Shown here piece after piece: positions 1 through 64,000 of a stretch of 64,000 nucleotides of DNA. The DNA is taken from the NCBI GenBank assembly GCA_001692895.1, contig KV748210.1:620001-684000 (forward strand), written 5' to 3'. Positions within the stretch are counted from its first letter, which is position 1, and each line of letters starts with the position of its first letter. The stretch is from Cenococcum geophilum 1.58. Its lineage: Eukaryota > Ascomycota > Dothideomycetes > Gloniales > Gloniaceae. Under the pieces are notes generated by a model, which saw nothing but the letters and a program-made list of their open reading frames with translations, did not search any database and was not told where the DNA came from. The translations under genes were made by a program, and so were the position numbers.

Positions 1-3000
1 TGCTCTATCTCTAATACTAAATATACATAACCTATTACTTTTAATGGTTGTTTAGTTTCCTGGCTAATTTATTTTAGGGTTTTATATTTAATCTACTGCT
101 ACGTAGCTAGATAATAAACTATCTATTACTCTAGCAAAGTTACGCCGTTCTTATAATGCAAAATAGGAGGCTGCTAATACTTAGCAACGGGCTCTTAAGT
201 CTTATCTTATAGCGTCTACTTAGTTAATCTATCTTAAGAAGGTTTATAAAAAGGTCCGTTTTAAAAAGTAAAAACTTATAAAATAGGGTTTATAGGAACT
301 TAGTAATAAAAAAACGGATCCTCTTTTAGCTAAGAAGGAAACAGATCTAAGTAGTTTAGTAACTACTCTTCTTAGGTCCCCCTTAGGTAACTTATTCTTT
401 AGCGATCCTTTTTTATTAATACTACCTAACCTAATCTCTTCTAATACTTCTATACCTTTCTTATAGTATTCTTTAGGTTCTCTAGTAGCTCCTAGGTAGT
501 CTTATTATAGCCTATCTACTTTACCTTATACTATATTTTATTATTAACGTCCTTATAACTAATAACCTTTAAAACTTACTATTTATTTTCTTCTTATCCT
601 CTATATATGTCTGCTTTATAAACTAGTGGCTTAATATTCCTATATACTAGCTTTAGTATTATAATATACTATATAGGGTAGATCTTTATTTTGGCTAGTA
701 GGTTTAACTTAAATATAACTAGTAAAATCTTTTACTTAATTTTAAAAGGTCTTAGTCTAATATAGTCCAACTTCTTACTTAGTCGTTAACACTTAAAATT
801 TTTATATAGTAGCTATATTTTATCTCCCTCTTTAAAATCTAATCCCTTAAATCTCTTAGTATTATAGTACTTTTTTTATTCTTTCTTATACCTTCTTTAC
901 TAATTTTATAAGGTCTATATAAAGATTTATTAACGTCTTTATTCTTTCTTTAGCTATACTGCTTATTTTCTTTACTTATTATAGTAATAACAATATCCTT
1001 AGCTTATATCCATAATTTGCCTTAAATAGTAATATACTTATTCCTTCTTATAGCATTATATTATATACGAACTATATAACTAGTAGTAACGATACCCAAT
1101 TGTTTTATATTTAATTAATATAATATCTTAGATACTATTTTAGTATCTAATTTAATCTTTCCGTTTAACTATCTATCTGCAGATAATATACGGTAAAAGT
1201 TACTACTCTAACTTCTTATTCCACTAAGAATACCTCCTAAAATACTATTATAAATCTTAGATCTCTGTCTAATATAATCTTACTTAGTGCTCTATGCCTT
1301 ATAAATACTTCTTTAATATAGATTTTAGCAATATCTTCTGCTAATATTTTTTCTGTATATGCTATAAAGTATCCCTACTTTATAAGCTTATCTACTATTA
1401 CTAAAATCGCGTTATAATCTTGTCCGGTAATAGGGTCTCTTAACTTTAGTAACTTTATAATAAAGTTCTATAATATAACCTCCTATAGTCTCTCTAGTAT
1501 TTTAATAGGTTATAGCCCTCTATATAGCTTATGCCTTATTAGTTTATTTCTTTAGCAATCTAGGTATTCCTTTATAACTTTCCGTACTAAGCCCTAAATT
1601 CCGTTAATAATATACTCCTCTTAGAGTCTTAGCACTAGGCCTATAGCTCTATTATATCCTTAAGTTAATCCCTTATAGAAATCTTCTATAAATTATTCTG
1701 CTATGCTTTTTAGGATATACTTTATTTCTTAATTTTTATATATATCCGCTTATAGATCTTCTAGCTATGCTTTTAGAATTCTTTATACCTAAAAGCTTTT
1801 TAGTAACTTATAACTCTTTTCTAGTTCTTCTTAAGTTACTATAATCTTTAGATAATTATACCTAATTAATCTATCTATATCCTTTCGCAGTAAAGCCCTT
1901 AATGGCTTTCGTTATTTTATAATTTAGCTTTTTAACTTAAAGCATCTACTTATATATTATCTGTTTCCTTAGTATACTAAATCTTAAAATAGTATTCTAT
2001 AAGCATCTCTACCTATCTAACCTATCTTTAATTAAGTTCCTTTATTATTAGGAATCCTATTAGGTTCTTATAATCTATCTTAACTATAAATAGTTTCTCT
2101 ATACCTTATAAGAATACTCTCTATTTCTTTAGTACTGTAACTATACCTAATAACTCCTTATTATAGATATTATAGTTTATCTCTAGTAGTGTTATCTTTT
2201 AACTATAATATACTACTAGGTGTTATCCATCCTAATATTTTTATATAAAGTATGCCCCTAGTATAAAGTCTAATATATCTGTTTCTATAACTGTTTCTAG
2301 TTTTAGTTAATAGATTTTAAGAACTAGCTCCTAGGTAAATAACCTTTTAATTTCTTTAAATAATTCTTATTACTCTTCTCCCTATATTTATAGTTTTTCT
2401 TTCTTTGTTAATCGCGTAAATGGTTTAATATCCTTTAACTATTGCGCTATAAACCTTCTATAGTAATTACAAAACCCTAGGAACAATCTTAACTATATAA
2501 TATTCTCTAGTTCTTACTAATTTACTATAGCCTTAATCTTTTTTAGATCTATACTAAGTTGGCCTAGTTTAATAATAAATTTAATAAAATTAGTCCTTTT
2601 AGTAAAGAACTTATATTTCTTAATTACTACTAGCATCTGTTCTTCTTATAGTCTCTTTAAGACCTATTTAACGTGTTCTCTATATTCTCCTTTAGTTATT
2701 AAGTAGATAATAATATTGTTAAGATATACCATAATAAATTTATCTAAGTGTTCTCCTAATATATTATTAATACGCTTCTAAAACATTACTAGTATGTTTA
2801 TAAGCCTAAATTATATAACTAATAGTTTGTATAACCCTTCCTTTAACCTAAAAACTGCCTTCTATTTATCGCCTTCCTTAATTCTAATCTAATGGTACGC
2901 CTACCTTAGATCTATCTTTATAAAGATCCATACATTACCTATCCTATCTTAGATTTTACTAATTAAGGGTAAAAAATACCTATCCTTTCTAGTAATGCTA

Positions 3001-6000
3001 TTTAACTATCTATAGTTAATATACAGCCTTAGTTTACTATTTTTCTTTAGTATAAATAGTACTGGATATCCTACTAATAACTGCGATAGTTAGATATATC
3101 CCTTTTGTAAGTTTTCCTAGATAAACTCTTTTAACGCTCTACCTTCTTCTTTAGTAAGCTTATAGATTAGAAAGAACCTTAAACTTATTCCTGGTTTTAA
3201 TTCTATCTTATAGTCCTATACTGCGTATTCTAATAGCTTTTTACTTTCCGGTGACTATAGTTTCTTACTATACTTATAGTATCTCTTTAGTACGTAACTT
3301 AGTCCTTTTTCCGTTTCTTTATAGGTTGCTCCTACTTAGTACTATACTAGTTTAGCTTATTATCGTATTTTATATTATTAAGTATCCCTAATATTAACTT
3401 AACCTGTAACTTAATTAATCTTTAGGTTATATTTCTGTAACTAAGGCATTTCTAGTACTGCCTTATTATTCCCTAATAGTAGTGTATTGAAAGACATTTT
3501 AATCTATCTTCCTTTAATATTTAACTAAATAGGTCCTGTTTTAAGATTAATAATCCCTCCTCTATAGGCTATTAGATCTCCTAAAATTGTCACTAATAGG
3601 TAAAGGTGCTCCTTTTTCCTATATGGTAGTTCTATCCTTTTAACTGCTACTAGTAATATATAGTTCCTTATTACTCCACTATCTATTAATGCTTTAAACT
3701 GTTAATCTTACTACTTAGCTTATAAATTTAGGTATTATCCTTAAATTCCTTTAAGGGTTTAAGACTCTACTATTAGTTCCCTCTGGTTCCATAGGCCTCT
3801 ACTTTTCCTATCTATTAGCTACTTAATTTTATTTATACTTAGTCCACCTTTAGCTAATACTTAGTTCGCTTTTTATCTTTAATATACTATAGATATATAT
3901 TCTCTGGGTATTCCTACTACTATTATCTATCTAGGTATTCTTCTATAAGGAATCTTCCTAGTTAAAGTATTAAGTCCCTTTAGCTTTATACTTCTACTAG
4001 GTGCCAACTATATATATACTTAGCGTTTTAATACTTCGCCTTATCTAGTACCTAATATATTCTTACTAGGTACTTCCGGTTTTTATCCTTAGGTGCTCTA
4101 TATATGTTATATATATTATCTACGTATGCGATCTATACTAATATATAGTATACTTAGTGTTTTGGGTTAACTTTTAGCTTGTCTTTATCCTTAAGTTTAT
4201 ACCTTTCTTATATTGGTCTAAGCGTTGCGACTTTATTTATAGGTACTAAGATTTGCCTCTTGCTTCTCTAGTCCTCTAATTACTTCTCTAGATCCTTTAA
4301 TATTATAATTAAGGCTCCTTTAATATAATTTATAGCCTTCTCTATAATTAGGTAGTCTTAAATAACTTTTTCGTCCAACTATATATAGAAATCTTCCTAC
4401 TTATTATTATGCCTTTATCTATACCACCTTTAGTACAGTTACTAAAGTGTATACGGCTTATCCATAAGGAAGTATCTTCTTATTACTATATTATAATAGC
4501 CCTTTATATATCGTTCTTTAAACCTAATTAAAATCCCTAGATCCTCTTCTTATTCCAGTTTAGTAAGCTATTTAGCTTTTAATATACCTATCTTAGGCCT
4601 ATTAGTAATTCTTTATATAGGTACTTTATCCCTTATATAACCTAGTATGCTAGATCTTTTATCTAGTTTCTAATTTTGCTATAAGGTAATTCTTATTCTG
4701 AATTCCTTTATGGTTTCTTTCTTTTTATATCTTATAAGTGGATCTTTAAAATCTTCTTACTTCTTAATCTTATTAATAGTCCTTATTCGTGTCTTAAAAT
4801 CTTAGTTTTATAGGATTCTTAATCCTAAGCTGGCTTCTGTCTTAAGCTTTACTCCTACCTTAGTCCAACTAGGCTTAGGTGTTCTTATCTTATCCTAAGA
4901 ATCTTAAATCTTACTTATCTCCTCTTAAGAATCTTGTGCCTATAGGAAACTCTATCTTAAGCTTATTTGTATATTTTTAAACTAAGCTATTACTCTGCTC
5001 TATCGGTTTTTATCTATTATAGATCCTTAAGCGTACCTTATCTCATCTTAAAAATCTTAGTCCTTTGGCCTTTTGCCTTTATTAAGTGCTAAAGTAGTTT
5101 ACTATTTTATTTCTCTTACGTTTTATAAAGCAATAGACATTATATCTAGTGGGGTTTTAATCCCTACTAATATTCCCTATTTTATAGTGGAATTATCCTC
5201 TACCTTTAGTATAATATTTCTAAGGTCTGCATGCTCCTAGTAAGCTGCCTTTATTACCTTATCATCACGGAATGTTTTACTTACGTCGAATTTATTGTCT
5301 TTAATATCCAATCTACGAACTAGTTTGTTAGTTCCTCTATACTTTAAGGATTTTAGCTCTTATAGCTAATAGCTTACGCTATACTTAGCGTCTTTATAAA
5401 TTTAGTATGCGTTATTATAATAAAACGCAAAGCTTTTAATTAAACATTCTTTTGTTCCTTATAGTACACTATTATTCCTCTATACATGTGTGTCTTCTAC
5501 TACTAGCCTAGTTCCCTTTATTATATAGTAATTTTAACCATCTTTATAATCCTTTACAAAGTAATTTTATTTTCTATAATTTATATAAGCTCTGTCTTTA
5601 AACTACTAACTTTACTATAGAGTTCGCCTAAACATCTTCTACTGCTAAGATCCTTAGTTTAGCATCTGCTCTTTAGTCCTATAATTACTAAATCCTTAAC
5701 CTTTAGGTTTCTATAGTTTCTTACTCTATCTCTTATAGGCTTCTTTAGTACTACTTAGGTCTATTAGCTCTGCGCCATACTATAGTTTCTAACTTAGCTT
5801 TAGTTATTGCGTACTTTACGCTTTATATAACTATAGAACTCTATTCTAGCCTCTCTTAGCCTATTTCCTTTAGTAGATCTAATTATTAATCTTAATCGCT
5901 TAATCTATTAATTCCCGTAGGGTATTTACATCTTTTATTAGAATAATCGCGTCCTAGACTTTAGCCTTAAGTCCTTATTTATACTATACTATAAGCGCCT

Positions 6001-6293
6001 TATTATTCCACTTAACTTATATAGCTAATGTCTAGAACTGCGTTGTGTACTTAATTGCTAAGGTTTATTACGTAATGTCTTAGAGTTTTCTTTCCGCTAT
6101 AGTTACTGCCTCTAGGTCTCTAAATATTTATATAAGTCGCTCTATAAACCCCTCCTAGCTTAAGAATATAAACCGCACTTCTTAATTAGTGGTTGTTATT
6201 CTATTTGCCTATATCTCTATAAGGTAAGACTTAAATTACTTAAGTACTCTTCCTAATAGGAATAGTCCTGTATAGGCTATTCAATCTATAGGT
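1..6293 (-). mobile_element. Ty3/Gypsy chromovirus relic, gag to pol, 3' end outside window
   Basis: Read on the minus strand this matches, in inverse order, the complete chromovirus at 37385-45302: base 1 corresponds to about 44565 and base 6293 to about 38157. By that mapping the integrase chromodomain lies near 410-590, integrase core near 940-1650, RNase H near 1940-2290 and reverse transcriptase near 2590-3150. The RT active-site region at 2701-2730 reads Y-L-N-N, so both aspartates have become asparagine. The gag zinc knuckle near 5546-5587 keeps its spacing, but all four ligands now read Tyr. The 3' LTR should lie about 300 bases left of the window. The copy stops abruptly at 6296 and resumes at 31638, so it was split by the insertion between. 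It is dead: stops replace Gln and Trp codons throughout. Confidence 0.93.
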
Positions 6294-6296
6294 ATT

Positions 6297-6319
6297 CGTC
6301 AGGAAAAAATTTACCAGCA
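6297..6319 (+). repeat. Left terminal inverted repeat of the giant element
   Basis: This end shows a run of six A before TTTACCAGCA. Its partner is 31613-31634 in inverse orientation. The three mismatches are C/T or G/A, as expected from RIP. Confidence 0.85.
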
Positions 6320-6400
6320 TTTTCGCAGCATTTAACGGCATTTGGCGGCTAAATACGCAATCCGCGCACTGTAACGTGTAGCGTATAGTATCGACTTAGG

Positions 6401-6770
6401 TACGGCATACTGCCGTATTTAACAACGTGGTGCAGCATACTGCCGCATCTAATAACGCGATGTAGTATACTGCCGTATCTAATAACGTAGTATAGCATAC
6501 TGCCGCATTTAGTAACGTGGTATAAGCATACTACCGTATCTAATAACGTGGTGTAGCATTCTGCCGTATCTAATAACGTAGTATAGCATTCTGCCGCATC
6601 TAATAACGTAGTATAGTATTCTGCCGTATTTAATAACGCGGTATAGTATTTTGCCGCATCTAATAATATAGTATAGTATACTGCCGCATTTAATAACGTA
6701 GTATAGTATACTGCTATATCTAGTAATACGGTATAAATATATTACTATATTTAATAACATGGTGCAGCTA
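6401..6770. repeat. 30-bp subterminal tandem array, about 12 copies
   Basis: The period is exactly 30 bases, each unit containing a variant of CTGCCGCATCTAATAACG. The copies differ mainly by transitions and by TATA-type drift at the right end. The array starts about 100 bases inside the left TIR. Such subterminal arrays are typical transposase-binding zones of CACTA-like elements; that role here is inference. The open frame on its minus strand is a by-product of a period divisible by three. Confidence 0.9.
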
Positions 6771-6911
6771 ATTACGCATTTATAGCTACCTAGGTAAGTA
6801 GTACCTTTATTCTATTAAGCTCTCTCTACACTCAATACGTAATTAACGTATAATACCCCCCTTACGCATTCTATATATCTTACTTACTTTAAGTAATAAA
6901 TAAGCGTTGCT

Positions 6912-7055
6912 CTTCCCGCGTACTTAATAGTATTTACTTAGTCTATACAGTTAATAGTATTTACCTATTCCGCGTAATTAGTATACTTTACTTAGTCTAC
7001 GCAGTTAGTACCCTTTACTTATTCTACGCAGTTAGTATTCTTTACTTATTCTATA
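6912..7055. repeat. 27-bp tandem array, about 5 copies
   Basis: The unit contains CTACGCAGTTAGTATTC and TTTACTTAT. It is a second, separate array on the left flank of the giant element, different in sequence from the 30-bp array. Confidence 0.75.
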
Positions 7056-7729
7056 TACCTAGCACACAGTATATAAAGAACATATTTTAACCTAATAGTA
7101 GTATAATATAACCTTAATATGCCTAATAACGCCCTTTAGTTAACCTGCTATTTTAAGTTTAATATTTATATAAGTCCTATCGCGATAGTAGCACCGTACT
7201 ATTAAACCCCTAATTGTCTTTATTCTCGCCGTTATTCTTACTATTATTTTCCCTATCTATCCCACTGCCTTCTCTACTCTTATCCTCTTTATTAGTAAAT
7301 TCTAGTATTACTAGTCTATCTCCACTCTATAGGCGGGTCTTTATATCCTCTAGTATAGCACTATCTATAATATCTATAACCTTAAACTCGCTAGCAAAAG
7401 TACACTATAAGATGCGGTAATTAATTCCTGTTTCCTGTTTATTATTACCTTAAATTTATTTAAGGCGCGCTTAGATAGCGTTAATATTATAATTATATAG
7501 TATTAAAATTGTCTTATTAATATACTGCGAAAAGGAGACCTTATATATAGTTTTGGGGTTTATTCTTTATAACGAATACGCTAGGCTACCGTTATCCTAT
7601 TATATTATCTTTATTAGCCCGTATATAATAATTAAAATAGCGTAATATTATAATATAGGAAACGGCGGTAAAGTGCTATAGTATATAGCGAGTATCGTAA
7701 TATAACGTTGTGATATAATTAATATAATA
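7056..7729. other. AT-rich stretch, no gene recognised
   Basis: The 68-codon plus-strand open frame at 7214-7420 encodes only a Ser/Leu/Ile-rich stretch with no recognisable domain and is not called as a gene. Nothing else was seen. Confidence 0.5.
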
Positions 7730-8743
7730 GGCCGTCGAAATCGGACTCTGCACCTGTACGCGGTGACGGCTACGAACCTGGTCTTCGAAGTTCAGATCCA
7801 GAGCCAACGCAGAGACGTCGCACAGCGTGTGGACAGGACCTGGTGGTGGTTGTGGGCGTNNAGGGCGGTGGTGAANNNTTTTCGGATGGTGAGATCTTGA
7901 AAACCACTACTNTTGGCCCTCTACAATACGACGACTACTACATTGTTCTCCTATCCAAGGCACCTGTACGATCCAACATGGATGTATAGCATTTAANAGC
8001 ATCCCCNAACCCCTAACAGAAAGCATNGACGACCTCTTANATNGANNAANGAGNGAACGCGGAGCGAATGAACGAATGAGCAAATATACGGCCCCTCCTA
8101 ACCCCCAGGGCAATCGCCCGCGGAGCATGCGGTTACTCGCCGTTTTCAACTACCGAATACTACCTAGCAGCCTGGATTGCGACCCACGGTTTTCCCTGTC
8201 TCCTTTCAACGGAGTGGTGCCCTTAGAAAGGGCCTAGCTGGGGCCTAGGTATAAAAGATACCCAAATACACAATATATCCCGCTCGCTTATTAGTATTAC
8301 GGTAGTTAGAACGGATGAATCCCCCTTACGCCTTCGATGGCTCTAGGGGGGGGGAGGCAAGGCGTATATGGCAATAGTCTATAGGAGATAGCATACAGGG
8401 GATGGGCAAGATACGGAACAAGACAATAAGACACAGCAATCGATCAGCAGGGCCTAGCTGGGACGTAGTAAACCCCAGCTTTGATAAGCTAGAGAAGGAA
8501 GCAGTGGTTCCTAAGGAGTTCAAAACATCTAAGGAGGAGGACGTGCTGTAGGCCCGTAGGGCCGCTGCTACGTGCAAACATGGCAATTCGGGGTTTTTCA
8601 TCCTACTAAGGTGGCTTATAGGGTTTTTCCTTCCCCCAACTGCAGGGTTTTTCTTCATGTAAATTATAAGTTTTCCCCCTGTGACGGAGTAGTCTGCGTG
8701 GGCCAGTAGGATCCGTATCAGACGTTAATCAAAGAATTACTAC
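7730..8743. other. GC-rich, little-mutated block with assembly gaps
   Basis: Base composition changes sharply here and RIP marks are few. Ambiguous bases cluster between 7859 and 8050. The block is flanked by the same 14-bp AT-rich sequence at 7716-7729 and 8744-8757, which could be a target-site duplication or chance in AT-rich DNA. A TATA-like GGTATAAAAG lies at 8249-8258. On the minus strand a 110-codon frame spans 8326-8658; I do not recognise it. It may be a young insertion (solo LTR or retroposed sequence) or an assembly join. Confidence 0.5.
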
Positions 8744-10600
8744 TAATTAATATAATATTATATATTTACACCTATAGTATACGGTCGTTAAGTAATCCTA
8801 TTATTATACTTAGGATCTAGTTCCTTTAGATCTTCTATAATATCCTTAAACGGATTGCTAATTACCTATTAAGTCTATAGCATTTTATCTCTAGTTACGT
8901 TCCGTATCTTATTAACTTATTATAGAAGTAGCCTATATAGCCTTTTATTATACTTAGGTTAGTAGCTCTTCTAGGTATTCTATAGTCGCTCCCAACTATT
9001 TATAATACGCTTTAGTAAGTATAGTAAAAGGCTTTCTATAGATTTATCTATAATTATAGCATTGGCTTTAAACTTATAAATGACTTATATTCCGCTTCTA
9101 TAGTCCTTAAAAGTATATTAAATTGCTATATATATAAGCTATATTATATTAGCTGTAATAGGCGAAAAGAGGTTAGTACTATTTTTATTAAGGGCGAGTA
9201 ACCTTAGCCTAGTATTAAAGAATACGCGCTTAATATAACGTGTAATAATTAACGCCCTAAATCTTGTCTCTCTATCTTAGCCTTAGTTAGTTAGGTATAA
9301 TAAAAGGTATAGTACTAACTAGGCCACCGAGCGTAAAGCGGTTATCCTTAAGTAGTTCCGCTACTTTCTTTACTACGGCCTTAATATCTAGTTTAAGGCA
9401 GTTATAGCTCCCGGTAACGGTATCGCGCACTATATTTATTATATAATACCGAAATACACTAAGCTAGTTATATAGCTGGAAAATTAGTTAGTATAGTACT
9501 ATTAAATCTAAGGACCGCGAACCTTGCGTACCGCCGGCCCTAGTAGCATACTTAATACTCTATTTATTAGGTTTTTATAATGGTTTATAATAGTAATTGC
9601 CTCTTTCCACGTCTACTTTATTAGTGTGTTTAGACCGCTTATATTTATTTCCGGCTAGGGAGAAAGATAGAGCTCTTTAGGTATAGAGCTTATTATTACT
9701 TATATAATAAGACGTGTCTAAGCAATACCGTATATCTTTATATTAACTAGGTTAAGTAGCTGCTTTATATATTATCTAAAGTCATCCTATAGCAGTTGTT
9801 TATTTAAGTAATATATACGTTTTTTTTAAGTGTAGGTTTTAGATGTCTTATAATCGCTTAAGGTTTACGGGCTTTCGTCTAATAAGAACGAGACTATCTA
9901 TTAGGATAACGTTATTAAAATTAACAATAATAGGTTGTACTGTGGTATATTAATAATAGCCTTACCTTTTAATAAAGACAGTTACAGTATAGAGCCTAAT
10001 ATTATCCCCTTTAAGATCTAGATTATCTTAGGAGCTACTACTTAACTTATAGTATCTTTATTTACTTTTTTATGGGATAGGTAGAGGATAAGTATATTAG
10101 TTTAGTAGAACTATTTAGCTTTTATACGCACCTTACTTCCCTAAAAGACGCTAAATAGTTTAAAGTCTTATACCTAATATACTTTAAACAACAACCTAGT
10201 TAACTTTTATAATATAAATTAGGCATTTCTCGCTAAATATATAAAAAGGAGTTTTAATAAACTTATAATAATAAGTTAGGAGGGCGGCCTAACTATTTAT
10301 TAGGCTTTATAATAGGGTAATTAGATTGCCTTGCTATAGTATAGGGTTCTACTTTATATAATATTTTTTCTATACCATACAGAAGCCTAGTTCCTCGCGA
10401 TATTTACCTACTCTTAAGGTAGATAGTATAGTGTATAGGATATAAAGGGTAGCTAGCGCGTGGAGGGCGATATATAGTAGTATTATATTCTAGTTTATTA
10501 TAGTCGCGGCAATCTACCCCTTTATTATAATCCGGCGCCGCTAGTTATAACTTACCGCTATTTTAGCTAAGTTATATTTATTTACCGCCTAGTGTAAGCC
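8744..10600 (-). pseudogene. Unidentified coding relic downstream of the transposase
   Basis: On the minus strand long stretches, notably about 9200-10100, read through in one frame with stops almost only of the Gln/Trp-replacing kind. This suggests decayed protein-coding sequence. No domain was recognised. It lies directly downstream of the Plavaka-like transposase on the same strand, so it could be that gene's 3' part or a second element gene. Confidence 0.4.
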
Positions 10601-13600
10601 TATTTCCTTATATATGCATTAACCTATACCCTATTTATTTGCTTAAAATCTTTATTATATATAGTATTATATATATCCTAATCGCTATAGTTGTTTATAA
10701 AGAAATAGTTTATAATATTAATATCCGTTAGTATAAGTAAGATAGGCCTCGTAATATAGTTAATATCGTATATCTAAAGGGTATTTAGCGTGCGTTTTGT
10801 CCTGCTATTAAATAGCTTTATACTCTATACTCTAAGTATTCCGGTTCTTATGTTAATCTTACTACTATTATAAACTTAAAGGGTCTCTACTAACGCACTA
10901 GTATATTTTAAGTATTTACCCTCGCTATCTAATTGCCTAGTATCCTAGATTATAAGTAGTAGATAAAGCCTCCCTACTTTATTACTATAGAGGCTATTAT
11001 TTACCCACTTATATTCTTATACTATTATAGCATTATAGCGGGGGGCTTTAGTATTAGCCTATAATGGGATATATTAAGCAAACACCTTATTAAGCTTATT
11101 AGTATTAGTAGTATTCTTCCTAAAGCGAATATAGTATATAACGCTATAATAGATACTTAAGGGCATCTTTAATACCTAATTATTATCGGCCTCTAGTTAG
11201 TTAATGTCCTAGTTTATTTACTAGATTCCATTAATCTGTTTACGGCATTCCCTTATAAAGGGGACTAGTTTAAATATAAGGTTGGTAATCTCTATCTAGC
11301 GCTATACCTCCTTAACTATATACTAGATAGATATATTAATTCTCCAGTCTTAAAATATCTAAGTTATATAGTTATTAAAGTTCTATATATATAAGTAATA
11401 TGCGCATATATTAACTATAGGGCCTAGTTATATTATCTATATTGCGCTTATTAGGTCTACTATATTAATTATATTAGTTAACGCCTATAGCTTAAGTTTG
11501 TTCTAAAGCATAGTGTTAAGATATATAGTATTATATTGTAGTATCTACTCTTTATAGTTATTCCGTTTATTAGTCCTACGGTAAAATACCTTCTATAGCT
11601 TATATGCTTACTCTAAATACTCTATATTTATGCCTTTAATTACTCCTAGTTACTAAATACTCTCCAGATAGTAGGTAATAGCATATAGCTTAGGAATATT
11701 AAAGTGTAGTAGTTTTACCTTACTTAGTTAAAACGGAAGGAATATATTCTTTATCTTATCTATTCTATAAATAGCTACTACTAGGTACTAGATAGTTAAT
11801 TCGTTATATAATATATATTAAGATAGTATAGTAAAGTCCACAAACGCCCGGATAAATAGCATAGCGCCTTTATTCTATTTTAGTAAGGGTGCTATAGTAG
11901 GGACTAATTGTTATAACAGAGATTTATATATCTTTCCTGTTTATTGGCTAATATTTGCCTAGCTATCCCATACTATTATATTAGTAAATTATTCTACCTA
12001 TATAAAGTGGGTGGTAATAAGTATATTTATTTAACATCTCCTAGCCGCAACTATCTATATATAGGATATTAAGGCCCCAATATTTTCTAGCCTATATTTC
12101 GCTTTATATAAGCCCCTTAATCTAGTATATAAGATATTTACTAGTAAGGCCTTTAAGTACCTAGTATAGGAAATTAGGCGCTATTATCTTATAGATATTA
12201 GATAGATTATAGCCCTATATAAAGTTATAGAATGGCTAAATATAATCTAAGTTATCCTTCTTATTAGTATTATAACCTTCCTACTATATTTATATTTGGT
12301 CTTTTATTAATTAGTATATATAGAACAGCTATAGTCGCTAGATGGTAGTTATTAGATTATACCGTTTATTTATATATATATAATAAGTCGAATATTTATA
12401 GCTACTCTTAATACCTATAAGCGTGACCTATTTTTTATAATTAGCTATAAATATAGCTAGAAGTAGAAAGCAGTATTAATTCTAATTATCCGCGTATAAA
12501 AGATATACTTTTTTTTTACTAGCTTTCTCTAACGCTATAGGCATTATTAGCATAACTATACTAGTAGTAGGGTTGTCGCTAAAGTATACGTTTAAGGATA
12601 GCTGTAAAGGTCTTATATTGCACCACTAGTTATATTATTTAGTTGACAGGTATATAGACCGGGAGGTATATAAGTAGTAATAGGGCTAGTTAATTTACAA
12701 ATTGTTAAACGCGCAGTTTAATATTTCCAATTAAAATATAAAGCGGCTATGCTTTCTTGCCGCCGGCGTATTATATTAGTTAGGTCTTATTGCTAGCTAA
12801 TATAATTAGCACTATAGTTACGCCAAGCGGTAGCTACTCTTGCGTCTCCTACCATTAGTTTACTATATTAAGCTTATTGTATATTCTTATTCCTACTAAT
12901 AAGTACTGCCTTACTAGTAAGAAAGTTATATTTCTTTAGAAAGGGCTGTAACTAATAAGGAAGAATACAATCTCTAAAGCATTTTAGTAATATACCAGCA
13001 GCTATTAGTCCCTTACGGTTACAATTATTTTAATCTACTACGGTTAATTACTCTTAGATTATATCTATTTTAAAAGTAGTTTTACTTTAATATTATTAGC
13101 ACTCTAGTAAGAAAAATAGTTGGTAAATACTCCCTAAAGCCTAATATTGTTAAACTACTTGTTAATAGCGCGGTTAGAAGTCCCGTAGCTTACCTACTAT
13201 AAAACCTATATATATTCTGCCTTACTACTAAATGGATAAAATAGGGAAGGTATTTTATCTAGTGTACTACTAGTACGCTTAATACGCGGTATAATATTAT
13301 ATACTACCGCAGTATTATCCACAATTTGCGGATTTCCTTAGTTCCGTCTTAGAGGCTTTCCTATAGCGTAGCTAGTAGCCTCTTTAAATGTTTTAGTCTA
13401 AAAGATATCTATAGATATTCTAGTTAAAGTTTACTAATTAGTCTTAACTATCGCCAGGTTATACACCCTATTAAATATTATAGAATTATTATTATAGTAC
13501 ACATCCGCAGCCCCGTTATTTAGCTTATTAATAATATTATCGCCTAAAGCTTATATAGGTGGCCACTTATTACCTTACTTTAATTCGGCCTTATAATTGG

Positions 13601-13900
13601 TTATATAATGCCCTTCCGAGGTTTAATAGTATAATAGTATATTGTTGTCCATATATTGTATAAGTAGCCACTTATTATATTGCTCTAGCTTAGCCCTATA
13701 ATAGGCTGTTTAATACTTCTCCAAGCTTTAATAGCGTAAGGGTGCATTATTATTTATCTCTTTAATATTAACGCCCTTATATCTACCCTTCTTCTATTTC
13801 TATTATTTTAGATAATATTATTTATAACGGGTTAGACCGCCTATGCTTTTTACTTTAGTCCTATACTTTCCATATTACCGCTAGATAAAGCTTATTTATA
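10600..13900 (-). pseudogene. Plavaka-like transposase relic
   Basis: The minus strand reads, with RIP stops, as a fungal Plavaka-type transposase (DDE-type, related to CACTA/KDZ elements). Segments seen in order are an N-terminal part near 13560-13730; a block near 12700-12880 including ASNKTQL and a following WPLYILIGNIKLRV, matching the family's conserved 'SDKT ... P.Y..IGN' region; NIYKIIAPNFLYQVLKGLTS near 12100-12220, matching 'the DLLHQLHKG' region; and HFNIPKL with YLESI near 11600-11720, matching the family's 'HFNIPKLH ... H..ESIR' block. Length of about 3 kb fits the family. It presumably mobilised the surrounding TIR element. Exact ends are uncertain. Many in-frame TAA and TAG codons and Cys-to-Tyr changes make it inactive. 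Confidence 0.82.
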
Positions 13901-14049
13901 AATTACCGCATTAAGCTATAATTTGCTATAGTTTGGTTAGAAGGGGGCCGAAAATAATATCTATGTGGAACCGTATATTTAAAGTAATATTTATGGCTTA
14001 TATTATATTATAAGCCAGTTAAGATAGGAGGAGTATAGTAAAAGTATAG

Positions 14050-15373
14050 TAATGTCTATGGACACTAACGCGCTAAATAGCGTAACCCGTTACATTTTGC
14101 GCTAATTTACACTAGATTACGTTATATTAGGCTAAAAGACTCTACTTATTACTAACGTCGCGCCGCCTTTTTATTATACTAAGTATAGGATTCTAAACAC
14201 TACTATTCCCTACTTAGGATACTAGACTGTTTTTTATAATAGGACGCGATATATAACAGCGGTATGCCGTAAATACGGCGTAGTATAACTCTATAAGCGC
14301 CACGGACCTATAAAAAGATATACAGCTTATTACTAGCTTAGGCATTACTACGGAAAGACTTAATACTATTAAGCGGACTTTTAAGCAGGTTATTATTAAG
14401 GACGGTATCCTATATATTTTATTTCGCGGATAACTAAATAATTCGCTACGCGAGCAGGCAATTTAGAAAGTTATCCGTTAGGTAGTAGAATATGAGAAGG
14501 CACTAGCGCTATAGGTATATAAGGCTATACAGAATATACTAGCCCGCGTATAGTTAAATATATATAAGAAGATAAAGGTGCTAGGGCGGCCTAGCATTAA
14601 CTATATAGTGGATACGGAAAGGGGGTATGCGGCTGCTGCAAACTCGTAGAGTTTATTCTAGCTTAACTATACGTAAAACTACGGCTATAATCTTAAATAA
14701 CTCGTTATACTACTTTATAGGCGGAAACTAGATAGTACAAACTTAGTTCTAAGTATAGATATGGCCTTAAGTCTAGTATCGCTGTATAATACGCCTTAAG
14801 ACCTACGCACAGTTAAATATTAGCTACTAGTTAAGATATTTTTAGAGGCTAAGGTAGATTATAATAAGGAGTAAATATGGGCCGCCTATATAGAGACTAT
14901 ACCTATCCGAAACAATAGGGCCTTAAGGGCTGCTTTATTAAGGGCAGTTTATTATAGGGTGGGCTAGGTTATATTTATAGCTATCTATAAAGATAGTATA
15001 TAGGTGTCTATTATAATTATAATATATTACTAATGTTTATCTAGCCCTATTTTTAGCGCAATACGTTTTACTAGGTAGGCTAAAAGGTATTAATTAATTA
15101 CAGTTAATCTAATCTACGTGGAGATAGTGACTTTAGTTAAGTTTGCCTTATAGTAAGACCTCCTATCGCACTAGGAAGCCCTAAGATTATTACCTATATA
15201 TACAATCTTAGGTTATCCAGATATAATATAGCGAATTGCCTTACTATAGGCTCTTCTATTAGGGGCAACTATATAGATATTATATTTATCCTATATTTTA
15301 CTAGCTAGTAGCTAGTATAGTAGGACAGGTATTATTCTAAGGGCCTATAGTATTAGCGACAAGTTTCTTAAGA
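14050..15373 (+). pseudogene. Unidentified coding relic, divergent from the transposase
   Basis: From about 14290 to 15320 the plus strand stays in one frame with only Gln/Trp-type stops, giving a mixed-charge alpha-helical-looking protein of roughly 340 codons. I do not recognise a domain. It is divergently placed relative to the Plavaka-like gene, with the region around 13900-14050 between them. It may be an accessory gene of the element. A solo LTR lies just after it. Confidence 0.4.
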
Positions 15374-15378
15374 TATAA

Positions 15379-15598
15379 TGTTGGTTACATAAGGGGATAT
15401 CACGTAGCTACGGTTCGTAGATAGTATGATAATTGTTCTCTTATTGTGATTCTTGAAGAAAGGGGTGAGGAACCTAAGGTTCCTCACCACGCTAGTGCCG
15501 CGGCGGCACGTGACGGCAACTTGCCGCACGTAATGGCAACTTGCCACACGTGGTAGCAATATGCCTTATATAGTGACCACTTGCCTTTATTCCTAACA
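15379..15598 (-). mobile_element. Solo LTR with TATAA target duplication
   Basis: It begins TGTTGGTTAC and ends CCTAACA. It is flanked by TATAA at 15374-15378 and 15599-15603. Its first 110 bases match, in inverse orientation, the LTRs of the element at 16715-19115 (including the block CACGTAGCTACGGTTCGTAG). The remaining part differs and contains a 20-bp tandem array. It probably arose by LTR-LTR recombination of a related Copia-like element. Confidence 0.9.
15506..15585 (-). repeat. 20-bp tandem array, 4 copies, inside the solo LTR
   Basis: Four consecutive 20-base units end in AACTTGCC or a variant. The array is absent from the related LTRs at 16715 and 18951, so it expanded or was lost between LTR variants. 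Confidence 0.85.
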
Positions 15599-15603
15599 TA
15601 TAA

Positions 15604-16709
15604 TAACGGCGTACTAATATTAGGAATAGTATACCTAATATAAGTAGAAGAGGGCGTTAGGTTATATTGCCTTAGTAATAGCTATAGTAAGAAAAGGATT
15701 AAATCCTATTTAAGGTTATTACAGTTTAATAAAAATAGAGGCGGCCTATACTATATAGAGAGTAATTAATAATAGTTGCAGTTATTAGCGAGATATCTAG
15801 ACTATAATTTAACTAGTTAAGTATTTAGGGAATATTTAGTTATAAGTTTAGATTAGAATAAGGGCTTTAGAATAGAGTTAATTTAAAGCTCTAATCTAAT
15901 TCTAAGGCGACCATTTGGTTAAATTCTAGTTTAACTTAACTTTAGCTATAAAATTTTAATATTTTAAAAAAACACGCTAAAAGTTACTAAAAAGTTGGTA
16001 ACTTACTATATATAGAATCTAAACTAAGGTCTTGGCGTCAGTTTAAATTAGGAGCTTAAAGCTCCTTATTTAAACTTTAAATTAAATCTAAAGGCTTTAA
16101 ATTGCACACATCCGTATAACCCGTAAAGCTATAAACGCGTATTAAATTAGGAAGGAACGCGTTCTTTTACTAGACTTTTAGTTTAGATTTAAAAGTAATA
16201 GATTATAACTAAACGACCCCTTAAAATCTAGATTATGGATTAGCATTAATTAACCGCTAGCCTAAAAGGGATAGAAACTAGGATTACTAGGCTTTATAAA
16301 TTAGGCTATCTTTACTATAATACGCTTATCTATTTTGGAGATTATAATTATTAAAAGTTTATTTTATTTAGCTATAATATATAATGTTATAATATACCGT
16401 ATTTTACCTAGTACTATAGCAAAATTGCAAATATTAAAGGCCTATAACTATTACCGCTCTTAACTTCTATCTAGTGTCCCTATTTAAGGGTCTCGCTACT
16501 AGTAAAGTCTATAATATCCGTCCTTACTACCCTTCTTATGTTCTAACACTACCAACATCCTCTCTATTATTGTTATTCTTATTATTATTACCGGCACCGC
16601 CCTAGCCGTTATTATTAGCGCCCTCTCTATCGGCCTTATTTTACGCTTTAGTATAATTACTAGTACCGCTAATATTTACTATATCCGCGAAGTTAGGGAT
16701 AGTAATATT
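15604..16709. other. AT-rich stretch, no gene recognised
   Basis: Very A/T-rich sequence with small palindromes such as AGGAGCTTAAAGCTCCT near 16051. The last 230 bases (about 16480-16709) have longer pyrimidine-rich open stretches that join to 19121 once the LTR element is removed, so they may be the 5' part of the next coding relic. Confidence 0.4.
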
Positions 16710-16714
16710 AAAGT

Positions 16715-16882
16715 TGTCGGGAATGAGGCAAGCGGTCGTCACGTGTCGACGTGGCCCTAGCGTGGTGAGGAACCTTAAGTTCCTCACCCCTTTCCTTATT
16801 CCTATTAATAAAAATATACAATAACAATCATCATACTATCTACGAACCGTAGCTACGTGATATCCCCCTTATGTAACCAACA
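16715..16882 (+). repeat. 5' LTR of non-autonomous Copia-like element
   Basis: It is 168 bases, TGTCGGG...CCAACA. It differs from the 3' LTR by a 3-base indel and a few transitions. It contains the 20-base inverted repeat region GTGAGGAACCTTAAGTTCCT, a strong palindrome. Confidence 0.95.
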
Positions 16883-17799
16883 CTAATCAGTGGTTAACTT
16901 CACTGTTATACTATAAAACAGCTAGGTATCACCAAGAAGAGACGAGCCACTGTACCAGTGCTACTCGTGCTAGAGGAAGCTGTCTTTTAAGGTTAGAACT
17001 GGTCCTAAACCTTAAATAGAACTCTTCCACGAATCTAAGGATCTAAAAGGCCAGAACTGGTCCTAAGCCTTTCTAAGATTACGGATTCTTGCGTCTATTA
17101 CGCAGAACAACACGCTTTACGAGTCTTCGCGATTTAAGGCCAGAACTGGTCCTGAGCCCCATAATCGCAAATATACGTCTAAACGCGTACCAAACGACAA
17201 ACGCGTACCAAACGACAAATACACATCACGAACGCGTACTAGACGATAATCCCTATACCAACAACATCTCCCTCCCTCTGAAGATATAACTATGGCTATT
17301 CCAAACAACTGGAGAGACTCCTTACCACTAGGGGTAGCTATATACGCGAAACTCATCGACGAAAATTGGGACGAATTTACCCTTAATATAACAACTTGTA
17401 CCGCAAAACAAGTTAACGGCTTTCTCCTACACCGTATTCTATTTTACTAAAGTAGATACTACGCCGATTCGCAGCTATAGGAATATTTTAGGGAGGATTT
17501 TATGGGATGGACTGCCAACACCTGGGCACTTGGTAATATTTATATTATTCGAGATTTTCGAGACTTCCTTCGGGAGAAAGGAGTATTTGTCCCTATAAAC
17601 GGGGGTACTATTAGAGACAATATTCAGCAAGTCCTTAACGCAGAAGAAGAGCACAAATGGACTCCACAAGAGATTGAGCACCAAAAGAAGTTTAACTCTC
17701 GAGGGAATCCTAATAACGGACAGCCACAAGCAATACTACAGACAACCTTAGGCTATCAAACACCTCAAGTTCCTCAGGCTGCCGTATCTCAACCCGTGC

Positions 17800-18150
17800 C
17801 TCAAGCTCCGCAACAAGCTCCGCATCAAGCTCCGCAACAAGCTCCGCATCAAGCTCCGCAACAAGCTCCGAAGCAACCTCCACAGCAACCACAACCTCCG
17901 CAGCAATCTCCGCAACAACCTCCGTCTTTAGTTCCGCAGCCATCGCTTCCACCTCCGTCTTCAGTTCCCCAGTATCCACCTCTGTCTTTAGTTCTGTATC
18001 CATCGCAGCAGCCTCCGCAGCAATCTCCGCAGCAACCTCCGCAGCAATCTCCGCAGCAACCTCCGCAGCAATATTCGCAGCAGCCTCCGCAGCAATCTCC
18101 GCAGCAACCTCCGCAGCAATCTCCGCAACAACCTCCGCAACAACCCAGAT
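17800..18150 (+). repeat. 12-bp minisatellite encoding Pro/Gln repeats
   Basis: Units such as CCGCAGCAATCT and CCGCAGCAACCT recur, interrupted near 17925-18005 by a Ser/Pro-rich segment. The period keeps the gag frame. Confidence 0.85.
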
Positions 18151-18237
18151 CTACGTTACCACCGCAAGATCAGGAGAAGTTTAGCAGGGAATTGGAATAC
18201 GGCAGAGGGTACGATCAATATCGGCTACAAAGCACTG

Positions 18238-18520
18238 ATGGAGGTTCTCGTGGAGACCCTTATAGAGGTTCTCGTGGAGGTTCTCGTGGAGGTCCTCGTG
18301 GAGGTCCTCGTGGAGGCTCTCGTGGAGGTCCTCGCAGAGGTCCTCGTAGAGGTCCTCGTGGAGATCCTCGTGGAGGTCCTCGTGGAGGTTCTCGTGGAGG
18401 TCCTCGTGGAGGTCCTCGTGGAGATCCTCGTGGAGATTCTCATAGAGGTCCTCATGGAGGTCCTCGTGGAGGTCCTCATGGAGGTCCTCGCAGAGGTTCT
18501 CGTGGAGGTCCTCGTAGAGC
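18238..18520 (+). repeat. 12-bp minisatellite encoding RGG[PS] repeats
   Basis: About 23 copies of GGAGGTCCTCGT-type units. Because the period is a multiple of three and has no stop in most frames, it is open in several frames on both strands. Confidence 0.9.
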
Positions 18521-18522
18521 AT

Positions 18523-18639
18523 CAAGAACTCTTTGGGATTCAATGGATTAGTGGCCAAGACAACCCGGCAGATGCGATGACAAAGGCAATTCAAGAGCAT
18601 TCCTATTGGTCGACTGTCGTTCCCATTTGCTCGAGCTAG
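18523..18639 (+). pseudogene. Copia RNase H C-terminal fragment
   Basis: The frame reads QWISGQDNPADAMTK, the conserved end of Ty1/Copia RNase H ('NPADAMTK'). It follows the RGG repeats directly but in a different frame from gag. It shows that the element arose by internal deletion of a Copia gag-pol. Confidence 0.85.
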
Positions 18640-18950
18640 CCGTATCCAGTTACACTCCGCTAGCTCCGCAACCCTATTTTAACGACACAGTTTCCTAGGG
18701 CGTACTACCTGCCAAATTCCTACTATACTCTGCCGACCCTAACTTCTGCTAGCCAATCAGGATTTTCCATGCCCGGCATGGAAAATCGCTATTGACTCGC
18801 TTACTACTAGCGCCTTGGCGACTCCCTTTGTATTCTCGTTAAACCTAACGTCCTTCTTTATCTTCTTCTTCTTCTCCTTAGCTTTGTATCTTTATATAGT
18901 GGCAATCTATAAGTGTATATAGATGGCAACCACAAAAGAAGAGTTGCCAG

Positions 18951-19115
18951 TGTCGGGAATGAGGCAAGCGGTCGTCACGTGTCGACGTGGCCCTAGCGTG
19001 GTGAGGAACCCTAAGTTCCTCACCCCTTTCCTTATTCCTATTAATAAAAATATACAACAATCATCATACTATCTACGAACCGTAGCTACGTGATATCCCC
19101 CTTGTGTAACCAATA
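18951..19115 (+). repeat. 3' LTR of non-autonomous Copia-like element
   Basis: It is 165 bases and ends CCAATA instead of CCAACA (a RIP-type change). A purine-rich stretch ACAAAAGAAGAG near 18931-18942 may be the polypurine tract. Confidence 0.95.
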
Positions 19116-21666
19116 AAAGTTAATGTCTATACTGTATAAAATAGGCGTGTAATTGGCTGTACGCTAGTAGTAGATATGCTATATAATTTTATCGACGTCG
19201 AATAGGGCGATAAGTTACTAAAAGTGCTTTTTCTACTTAGGATTTTTGAGGTTAATAAATACCTTATTGTTCTTATACCACTTTTTAATTTTATAATATA
19301 CGGTATTTATAAAGGTTTTATTGCTAGTATAATAATTATAGACCACCTAGGGACTACTAATAATAATAAGGCCCGCTTATGGTCTAGTAATTATAAAAAG
19401 GTTCCTTGCCGTATCTTAGACAAATTTTAGCGGACTAGTAACTATTATATTATATACTAATAACTCTACCTAGCCGCCTTAGATGCCGTTAATAGTAAAG
19501 ACCTTAATCTTACTAACTACTGGCGTAAATTCCCGCTACTTGCTGCCATCTTACTAGGCGTAGCACTATTCTTTAAGCGTATATAGCGCTGCGGAGTAGA
19601 TAGCAAGTTAGGCTATATATAGAACGGTAAGGCTAACCTCTAATAGCTTAAATCTAAAGTCTATTAGCGCTATAGCCACCTAAAATACGCGTTAAGCGTA
19701 GACTAGGTTATACGTTAATTAGCTAAGCTTATTTACCTATATAGTACTATTAATAGCAAGGAAGGCGATAGAGTGGTCGCAGTGTAGTATATTCTTAAAA
19801 AGCTCGCCACCAGCTTTAACTGCTCTTAGTCCTTAACTATTAGGCTTATCTAAAACTGGCTATATAGTAGGACGGCATTTATAAGATATGCAATATCTTT
19901 AATAAATTAATATTGCAGCGAGAACTATACCATATCCGTACTAGCCGCGAGGAGACGCGTATAGAGGAAGATGGATTTCTAATAGTAAAACGGATTATCA
20001 AAATCGGGACTAAGGATTAGTTTTGGTTAGTATATATTACTAAAGAAAACCTAAGGCATAGGGTCGCTAGTCTAGATCTATAAACCTCCCTAAATTAAAT
20101 ATAGTCTACTCTAAATAAACCTAGTAAGACTGCTTAGCTTGGACGCCTTTTTAGTCTTATTATAAAAAACTACGCGTATAGCGCTAATAGAATGTATATA
20201 AGTCTATAAGACTATATCGGGTGTTATAAGAATAACATTAGCCTTCTTAGCTAGGTTTGCGATAACTACGTTAGCCATAAGTGTTAATCCTATCTTATTA
20301 TCTTGCATTATATTATTACTAAGCGTAAATTAGTACAAGTATTAGCGGAATTTGGTGTATTTAGTTATATTAGGGTCTATAATAGAATATAAGTTTCCGT
20401 TACTATCTAGAACACCTATAAGGTGTAATAACTACTAACCTTTAGACAAATCTATAACATATAACCGCTTATTAAAGCCAGTGGCATTACTAGCCTTAAA
20501 CGTACGGTAGAGCAAGAATGCTATATTTAGCATAGACGCGTCCTCGTTAATTATAGCATAGTTATTCTATTCCTTAAAATACTTAGGATAAATATTAATA
20601 CCTACCGCTGTTCGCTATATAACGGTATCCTGCTTATAGACCTTAGTTTCTATTAAGCGTATATAGCGGCGAAGGATAATAGGAAATTTAGCGGGATGGC
20701 CTTATATAATTAGTGCCTTATAGTCCTCTATAAGCGTATTATTAATTATCTTAACTAGTATATCTAGTTAGCGATTAAGCGGCAATAAGACCCAAATTCT
20801 AGTAGGATCCTGCTAGGGCGACCTAAGTTAATACTAGTATTATACTAAGACAGTTAGGAAGGTTGATTTCCCAATACTACTAAGGCCTTATATTAGTAAA
20901 ATACCGCCTATTATATATTTAAGCGCAGTATAGGCACCCGTTTACTCTTTGTTAAGTAGTAGTAAGATAGCCTTAAGGGCATTATTAACCGAGTTCTTTC
21001 TATACTTAGTAATATTATAGTTAAAGTAATTAATACGCGGGAGATTTGTGAAGTTATTAAACAGCGTAATTTGGCGCTTAATATAGAAACTATTGCCTCC
21101 TTACTATAGGTGGTATAGAGTATTAATCTCTTAGGAGATTCTAACCTTAGGGACACGCTTAGTTATAAGATATTTAATACCTTATGCCGTAATTAGGGCC
21201 TTACTTAGGTTACTAACTATTATAAAGTTATTACTGCTTAAGATATACTCCAGAGCGAATGCGGGGTTTAGTATAAACTTATAACCTACCTATAGTTAAA
21301 AGATAAAAGCATAGTAGTTATAGCCGGAGCTAAAGGGAGTAGTATTAACAATAACTCCTTTCTAGCTGGCCTAAATATCTACGTCTTTACCTAGAAATAA
21401 GATATTAATAATAAAGTTAGTATAAAGGGTAAGACTATTAACTATCTAGATGGTAGCGTAGTAAACTCAGTCCGTGCCACCTAGAAAGGTAATAAGATAA
21501 ATAATAGTAGGTACTTAGGGGTTCTAATTAACGGCCTTAAGGCTCGCGACTACGGCATAGAACTGGACCGTAAAATACTTAAGAACGCTATTAAACTAAT
21601 ACCTCGTAGGGATTTTGTATAATAGTTAGTCCTCTACTAAGAGCTATATACTAAGCTAAATATTTA

Positions 21667-21851
21667 TGTCTAAACAAGCGAGCAGAACTTGGTGGAACTC
21701 TTATAGGAGCAATCACGTGAGCTAAGCGAGCTCAGGAAACCCCTTAAATTCCACCTATCTATGTATGAGAAGACAAGAAGAAGAACACGAATGAATTAAG
21801 AAACAGTTACCTTATATTGCAATTGCAGTACCCCCCTGGGTGATACCGACA
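21667..21851 (+). repeat. 5' LTR of second Copia-like element
   Basis: It is 185 bases, nearly identical to 23284-23468, and contains GAGCTAAGCGAGCTC, a near-palindrome. The bases just downstream (CTGATTAGTGATATCAC) resemble those after the other element's LTR (CTAATCAGTGGTTAAC) and are a candidate primer-binding site. Confidence 0.95.
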
Positions 21852-22121
21852 CTGATTAGTGATATCACAGATCAGCCAGGTGTTATTATAAAGAGAGACG
21901 ATACGCGATCGCTCCTACCAAGGCCCGCTAATCGTGTTGCGTTTGCTAAGGAGAACCCTTTCTACCAAGGCCCTGGGAACTTAAAGAACCGACTCCTACC
22001 AAGGCTTCGTTCGGTTCGCGTCTACCACGCAAAATCAACACCCAGTACGACCTCTTTACTGAGCGCCAGTACACCCTACAACCTAGTAGCGTTAGCAGCA
22101 CCACGACCTACGCCAGACACA

Positions 22122-23117
22122 ATGTCCGACATAAGAATCCAATGTCCGAACTGGGCCAACGGAATTACCCTAACTAATGAGACCACCGCAGAGGACATTA
22201 CCAACTACATTGACTTTAAAATCAATGAGTATACTAAGTACAACTTTAAGGATAAAGGCTTATGGGAATTATACCAAGAGGACTTTAATAATTTTGAGGT
22301 ACAAACATTTAAGGATGCTGATAGGTCTGCACTTAAGGCACTCAAACAACTACTCCGACGTAATAAAGTATGGGTCTTTAACGAGAGCAAGTCAGTACCA
22401 CAAGCGCTGTACGACGTCGCTTATGAGGACGACCGTACGGAATGGTCAGATGCAGAAATTCAGCTATATATCAACAGCGAAGGACCCTTCAATTCGTATG
22501 CTATCAACTATCGTCTTAAATTACGCCCACTTGCCACTACCCCTAGGACACCTTAACCACCTGTTGCAACTACACCCCAGCAAGCTGCTCCGTCTACACA
22601 AGCTCCGTCCGCGCAAGCTCCGCCCACACAAGCCTCGTCCGCGCAAGCTCCGTCCACGCAAGCCCCGTCCGCGCAAGCTCCGCCTACGCAAGCTCCGTCT
22701 ACAGAAGCTCCGCCTGCGCAAGCTCCGTCCGCGCAAGCTCCGCCCGCGCCAGCTCCGCTAGCTTCACCTTCCCCCTTGCCTACAAACGTCACAGCTGTCT
22801 TAAATGACCTTCCTCCTATAGCCGAGCTCCCCTTACCTACGAACGTTATAGCTACCTCTACAAACGTTACGGCTCCCCCTACCTATAATCCCGACACCGT
22901 CTGCTGCCTTCCTTGCAGATCTGCCATATTAAAAATTACGTCAACAGCGCGCCCTAAACGCCTACAGCCTACGGCTAAACGATTGTGCCGTTACGCCTGC
23001 AATCCGTCTGACGCTAGCACCGTACTGCCACATACCATTAACAAACTAATAGCGCCGCTACGCCTGCTATTACGACACCGATCGCGCCGATACGTCTGCG
23101 ATCTACTGATTAAATGA
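22122..23117 (+). pseudogene. Gag-like protein with Ala/Pro/Gln repeats, one RIP stop
   Basis: It starts MSDIRIQCPNWANG and runs 331 codons to the TGA at 23115-23117, broken only by TAA at 22554-22556, expected to be CAA. Residues 1-140 form a Gag-like domain with LLRRNKVWVF ... TEWSDAEI, aligning with LREKGVFVP ... HKWTPQEIE of the first element. Residues about 150-205 are QAPSA/QAPPT repeats from a 15-bp minisatellite (22590-22750). The rest is Thr/Pro-rich then basic. The upstream open codons 21840-22121 lie partly in the LTR and lack support. Confidence 0.75.
22590..22750 (+). repeat. 15-bp minisatellite encoding QAP[SP]x repeats
   Basis: About ten units of the type CAAGCTCCGTCCGCG. Open frames on both strands over this tract come from the period. 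Confidence 0.88.
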
Positions 23118-23283
23118 TCGTGCCTATATGCCTATAATCAACCAACCAACTGATAGATAAGCTCTCTGCTTAACCACTATCACTACCGCCGCTGGTACCA
23201 TACTACCGCTTTCTTTTTATGGGTTATTTGATAATTTGGCATAAAGCCTATTATCCTTCTTTCCTTTTTGTAAAAGTCGCCAG

Positions 23284-23468
23284 TGTCTAAACAAGCGAGT
23301 AGAACTTGGTGGAACTCTTATAGGAGCAATCACGTGAGCTAAGCGAGCTCAGGAAACCCCTTAAATTCCACCTATCTATGTATGAGAAGACAAGAAGAAG
23401 AACACGAATGAATTAAGAAACAGTTACCTTATATTGCAATTGCAGTACCCCCCCGGGTGATACCGACA
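23284..23468 (+). repeat. 3' LTR of second Copia-like element
   Basis: 185 bases, matching 21667-21851. Preceded by a mixed tract without a clear polypurine run. Confidence 0.95.
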
Positions 23469-24799
23469 ATTTATATTATAGTTCTTCTACTAGTAACCTA
23501 AAGAATTATTAACGCTCTGCTATTATAGGCTTGCGTTTAGGCTTATAATATAACTATTAAGCTATTTAGTACCTAGTATAAAGAAGTAGACAATAACCGC
23601 AGAACTCTTTAATAGCATATCCTAAGCTTTATAGATTTGCGGTGTAAATAGGCCGAAGTCCCTATTAATAAAGAAGTACTCGCTAAGTAACGTACGCGTA
23701 CCTAGTACGAGTTTATTAAAGGCGACAACGAACCTAATATAGTAAAGTTGTAGGGTTATAGCATCTTGCGGAAGAATACGAGTAAGATGCTTAAGCGTAG
23801 TTAGATATAATAGTTATTAAGTAACCAGAGAAGTAGTATTAGTAGTATTAACCTTAACGTCGCTAGCGATGTTGGCATCCGTAAATTAGATAGACGCCGT
23901 CTTATATAAATAATAAGTAGGCATTCTACTGGTTTTATAAGATACCTAGAATATAATGCTATATGCTATAATATACTCTTTAATAATTTGCATAATAAAC
24001 TAAACTATAAGGTAGTTATTATTTAGAAGCTAAAGTATATCTAAAGGTTCGGCCATTATAGAATTGCTATTCTTTACGTAGGTATCTAGATTGTCTACTA
24101 GGCTATCCGCCACTGGATAGAAGCCGGCTATATTAAGAGGTTTAGGCGATAAAGAAGTAGTAGCTATACTTAAAGTAGTAGCACCTAGTATATCTACCTT
24201 GCCTAAAGCAGTTATAGCGTTTATCGCCCGAATTAAAGTAGGTCCACTTATATAATTATTAATATTATACCCTATAACTCCGCAGTTCTTATATACCTAA
24301 CTATAGAAGACAGTCTAATAGTCTAGGGAGCTATAGTTTAAGTAAGTCCACTTCTTCTTACCCAATAGCTAGAGATAGTCTCGCTTTCTATAGCCTATAG
24401 CACTATATTAGTTATACATTACACTAAAATAGTTACTCTTAAGATAACCGGCTTCCCTATAATTATTACATATAGGGTTAGGGCAGTTAGCTTTAAGATA
24501 ACTAGCCTTACTATAGCCGCGATAAAGTTAAGAAGCTTTCTTAAAAGGATAATCGGCCCGTATATAGCTGGTAGATAGATAAAAATAGCATTTTAGAGCG
24601 TTGTTAGCTAAGAAGTATAGACTACTAAGCTCTAAAAGAAGAGGCCCGTTAAGCGTAGGGCTCTTACTATTGCCTTATAAGGCACTAGAGCCTATAGTTA
24701 CTATAGTTAAAGCAATTTTAAAAACTATAACGCCCTTAGCGAACTTTTTGTGGTTATAGACGTAGTTAACGTCGCGAGTTATAAAATAATTAGTAGGTA

Positions 24800-26690
24800 G
24801 GTCTATTTTAGTAGCAGGCTATATTAAGCGGTAGTTTGTATAAACGTATTAGTAAATATAGATTCTCTATTATATAGCTAAGGCCGAAGATAAGGCAGCT
24901 GACTTACTACGTTATAAGGCTTTACAGCTTAGATAAATCTACAGAGGCACTAGTTATAAAGGTAAATACCAGTAGGGTAGGAGTAAGGGTAGGTAGTTAG
25001 TAGAGTTAGGTTAATTAGTAAAGGTAAGGAAATAAGGTACGCCCTAATAAAATTGTAAAAGTAAGGCCTTAGCAGTAAAGTATACGGTTATATACTCTAT
25101 AGGTTAAACGCGTATAAGGGTAAATCTATAGTAATAAGACTAACCTATAGAGGAAGATACGGTATAGTATAAGTTACGGGGACTACCCTACCTAGCCTAT
25201 CTCTTAATATAGGCCAGGCAATAGTCCAGCACTATTAAGCTCTTATAGTTTATAATATAAGTATATAGACGTATAAAAGGGTAAGGGAAAAAAGAAGCAA
25301 GTAATAAAGTAAAAGCACTTTATTATAAGTAGGCTAATTACGTTATAGGTAAACGGAAACTTAAACACCGTAATTTGTTAAAAATGTCACTAATAAGTAC
25401 AGCCTACTACTACTAGAAAGTATAAGTCTTTTCTTCCCTTAATTAGTAAGAGAAAAGGCATTATTAACTAAATAATCTCTTGCTAAAGTATTAGGTGGGG
25501 AGTGGGATATTATAAAACTATATATAGTTCTAAATAGATCTAAAATAAAGATATTAAATTTAAGAGACTCTAACGTAATAAATACTATAGTAGAATACTA
25601 ACCTCTTATATAATACTAAATAGATAAATAGCGAGATAAGTTAACGTTGTTAAGTGGCTGGATACTGGTATATATAACATGTCTACTATCTTAAAATGCC
25701 CTAAAATGCTATTAATTATATAAACTTATAATATAAGATATAAAACCTCCTACTACCTTTTACGGTAGATATGCGTTTAAATAAGCACTAGATATTTATG
25801 CACAGACATAAATCCCGTATACTAAATAATTATTATTCTAGATAGACTTATCTAGTAGGCCCTTAAGTGCTATATAGTATAATAATAATACTAGTAATTA
25901 CGAAGTAAGTATAATACGTCGCTATCTACTAGAAGTACTACCTATTATATACTAAGCACTTCGCAGTAATAGAGTCCGCATATATAGATATAGGCTAGCC
26001 CTCTAACTCTAGTGGCGTGTATATCTACCAACTTTATATAATAATAAGAAATATAGTAACGCCTATAATAAGTGCAATACGTCGCTATTTACTAGAAATA
26101 CCACCTATTATATAGTAAACACTTTATAGTAATAGAGCCCGCACGTATAGACATAGGCTAGCCCTTTAACTTTAGCGGCGCGTATATATACCAACTCTAT
26201 ATAATAATAAGAAATATAGTAACGCCTATAACCTCCTATATTCTACTATACTATAATAACTAGTTACCCCTTTGCAGGCACTTAATAAATTGCTTATATT
26301 AAAAACTATAAGAGTCTAGTAGTACTAGACCGCTACCTAGCCCTAAATAGGCTAGGTAGGGTAGTCCCTATAAGTTATATAATTATACCCTTATTTAACT
26401 GCACAGTACTAAGTCTAGCCGTATTTACCCTAACCAGTAGTAGCAAACTATAGCCAATTTTACCTCTATGCGGGCACGTACGGGCAATTACAAGATTTAC
26501 CTCTTTACCTCTTCTTAATTAACTTTACTTATCCTACCTTCTATCTCTCCTATAACTAACCTCTAACTATATCTAATACTAGAGTTATACTAGTATAGCG
26601 CTAGCCAGCTACCATATAAAGCCCTCCTACTTTAATAGTCACCTTCTACTTAATATATACTGTAATATTATACATACCTAATTAAATAAG
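24800..26690. other. Intergenic AT-rich DNA before the helicase relic
   Basis: No gene was recognised. The stretch contains the 163-bp tandem duplication listed separately and otherwise fragmented AT-rich sequence. Confidence 0.45.
25905..26230. repeat. 163-bp tandem duplication
   Basis: AATACGTCGCTAT recurs 163 bases later (about 25913 and 26076), followed in both copies by the same blocks (TATAGACATAGGCTAGCCC type, then AATAATAAGAAATATAGTAA). Differences are nearly all transitions, so the duplication preceded RIP or was itself a RIP trigger. Confidence 0.88.
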
Positions 26691-29600
26691 TGACTTAATA
26701 ATGATGTAAATATAGGCAAAGCCGGACGCGTAGTATAAGGCAAACCTAAAGCTAACTAAAGATATAGATATTGCCCAAGGCTTCGGAATAAGCATTAAAA
26801 ACTATAATAGACTAAAAGAGACGGTTAAAGATATCACGATTAAAGTTAAGCCTAAGCACGTAATATATCGCGGTAACTCTATAATAATCAAAAAAGGGCA
26901 CGTTAAGGAGTTTTATAAGTAACTTCTATAATTTACTAATACTCTACTAGATTAGAAACTATAGGTAATCCTAAAATTTATAAAAAGTGCTTATTCTAAT
27001 TGCGTAAGGAGGGTACTAAGTACCTTTAAGAGTAGGTACGCTCTATATAAATATATATTACCCCTAAAGACTAAAGCATAAGATAAAACAACGCTACTTT
27101 AGCTACTATATGCGATATAGCCTATAGACGTTACTATAACCCTACTATATAGTATCCCTTCGCCTTAGCTAGCAACCTTAGTGGTAAGCATTACAATTAA
27201 TATAGGAGATATTGAGATTAAAATCTAATCTATAGGCTTAACGGGCAGGTTAATAGTTAGGGTAGTTTAAGTCTTATATTTAATAAGTAGAAACCTATAT
27301 ATAGCTTTAAGTAAGCTATAAAAGGAACTATAAGCCTATATAGAGCTTAACATTAATAGTCCGCCCAAAAAAAAATCTATATATCGCTGTAAAGATATAA
27401 AAACCTCGCAATATAGTTAGAGGGTATACTTATTACAGCTCTTAGCGAAATAGTAAGAAATGGCATAAAGGAGGCCGTGCTTATAGTATTACTCTTACCT
27501 TCTAGCTTAAACTCCTAAGTTGCTGCCACTAATAATATACCGCTAGCTATTAAATCTAAGGCGCCTAGATATAACGGACGCAGCGTAAAAGATAGCTAGT
27601 AAATCCTAACGCCGTATAAGGCTAGCGGTAAGAGTAAACTAAGAGAAGGCAAGAAGCGAAGTTAATTAGGATTAGCAGTATATAGCTCTAAGAAAGATAG
27701 TAAGGGTAAGCCTATTAGATATAAGAAATCGGATAATAATAAAACCAAATTAGGTAGATATAATAAGTGGCCTTAACTAAGATTAATAATAAGTGCTCTA
27801 GCAAAGGATAATAAAGCAAGCCAGCCGTGCCTAGGAAGTTAAATAGTCGTAAGGCTAACCTAAATAGAAGTAGGAAACGCCCTTAAGCAGAATTAGCGGT
27901 AGATACCCTTACGGAAAATAGTAATAATAAACTAATTATGCGTAGAAGGTGATTAGTAAAGGGAAGACATAATCTATCTGCCTATAAGCCTATATTAGTA
28001 AGTAATAGCGGTACTGGAGAAATTGCCATAGATAACGGTAAATTGCCACAACCTATTACCGAATCTAAAGGTATATACTAGCCTAATAATATAATAGACG
28101 ACCCTACTACCGCATCGCCAACCGTTAATACCCCTTAAAATATTACTATAGAGGACAGTAAATTGCCGTAACGTGCTAGTAGATATAATAATTAGTTCTT
28201 ATATTATACTAACTCTAAAGACGTAGAGAGTGGAGATAAAGATAAGGATTTAGTTAATAATAACGACTAAGATAAGGATTTGGTTAATAATAACGACTAA
28301 AATAAAGATTTAGTTAATAATAATAACTAAGACGTAGATGTAGAGAAAGAGCTTAACTAGTAATCTTTTTTAGCCCAGCTTTATAAGGCCGGGAAGAATA
28401 ACCTAGATAGTGTACTAGCGCATATATCGGAGGTGGATCTTTTACTTACTCTAGAGTATTTCCTACTTATCTTATTAAAAGCACTCTCTAAAACTACCCT
28501 AATTGAACTCCCTAATTAGGGTCTTATATTAGGCTTTAAATTTAGCCTATACTAAGTAGTATATATAGTTTAGGCATTTAAGTAAGAGAGGATAATTAAA
28601 AAAGACAGCACCTACATAGACAAACCCAGCGCGGGCAAGACTGTATAAATAATTACTTAATAGCTAATAAACTACTTTTATTATTAGAACGTAATAGACG
28701 TTTAAAAGGCCTAAGCCGCTAGGGACGTAACCCACTACCTACCTAAGATATATCCGCTGGATATAAAATGCCTATAGGTAGTAAAGCAGCCAATTATATA
28801 CTACTATAAAGATAACTTTAAGAAACTGTACCCTATAGACCCACAGCGAGGCTATTTAGTTATCCTTATACCGACCCTAGGCCTACCAGGATTCCTAAAG
28901 GACGCGAGTATAATATTATAAAATGGCGCGATTATAAAGCGCCCTAACCCGCCCCAGATTATAATTCTCGCCCCTAGCTATAATAAAGTTAAGATATTTA
29001 GTAAACTAAAAAAGGATAAATAGCCGTAAATCTGTAAGGCTCTTAAGTAGACTAACGAGGAATAATAGGAGAATAACAATAATATATATCTAGTTGGTAA
29101 GACTCTCCTATTACACCCATAAGGGTAAAGCTAGATTTAAAAATTATTATTATCCTACCCCTAATATAACGGAACTATTAGCGCTAAGATACCTAACCTA
29201 ATTCCTTTTAATTACTACGCGAAATTATATTACCACACAACTAATACGCGGGTTTATTACTATACGAACTAGTATATAGAAATACCTAAAGGGCAAAACC
29301 CCTAGATCGTATTAAAAATTAAAGAGTATAATATAGGTTAGGCGTATTCTCTAGAATAAATACCACCTAGACGCAACCAGTAGAGTCTTAATATTATTTA
29401 TTAAGGATATAGTTAAAGAGTACTATATTACGTATAATCGTAGTCCTACTATATAGGGTATATCTAGTACGCCTAATAACGGGAACCTAATATAACTAAT
29501 GCGGTTTATTATAGTAGGATTAAAGAGGCCTAAGTAGGAAAAAGTAAATAAGCTAAAGGAAACGGAGTTCGAAGTACTGCTTAAGCTTAAAAAAAAATAT

Positions 29601-30700
29601 CCAGCTAAAGAAGAAGGAATTTAACTATCTTTATAAGGATGCGAAGACCAACCCATCTAGAGTAATAGTAGATAAGAAATTCGGCAAACTAGCTATATTT
29701 TTCTGCATAGTTATTCTAATGTTTTAGATATATAGAGGGGAGTTAATACTCTAGTTTAATTAGTAAAAGCTTATCCTAAAAAACAGCTATTTTAAATTAG
29801 TTATATTATAGGCCAACCCTAATAATACTAAGGTGGCTATAATTATAGCTATAAAGGACCAAGTAAGGATAGAGTAAAGGCGCTAATATAAGGAACTTCT
29901 AGCTATATAAGAGGAAGATAGTAGCGATCTAAATACTAAACCTAAGATACTAAAACTTACCTAAGCCAAGTTATATACTAACGCGAAAACGGTAGTAAGC
30001 GTAGCCTAGGTTGTCTAATATTGGGACTAGTATACCCCTATTATAATTAAGTCTAATAAGTCTAATAAGTCTAATAATAAACGCCTAAAAACTTAAAGTT
30101 GTATACTTAAGGACCTAATTATTACTAAGTAAACTACTAACCCGCTTAGTAAGGAGTTCACTAATATACTTAACCGCTATTTTTAACAAAATGTAAAGTT
30201 CTTTTAAGCTAAAAAAATCTATAATTATATTTATATTAAAAAATAAATAGATAGTTTAGCGTATAAGATTATTATTACTACTTACTTACCTCTTATACTA
30301 GCTTATTAGTTTAATAGGCTATATAAAGAATACGGTAAAGATAAAGTACTCCGCTATATAGCCAGTATATCTAATATTAAGAAGGCTAAGGCTAGGCAAA
30401 CCTTTAATACTAATAACTCTAAGTAGATCCTACTTTATACCTTTATATTAATTAGGCTGTCTATTAACCTATAGCGCGTAAATTATACTATTATAGTTAA
30501 GCTAAGCTATAAGCTCTTAGAGGTAAAGTAACTATTTACTTAGATAGATCGATAAGGATAAACTAAGCCCGTCTACTATAGTACTATTATAGCTAATTAG
30601 AAGTTAAGTATTAAGTAAAGGATATTAAAGTTAACTAAATTTATATTATTACTGCATAAGTTAATATACAAGGAGAAGGCTAATTTAAGCTTAAAAGTAG
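26690..30700 (+). pseudogene. SNF2-family helicase relic
   Basis: From about 28490 to 30700 the plus strand reads as the two lobes of a SNF2 ATPase with RIP stops. Near 28520-28690 a segment resembles 'Q-motif ... LADE.GLGKTVQ': the Walker-A remnant SAGKTV is at 28628-28645. Near 30440-30600 the C-lobe is clear: SINLQRVNYTIIV followed by IDR-x-G-x-TKPV, matching motif V and the 'HR.GQTKPV' motif VI. Upstream, 26690-28480 stays readable in places and is probably the N-terminal half, which I could not assign. It lies next to the right end of the giant element and is likely its cargo or accessory gene. It is inactive. Confidence 0.78.
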
Positions 30701-31094
30701 GTTAAGGTAAAAAGGAAGACACTAAGACTATTTAATACTAGTAATAATTATAAGAGTATAATAGAACTATAAATAGTTCTAAACACTATATATAGCCGCT
30801 ATATAGTAAAACCTGTTATAATTATATAGTGGCGTATATATAGGCCAAGGGACGTATCTTCTAGTAACTTATAGGTAGTAGCGTAGCGTATATAGTAAAC
30901 TTAGTTAACTAAAATATTTCTAGTATTATTATTTCTAAGAGAGTATTAAATTGCAGTTTATAGCACTTTTATTATTAAGGTAGTATTTAGCCGCAAATTA
31001 TAGTATTATTATTAGCGGTATAGTATATAGCCGCAAAATGTAACTAAATACGGCTAAATACTAAAATTACTTAATTAGCATAAACCTAATTTAA

Positions 31095-31117
31095 GATACT
31101 AGTAAATTTTTTTGTAA
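31095..31117 (-). repeat. Internal copy of the right terminal repeat
   Basis: ATACTAGTAAATTTTTTTG resembles the true right end (ATACTGGTAAATTTTTTCC at 31612-31630). It could be an older end of the element, of a nested relative, or a duplicated terminus. Confidence 0.6.
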
Positions 31118-31135
31118 TACCACCCTACCCCCTAT

Positions 31136-31430
31136 ACTTACTAATATTAATAAAATATATATAAAATATAAAATATATTATTTTTATTAATAATATTAAA
31201 TTTATAAAAATTATACTTTTTTATATGCTTAGTAATATTAATAAAGCGTATATAAAATATTAAAATTATAAAAATTANACATTTATATATGCTTAGTAAT
31301 ATTAATAAAGTGTATATAAAATATTAAAATTATAAAAATTATACATTTATATATGCTTAGTAATATTAATAAAGTATATATAAAATATTAAAATTATGAA
31401 AATTATACTTTTATATATGCTTAGTAATCT
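31136..31430. repeat. 64-bp AT-rich tandem array
   Basis: TATGCTTAGTAATATTAATA recurs at 31224, 31288, 31352 and (start of a partial unit) 31416, exactly 64 bases apart, with a more divergent unit before. One ambiguous base is at 31278. Confidence 0.92.
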
Positions 31431-31435
31431 TATAG

Positions 31436-31600
31436 TTAGTACTTAGTAGCTAAATATTAACACTTAATTCTAAATGCTAACACTTAATTCTAAATGCCGC
31501 ATTTAGCAGCTAAATACTAACACTTAATTCTAAATGCCGCATTTGGCAGCTAAATGCTAGGAAATGCTAGAAATGCTAGAAAATGCTAAAATGGCAGAAA
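31436..31600. repeat. Right subterminal repeats of the giant element
   Basis: Several near-copies of CTAACACTTAATTCTAAATGC and of GCATTTAGCAGCTAAAT. The second motif matches, in inverse sense, the left subterminal stretch GCATTTGGCGGCTAAAT at 6338-6354. This makes the two ends structurally comparable beyond the TIR. Confidence 0.75.
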
Positions 31601-31612
31601 AGTAAAATTAAA

Positions 31613-31634
31613 TACTGGTAAATTTTTTCCTAAT
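31613..31634 (-). repeat. Right terminal inverted repeat of the giant element
   Basis: Inverse partner of 6298-6319 with three transition mismatches. It is followed at once by ATT and then by chromovirus gag sequence. Confidence 0.85.
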
Positions 31635-31637
31635 ATT

Positions 31638-32403
31638 AGCAGCTTTACCCCTTCTTATATAACTTTAAAGTGTATTTATATAAGGAATCCTTTAAGCTTT
31701 AATCTTTCTCCTAAGTACCTTTTAATTAATAATAACTTAATCTTTACTGCTTCTATTTTATTAATCCTTTCTTCTAGTACCGCATTATTAGTTGTTAACT
31801 AGTTAACTATCTCTTATAGTTATCCAACCGTTATAGGTTGCTATAAATTAGTATCTACTATACTAGTATTACCTCCTAACCTTAAAGTAGTTACCGCCGT
31901 TAATAGCATTATAGTAGCTGCTTTTGGTGGTATATTATTTAACTTTCTATATTTAATACTATAACTAGGTAGTAATTATATAACGGAACCTTATAGCAAG
32001 TACTATAATAGGCTCGTTATTAGGCTAGGTATATAGGTAATATAAATTAAAGTTAACAATATAATAATAACTAGTAGAGTGGTTGCCTAATAGATTAACT
32101 CTAATTATATTCTAAGAATTATTATAAGAAAGGAACTATCTAGGTAGGGACTAAGGGTCCTTAAATACACAACCGTACTCCTATAAAAATCCTTCTTATA
32201 TATAATATACGTATACTCTATTTACTCTATCGCGGATCGCGTAGATCCCGCAGATTATACAGATTACATTACATAACTTTAGCTACTATTCCTTGTTATA
32301 TAGCTCTACCGGCTCTATCTTAGACCGTGCTTATATTAACTAACTAGCTTCTTCCAACTCTTCTCTAAGTAGTTATAACATTGTACTTAAAGCGTCCGTA
32401 ACA
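31638..32403 (-). mobile_element. 5' LTR and start of gag of the split chromovirus
   Basis: This is the other part of the minus-strand copy at 1-6293. The LTR is 31979-32403 (425 bases) and reads TGTTACGGACGC on the minus strand. The gag start codon, ATG in the intact-structure copy at 37854, is ATA here (31931-31933). The homology ends at 31638, exactly where 6293 takes up in the other copy. GGTAT at 32404-32408 would be the target duplication; its partner lies outside the window. Confidence 0.93.
31979..32403 (-). repeat. Chromovirus 5' LTR, minus strand
   Basis: 425 bases, the same length as the LTR at 37385-37809, with many transitions and TATA drift. Confidence 0.93.
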
Positions 32404-32408
32404 GGTAT

Positions 32409-33593
32409 TAGAGCTATACTAGCTATAATAGGCTTTAGGTAAAAACATTAACGGTAAGTCTACTTAATAATTACCTCTAGACCTAGTTATATATTAATTA
32501 TATAAATAGATACTATTACTTTAAAAGAGCGGAACTAGACTATAGGCCATCTTAGTAGTATATATAAGAGGTATTATATACTAATATATATTGCACGCAA
32601 TTACTAGAGTATTTATTTTAGAAGTCCTTTATAGGATTTTCTTATTAAATCTATTACGAGAATAGGGCTATTATAAGATTAACGAGCGCCTATAGAGCTT
32701 AATAATAACTAGCTAAAAGAAGTCCGCAATAACCCTAAGCTTAGAGCGCTTTATAATAAATAAGAAGGATATAAAAACCTTATCTATAATAAAGGCCTCT
32801 ACCCTATTACTAAGGTTAAAGGCACTAAATTATACTAGTAATATAATAAGACTAAGCGGAATATTAGTATAATGTATTAAAGGTTATAAAGGGAATAATT
32901 AATAACCGCTATTTACGAATTCTATAACTTAATTAACACGATTAAAATAGCTAGGTAGCTTAGTAGGAAGGGCCTAACTAAGGTATTAATACTACTAAGG
33001 GTAGAATTTAAACTTTAAGAGCGGGCTACTATTACTAGAATGCTTTTCGCACCTTTTAAAAATAAAAAAGCCTAGGTTAAGTTTATTGAAAACCTAGCTT
33101 AACTATATTATTAATAAGAAACGGCTTAACGTAAACCTTTAAAACGGAAGAAAATAGACTTTATTATTTTTAAAAGTAAGAAAGTATCTTATATGCGAAA
33201 GTGAAAGGATATTAGCCTTAAGAGTACTTTAAATTACTAAACTCCTAACTATATATCCCTAAAGGAAGAGTCGCTAGATAATAAAGATTATAGGTCTGTT
33301 TAATAAGAGCTTAGCACTTTAGATACCGCTAAAGCCAAGATTGTTTAGTTATATCCTATAGAACTTCCCTACCTAGTATAGCTTATTTATATAGGTAATA
33401 ATGAGTTCTTGCACAAAAAACAGATGCGCTATATACTGTAAAAAGACGTCCTAAAGAAGCACGTAGAAACCCACTTTTAACTCCCCGAATATTAAAGAGA
33501 GTTTTAATATCGCCACCCTAAATATTCTATTAAGCTAGATAATATAATATATTTTAAGAGATATATATTTAATGCGTATAAAGTGTCTTATTA
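32409..33593 (+). pseudogene. DUF3435 tyrosine recombinase (Starship captain family), C-terminal part
   Basis: One plus-strand frame with RIP stops covers about 395 codons. Near 32539-32580 it reads IGHLSSIYKRYYI, matching the recombinase 'GH...Y' box that carries the catalytic Tyr. Then follow the family's long helical linker (RIGLL, LYNKG-like, ITKVKGTKLY) and, at 33430-33590, KDVLKKHVETHF ... RHPKYSIKLD ... YFKRYIFNAYKVSY, the C2H2-like tail of DUF3435, with Cys and His ligands changed to Tyr. The N-terminal half, including the first catalytic Arg region, is cut off by the chromovirus LTR at 32403 and should lie left of the window. DUF3435 proteins mobilise giant Starship elements from their 5' end; whether one was here is inference. 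Confidence 0.9.
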
Positions 33594-35300
33594 ATATACG
33601 CGGACTTCCCCTTTACTAGTATATATTGTAAGGGGAACGTATTATTATTACTATCTCTATATTTAAGATAATAAGTAAAAAAAGAGAGGGAAGGAAGGAA
33701 GGGAGGAAGGTAGTAGTAGGTAGCTCCTTCTCTCTTTAGTAATATATTATATTATATTAAGAAGTTTTCCTTTAGAGAAAATTCTTAATTAGAAAGAGTA
33801 GTAAGGGAAGTAAAAGAGATAGGGGGTAACTTAGCCGCAAGAGTCTATAATAAGGTCCTCTTTATAGCGAAAGGTATTAGTATTGCTCCTATTTATCGTC
33901 TGTTTAGCACTTACTTATCGCCTATAATAAGTAGACAGCTTATATAACGTTTATTACTTATCTAGTTTTTTTATTAAAATTTCATATAGGTTTAAAGCTA
34001 TTATTAAACTTACTTAATAGCGTAGAGTAGAAGGTAGTTAAAATAATTATACTACTATATATAGAGCTAGAAGACCGGCCGTAGTACCTGCTACTATTAT
34101 ATTAAAATATTGTTCTACCTAGTTAATACCTCTAAAGAAGAAGTATATACTAAGGATAAGGAGTAAGTTTAAGAGCATACTACTAATTAAGGAAGTTTTA
34201 TAATAGTAATCTGGCCCATAAGGTGATAAGCTCCGCACCACTTAGCTATACAAACTAAAAGGTAAGCGAGTGACTAGCTTAATGCCAGGCACTGCTATGC
34301 GGAACAATATATATAGGCGAGGTGACTTCGTCACCTAACAGGCCCTTAGTTAGGGCTAAGATAGAGATAATTAATTTAATAGCATTTCTGCGCTAAATGT
34401 TAGATAATATTAGGATAAATAAGAAGCGGAAAAATATACCTAAAAGTTGCGTTTAAAAGACCACTTAATATATTACCGGCGCGGAGCGTAATCGCTTTAG
34501 TAGCATAATTAAGCATTATAGTAAGCGGAATAATGGTGATGAAGTTAACAATAAATATAGTAATACTATTAATGTAAAGATAATTAACTACAAAGCTGAC
34601 GGGAACGGTAGGGGGGGTGTATTTATTTATAAGCTAAATAAGATAGCACAAACCTAATCCTTAGTAGGTATATTACGCTTTAAAGCTACTTTTAGTCTTT
34701 TCTTTTTAATTATTGGCTTAGAATATAAGGATCTTTATAGGCCTATACCGGCCTCTTTATTAGGTTATTTATTATTAGGCCTTATTTAGGCTGCTTAATA
34801 GGCTTTTAAGAGTGTTATTAGATCTAAATATACTATTATAAGTACGGTTTTTAATTTTTCCTAGAAAGAGTATAATAGAGAAGGGTAATTTTATAGTTTA
34901 GAGGGTACCTATATATAGCAAAGACTAAGAAGTTTAATAATACTTAGGCCAACACTAACGCCTTAAATCCATAATAGTGCGTTTAACTTTTTTAGAGTTA
35001 ATTTTATAAGCAAGGATCTAAAATAAATTCTAAAATAGTTACTATAGAGGAAATAAGGATTAACGTTAATAACTAGACAAAACGGCTAGTAAAAAAAAGA
35101 AGGTAAAGTATTCCAATAAATAAATAATAAGTAAAAAGTAAACCAACTACTTATAGAAATAAGGACGCAGTAAAATATATAAATAAGGGTATAAGTTTAT
35201 GTGCCTAAGTACTAGCTATTTAGTATTTTAAATATAAGGCAGATTAATAGAAGTTATTATACCGCCTATATAAGGCGGACCGCTTATAAAGGGCTTAGCT
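33594..35300. other. AT-rich DNA without a recognised gene
   Basis: Contains a purine-rich run near 33680-33715, scattered AT-rich stretches, and a perfect hairpin AGGTGACTTCGTCACCT at 34320-34336. No domain was recognised. Confidence 0.4.
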
Positions 35301-36590
35301 AGAATACTAATTAAACCACCTTATAACGCACTAATAGCTCCTTTACTATAGATAGGGAGTAAATATATAAGATTAACTAGCTAAGATAAGTCTACTGCTT
35401 AAGTGATATCCTACTCTATAAAGGGTAGGCGTTAAAAGTAGATTATATAATGCTATTCTTGCTAAGTAAGGCGTTATTAGAAGGTTATTATTAGCTTTAA
35501 GTTCTAGTTTATAATTTTATATAAACGCCTCTAAACCCTATACTATTAGGGCTGTCTAAAAGCTAAGTTGCCTATTTACCTTGTCTTAATCTTAGGCCTA
35601 GCTTATTAGCTATTAAGGTAATAGGAAGTTACATTAAGGCGTATAATAGGGCTTAAGTAAAGCTATATAACTGGATAGGTATTACTATATAAAATAACGC
35701 TTAACTAGCTGCCTCTATATCGCCGTCTTAGAATAATTAAAAAGAAAGGGGTTAATGCTAGCCCTTATTATTTAATATAACCCTCCTATAGAGGTATAGT
35801 AAAGGTAGATATAGATAGGGAAGGATTATGCTCCTATTATAGCACATTTGGGATACTACACTAGTATCCCTAAGTTAGTAAATTAGTTTAACTTTTAAGG
35901 TATAGTTAAAGCGGAATCTACTATTAGCTTTCCTATTAGCTAAGTAATAAAAAGGAGTAGGATATAAAAGGCCTTTATATCCTTTAACTAAACCTATATT
36001 AAGTATAGTATCCTTTAAGGAAATCCCTCCTTACTTTCTTATAAGGATACTTAAACTATTAGCTGCCTTATCTCTTTAATAATAAGTAACTCGGACGCCA
36101 TAATAGAGGATACTATATTATATTAGGCTAAGGTGCGCTCTAAATATTAAATTCTTTATAGGATACCGCTAACAGAGCTAAGATATACCGTATACTTTTA
36201 ATCCTAAGGGCTTTAATAAGGCCGTTAATACAGTAGGGTAAGTATGCGATAGTTACTTCCCTATAGTTATATCCGTTTACTAGCTTACTAATATAAGTAG
36301 GATATTTAGTTAGCACTAGAACGTAAAAGTAATTTAAAGAATAATAAGGCTAATATAAAAGGAACTATAAGGAAATACTTACTCCGTACTAATAAGATAA
36401 AGAAGTCATCTTAATATAGTCTGTTTAGTAACTCCTTTTAATAAAGCTTACTAACCCCTAGCTTACTTTATTAGGGGTAATAAAGAGATTAGGTAGCTTA
36501 GTTAATTAACTTAGCTATAGGCTTAGCTAACTTAATAGGAGAGTTAGTAGCTTTAAAAAATATGACCGCTATATTATAAGGTATTTGTGT
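35300..36590 (+). pseudogene. Unidentified coding relic
   Basis: The plus strand reads through about 420 codons with stops only of the Gln/Trp-replacing type, so it is probably a decayed gene. Segments such as GVIRRLLLAL and KGIVKAEST-like stretches did not suggest a family to me. It lies between the captain relic and a GC-richer patch. Confidence 0.4.
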
Positions 36591-36598
36591 AAGAGTGG

Positions 36599-37100
36599 AG
36601 CTGCATTAGGAAATAGAAGTTTCCGCAGCAGGAAATGGATGCTCGCTTAGCATCTCGCCGCTTTTATTTGGCCCGTGCGCTGACCTCATCATATAAAAGC
36701 ACGCTTCCCTCGCCGGTTTACTTTCCTCCCTCCATCGTCTCTTTTCCCCCAATACCGCGCTTTCTCCTTATTAGACGCTTGAACTGTATCTATAAGGCAT
36801 TTTCTCTCCCCTTAGCAATTATGCAATCGCTACACTGCCCGGCTGTCTCTAATTTTCCTCCCTTTTATGGACCGCCGACGACGGCGCTACGCTGCAATAC
36901 GTCCCTTGGCAGTCCCTATTTATACCTCTCCTCTTTAACATTTAGTAAGTATCTCTGCCCCTGCCTAGGTTTTTATCCACTCTATTTCCCTCGGGTTTCC
37001 TGTAGCTAGGCAGTGTTTTTAAAGTCTCTTCTGCCCTTTGTATAAGAATCGCTTATAAACAGGTACTGATTTCCTTTTCCTTCTCGCATTACTTCTATAC
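36599..37100. other. GC-richer patch with weak open frame
   Basis: Composition rises here and RIP marks fall. A 124-codon plus-strand frame at 36635-37009 (MDARLASRRFYLARAL...) is rich in Pro, Ser, Leu and Cys and has no recognised domain; its reality as a gene is doubtful. The sharp edge near 36599 (GAGTGGAGCTGCATTAGG) may be the end of an unrecognised element or a former promoter region. Confidence 0.35.
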
Positions 37101-37384
37101 CTTTTAGTTTCCCCCCTTTAGAAGCCGACGTTCCCTCCTATAGCTTCTTACTTTAGAGATCTTCGGCCACCTACTATATTAATAATTACGCGGAACGGCA
37201 ATAGAGTCGCCTTAGACGCCCCAATAATATCTTAGTAGGAGGGGTTAAGCCTATATAGTTTTAGCTAGACGCTTAGTAAGCTTATGGGACTATATAGTTT
37301 TAGGGAAACAATTGGCCTTAAACCCTCTAAGTGTCGCTACTAGCCCAGTTTCACTGGAAAGTTAGGCTAGGTAAGCACGGCTAT

Positions 37385-37809
37385 TGTTACAGACGCTTTA
37401 AGTACGATGTTACGACTACTTGGAGAAGAGACGGAAGAAGCTAGTTGGTTGATTTAGGCATAGTCTAGGATGGAGCCGATAGAACCATATAACGAGGAAT
37501 AGTAACCAAGGTTACATAATATGCTACGTATTAAACAAGAGGAATGAGAGGAACTTACATACCTTACGTATAAGACGTATATTACGTATAAGAAGGATTT
37601 TATAGGAGTACGGTTATGTATTTAAGGACCCTTAGTCCCTACCTAAATAGTTCCTTTCTTGTAGTAATTCTTAGAATATAATTAGAGTTAATCTATTAGG
37701 CAACTACTCCACCAGTTATTATTACGTTGTTAACTTTTATACTTGCATTTTCTATACACTTAGCCCAATAATAAGCCCACCGTAGTTCTTGCTACAAGGT
37801 TCCGTTATA
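37385..37809 (+). repeat. 5' LTR of chromovirus
   Basis: 425 bases, TGTTACAGACGC...GGTTCCGTTATA. The expected terminal CA has become TA. Confidence 0.96.
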
Positions 37810-37853
37810 TAATTACTACCTAGTTATAGTATTAATATAAGAAGTTAAATAAC

Positions 37854-39330
37854 ATGCCACTAAAAGCAGCCACTATGACGCTATTAACGGCAGCAACTAC
37901 TTTAAGGACAGGAGGTGATACTAGTATAGCAGATACTAACTTATAGCAACCTATAACGGTCGGATAGCTATAGGAAATAGTTAACTAGCTAACAGCTAAT
38001 AATATAGTGTTAGAAGAAAGACTTAACGGGATAGGAGCAGCAAAGATTAAGCTATTATTAATTAAGAGATTTATAGGAAAGAGGTTAAAGCTTAAAGGAT
38101 TTCTTACGTAAATGTACTTTAAGGTCTTATAAGAGGGAGTAAAGTTACCTATACCCATAGATTGGATAGCCTACGCAGGACTATTCTTATTAGGAAAAGT
38201 ACTTAAGTGGTTTAAACTTTACCTTATAGAGATATAGATAAACGGAATAACGACTACTAACTAAGACGTGTAATTTATGTTCTTAAGTTGGGAAGGATTT
38301 ACAGAACGACTTACGCAGATATTTGGAGACCTAGAAGAAATAACTATAGCGGAAAGAAAACTCTAGAACCTCGTGTAATAAACTTTAGCAATTAAGTATA
38401 TAATATAGTTTCAGATACTAGCAATATAAGTAAAGTAGAATAATAGGGCGCTTAAGGCATAGTACAAACAGGGACTTAAGGCTAAAGTCTAGGACGCGAT
38501 TATCCTAATAAAAGATGCGGACACCCTAAGGGAACTAATAGATTAGGTAATTAAGATTAATAATTAGATCTACTAAAGGGAATAGGCTAAGAGAGGCTAA
38601 GATAGAGTTCTATAGTTATATAAGGCGTAGAGTACGCAATAACAAAAGCTAAGTTAGAAACTATAGTATAGCGTAGAGCTAATGGACCTAAGTGGCACTA
38701 AAAAAGCCTATAAGAGATAGAGTAAACTATAGAAACCTAGAGGATAAGGATTAGGTAATTAAAGGTCTAAGGAGTAGAGGCTGAATTAGGGATCTTATTA
38801 GCAGAAGACATTTAGGCGGACTCTATAGTAAGAGAAATGGTTTAAAAAAGGAGCTTACATAAATTGCGGAAAATAAAGTTATTACGTTAGAGACTATAAA
38901 AGTAGGTAGAGTTATTATATAGTAAAGGGTATAAGACTAGTAGACGATATATACGTATAAAGGGACGATAATGTGCTATAAGGAACAAAAGAATGTTTAA
39001 TTAGAAGTTTTGCGTTTTGTTATAATAACGCATACCAAATTTATAAGGATGCTAAGTATGGCATAAGCTATTAGCTATAAGAGCCAGCACCTATAGGATA
39101 TAAAGGAACTAATAAACTAGTTCGCAGATTAGATATTAAGGACGATGAATTTAACCTAGGTAAAATATTCTGTAACGATAAGGCAACAAGGGCCGCTTAC
39201 TAGGAGTAAGTAAACCTTAGAAATATTATACTAGAGGTAGAGGATAATTCCACTATAGAATAGGGAATATTAGTAGGGATCGAAACCCCACTAGACACGA
39301 TGTTTATCGCTTTATAAAACGCAAGAGAAG
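37854..39330 (+). pseudogene. Chromovirus Gag relic with CCHC zinc knuckle
   Basis: The frame starts MPLKAATM at 37854 and continues with RIP stops. A zinc knuckle at 38856-38897 has the right C-x2-C-x4-H-x4-C spacing, but three of the four ligands now read Tyr, leaving one Cys. Gag would form the retrotransposon particle and bind its RNA. The 3' limit is not sharp; readable sequence without a clear domain continues to about 40760. Confidence 0.85.
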
Positions 39331-40979
39331 TAAAATAGTAAACCACTTCGGCACTTAATAAAGGCAAAAGGCTAAAGGCTTAAGATTTTTATAGCGAGAT
39401 AAGAGATAACTAAGATTTTTAAAACGAGATAAGGCAAGCTTAAGGACCTATAATAGATAATAACCAATAGAGCAGAGTAGCAGCTTAGTTTAAAAATATA
39501 TAAATAAGCTTAGGATAGAAGTTCCTGCAGGTATAAGATTCTTAAGATAAGATAAGAACACTAAGTAAGCCTAGTTAGACTAAGGCTAAAGCTAAGCTTA
39601 AGTTAGAAGCGAGCTTAGGATTAAAGAACCTAAGGGGTTAAGAATTTGGAGTACAAATTAGGACACCTATAGATAAGAGGTAAAGAGCTTCTTTATAGAT
39701 TAGAGAATCTGCGGTATAAATAGTAATTAGATTAGGAGACGAATATATAAACCTAGAGGATTTACTAGTTAAATAAAGTATTCGGACTAAAGATCAAAAA
39801 ATTAATACTAGGATTAAGAAGTAAGACGACTTTAAGGATTAGAGCGTAAGGCGCAAACTAAAAGAAACTATAAAAGAGTTTAGGCAAAGAATTATTACAT
39901 AGTAAGAACAGAAACTAGATAAAAGATCTAGTATATTGGGATATATAAAGGATAGAGTATTAGTATAAAGAATTACTAATAGACTAAGAGTAGGTATACT
40001 AAGAGCTAAGTAGCTTACCAAACTGGAAGATAAAGAGGATTTAGGGATTCTAACTAGGTTCGAGAAACAATATATAAAGGGCTATCACAATACAGTAATA
40101 AGAAGATACTTCTTTATAGATAGACTGTATATACTCTAGCAGCTATACTAAAAGTAGTATAGGCAAAGGCATAATAATAAGTAGGAAGATTTCTATATAT
40201 AATTAGATAAAAAAGTTATTTAGAACTACCTAATTATAGAAAAGGCCATAACGCATATTAAAGGAGCCTTAATTATAATGTTAAAGGATCTAGAGGAACG
40301 TTTAGAGGACTAGAGAAGTAAGAGGCGCATCTTAGTACCTGTAAATAAAGTTATAACGTTTAGATTAGTACAATAAAGGTTTAAACTTAAGGATAAAAAT
40401 AAGCTAAGAGTTAACCTAAAGCACCTAGCACACTATACGTTATTATGGAATGCGTGCGTAAACGATATATACGAAATATATAAGAATCTAAAGGAAAAGA
40501 ATCGGAAATACCCTATAAGGATATACTAGATAACAGATAAGTAATAATATAGGAATGCCAAATATATATATAGATGGCATCCAGCAGAGGTCCAAGAGGA
40601 AGAAAGTTTAGTACTTTAACTAGAAAGATTCCTTATGGAAGAATGCTTAGACGGATAATAGTAGTAGGAATACCTAGAAAATATATATCTATGGTATATT
40701 AAAGATAAAAAGCGAACTAGGTATTGGCTAAAGAGTAAGCTAAGTATATTAGGATTAAGCAGCTAATAGNTAGGAAAAGTAGAGGCCTACGGAACTAAAG
40801 GGAGCTAATAGTAGAGCCTTAAACCCTTAAAAGAATTTAAGGATAACACCTAAATTTATAAGTTAATTGGTAAGATTAGCAGTTTAAAGCGCTAATAGAT
40901 AATAGAGTAACGCAAAACTATATTTTACTAGCAGCAGTTAAGAGAATAGGACTACCTTATAGACAAAAGAAACAACTTT

Positions 40980-43900
40980 ACCTATTAGTTATAATTTTAG
41001 GAGATCTAATAACCTATAGAGGAGGGATTATTAATCTTAAAATAGGACCTATTTAGATAACTATTAAAGGGAGATAAATCGAGATGTCTTTTAATATCCT
41101 ACTATTGGGACGGGACAAGGCAGTATTAGGTATACCTTAGTTATAGAAATATAATCCGAGGATTAATTAGATTATAGGTCAGGTTAATATTAGAGATACT
41201 TAACGCCGTAAGATACAATAATAAGCCAAGTTAGTATAGTACTAAGTAGGAGCAACCTATAAAGAAATAGAAAAAGGACTAAGTTATATACTAAAGAGAT
41301 ACTATAAGTATGGTAAGAAACTATAGTTACTAAGAAGTAAGAAGCTGTTAGAATATGCAGTATAGGATTATAAGATAGAGTTAGAACTAGAAATAAATCT
41401 AAAGTTCTTTCTAATCTATAAACTTACTGAAGAAGAAGGTAGAGCGTTAAAAGAGTTTGTCTAGGAAAATCTACGAAAGGGATATATTAGACTATTGCAG
41501 TTATTAGCGGGTTATCTAGTACTATTCGTACTAAAGAAAAATGGTAAACTAAGGCTATATATTGACTATAGATAATTAAACAGTATCACTAGGAAGGATA
41601 GGTATTCTTTACCCTTAATTAGCAAAATCTAAGATAGGATAGGCAATGTGTAAATCTTTATAAAGATAGATCTGAGATAGGCGTACCATTAGATTAGGAT
41701 TAAGGAAGGCGATAAATAGAAGGCAGTCTTTAGGTTAAAGGAAGGACTATATAAACTATTAGTTATGCAATTCGGGCTTATAAACACACTAGTAACGTTC
41801 TAAAAGCGTATTAATAATGTATTAGGAGAATACTTGGATAAATTTATTATAGTATATTTCGACAATATTATTATCTACTTAATAACTAAGGAAGAATACG
41901 GGGAATACGTTAAATAGGTTTTAAAGAGACTATAAGAAGAACAAATGCTAGTAGCAATTAAGAAATACGAGTTCTTTACTAGGAAGACTAATTTTGTTAA
42001 ATTTATTATTAAACTAGGCTAACTTAGTATAGATTTAAAGAAGATTAAGGCTATAGTAAATTAGTAGAAACTAGAGAACGTTATATAGTTAAGATTGTTT
42101 TTAGGGTTTTATAATTACTGTAGAAGGTTTATAGCGCAGTAGTTAAAGGATATTAAGCCACTTATAAGGTTAATAAAGAAAGAAGAACTATAGGTATAAG
42201 GAGAGGAGTAAAGAGAACTCTTTAAGAAAGTTAAAGAGTTGTTTACCTAGGAGCCAGTTCTTAAGATCTATTAACTAGGACTAGAGACGGTTATAGAGAC
42301 GGATATATTAGACTATGCACTAGGGGTATACTTTATATAAAAGCATTAAAATGGATAGCACCTAGTAGTATACTATAGTTAAAAGATAATACTACTAAAG
42401 TTAAACTATAACATCTATAATAAGGAGTTATTAAGTATAGTTATAGTATTAAAGGAATAGAGAGCATTCTTATAAGGTATAGAGAAACTATTTATGGTTA
42501 AGACGGATTATAAGAACCTAATAAAATTCTTAATAATAAAGGAACTTAACTAAAGATAGGTTAGATGGGTAGAGATACTTACGGAATACTATTTTAAGAT
42601 TTAGTATACTAAAGGTACAGACAATATAAGGGTAGATACTCTAAGCCGTAAAGCTAAACTATAAAATAAGGAGAAGCTATTAAGGGCTTTATTGCAAAAG
42701 GATATAGATAGATTAATTAGGTATAATTATCCAAGAATTGCAGTAACTTAAGAAGATAATAAACTAGAGAAAGTCTACGAGATACTAGAAAGCTTTTGGG
42801 TATAAAGAATTCTAGAAGCATAGCTAGAAGATCTATAGATAGATATATACGAAAATTAAGAAGCGAAGTATATTCTAAGAAGTATAGCAGAGTAGTTTAT
42901 AGAAGACTTCTATAAGGGACTAACTTAAGGATATAATGGAGCTACGGGCTTAGTATCGAGACTTTAAAAGGAGTACATTATTAACGGAATCTAGAGGATA
43001 GCTAGAAAAGTTATAAAGGAATATCTAGATTATTAAAGGAATAAACTAATAAGGCATAAGCTATATAGAGGGCTACAACCTATTAAAATACCAGAAAGAC
43101 TATGGGAGGTTATATTATGGGACTTTATTATTAAGTTACCAAAATTAAAAGATCCTATTACCGGATAAGATTATAACGCGATCTTAGTAATAATAGATAA
43201 GCTTACGAAGTGGGGATACTTTATAGCATATATAGAAGAAATCTTAGTGGAAGATGTCGCTAGAATCTATGTTAAAGAAGTGTTTATAAGATATAGAGCA
43301 CTAAGTAAGATTATATTGGATAGAGATCTAAGATTCGTAGTAGTATTCTAGGAAGTGTTCTTAGCGGAGTAAGGAGTTTAAGTAGTAACTTCTACTGTAT
43401 ATTATCCGCAGACAGACGGTTAAACGGAAAGATTAAATTAGACGCTAGAGCAGTATCTAAGGTATTATATCAATTATATATAGAATAATTAGGTATTACT
43501 ATTACTAGTTATATAGTTTATATACAATGTAATACCTTAAGAAGGAATAGGCATATTACCATTTAAGGCAAATTACGGATATAAGCTAAGAACATCGTTA
43601 TTACTATAGTAAGTAAAGAAAATAAGTAGTACAGCTAAAGAAAGAATGAAGACGTTAATAAATCTTTATGTAGACCTTATAGAATTAGTAAAGAAAGTAT
43701 AAGAGAGAATAAAAAAGTACTATAATACTAAGAAATCTAAGGGACCAGATCTTAAGGAGGGAGATAAAGTATGGTTACTATATAAAAATTTTAAGAGTTA
43801 ATAACTAAGTAAGAAGTTAGACTACGTTAAACTAAGACCTTTTAAAATTACACAGAGGATTTCACCGGTTATATTTAAGTTAAACCTGCTAGCTAAAATA

Positions 43901-44188
43901 AAGATCTACCCTATATAGTATATCGTAATGCTAGAGCTAGCATATAGGAATATTAAGCCACCAGTTTATAAAGTAGACATATATAGAGGACAAGAAGAAG
44001 ATAAATGGTAAGTATTAAAGATCGTTAATTATAAGGACATTAATAATAAAATATAGTACGAAGTTAAGTGGATAGGCTATACTAAGACTACCTAGGAGCC
44101 ACTAGAGAATTTAAAGAACGCTATAGGAAAGGTATAGGAGTATTAGAAGAAATTAGGTTAGGTAGTATTAATAAAAAAGGATCGCTAA
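40980..44188 (+). pseudogene. Chromovirus Pol relic: protease, RT, RNase H, integrase, chromodomain
   Basis: One frame carries the whole polyprotein. An aspartic-protease-like tail lies near 41030-41150 (LLLGRDKAVLG). RT spans about 41430-41990, with LYIDYRQLN, FIKIDLRQAYHQIRI and the active site YFDN at 41855-41866, expected YFDD. RNase H spans about 42290-42640 (ETDILDYALG, KGTDN). Integrase spans about 42930-43640: WDFIIKLP, IILDRDLRF and QTDGQTERLN give the D,D,E positions. A C-terminal chromodomain (KIVNYK ... YEVKWIGY) is at about 43990-44170, which defines a chromovirus. All stops are of RIP type. The frame's terminal TAA is at 44186-44188. Confidence 0.95.
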
Positions 44189-44880
44189 AGAATGAGTCAC
44201 CTAAGGGGGACCTAAGAAGAGTAGTTGCCGAACTACTTAGATCTATTTCCTTCTCTATTAAAGGAGAGTCTGTTCTTTTATTGCCTAGTTCCTATAAACC
44301 TTATTTTATAAGTTTCTACTTCTTAAAACAAACCTTCTTATAAACCTTCTTAAGATAAAACAGACGAGTAGACGCCGCAATTTAAGCATTTAGGGCCTTC
44401 TGTTCCGCGTTACAAGAACGTTCCAACTTAGTAAGGGCTTGTAATAGTTTACTATCTAGCTGTATAGCAGTAGATTGAATATAAGACCCTAAGATAAATT
44501 AATTAGGGAACCAGACGACTATTAAGAGTAATAGGTTGCGTATATTTAGTATTAAAAGTAAAGCAAACGTTATAGGACGAACGAATATTTGCTTTAGTAC
44601 ACTCTAAGCAAAAAAATAGTTATCGCGAAGATGGGTTCGCTAACGTAATATAAACTAACCCCTTTTTCGAACAATAAGAACACGGAGACGGTATAATCTC
44701 ACTAAGAGATAATATTGCAGTAATAGTGCGAGCACAACGTTAGGCGTATAAAGAAGAAATTACTTTAGGTATAATAAGCAATAATATTAACTAAATTAAT
44801 TAGATGGATATTACACCTCTAGTAAATAACTTAGAGATATTTTAAATCTTTAAGGACGAAGATAAAGAGGAGGGAGATAG
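44189..44880 (+). other. Chromovirus 3' region and polypurine tract
   Basis: About 0.7 kb lies between pol and the 3' LTR without a recognised protein. The same region is present at the start of the window on the minus strand, so it is a constant part of this family. The last 17 bases are purine-rich and are the likely plus-strand primer. Confidence 0.65.
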
Positions 44881-45302
44881 TGTTACGGACGCTTTAAGTA
44901 CGATATTATAACTACTTAGAGAAGAGACGGAAGAAGCTAGTTGGTTAATTTAGGCATGGTTTAGGATAGAGCTAATAGAACTATGTGACGAGGAATAGTA
45001 ACTAAGGTTATATAATGTGCTACGTATTAAACAAGAGGAATAAGAGGAACTTACGTACCTTATATATAAGATGTATATTATGTATAAAAAGGATTTTATA
45101 GGAGTACGGTTGTGTATTTAAGGACCCTTAGTCCCTACCTAGATAGTTCCTTCCTTATAGTGATTCTTAGAATACAATTAGAGTTAATCTATTAGACCAC
45201 TCCACCAGTTGTTATTGCGTTGTTGACTTTTGTACTTGCATTTCCTACACACCTAGCCTAATAACAAGCCCACCGTAGTTCTTGCTATAAGGTTCCGTTA
45301 CA
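44881..45302 (+). repeat. 3' LTR of chromovirus
   Basis: 422 bases, TGTTACGGACGC...GGTTCCGTTACA, with intact terminal TG and CA. It differs from the 5' LTR mostly by transitions. Confidence 0.96.
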
Positions 45303-45307
45303 GCTAT

Positions 45308-46220
45308 GACCCGCTATTAAGCTATGCAGGTAGCAGTTAAGAAAAGTACCCGCCTAGGCTATATAATGTATTAAGTTAAGTAATATATATCTATTTGCAT
45401 AATAGCAGTGTCCTATTATAGCGTTTTTAGCACAATAGGGGCTTGTTTAGGCGCCAGTCTCTCTATATGGTGTAATCTACGCCGCTAGAAGCCTAAGGTC
45501 TAGAGCCTAAACCTATATTTTAGCCTAAACTTGGGCTTTAGGGTCGCCGATAATATGAAATTTTATATTAGGATCTCTCTATATAGTATATAAGGCGCGG
45601 ATTACACGGAACGGGCATCTATAGACTTGTATAATTGTTAGGCGGACTCTAACAGAAAAGGGGTAGTATATCTGGCAATGCAGCCTGGCTCCTAGGAGCT
45701 GGCGCTATAATCCCTCGTTCCCCTTAACGGGTATTAGTAGGATATTCGCGCACGTTTTTATTTAATAAGAGAGGCTTTATGCGAGGGCTATATCGCCACT
45801 AAATCTTTGCGGCCGGATGATAAACTTAGCTATATAGCGCGAAGGTAATTCGCCAGCTTGGTATTCCTCTAGCGTAAATGCGTTTTAAACACGGCCTTAT
45901 ACGGGCTGCTACCTGCTAAGCGCTAAATGTCATTTATATAAGCTCTCTAAAAGAATCTAAATTTGGTGACGGTTCCTTAAATATAGAGCCTTCGCCTACT
46001 TAAATCTCACTATCCCCGTTCTTCTCGCACCACTAGGACTCCTTTAAGAGAGCAACGACAGCAGCGATAGTAATGTCTTTTAATGCTTTTCCCGTCTCTT
46101 AGACGCAAAAACCCCTTTATATTATACCTTATAATAGTCCCCCTAAGCTAAAGCAATGCTCTTAACGTCCTAACCTATAGAATACCGCGTCTACCGTTAA
46201 TAAATAGTATAACATTGATA
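45308..46220. other. Decayed sequence without a recognised gene
   Basis: Mixed-composition sequence flanking the chromovirus. Open stretches near 46070-46200 are in another frame from the chromodomain gene and could be its upstream exon; nothing firmer can be said. Confidence 0.35.
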
Positions 46221-46221
46221 A

Positions 46222-47630
46222 GATTCTAGGGATCGCGCCTAGATTAAATACTTAGCTAAAGAATAAAGGGGTTCTTGTACCCACGTCGCATAGAGCCAAA
46301 GTTATGGATTTAATATGCTTAGGTAGGCGTCCCTAAAGCTAACGAAATAATATTTTAACATAAGCGCAGACGACGAAGTTAATGGTAAAATTAGTGGTGG
46401 TGGAGATGGAGGAAGTAGTGATGTTAGTAGTGACGACGGTTTCTCCACCTAGGATAAACGTAAAAGTGTAGGGGTTAAGCAAAGCGTCTTAATATAAACT
46501 TCTCTAGAAGACACGAGGGATAAAAGCTTAAATCAGCCCGCTCCTTCTAAGGGTAGTAATTAAGGTAAGTGCCTAGGCCTAATTAGGATAGTAGCTCTTG
46601 TATACCATTTCTAACATTGTATAGAGAATACAGTCGTTATTAAAAACAGTTAACCTGAATCCGATACTAATACCAATAATAAGGGCTACCCGTAGGAAGA
46701 TGATATAGGTACGCAGATAGACAATTAGTTTGAAGTCTCGGGTATTTTAATCCCGGAGTGTCGCGGTAGAGAGTGTCCTATAGGTGTAAAGGATGCTATT
46801 AACTTGGAGGCGGTTAAGGGAGCGGAGCCTTAAGCTAGTGAGCTCCCGCGTCGCGAACTTACGTTAACGCAGCCAACTGTAAACGACTTACTACCCCGCT
46901 CGAGCTGCGATGGCGAGAAGAAAAATACCGTGCGTTTTGCCAACCTATCGCTAATGACGAATATTAAATAGCTAACGTAAGAGGCCGGTAGCCACTCTGT
47001 CCTAGAAGCTACAATATATTAGCCGCAGCGACCGATAAAGGCAAAGAGGCAAGGTAAGTATATACCATTGTAAGTACGTCCGTCCTATCTAATTAGTGCT
47101 AAGGCGAATTTCCTACGCCCGAAAATGCGAGTAGCAGCGGCGGTAACGATGGCGATGGCGATGGTAGCGACAACGATAGCGACAGCGATAACCACACAAC
47201 GTGCGACACGTTGCCGACGCGTAAGCGGAAACGCCCCCTGCTGGCCTATACTGTTAGCCGCAAGCAGTATAGTCGAAAGTTAAATATAGCGTCGAAGCAG
47301 CATTCTGGGCGCGCTGCACACTCTATAAGGCGACAAAAGCCATCTCTGCTCCGTAGCAGACCTTAGAATAATAAGTACGCTTCTACACTCTATTTGCAAT
47401 CTAAGACAGCTCCTTTAACTAAAGTAAATAAAGACGATAAATATAAGGTAGAGGAGATCCTTAAAGCCCGTATCTATCGCAGAAAGCTACAGTACTATAT
47501 TAAATGGCTTAGGTATAAGAACGACCTAAAGTGGTACAATGTGTCCAACTTTAAAAATAGCCCGCATAAGCTCCGTGATTTTTATACGGCCAACCCTACC
47601 CACCTAGGGCCTCCAAAATGGTTAGATTAG
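46222..47630 (+). pseudogene. Chromodomain protein gene, RIP-damaged
   Basis: The 3' end is open from 47394 to 47630 and encodes a chromodomain: YKVEEILKARIYRRKLQYY (beta strands), IKWLRYKNDLKWYN and the helix SPHKLRDFY, ending GPPKWLD. The same frame runs upstream to 47104 with one RIP stop, through Asp/Gly/Ser-rich sequence and a basic stretch (RKRKRP). A likely 50-bp intron, GTAAGT at 47054 to AG at 47103, joins it in phase to an upstream exon with readable acidic and polar sequence back to about 46222. Such chromodomain proteins read methylated histone tails or belong to transposons. The start is not resolved. Confidence 0.75.
47054..47103 (+). other. Candidate intron of chromodomain gene
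   Basis: GTAAGTATA donor, CTAATTAG-like branch region and a terminal AAG. The 50-bp length is typical of fungi. Removing it keeps the reading frame, since exon 1 ends after one codon base and exon 2 supplies two. The AAG acceptor is less common than CAG or TAG. Confidence 0.5.
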
Positions 47631-47639
47631 TAGGTATAA

Positions 47640-48515
47640 TGTTAGGAGGCGGACAGAGATGCGGACGACTATATTGATAATAACAAGCCTAAGAGATTAT
47701 ACACTAGAGGCGGAATACCGCAAGGATTAATAGGAGGTATTTCTTAAACAGGTCGGCTTATTTCGCCTAGAGAATGCGATTTTCTTATATACTGTTGTAT
47801 GCTATAGAGAAGGGATATAAGCAAATCGTATAGAGGCTGCTGGTCTCGTGCAAATAACTATATATAAAGAACCATTCTTATAATATATAGGCAATGTATT
47901 TAGGTTTAGAGCTTTTAGGAGACTCTTAATCCTAGGAGAACTAATCTTAACTGCCTATTCCTACCTTTATTTTCTGGTACAATTACTATATATATAGTGT
48001 AGATATTGCGGATTAATTGCGCTTATACTTTATGATGTAGAGGATCTATGGAGGGACCTGGAAGCCTCTGTTCCACTTCCTGCTTAATATAGTAATTGGA
48101 AACCTATATCTCACCACCCTACTACCTACCACTATATATCTTACTACCCTGTTTCTGTTACCTATACCTACCTTATATATCTAAAGGGGCTCCTAGAGCT
48201 AGCCTAAATTAATAGAGTTTTTATTCTAAACCGTCCGGTTAATACGAGCTAATTAAGCTGTTCGACAAGGTTTACTGCTTGGCTTGCGTAGAGGCTGGCA
48301 GGCGTACTTATTGACTAGAAAAAACCAGGTCGGAAAAGGAGGACTTATATGTCGATTGATCTATAAAGGAAAAAAGACTATATATGTAAGGTGGGTGCGA
48401 GCAACGGGAAGAAGGGGGGGGTTAGGCAACTAAAACGTGGTAATACGTAGCTAAGACGGTGGTAAGATAACCCGATTTTAGTTAACGGTACTTAGGTACA
48501 CGTTAGAAAGCTCTA
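47640..48515. other. Decayed sequence, possible upstream part of a piggyBac-like gene
   Basis: Fragmentary plus-strand frames with RIP stops. No convincing catalytic motif was found. A G run near 48413-48420 may mark an indel hotspot. Confidence 0.3.
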
Positions 48516-48668
48516 TTAGAGCTATTATTAAATACTACAAAGTAAGGAATGGGAGAGGCGTAAGCGTGCTCCGAGGACTTATTTTGGCTGCGGTATGTGT
48601 AAAATACCATTCTATAGGAAGGACAACTGCTAGCGACCTTATATTAAGCGACTTGACTCTAAAAATTA
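48516..48668 (+). pseudogene. piggyBac-like cysteine-rich C-terminal domain
   Basis: The frame reads RKRAPRTYFGCGMCKIPFYR followed by KDNC, a TAG and RPY. If Tyr and the stop are read as RIP products of Cys, Trp and His, the spacing matches the zinc-binding tail of fungal piggyBac transposases (FGC..C...LCR.G.CW...H). The catalytic part was not found upstream. It could belong to another zinc-finger family. Confidence 0.45.
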
Positions 48669-50214
48669 AGTTTATATATCAAATTACTATAAATTAAAAG
48701 CTTTATATTCTTAAGTACGGACATCAAATTCAGCTAATTTAATTGGTTGGTTCTTATTAATAACCTAAGGACCTAAATCATCGTGCTAAGGGATAGGTTT
48801 AGAACACTCCGGGACCGGTAACTAAGAATCTAAGCGTGAAGAGGATACGACTTCTAAGCAAGACCTGGGCCTACTAAAAAAGTAATTATATAACGCTAAT
48901 ACACGCTTTACGCAGAGGAGGTATTAAGAGGGCGGGCGATATTTTGTGGCCGCTAAAGCCCTACCTACTTCATTGGAAATATAGCTGGCGAGTTAAAGGT
49001 TCGCAGATATTAGTAATACGTCAACTATTTCTCCTCTAGTTACGCCTAGCCTTCTCGCTTATTACCTTTGAGATTTCTTACGGTTTAGTAGAGCATGCGG
49101 CATTTACGTAGGTTGTGGTATGCCGTCTTAATTTCTACTCAGCTGTTGTGTTTAGTTGTATAGGTAAGATATCTAGATAAGATTCGGCCAGCCTCTTTAC
49201 GCGTTTAGATATACGCACACTTCGGCGTAGTTTATAACTATTAGAATGCTCTTTTGTCGGCTAGGGCGTTTAAGTAGATATTTATAGGCTTCTGCGTGCA
49301 CTAACCGTAGGTAGTAACTATCCTCTTAATCCATTGCTAGTATAATTTCCAAGTAACGGAACCGCATAGTGAACTCTGCTTTATTGTTCGTTAAGTAAAC
49401 GTCTTTTTTTTAAGCAACTTTGGAGACTTTAGAGGGTTTAGCTAGGCTAAGTACTAGCTAGTTTATAAAATGCCCGCCTCTACGCTAATAGCTCTTCCCC
49501 AATATACCTAACTAAGAAGCTTTGTACGCTAGGCCACTAAATAATGGCTTTAAATATAGTAGGCTATTTTTACCTTCGTAATCCTAGTTAGTCACAAAAG
49601 CAGCTTATAGGTAAGTACTGCCTTACCTAGCTCTTCTTCTACGGCTTTTAACGAATCTTGTAATAAATTGTATTTTTTTGCCAATAAACCCATTAGAATG
49701 CCTTATGGTATTTCCCTCCAGTCTTAAAAATGCTGTCCGCGTTGCGAGTAGTAGTCCAATATAAGTTAGACTAGGTCCCTAAAAACATTCTCCTCTATCC
49801 TCTAGTAGTTAGGATAAGAGATAAATCCGCGTACACGCTTATAAGCATCACTATTATCGCTATATAGATGTAGAAAGATTTCATGCTGAGATAAAAGAGA
49901 CCCTATATTAGGTAAGGGTTTAAAAGTCGCTCTATAGACTTCTAGTGTTGCATTAATAAGCCCTAAGTTAAGTAGCTATTAAGAAGCGACTTTTAACAAG
50001 GTATTAAACAATATTTTCATATTTAGTAGACGACGGAGCACTATATAAAAGTCAGGAAGACGTTAAGGGGTAGATAATTACGTGACGGCGCATAGATTAT
50101 ATATAGAATTAGTCAGCAGTAACCTAGTGTCCTAAAAATTACCTTATTTCCAGACGTTATAATCACGTATTAATTTTATCATGTGCAGATTATATAAACT
50201 TAGATAAACGTCTG
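48669..50214. other. No gene recognised
   Basis: Degraded sequence of moderate AT content. Neither strand gave a recognisable domain. Confidence 0.4.
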
Positions 50215-50680
50215 GTTAACGTGTTTGACCCCCTAGTGGCCTATACCCCCTAGTGGCCCACCCTACTAAAACGCGCGACGCGTTACAAGACCTCTACTAT
50301 AATGACAACACTATAATAAGAAGCTATATATCGACAGGGCAGAGTTAATCTAGCTATCTAAGCCTACAAGTAGGGCCAGTTTAAAAGCCTTTAAAGTGCT
50401 ATATTAATATACAATACACCCCAAATAACAGCTAGGCGCTGCATCGCCAATATAGCAGAGGCAGCGGCCGAGCGACCATAACGGGCACCACGTAAGTGTA
50501 GTATATGCCATTTAACAGAACACACGGCAAGAATATGCGCAAGACGTCAATTAAGCACGTAGTAAATAGCTGTATTAAATACAATTATTCGTAGTTAACT
50601 AACTGCCTTATACGCGCCGCGCGTTTTAGTAGAGTAGGCTACTAGGGGGTATAGGCTACTAGGGGGTTAAACATATTAAC
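50215..50680. mobile_element. MITE with 69-bp TIRs
   Basis: Inverted repeats at 50215-50283 and 50612-50680 both start GTTAA and contain the direct doublet CCCCCTAGTGGCC twice. Mismatches are almost all transitions. The 330-bp core has no coding capacity. It ends in the TTAAC shared with the next MITE. Confidence 0.88.
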
Positions 50681-50887
50681 GTGTTCTACTACTTATCTGG
50701 CTACCCTAGTTATCTAGCCACCCTACTAGTACCAAGACGCGTCTTTATATAGTTATTCCACTATACGCTAATAAGTAGTCTACCCTTTTTCTGGGGTGAT
50801 TTGGAGTTCTAAATTGATAGCATTATTGTTTTAGTATAAGGACGTCTTAGTGCTAGTAGGGTGGCCGGATAAAGTAGAGCACGTTAA
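50676..50887. mobile_element. Second MITE abutting the first
   Basis: The left end TTAACGTGTTCTACTACTTATCTGG and right end pair as inverted repeats over about 45 bases (right arm about 50840-50887), including CCACCCTACTAG. The left arm carries an extra 18-bp internal duplication. Both MITEs share the TTAACGTG start and a CCACCCTACTA motif, so they are related. Confidence 0.78.
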
Positions 50888-51153
50888 CTATTTTTCCGCC
50901 AAAGCTGCTAAACTAATAGCTCTTGCAAACTGATGGCTTATGCAACTAGGGCTCTCGTAAGCTTAGATTCACCCCCTTAATTACCAATCCCATTTACTAC
51001 GCAGACTATTAACTGCCCTATAATATAGAGCACTAACGTCAATTTAGGAATATCTTATAAGGAAGCGGATTATAACAATTAAACAAGAGGTCTAATACTA
51101 CTACAATCTGGTGCCACGTGTATACTCTAGCAATTTAGACTAAGCGATCTTTA

Positions 51154-52617
51154 CGTAGCCGAAATAAGTGTCGGTTTGGGGCACGTGCGCACCTACCAAA
51201 ATCATGCTTTACGATCATCGTTTACAACACCATAATATAGCCAAATTAATTTAATATTAAGTTATCTGCCCGTTAGCCCTAATGCACTTATGCAGGCGCT
51301 TCGTATACCAGCTGTATATCTCTACAATCTTCTTCTAATCCACTTAATTCTCCCAAATATCTATAAAACGCTTTAATGCTGTATCCTCCTCTTCTACGCG
51401 CTTTAAATGGAACTTCTTCTTAATAGGATAGGCTAAGGACTCCATAATTAATAGATCTGGTAATAAACCAGGCAATATTAGAAGCTTTAAGTCCCATTCC
51501 TTTGCCTAGGCTAAAGACTCCCTTAATTTATGCGCTGAATCTGCATCCTAATATAAAGTAATTCCCTTAATATTAAACTTTAAAAGAAGCCATGGCAACA
51601 CCTGCTTAGTGTAGGCTTTTAAGCTTATTTTGCCTACCTAGTTATCTACTTTATATAAGAAGAACTTTTTCTAGGTCCTGCTAATAACAATAAAGACATT
51701 AAACAGTTTAAGATGCTTCTTCTCTTAGGCCTTCTCCTTTTTATCCTTTTTAGTAACTCCCTTCTTCTTATAAATATTCTGTGGCAAATAGTGGTAAAGA
51801 TTACTACTCCTTCTTTTAATTTTATGGGTTTCTTCTGCACCTAAACTAAAGTAATATTTATTATAAAAAGTAATATTATTCCAGTCCTTGGGATAGGGTC
51901 TTTCTTTTAGCTATAAATAGCACTAATTCTTCCTTTTATCTACCTGCTCTGGGTTAAGCCACTTCTCTTCCTCTATCTTTGCATTAATATATCCTTTATC
52001 CTCTTTTATAGCTCTTTAAATTAGCTTATTTTTAAGAGGTTAGCAACCTATTCTTTAAGTTAGAACCATTAAAAGATCTTTATAATTTAGGGCCTCTTAA
52101 ATAATAGTCTGCTATAGGGCTAATTTTAAGTCTTAATTAAGATTAGGGTCGTCTAAATATACGGCAATAGCGTAGGTGTCTTCCTTTATAAGGGCTCGAT
52201 TTCTCCCTCTTATTTTTAACCTAGAATTGTGTATAGTTCTGTATTACTTTAAGGCTATAATATATTACTAAGAGCGCTTAGTAATTCTAGTAGCCTACTA
52301 TATAATAGCTAGAGGAATAGCCTTACCCAGTAATTGGCTAAAGATTTTGGCGTAGAGAACTCCTATACATAAAGGAGTCTTTAGATGCTTATTTTCCCCA
52401 GCGTTGTAGTATAATTCTAGGGGTGGGGTAAAGTGTTTAGCCCGTATCTTTTGGGATGCAGGCTCCTTAGTGACTTGGGTTATAATTAGTAATTGCACCA
52501 AACGAATTTAGGTGCGAAATGGTGGTGTCGTGAGGTTTGTTATGATTGAGGCATGCTTAGGGGCTTTGTTTGGGTGGGGCGTGTACGTGCCCCAAACCGA
52601 CACTTATTTCGGCTACG
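51154..52617 (-). mobile_element. Tc1/mariner element, 1.46 kb, TA target
   Basis: Perfect 33-bp inverted repeats (51154-51186 and 52585-52617, starting CGTAGCCGAAATAAGTGTCG) are flanked by TA at 51152-51153 and 52618-52619. A transposase relic fills the minus strand. The TIRs are identical despite RIP inside, which suggests a fairly young copy. Confidence 0.93.
51260..52501 (-). pseudogene. Tc1/mariner transposase relic
   Basis: It starts MVQLLIITQVTKEPAS at 52501 and keeps a 67-codon open N-terminal part. The DDE part is readable further on: a YFSLGAEETHKIKRR stretch near 51850, then QDADSAHKLRES near 51540, which matches the family's 'QD(G/N)AxxH' second-Asp motif, then LLPDLLIMESLAYPIKKKFH near 51440, matching 'SPDLNPIENLW..LK'. 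Length of about 410 codons suits the family. Several Gln and Trp codons are stops. It would catalyse cut-and-paste at TA sites. Confidence 0.88.
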
Positions 52618-52619
52618 TA

Positions 52620-53407
52620 GAGGCGATAAAAGTCTCTTAGGAATACCTAAAAATTTATAAAAAAACAAACAAATCTTATAGGGTAAAAACTTGCCCTAAG
52701 AGGGCTAAGAATACTATAGGAGGCTGTATAGAGTAAGCGGGATAGGAGTAAAAAATAACTTATTATCTGTTTTCCTCCTTTATCCTATATACTATTAAGA
52801 TTATCTAAAATAAAAATGTACGCAGAACGGTATATAGTGATAGTCACTCTTAGGTCTATTTTTTAACCCGCTAAGGTGCAATGCTAAGCTGCACTATACG
52901 CCAATATAAGAATAAGATTAGGCTGTTCTGTTTATAGGATTCCGTTCTACACGATAGGGCCCTATTAAGAGGAATACTGGATAAAGCTTAACTTTAAGGA
53001 CTTATAAATATATATACACAGAAATTACAGATTTAAATAACCTACGTCGCTATAGTTCTTATTATAGTGGCCAAGAATTAGGTCAAACGAGAGCCTTTAA
53101 TTGGCTAATCCTTATCAATAACTAAGAGCTAGAATTAGCGGGTTAAGGGATAATAAACTTCAGTTTGAAATACTTTTGCGAAAAGCGCCCTTTTAAAAGC
53201 GGCTGTTAAGCGCGGAGCACCTGCGATAAGCCTAATAAGAAAAGAACAAACTAAAGCCAATTAACTAGTAGCGCGGAGACCCCTAGTTATGCACTAGAGA
53301 ACCGGGGTTATTATATACAAAAAACTAATAAAGCATTCATTTCGCCCGGTTTACCCCTCTTACTTTATCTTTTATCAATTTTATAAGACATTCCTTGCTG
53401 AGTAAAG
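52620..53407. other. Upstream region of the kinase gene
   Basis: No gene recognised. Sequence near 53330-53400 is pyrimidine-rich before the ATG at 53408, as in many fungal promoters. This is a weak assignment. Confidence 0.35.
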
Positions 53408-56400
53408 ATGCAATCTATCGATTATATAAAAATATTCTATATTATCGAAGCACTGGGCAAGTCTAAGGACGCTTTTAAGCTTAACTATAACTCTAAGTAT
53501 CTTGTTAAATCTAGTAAGCTGCCTAGAAAAAGGTTAAGAACTACCCGGTAGACGACCCTATTATTTTAATATAGACGTAAATATATACTCGCCTTAACTT
53601 TAGACGCAGATTTCGACTACAGGCGTAGTGTTATCTAGGGTTCGGACAAAGAAAAGTCCGATATTTAGATCAATATCGACAATAAAAGAGGAATTAGCGC
53701 CGTGTACTTTTGACTTTATTAGAATTGGTAGGCACCTTTACCAAATTGCCTGTTAATATTTAATTGCTTAAGTAATGGTACCGTGGTTAATAACCATTTT
53801 CTTAACTGCGAAGAAAACCCCAGCTAGATGCTCGCTGTGTCTAGCCCAATAATTGTCGAGGCAGGTTATATCTAGCTTAAATTTAAAATTCCATCCTAGC
53901 GCCTAGCTGAGCAACAAACCGCATTCCTTAATTAATGGCAGAAATTTGTTAAATAAATATATAAATCCCCACTAACGCTTGACTATTTCACGCTAAAAGG
54001 CAGATTTCAGCCTATGCCGCCTTTTAGTAGTAATAAGAGAAACTTTAGTTAGATTGTAACAAAAGATCCAAATTATAATCTTAGATCGGTAGTAGAAGAT
54101 ACTAAAGAGGAAACGGAACCAGAATATAAACTGCCTGTAAGTTAGGCCATTAAAGGATATAGAAAGCCCGTGTTTGGAGTAATTTAATAGCATACCTATA
54201 CGGTCTGGAAAGCCGCTAATTTTAGTAAACCCATAGGGTACTAAACTAATATTAATTAAACCCGCACTAAATTAATAATATAAATAATAACGCAAGTGCC
54301 GTGTAGACCTGGTAAGGAATTCAGATATTAAAAGTTCCCAATACTAACGATAAAGAGGTTAATACGCACATTAATAACTAGCCCCGACATTATACGGTCC
54401 TTAAGCGTATTAGAAAAGGCGTGTTTGCTAAAGTTTATATTATTACTAACATTGCAAGCGAAGTAAGATATGCGATTAAGAAAGTAGATAAAAGCAAGCC
54501 TAAGATACCGTAGAGGAAATTATATTAAGAAGTTGAGATATTAAAGATACTCTAACATCCTTATCTTGTTAAGTACTTCGATTCCCAAGATGGTCCCGGC
54601 TATTTCAAAATCTTTATAGAATTTATTCCTTTTAGTGATCTTAAACAGTATACTAAGAATCGCGGCGGAATGCTTGCTAAAGAGGTTGCGAAGTTAGTGG
54701 TAAGCCAGATATTTAGTGCAGTTACCTTTATGCATAGGCACCATTGTATATACCGAGACTTAAAGCCTAAAAACATTCTAGTATATGCTAAGGATCCGCT
54801 CTATATAAAGGTGTCTGATCTTAGACTCTTAAAAATGCTAAATTAGCAAACCTCTGTATATGTACTCTCCTTATATATATTAAAAGGTTCTATAAGGCTG
54901 AAATACTTCTAGTAACTTAACCTTCTACAGAACGCTAACTTACTATATACCGGAGGTTTTCCCTTAGACCAAAGGATTAGCGGGGTCAAAGCTAGTTAAC
55001 TATTAAAAATACGGCCATCCTATTAATATCTAGTCTTTGGGTGTAAGTTTATGGAAAGTCATAGCTAGCAAACTACCTTTTTAACTCAAGTCCTGTTCAG
55101 CTAAAGCCGCGTTTTAGATACTGCTCTTGCCTTTAGGAGCGGCACCCTTAGGATCGTTAGGTATTTTTTAGGATGCTATTAAGCTCTTAATAGGAATGCT
55201 TTAAGTTGATCCCTTACGTCGTCTGACTATAGAAGAGTGTTGGAGGAATAAATGGCTGTCTGAGGATTGTTCTATATATAGCGCATCTATACCTCCAAAA
55301 TCCCCAATAGCTGATCTGAAGCGCCAGTAGGTTAAAAGACCTAACCTTAAGCGCACTTCTAATCCGCAAACCGCCCGATAACCGTATAGCGACTAGGCCG
55401 TTATAGAGGATTTATTAGAATATGCTTGGATAACTTTAGAAGGAAAAGTTATATCTATATTTAAGCCGAACTGCTAGCTTAATATAACCCAGATTATCGC
55501 GCTAGCTAGCAAGAATAGCGCTTAACGTAAATACATCCTAGAGATTATAAAGAAGAACATAGAAGTTTAGATAGACGGAGTTAATTCGTGGGTACCTTTC
55601 TAAGACGGCTGGCTTCTTTATAAATACTTATAATTGACTAATAAACTTAAAGGCCTTTAGGAGTATAGGCGAAAGAAAGGGTTTAATCTTAGCAGTTATT
55701 AGACTAATTACTTTAATCCCAGCTATCTCATCATCAAGGATGGTGTGGTTTCTGTAACTATTTATAGTGCGGACTTCTAGGTTAATGCGACTGATGTTTT
55801 TAAAACGGCTTATAAATATTGTTTTAAGCTATAACTATTCCAAAAGAGCATTTTTGGTAAATATAACACCGTTATAGGTGGCGTGTTTTAGGGAATATAT
55901 ATAAGTGTTTAGACCGGACGCCAAATTCTTAATAAGCACGGTTTATATTGAATTAGAGGTCTTTTTAAAGAGTACTTAAGATAGCATAAATGGCAGCGAG
56001 AGAACTAGCCCTAGTTAGTTGTCGCCACTAAAGTATTAAATCTAGATAACGTTATTTCCTTAAATTTAGGGCATTTTTAGCCCAAGGAACCGAAGTGCAA
56101 AACTATCTTTAATGCTGATCTAGACGATCTGCAGCCATTGTATTTAGCGAAGGGAGAACTATTAGGGGGTACCTTAGTAGCTTAAGTCTTATATTAAACT
56201 AACGTAGAATTAGATCTATGCGTTAAAGTTACGGCTATATCTACTTATATCTCTTATATATCCGAGCATATAGATAAGTCATTCCTCCCCTAGCTCTAAG
56301 GTTCGTTCTTATAAGAAGTTAAAACAAATATTTAGCCGCCAGTAACTAAGTACCCGGTAAACAGATTAAATAGTCTAGTAGAATACTATATCCTAGATAC

Positions 56401-56457
56401 TAATAGCCCGTGCTTAAGCCAAATAAAATCACTAGATATATAGAAGTATTAAAGGGA
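53408..56457 (+). pseudogene. FHA - protein kinase - double KilA-N/APSES-like fusion gene, RIP-damaged
   Basis: The frame opens MQSIDYIKIFYII at 53408. An FHA-like domain follows at about 53590-53890: SDI-x-INIDNKRGISAVYF and SNGTVVNN match the phosphothreonine-binding loops, with the conserved His now Tyr. A Ser/Thr kinase domain is at about 54390-55250, in another frame, so an intron or frameshift lies between. It has glycine loop RKGVFAKVY, Lys in AIKK (about 54472-54483), Y-RDLKPKN at 54751-54774 (expected H-RDLKPKN) and SDLR at the DFG position (54814-54825). Two KilA-N/APSES-like segments then follow, at about 55470-55650 (NITQIIALASKN ... SWVPF-DGWLL) and 55774-55985 (VNATDVFKTAYKY ... 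GKYNTVIGG ... ISVQTGRQILNKHGLY). FHA plus kinase recalls Rad53/Chk2 checkpoint kinases; APSES/KilA-N binds DNA. It is inactive now. Confidence 0.83.
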
Positions 56458-56487
56458 GTTTTTAGTTTTTTTTTTCGGGATTGCAAA

Positions 56488-56633
56488 TAACGTGATTAAT
56501 GGGGTTTTGGCCGCTCCCTGGGTTATAACCGAAAATCAAAATTAGCCAAAACGCTGATTTGGTGGTAAATAACTAATAAAAGTTCAAATCGGTTATAACT
56601 TAGAGAGCGGCCAAAACCCCATTAACCACGTTA
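56488..56633. mobile_element. 146-bp MITE, nearly perfect hairpin
   Basis: Inverted repeats of about 45 bases (TAACGTG, then TTAATGGGGTTTTGGCCGCTC) flank a short loop. The ends include TA, fitting Tc1/mariner-type targets. It sits 30 bases after the kinase gene and shares the TAACGTG start with the MITEs near 50.2-50.9 kb. Confidence 0.9.
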
Positions 56634-56850
56634 ATGTATTATTGTTTATAGCTATAATTTACATTCAAAATTTATCTATACGTTAAATACCAAATTATAG
56701 ACCTTAACTCCTTTTAGGTAGAAAAGGATCCGCTTTTATTTTGTTAAAGAATATAAGGCGGACGCGCTTAGGTCTTAGCTGTTACCTATTCTCTATTACC
56801 GTCAGCTATGGTATATATAGAATTAGTGTGACCAAGACGCCTTTTGCATA

Positions 56851-59347
56851 ATGTGGGTCACTAGGTTATAACGGTCCACCTAATTATAACGGAAATCTAA
56901 CCGCATTGAGTTATGACGGAATACTAAAATACTGCCAAATGCTGATTTGCAGGCAAATCGCTAGTAAAAACCATCGCAAAGTATTATTTTATTATTAAAC
57001 CTGAATAAAGCCTTAAATATATATAGGAGAGAGTCTATATCGACTTTTTACAGTATATTAGGCAGCTGATTGCTTAGAAGGCCTATATAACCGCGAGTTA
57101 GCGGATTAAAGTCCTTATCTAAGGCCTCTTCGTCGCTTAAGGCGCTGTCTTCCTTATCATCTTCCTTATTAGGCAGCTCGTCTGGTTAAGTAGCTGCCTT
57201 CTTAATCCTCTTTAAGGCTGCAATAAGTTCCTTATAGTGTACTAAAGTAGTAGAGGCAGCATTAAGTAATACCTTAGCTTGTTCTTAAAGCTGTTCAGTA
57301 GTAGCTTACGTAGATATTATATCTTTAGCTGCCTAAATTACTGCTTATAGAGCGTCCTCAGTGAGCTTCTTTTTATATATACTGGATGTAGTCTAAGAGG
57401 CCTTTTATGCCTTCTTTACTACTTTTCTAGCCTTACTAGCCTCCCTCTAGTGTTAATTAGTAACCTTCTTAAGCTTTATAACAGTAATGTAAGCCTTCTT
57501 CTTAACTCTAACTTGCTCCTTGGTAGTTATAGCAGCAGCTTAGCAGTCTCTTTTAGCTTACTCTCGCGCAACCTTGGCGTTTTTTTTAAGCTCCTTAGTA
57601 GCCTCTTTAGCAGTAACAACTGCCCTTATTGTCTTAGTAGTAAGCACTAATTCGCAAGAGAGTATAGTACGCTTCCTCTACTTCCTCTTATTCCTCTCCG
57701 CAGTATAGTTATAAAGGTTAGTAGCTTTAACCTCTATTAACTCTATACCCTCCTTTAATAATTATAGCCGCCTTATTAGCTTCTTAACGACGATCTTAGC
57801 CGCCTTAGGCGTAGTTTCGGAGTAAAGAATTGTGTGGGCGTATTAAGCTTGATTAGTATAAGTTTAGGGCGTACGAGGATATAGAGGGGAGGATAGAAGC
57901 GTTACTGGTATATTTAGAGGTGGTGTAGATAGTTAATTAGATAAAGGCTGCCTAGTGTAGCGCCTTAGCGCTTATTTAGGGTTAAGAGGTAGGAGACCTA
58001 CAGCTTTAAAAGCGCTGTTAATCAACTCGGTAGTATAGACTTAAGGCCAAATCTTATCAATAATCTTTAGAAGGTACTCCTTATTAATACCGGTAATTCC
58101 ATTTAATATATATTTATCAACTTTTGCCGAATATAGACGCTTAAGGACTGAAAATATAACCAAATCGAGAGGCTGGAGGAGGTGGGTAGAGTGCGGTGGT
58201 AAGCAAATTGGAATAATCTTATGCAACTAGCAGAACTTAACAAACTTAAGATTGACATGGCTACTATGGCCGTCTATAATAAGAAGTCGATAGCTATAGT
58301 ATTAAGAGTCTTCCTAATTATTTCGACTCGCCTGCTATACCTCTAGTCGCCAAGTGTGTTGCTTAAAGTGTCGCAGCTAGGCTATACCGAGTTGCCGATT
58401 TAACTAGCCATTTTCGCTTATTCTGATCGCATAGTCGCCTACAGCTTCTACAGCTTCCTGCCATAGACTTTCTGTATATTAGTGTCCCTTAAAAATGAAG
58501 AATAGTGGTATAATTTGGCCATATATACCAATCGAGTCGATCTATAACACCTACTCTCTAGAGCCGTCAACCGTCTTAAAATTGGTAATATTGCCTCATA
58601 GTACGACTACTTTTAGCACTATAAGCAAAGCCTATAGCATAGCCAGTCTCATCCATATTCCAAATATCTAATTCGGCGACGTTATACTAAGTCTTAGCGT
58701 CGGTATAGTTGTTAAAGAACTGCTGCACATGGCTAGGATTGTTGGTAGTAAGGGCTCGTTCCATATCAAGCGAGCGTATATAGTAAGTACGTAGTTCTTC
58801 CTGCCGTTTTAGAAACTTATATACCCAATTTTCGCCTAGAGGATTGAGTAAAAGGTAGCGTAGAAGGTGGGTATATTCGCGCTGCAGTATAAGGCTAGAA
58901 AAGGCTTAAATAACGCGATATTAATATGGAAACCCAGCTTTAGCAAGATATATATAATGTTAAACTATCGCATCCTCACTAGCGGGAGATATACGATATT
59001 GGTTGGTGTGGGCGACTTTATGAGACCTTTGCTTTCCATTAAGGCGACGGCGAAATGTATTCGGATTAATTTCGTATACAGCTGCACAGGCTTCTTTACT
59101 TTTATTAGCCCAAATTCCAGGCCTTAGTAGCTAGCTGTATTTTCTCTTCTGTATTAGGAGCTTGAGGCCAACGAGATATAGTTAATAGGGTCGATAATAA
59201 GGTTAATAGATAAGGAGGTTTAAAAAGTTTATAAGGCTACTAATATTTTCGGCAGAATACCGAAATAGGAAACCGCTTTTCCTAATTAGACAGGCGGTCA
59301 GATTTCCGTCATAACTAGGTAGACCGTCATAACCCAGTGACCAACGT
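56851..59347 (-). mobile_element. Fot1/pogo element, 2.5 kb, TA target
   Basis: Inverted repeats of about 54 bases at 56851-56904 and 59294-59347 (ACGTTGGTCACTGGGTTATG on the better-preserved right arm) contain an internal GTTATGACGG doublet. TA flanks at 56849-56850 and 59348-59349. The interior codes on the minus strand for a pogo-type transposase. Confidence 0.93.
57050..59180 (-). pseudogene. Fot1/pogo transposase relic (DDE_1)
   Basis: The minus strand gives, in order, WVYKFLKRQEELRTYYIRSL near 58790 (the family's CENP-B-type DNA-binding region), DIWNMDETGYAIGFA near 58640 (first catalytic Asp), LIIDGHSSHVN near 58260 (second Asp), then LPPHSTHLLQPLDLVIFSVLKR near 58160 (third Asp) in an open stretch 58041-58226. 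The C-terminal part, about 57050-57800, is a Lys/Glu/Ala-rich coiled coil. The chemistry is cut-and-paste at TA. Many Gln codons are stops. The plus-strand open frame at 58867-59127 is a shadow of it. Confidence 0.94.
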
Positions 59348-59349
59348 TA

Positions 59350-60070
59350 GCGTTATATTCGCGTTTTGGCGGCCGCAAGGGAGGCGTAGTTAAGGGGGAG
59401 AAGGGGAGAAGGGGCAACTAAAAAGGTCCTTACGTGTAGCCACAGCCGTTCGCTATAGGTACTAGGCTATATACAGCTAGTGGCAATTAGGCGAGATTGG
59501 ATGCGCATAGCGAATTTGAAATCTCGCAGCGCTCGCTAAAAGGGAGTGAAGCTAGTCGCTGCGATTTTGGGTGGAAAAGGCGCAGAAATATTCGTCAGGC
59601 GATTGCCCCTTAGCTTATAATAAACTTTAACTAGTCAATCTTAAACAAAGGATCGACCTCTATGGCGCTTAATTTTTGCCATATAACCGGGAACTATTGG
59701 ATGAGAGTGTATAGGCTAGTGGTTGATGCGCAGGGGGAAATTAAAGGTTGATTGGCTGTGAAGAGATAGGAAATATCTGCTATAAGTTCAACTTAACTAG
59801 CGTCCGATGCTTAGTTTCACCAAAAAAGCAGGTCGTTTTAGTATTTATATAAGCCGCTTAGGGGATACGGCAATATCTATAAAATCTATCACGTTTAATT
59901 AAGGGTCCGAAGATTACCCATAAGCTAAATAGAACGGCGCGAATCTAATACTTAATCGGAATTTTACGTTTAAAAGCAGCTTTCTACCTTTTAGACTTTA
60001 GTTTCTACGCGATCTAAGCCTTCGCTCTCTTTAGTGCTCTTATATAAAGGATTTTTGAACTTCAACTTAC
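59350..60070. other. Intergenic region, nothing recognised
   Basis: Contains a GC-richer patch near 59355-59620. No coding domain recognised. Confidence 0.4.
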
Positions 60071-60087
60071 TAGCAGTAGCCGACTCT

Positions 60088-60190
60088 TTACTAGTTGCCG
60101 CAAGCGCAAATAGAAGTGTAATAAAAACAGACTATGCCAATTTTATAAAGACAACAAGTATAAATACGCAGGACGTTCCTCCGCCTAAAT
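60088..60190 (+). pseudogene. Zn2Cys6 DNA-binding domain fragment
   Basis: The frame reads TSCRKRK, a stop, KCNKNRLCQFYKDNKYKY. The spacing C-x6-C-x5-C-x2-(Y)-x6-(Y) matches a fungal binuclear zinc cluster once two Tyr codons are read as RIP-changed Cys; the first Cys is Phe. The basic RKRK run is typical. No middle or effector domain was found, so it is a fragment of a transcription factor gene. Confidence 0.65.
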
Positions 60191-60353
60191 AAGAGATATA
60201 GTTATTATACATTACACAGGCGCTAATAATGTATAAACAAGACCAAACAATAATGTAAGTATTAGACGGCCTTAGGAGTATAGCTAATAAAGTTAACAGT
60301 CTTATCTTTTATATTAAAAATCGAAAGAAGGCTTCTAAAATATAAACCGTCTA

Positions 60354-61072
60354 TTACATACTGACTACCTTTATCTTCTTTTCCTTTGCCTCTAGAACTA
60401 AACGTACCCTTTCCTCTACTTCTTGAAGAGCTTATAGTGGCTCCTTCTTATACTTTAGCTGGAAGCCCTAGATCTCAGCCGGCAAGAGTTTGCCTTTGGG
60501 AATATAATTAGCGAAAGTCTTAGCTAGTGCCCTCAGCTTCTTAAGATCTATAGTGCCGGCCATGGCCGGGTCGCTAGAGAGATAGTTATAAGCCAATTAG
60601 TCCCCTCCGCTAACTCCGTTAACCCCGTTAATATCATTAATATTATTAATATTATTAATCCCATTAACCGCGTTTACCATCTTCGCTAACCCGTTAAGGC
60701 TACTATTTAAAGTAGACTTAAGCACGCTATTTATTAAACCGGACCTGCTTATATATAGATAAAGATGTCTCAAATCAGGTTACGTATCGCGAGCGTAAAC
60801 TCAACCTATATATCGACTCTGCTAGGGCAGATAAGGGCTTCGTCTAAATTCTCTAAATGGTTCGTTGTTATAATAAGGACTCTACCCTTATAAGTAGCGA
60901 CGCCGTTAATGGCGTTAAATAGACCACAAAGCAAAACACCCTGTTTTACATCGTCGTTTTACTTATCTTTACAGTTCGCGGACTTAATCGCTTTAGCTCC
61001 TAGCTTAGGTACCCCTAGAGTAACCGCACTAATAACACCGCCGGTACTCTCACTATTAATACAAAAGCGGTG
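60354..61072 (-). pseudogene. BCS1-like AAA ATPase, C-terminal half
   Basis: Minus-strand sequence at about 60840-60945 reads GLFNAINGVATYKGRVLIIT, then TNHLENLDEAL, matching the 'SGLLNAIDG ... TTNH.E.LD.ALIRPGR.D' region of BCS1-type AAA ATPases. The tail near 60360-60560 (LAKTFANYIPKGKLLPAEI) matches the end of that family, with stop TAA at 60354-60356. An Asn/Ile-rich insertion lies near 60600-60670. BCS1-N, Walker A and Walker B are absent. A frame change near 60750 may be an intron or indel. Confidence 0.82.
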
Positions 61073-62557
61073 ATGTATTTAAGTAGTTGTGTTTTTAAAG
61101 GGGGTCTTTCCCTCGCACTTTGGATGCTGGCAACGAAATTTTTCCGGCTATTTTGTATGCTTCCTCTTTAGCCTTTTAAGTAATGCTCGGCCCTTTACCA
61201 CTTAAGAGACCGAGGTATCTATAGTGTCCGTTTGCGGAATAATAGGCGTCAGCTTACTGTTACCTTAGTTTAAAGCAGATTTAACATTTAGAGCTTCTAA
61301 GAGAGGAGCGCTAATTTCTTGCGATAGTCCTAACGCCTCCGTAGGTTGTAATTTAAATTCCTAAAGAACCTCGAAATTTAAATTAAGGGGCAGCCGGTTA
61401 ATAACTAAGCAGATATGTTTAAGGTGGGTCCGCATCTAAACATTATATATATTCTTTATAAACTTATAAGTAGACCATTTTTCTTTACCATCTAGTTCCG
61501 TAAAGCTAAAATCACAAATAGGGTGGTGGTAGAACCTAGTCTCGTCCCTATCAATTATAGGATAATGTCCGTAGATCCTTACCGCCTAGTAGTTATGCGA
61601 GATTAAGAAGGCGAGGATCTCCCGGTAGAGCTCCTTCTCCCACTTAATAAGTTGGAAGAGCTCGACAATAGCCCTTATGGCAAGAGTTATGCTATAAGCG
61701 TTCTGTCGATCTGCAATATTAAGCGCTATAGCACCGCACTTCACTTCGCACGTAAGAAACGGAAAGTACATTTGGTAGGTTACGACGAAAAAAGAGGTAT
61801 TATAAATGGTGCCGATGAGGGGATTGAGCTTATTAAGCTGCTTATTTATAAACGCGGATCGCCTAAACCTAATAGAGTAATCCGGTTATAGCCGTGGGCT
61901 CTTTACTAGAATGCTACCTGTCTAGCCTTTATTGATATTCTTAATTAAGCACCTTAATTATATAGCACCTAATGTCTCCAAATCCTTAACTAATGGCATA
62001 ATATACTGGGTAATGCTGCGGATAACTTAAGCCTCGTTCCTATCCTATACTTTGTAATATATTGCCTTAAATATATCGTCTTAAAATAGAGAGTCTTTCG
62101 GGACCATCTGCTCCGAGTTTAATAATGTCTTACACTAGGTTAGGCTCGTGTTTATAGTGCCTAAATTAGACTTCTCTATATAACTCCCTTTAGCTATAAG
62201 TAATATAGTATAACGTGTATTTTAATATAGAGCACTCTTGCTTTCCCTTTTCTTCTAGTTGCTAGAGCCACTTAAGCTTATATCTAACTGTTTTCGGCTA
62301 AGTAAGGTTAGAACTTTTTTAATAGGACGCGGGTATTTTATCCTATTAACTTCTATATACTAGATAGCTGGGTTTAATAACTGCTCCATTTATTCCTCTA
62401 GCCAGCTATTATATTTAAAAAAGTCTTCTCTAGCCTAGCTATTTTGTTTAAAGTATTTACTAGGCCACCAATTAGTCTGAATCTAACTCTTAAGCGGATT
62501 AGCGTTATTCTTACCGTTGTCGCTCTCCGCCCCCTTCTTTGGTTCTCCTTCGGCCAT
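61073..62557 (-). pseudogene. DUF7924-family protein relic with C2H2-like tail
   Basis: It starts MAEGEPKKGAESDNG at 62557. The middle reads VPKDSLF, RDRNEA-like and, in the open stretch 61586-61771, MYFPFLTCEVKCGAIALNIA followed by NAYSITLAIRAIVELF and YREILAF. It then has YGHYPIIDRDETRFYHHPI and FTELDGKEKWSTYKF. These blocks match a common fungal family of unknown function (DUF7924), often full of paralogues. In the same frame at 61093-61135 it reads FRCQHPKCEGKTPF, and HHRFC follows at 61061-61075, a C2H2-like arrangement. The frame continues without a break into the BCS1-like fragment. Confidence 0.78.
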
Positions 62558-64000
62558 ATAGGTTAGAGGGGAGCTTTAAGGTCGCTTTAAGGGAGGCCGG
62601 TCTTTAGTTTAAGAGGAGAAATATCTAGCTTCTTATCCTTATTTGCGTTTCTAATGGAGCTTTAAGGGTTTATAGAGAACCTATAGGCGTTATAGTACCT
62701 TAATTAGGTCAGCGAGATAAAATAGCAAAAGGAGTGACGGAGGCACACACTATTCCCTCCTCCACAACTTTTCCTGTTTTAGCCCTTCTATCCTCACTTA
62801 TTTGGAACCGTAAAATGCCTTTAAGGCGTACACTTCTTCGGACTTATTATAGTTCTTCTTTCTTAATACCTTAAGGCCGCTTTTCTGTAAAGGATTAGAT
62901 TGGATAGCTACCGTAAACTAGTAAAGGGAGCGCACCTTTATCTTATTGCGCTAAAGACCGTTATCTTCTTTAGGCGCCTATAGGTTCTCAGCGGCTGGCT
63001 ATAGTTAATAAAATTAAAGGGGCCTATAGCTTGTTTATATAGCCGCTAGGTTTAAATGGCTAAGCCGGTAAGACGCCCCTATACGCTAGACTATAATCAG
63101 TTAAACTAATTATGGATTTATTTCTAATTATATATTTAGACTACTATAACTTTTAACATTACTAGTACTAAGGCCGCTTTTAATAATATAACTCTAAGAT
63201 AAATAATAACGCCATGGAATAGAGTAAGAGAGATATTATATACGCTTTTAGGCGATTATACAGAGGCCTAACCCCCTCTTTCTTTAAGAAGTATATACTC
63301 GCTTAGTAAGCTATAGCTGCTTTACCTAGTCTCTAATCCTTAGTAAAATTAGTATAATTATAGCAATCTTAGCTAATGGCTCTGTAAGTTTACGTTAAGC
63401 TATGCTAAGGGAATAAGGTATTATTTGTAGAGTTATTAATGCCTAACTCCGGTAGGTCTATCTACCTCTCTATATTACCTCCACTAGTTAAGTTAATTAG
63501 GACCCTAAGACTTTACGCAAATCTACCTCGCGTTGCTTAGGAGGTGAAGATTACATCTTCTAGATCGTGCTGTTTGGATTTATTTATCCCTAAAACCTAC
63601 GCTATGTAACCTTGACCGACCTCTCGCAATTTAATCTAGGCTCTAAGCCTTTATAGAAGCAAAATTGGCGCTATATACCTAGCTAGGATCACAACAGCCT
63701 AACCCTCCGGATATCCCTTCTCCGACGCTAAATCCTAGTCTTTATATATCTTTTGGCCTAATATAACTTAAGCCTTTTACCTGCCTTAAAGCTACGCCAT
63801 AATAGCTCTTAGTTCCTCCGAGCCTACGTCCCTAGGGGGATATATAAAAATGCCTCCTTTTAGTTATAGGAAACCGAGTTTGGTTCCCTAAGATAGATAA
63901 CTAACATTATCTAATCTAGTCCCCTATCCTCTAGGAAACCCTATTCGCATAAACTAATCTAGTTAGTCTATAACTATATAAATCTGCTCCGCTAGGCTAA
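62558..64000. other. Flank with an unidentified plus-strand coding relic
   Basis: 62558-63100 would be the 5' flank of the minus-strand gene. From about 63110 to 63600 the plus strand has a low-stop frame (start MDLFLIIYLDYYNF near 63114) with Gln-type stops. It is not recognised and continues toward the window edge. Confidence 0.35.

What the first reader, a model, noticed from the sequence alone, without database searches (positions are those of the whole stretch)
6297..31634. 25-kb TIR transposon inserted in a chromovirus, with Plavaka-like transposase and helicase
Seen: one chromovirus copy is broken at 6293/31638. The gap is filled by sequence with matching terminal inverted repeats, ATT on both sides and subterminal arrays at both ends. 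A Plavaka-type transposase relic and a SNF2 helicase relic lie inside. Plavaka/CACTA elements are usually much shorter, so a roughly 20-kb core (after removing nested inserts) suggests a giant cargo-bearing DNA transposon distinct from Starships. That unity is inference.
Basis: partly seen in the sequence, partly recalled or inferred. Interest (0 to 1): 0.88.

Follow-up and report, generated by a model that had tools for sequence, protein, structure and literature searches.

The report
Giant Plavaka transposon carrying two helicases
A 20-kilobase jumping gene in a fungal-type genome, present in dozens of mutation-riddled copies, has moved as one unit and carries a Plavaka-type transposase together with genes for two different helicases, far more baggage than such cut-and-paste elements usually have.

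Summary
The finding holds, with corrections. Without four nested inserts the core is about 19.8 kb. Eight copies (window included) align over 94-100% of one of them, mostly at 88-90% identity; 97% of differences are transitions, the mark of RIP. Flanking 2-bp duplications match in 20 of 23 end pairs, with seven different dinucleotides. The joined flanks are contiguous at 40 of 40 scored places: empty sites. Hits fall in at least 60 clusters. Undamaged relatives of both helicases and of the transposase's C-terminal part were found; 89-98% of residue differences from one copy fit C>T/G>A changes. A diverged 21.1-kb relative has a CATCAGG left end like published PlavakaB, TA flanks and the same DUF6532, transposase, SNF2 order, but no detectable SF1 gene. 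This is a giant, helicase-bearing variant of a known transposon group. The helicases' roles are inferred.

The parts
6295..6296 (.). Target-site duplication TT, left copy
   Evidence: 20 of 23 end pairs have matching 2-bp flanks; empty site
6297..31635 (+). Whole giant Plavaka element (25.3 kb with four nested inserts, about 19.8 kb core)
6297..6322 (+). Left terminal inverted repeat, CGTCAGGAAAAAATTTACC...
6405..7055 (.). Left subterminal arrays (30-bp units 6405-6759; 27/54-bp units 6916-7055)
7729..8746 (.). Nested insert 1 (about 1.0 kb), absent from c30
9058..9285 (-). DUF6532 (PF20149) gene remnant
   Evidence: E 4.5e-4, 20.6 bits, below the curated cut-off of 24; partner of Plavaka genes genome-wide
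10585..13004 (-). Plavaka transposase gene, RIP-damaged, in at least two frames (12553-10585 matches P0003; 13004-12654 PF18759)
15376..15590 (.). Nested insert 2 (about 215 bp), inverted relative of the terminal repeats of nested insert 3
16551..24806 (-). SF1 UPF1-like helicase gene with CCHC knuckles, in pieces (24806-23469, 21670-19116, 16715-16551) split by nested inserts 3 and 4
16715..19113 (.). Nested insert 3 (2.4 kb) with 166-bp direct terminal repeats (97%); holds the long GC-rich ORFs near 17.5-18.7 kb
21667..23469 (.). Nested insert 4 (1.8 kb) with 185-bp direct terminal repeats (99%)
25906..26231 (.). 163-bp unit tandem duplication inside the core
   Evidence: matching off-diagonal repeats between c30 and other copies
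26716..30702 (+). SNF2-family helicase gene, RIP-damaged and in several frame pieces in the window copy; in c30 a single tblastn match spans residues 1-1328 of P0001
31192..31559 (.). Right subterminal arrays (64-bp units 31192-31432; 20/40-bp units 31450-31559)
31610..31635 (-). Right terminal inverted repeat
31636..31637 (.). Target-site duplication TT, right copy

Best explanation
It is one copy of a giant (about 19.8 kb) cut-and-paste DNA transposon of the Plavaka group. Shown: TIRs beginning CGTCAGG, subterminal repeat arrays at both ends, 2-bp target duplications, empty sites, and a repeated internal gene order of DUF6532 (-), Plavaka transposase (-), SF1 UPF1-like CCHC helicase (-), SNF2 helicase (+). 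Inferred: the transposase, perhaps with the DUF6532 protein bound to the subterminal arrays, pairs the two distant ends, cuts the element out and inserts it at a 2-bp staggered cut. The helicases are not passenger host genes but part of the element: the SNF2 protein would open silenced chromatin at donor or target, and the UPF1-like protein would act on nucleic acid, either to handle the long element or to counter silencing. After spreading, the family was heavily damaged by RIP.
For: Ends, TSDs and empty sites. Unity: (single HSPs of 19,898 and 19,964 bp). RIP: 54,990 transitions against 1,533 transversions, 28 pairs of 8 copies; 392 of 440, 421 of 453 and 220 of 224 residue differences explained by C>T/G>A; stops 74 of 76, 68 of 68, 51 of 51. 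Genes: transposase; SF1; SNF2. Relative of 21,078 bp. DUF6532 partnership.
Against: No undamaged gene of the family was seen among the scored places of this genome, so activity is inferred from past spread. Three of 23 end pairs lack a matching TSD (C24a, 74 kb apart, may be mispaired). SF1 was not detected in the 21-kb relative, so that helicase is not universal. Searches of the damaged helicases against solved structures and Pfam found nothing, strict SNF2 motifs found nothing, and SNF2 scores in P0001 are modest (E about 1e-6), marking a divergent SNF2. P0003 covers only the C-terminal part of the PF18759 domain (profile 193-325). Nothing here tests any role of the helicases or of DUF6532. 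By subtraction roughly 8 kb of the core has no assigned gene.
Confidence: 0.93

Rival explanations
1. A short Plavaka/CACTA element that was inflated once by nested insertions of unrelated helicase genes, and then amplified as a composite.
For: Nested insertions are common here: four in the window copy. A 266-bp element with the same TIRs shows that short forms move too.
Against: The genes sit at repeated distances in many copies. A diverged element of 21.1 kb keeps the DUF6532, transposase, SNF2 order. Copies aligned in single HSPs show no breakpoint around the helicases; I made no separate search for repeats bounding each helicase.
Confidence: 0.04
2. A Starship-like element moved by a DUF3435 tyrosine recombinase (captain).
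For: A DUF3435 remnant lies at 32515-32979, 0.9 kb from the right end.
Against: It lies outside the TIRs: matches of the flank break at about 32403, and the DUF3435 side belongs to a different high-copy repeat. No DUF3435 appeared in the core frames scanned. TIRs, 2-bp TSDs and a Plavaka transposase do not fit.
Confidence: 0.01
3. Tandem or segmental duplication of a 20-kb genomic block, without transposition.
For: Copies are long and near full length.
Against: Different dinucleotides are duplicated at different sites, and the pre-insertion sequence of the window site is contiguous elsewhere.
Confidence: 0.01

Closest known systems
PlavakaB transposons of Agaricomycotina (Kojima 2025, PMC12730594; abstract, outline and passages read)
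   Same: Plavaka transposase; 2-3 bp TSDs; termini CATCA..TGATG, matched by the left end of the 21-kb relative (CATCAGG; its right end reads CCTAATA) and one base off in the window family (CGTCAGG)
   Different: Carries SNF2 and UPF1-like helicases and DUF6532. The paper's main text has no occurrence of SNF2 and one of helicase, in a passage on Helitrons; its accessory gene is TET/JBP. Lengths of the published families were not seen
Enlarged EnSpm/CACTA families of the red alga Chondrus crispus, 16-20 kb with 4-5 ORFs (cited in PMC6431247; passage read)
   Same: Size class and multi-ORF build of a CACTA-clade element
   Different: EnSpm not Plavaka, red alga; their gene content was not seen
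Plavaka giant repeats of Amoebidium, up to 50 kb (PMC11244446; passages read)
   Same: Plavaka transposase associated with a very large repeat unit
   Different: Those hold tandem clusters of genes, many for tyrosine recombinases; no TIR/TSD definition in the passages read
Starships (PMC12134995, start of abstract seen in the listing)
   Same: Giant fungal transposon
   Different: Tyrosine recombinase captain; none found inside this element

Membership tests
Plavaka | Transposase with PF18759 | tested here: met
   Window copy E 7.5e-14, c55a 2.8e-18, undamaged homologue P0003 1.9e-27
Plavaka | 2 bp (PlavakaA) or 2-3 bp (PlavakaB) TSD, as stated in PMC12730594 | tested here: met
   2 bp in 20 of 23 pairs
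Plavaka | Termini TGT..ACA (A) or CATCA..TGATG (B) | tested here: inconclusive
   Window family CGTCA..TGACG, one base off type B; the relative has CATCAGG at the left end and CCTAATA at the right
Plavaka | C(2)C and H(3-4)H motifs between second D and last E | tested here: inconclusive
   A KCSTCH stretch is visible in P0003; the H motif and catalytic triad were not aligned to references
EnSpm/CACTA proper | CAC..GTG termini and 3-bp TSD | tested here: not met
ESTA | TA target duplications | tested here: not met
   Seven different dinucleotides, TA in 9 of 20 matching pairs
KDZ (Zisupton) | 8-bp TSD | tested here: not met
   Two matching bases flank the ends, and the next bases differ in most pairs by eye
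Starship | DUF3435 captain inside the element | tested here: not met
   None in the core frames scanned; the nearest lies outside
Helitron | No TIR, no TSD (recalled) | tested here: not met
   TIRs and TSDs present

The most novel reading that the evidence does not exclude
A lineage of giant Plavaka transposons in which helicases and DUF6532 are working parts of transposition or of counter-silencing, so that a cut-and-paste element can move 20 kb: an equivalent, by a different enzyme class, of the TET/JBP genes carried by other fungal DNA transposons.
Probability: 0.3. Interest if true: 0.8.

Novelty: new variant of a known kind. Interest (0 to 1): 0.62.

Why it matters
Cut-and-paste DNA transposons of 20 kb with dozens of copies are unusual. 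That two helicases of different superfamilies recur at the same places inside one raises a testable idea about how such elements move long DNA or escape fungal genome defence. A second element of 21 kb, and a third set of Plavaka genes with a DUF6532 gene about 15-16 kb away in 21 of 65 cases, suggest a whole giant branch of this group.

Tried and rejected
Invariant-stop and 3-periodicity scans of the core could not give gene models by themselves; they only pointed to likely coding stretches. Strict SNF2 motif patterns found nothing. Single-sequence and profile searches of the damaged helicases against solved structures found nothing, nor did Pfam on the damaged helicase frames or on frames of the nested inserts. 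The undamaged transposase part P0003 has no match among solved structures at E 1. The 3-bp ATT duplication was rejected. The long window ORFs at 17.5-18.7 and 21.8-23.1 kb were rejected as cargo: they lie in nested inserts. A small + strand similarity between families near c42 7448-8119 was not assigned. No structure prediction was run.
Full report
The window is C35:620001-684000 of a 177.2-Mb genome in 162 contigs, held unnamed as G000. TIRs and subterminal arrays are real. Comparison with other copies fixes the element at 6297-31635. Its termini are CGTCAGG at the left and CCTAATA at the right; in several other copies the right end reads CCTGACG. The flanking duplication is TT.

Mobility. 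I fetched both ends of 15 further pairs, to which 7 full copies and the window add 8. Of these 23 pairs, 20 have identical 2-bp flanks of seven kinds, and three do not (C50, C24a, c55a); chance of 20 or more is about 4e-20 in a simple model. The joined flanks, with one copy of TT, are found as contiguous sequence at 40 of 40 scored places out of 3029 candidates, at 89-92% identity. So the insertion site is exactly defined and the pre-insertion state is common. The flanks carry a retrotransposon by RVT_1 and RNase H hits (left flank by elimination); a chromodomain was not found. Matches to the right flank break at about window 32403.

Size and unity. Copy c30 is 19,814 bp from end to end. It aligns to c55b in one HSP of 19,898 bp at 90% and to c55a in one of 19,964 bp at 89%; pieces of the other copies lie between 80 and 94%, mostly 88-90%. 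Coverage of c30 is 94-100%; the lowest, c73, lacks about 1 kb. Of the 40 scored left ends (241 candidates), 23 have a same-strand right end within 80 kb; the five shortest spans are 18.7, 19.8, 19.9, 20.0 and 20.4 kb, and longer ones contain inserts or may be mispaired. In the window copy four inserts, at 7729-8746, 15376-15590, 16715-19113 and 21667-23469, account for the extra length. Two of them have 166- and 185-bp direct terminal repeats at 97 and 99%. Hits of left end, SF1, SNF2 and an SNF2-region DNA segment (40 scored of 70 candidates) fall in 63 clusters at a 40-kb gap (60 at 80 kb), 47 of the 63 with at least two kinds of hit. These counts are lower bounds because the tool scores only the best candidates.

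RIP. Among 8 copies (28 pairs) there are 54,990 transitions and 1,533 transversions, so nearly all divergence is RIP-like; that the family spread recently relative to ordinary substitution is inferred.

Genes. DUF6532: window 9285-9058 (E 4.5e-4, below cut-off), stronger in the relative (7.5e-10). Transposase: PF18759 in the window copy (E 7.5e-14) and c55a (2.8e-18). The homologue P0003 (657 aa, 67% identity, 98% coverage) maps to window 12553-10585. SF1 helicase: the profile of seven damaged copies finds P0002 (1355 aa, 59% identity, 95% coverage). Pfam gives zf-CCHC 2.2e-21, AAA_12 8.7e-20 and AAA_11 1.5e-4, and the nearest solved structures are UPF1/NAM7 (E 6.7e-13). In the genome 34 places were scored of 129 candidates; 25 of the 34 cover nearly the whole protein, with stops almost all TAG or TAA. 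SNF2 helicase: the profile of five damaged copies finds P0001 (1328 aa, 64% identity, 100% coverage). Pfam gives SNF2-rel_dom 2.6e-6 and Helicase_C 4.7e-6; solved-structure hits are weak (SMARCA-type, RAD54-like, LSH, E 0.002-0.006). In c30 a single tblastn match spans residues 1-1328; 35 places were scored of 289 candidates. Against c30, 392 of 440 (P0001), 421 of 453 (P0002, from about residue 101 on) and 220 of 224 (P0003) residue differences fit C>T/G>A changes, and 16, 15 and 0 fit the reverse direction. SF1 is followed by SNF2 within 40 kb in 27 of 34 places, 11 of them at 5.92-5.98 kb; several at about 7.7 kb are matches of the DNA segment inside the SNF2 gene.

Relatives. The less damaged element at C42:245856-266933 is 21,078 bp, with a CATCAGG left end, a CCTAATA right end and TA/TA flanks. 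It shares the transposase (41% over 646 aa against P0003), the SNF2 protein (23% over 614 aa against P0001) and DUF6532 in the same order; its Helicase_C hit is weak (E 0.0033) and its SNF2-rel_dom hit is at chance level (0.089). P0002 finds nothing there. Only one such copy was read. By eye, three further Plavaka hits of the split type have a Helicase_C hit on the opposite strand 13.5-23.6 kb away (C39, C4, C3). In the whole genome 123 PF18759 matches were scored of 266 candidates. Of the 65, 38 have a DUF6532 hit within 60 kb, 21 of them 15.3-16.3 kb away on the opposite strand; of the 45, 17 do, 14 of them 4.4-5.2 kb away on the same strand; chance expectation is about 5%. The first group looks like a third large family, not examined further. 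One 266-bp element at C18 has the same TIRs and TA/TA flanks; of five other places checked, four (L095-L098) have a good right end but an imperfect left end, and L099 has two left-type ends and no right one.

How it probably works. Shown: ends, target duplication, past mobility of the unit, gene order, RIP-type damage. Inferred: cut-and-paste by the Plavaka transposase; DUF6532 as end-binding partner; SNF2 and UPF1-like helicases as movement or counter-silencing factors. The parallel is the TET/JBP genes carried by other fungal DNA transposons, proposed to help escape methylation-based silencing (PMC12730594, abstract).

What is known. Papers seen: PMC12730594 (abstract, outline and passages), PMC6431247, PMC11244446, PMC9674265 and PMC8290104 (passages), Starship papers (search listings only). 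PMC9674265 mentions a mushroom TE library with elements up to about 42 kb, of unstated kind. Searches for Plavaka with SNF2 or helicase, for Plavaka alone (11 papers hold it, 10 listed), for CACTA, fungi and helicase, for Chondrus EnSpm and for DUF6532 showed no helicase-bearing Plavaka in their listings or in the passages read; most listed papers were not opened. The library lacks most subscription journals, and Iyer et al. 2014 was not read. Large CACTA-clade elements (16-20 kb, Chondrus) and Plavaka giant repeats (Amoebidium) are precedents, so this is a new variant, not a new kind.

Noticed in passing
window 32515-32979 (+): DUF3435 (Starship-captain family) remnant, E 1.9e-13, in a different high-copy repeat that begins near 32403 where matches to the flanking retrotransposon stop.
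   Followed up: partly
G000:C42:245856-266933 (L100, L089-L091): A second giant Plavaka element, 21,078 bp, CATCAGG left end, TA/TA flanks, less RIP-damaged.
   Followed up: partly
G000, e.g. C30:1374123 and C30:1389709: A third set of Plavaka genes with DUF6532 about 15-16 kb away on the opposite strand, probably another large family.
   Followed up: no
L094 (C18:1000530-1000795): A 266-bp short element with the same TIRs and TA duplication, probably moved by the same transposase.
   Followed up: partly
window 16715-19113 and 21667-23469: Two short elements with 166- and 185-bp direct terminal repeats and GC-rich tandem-repeat ORFs, nested in the giant element.
   Followed up: partly
window 37382-37807 and 44878-45300: A pair of direct repeats 90% alike, 7.5 kb apart, like the LTRs of another retrotransposon.
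   Followed up: no
L089:7448-8119 (+), matching copies c72, c73 and the window: A small + strand protein-level similarity shared by two families next to the transposase, not assigned to a family.
   Followed up: no
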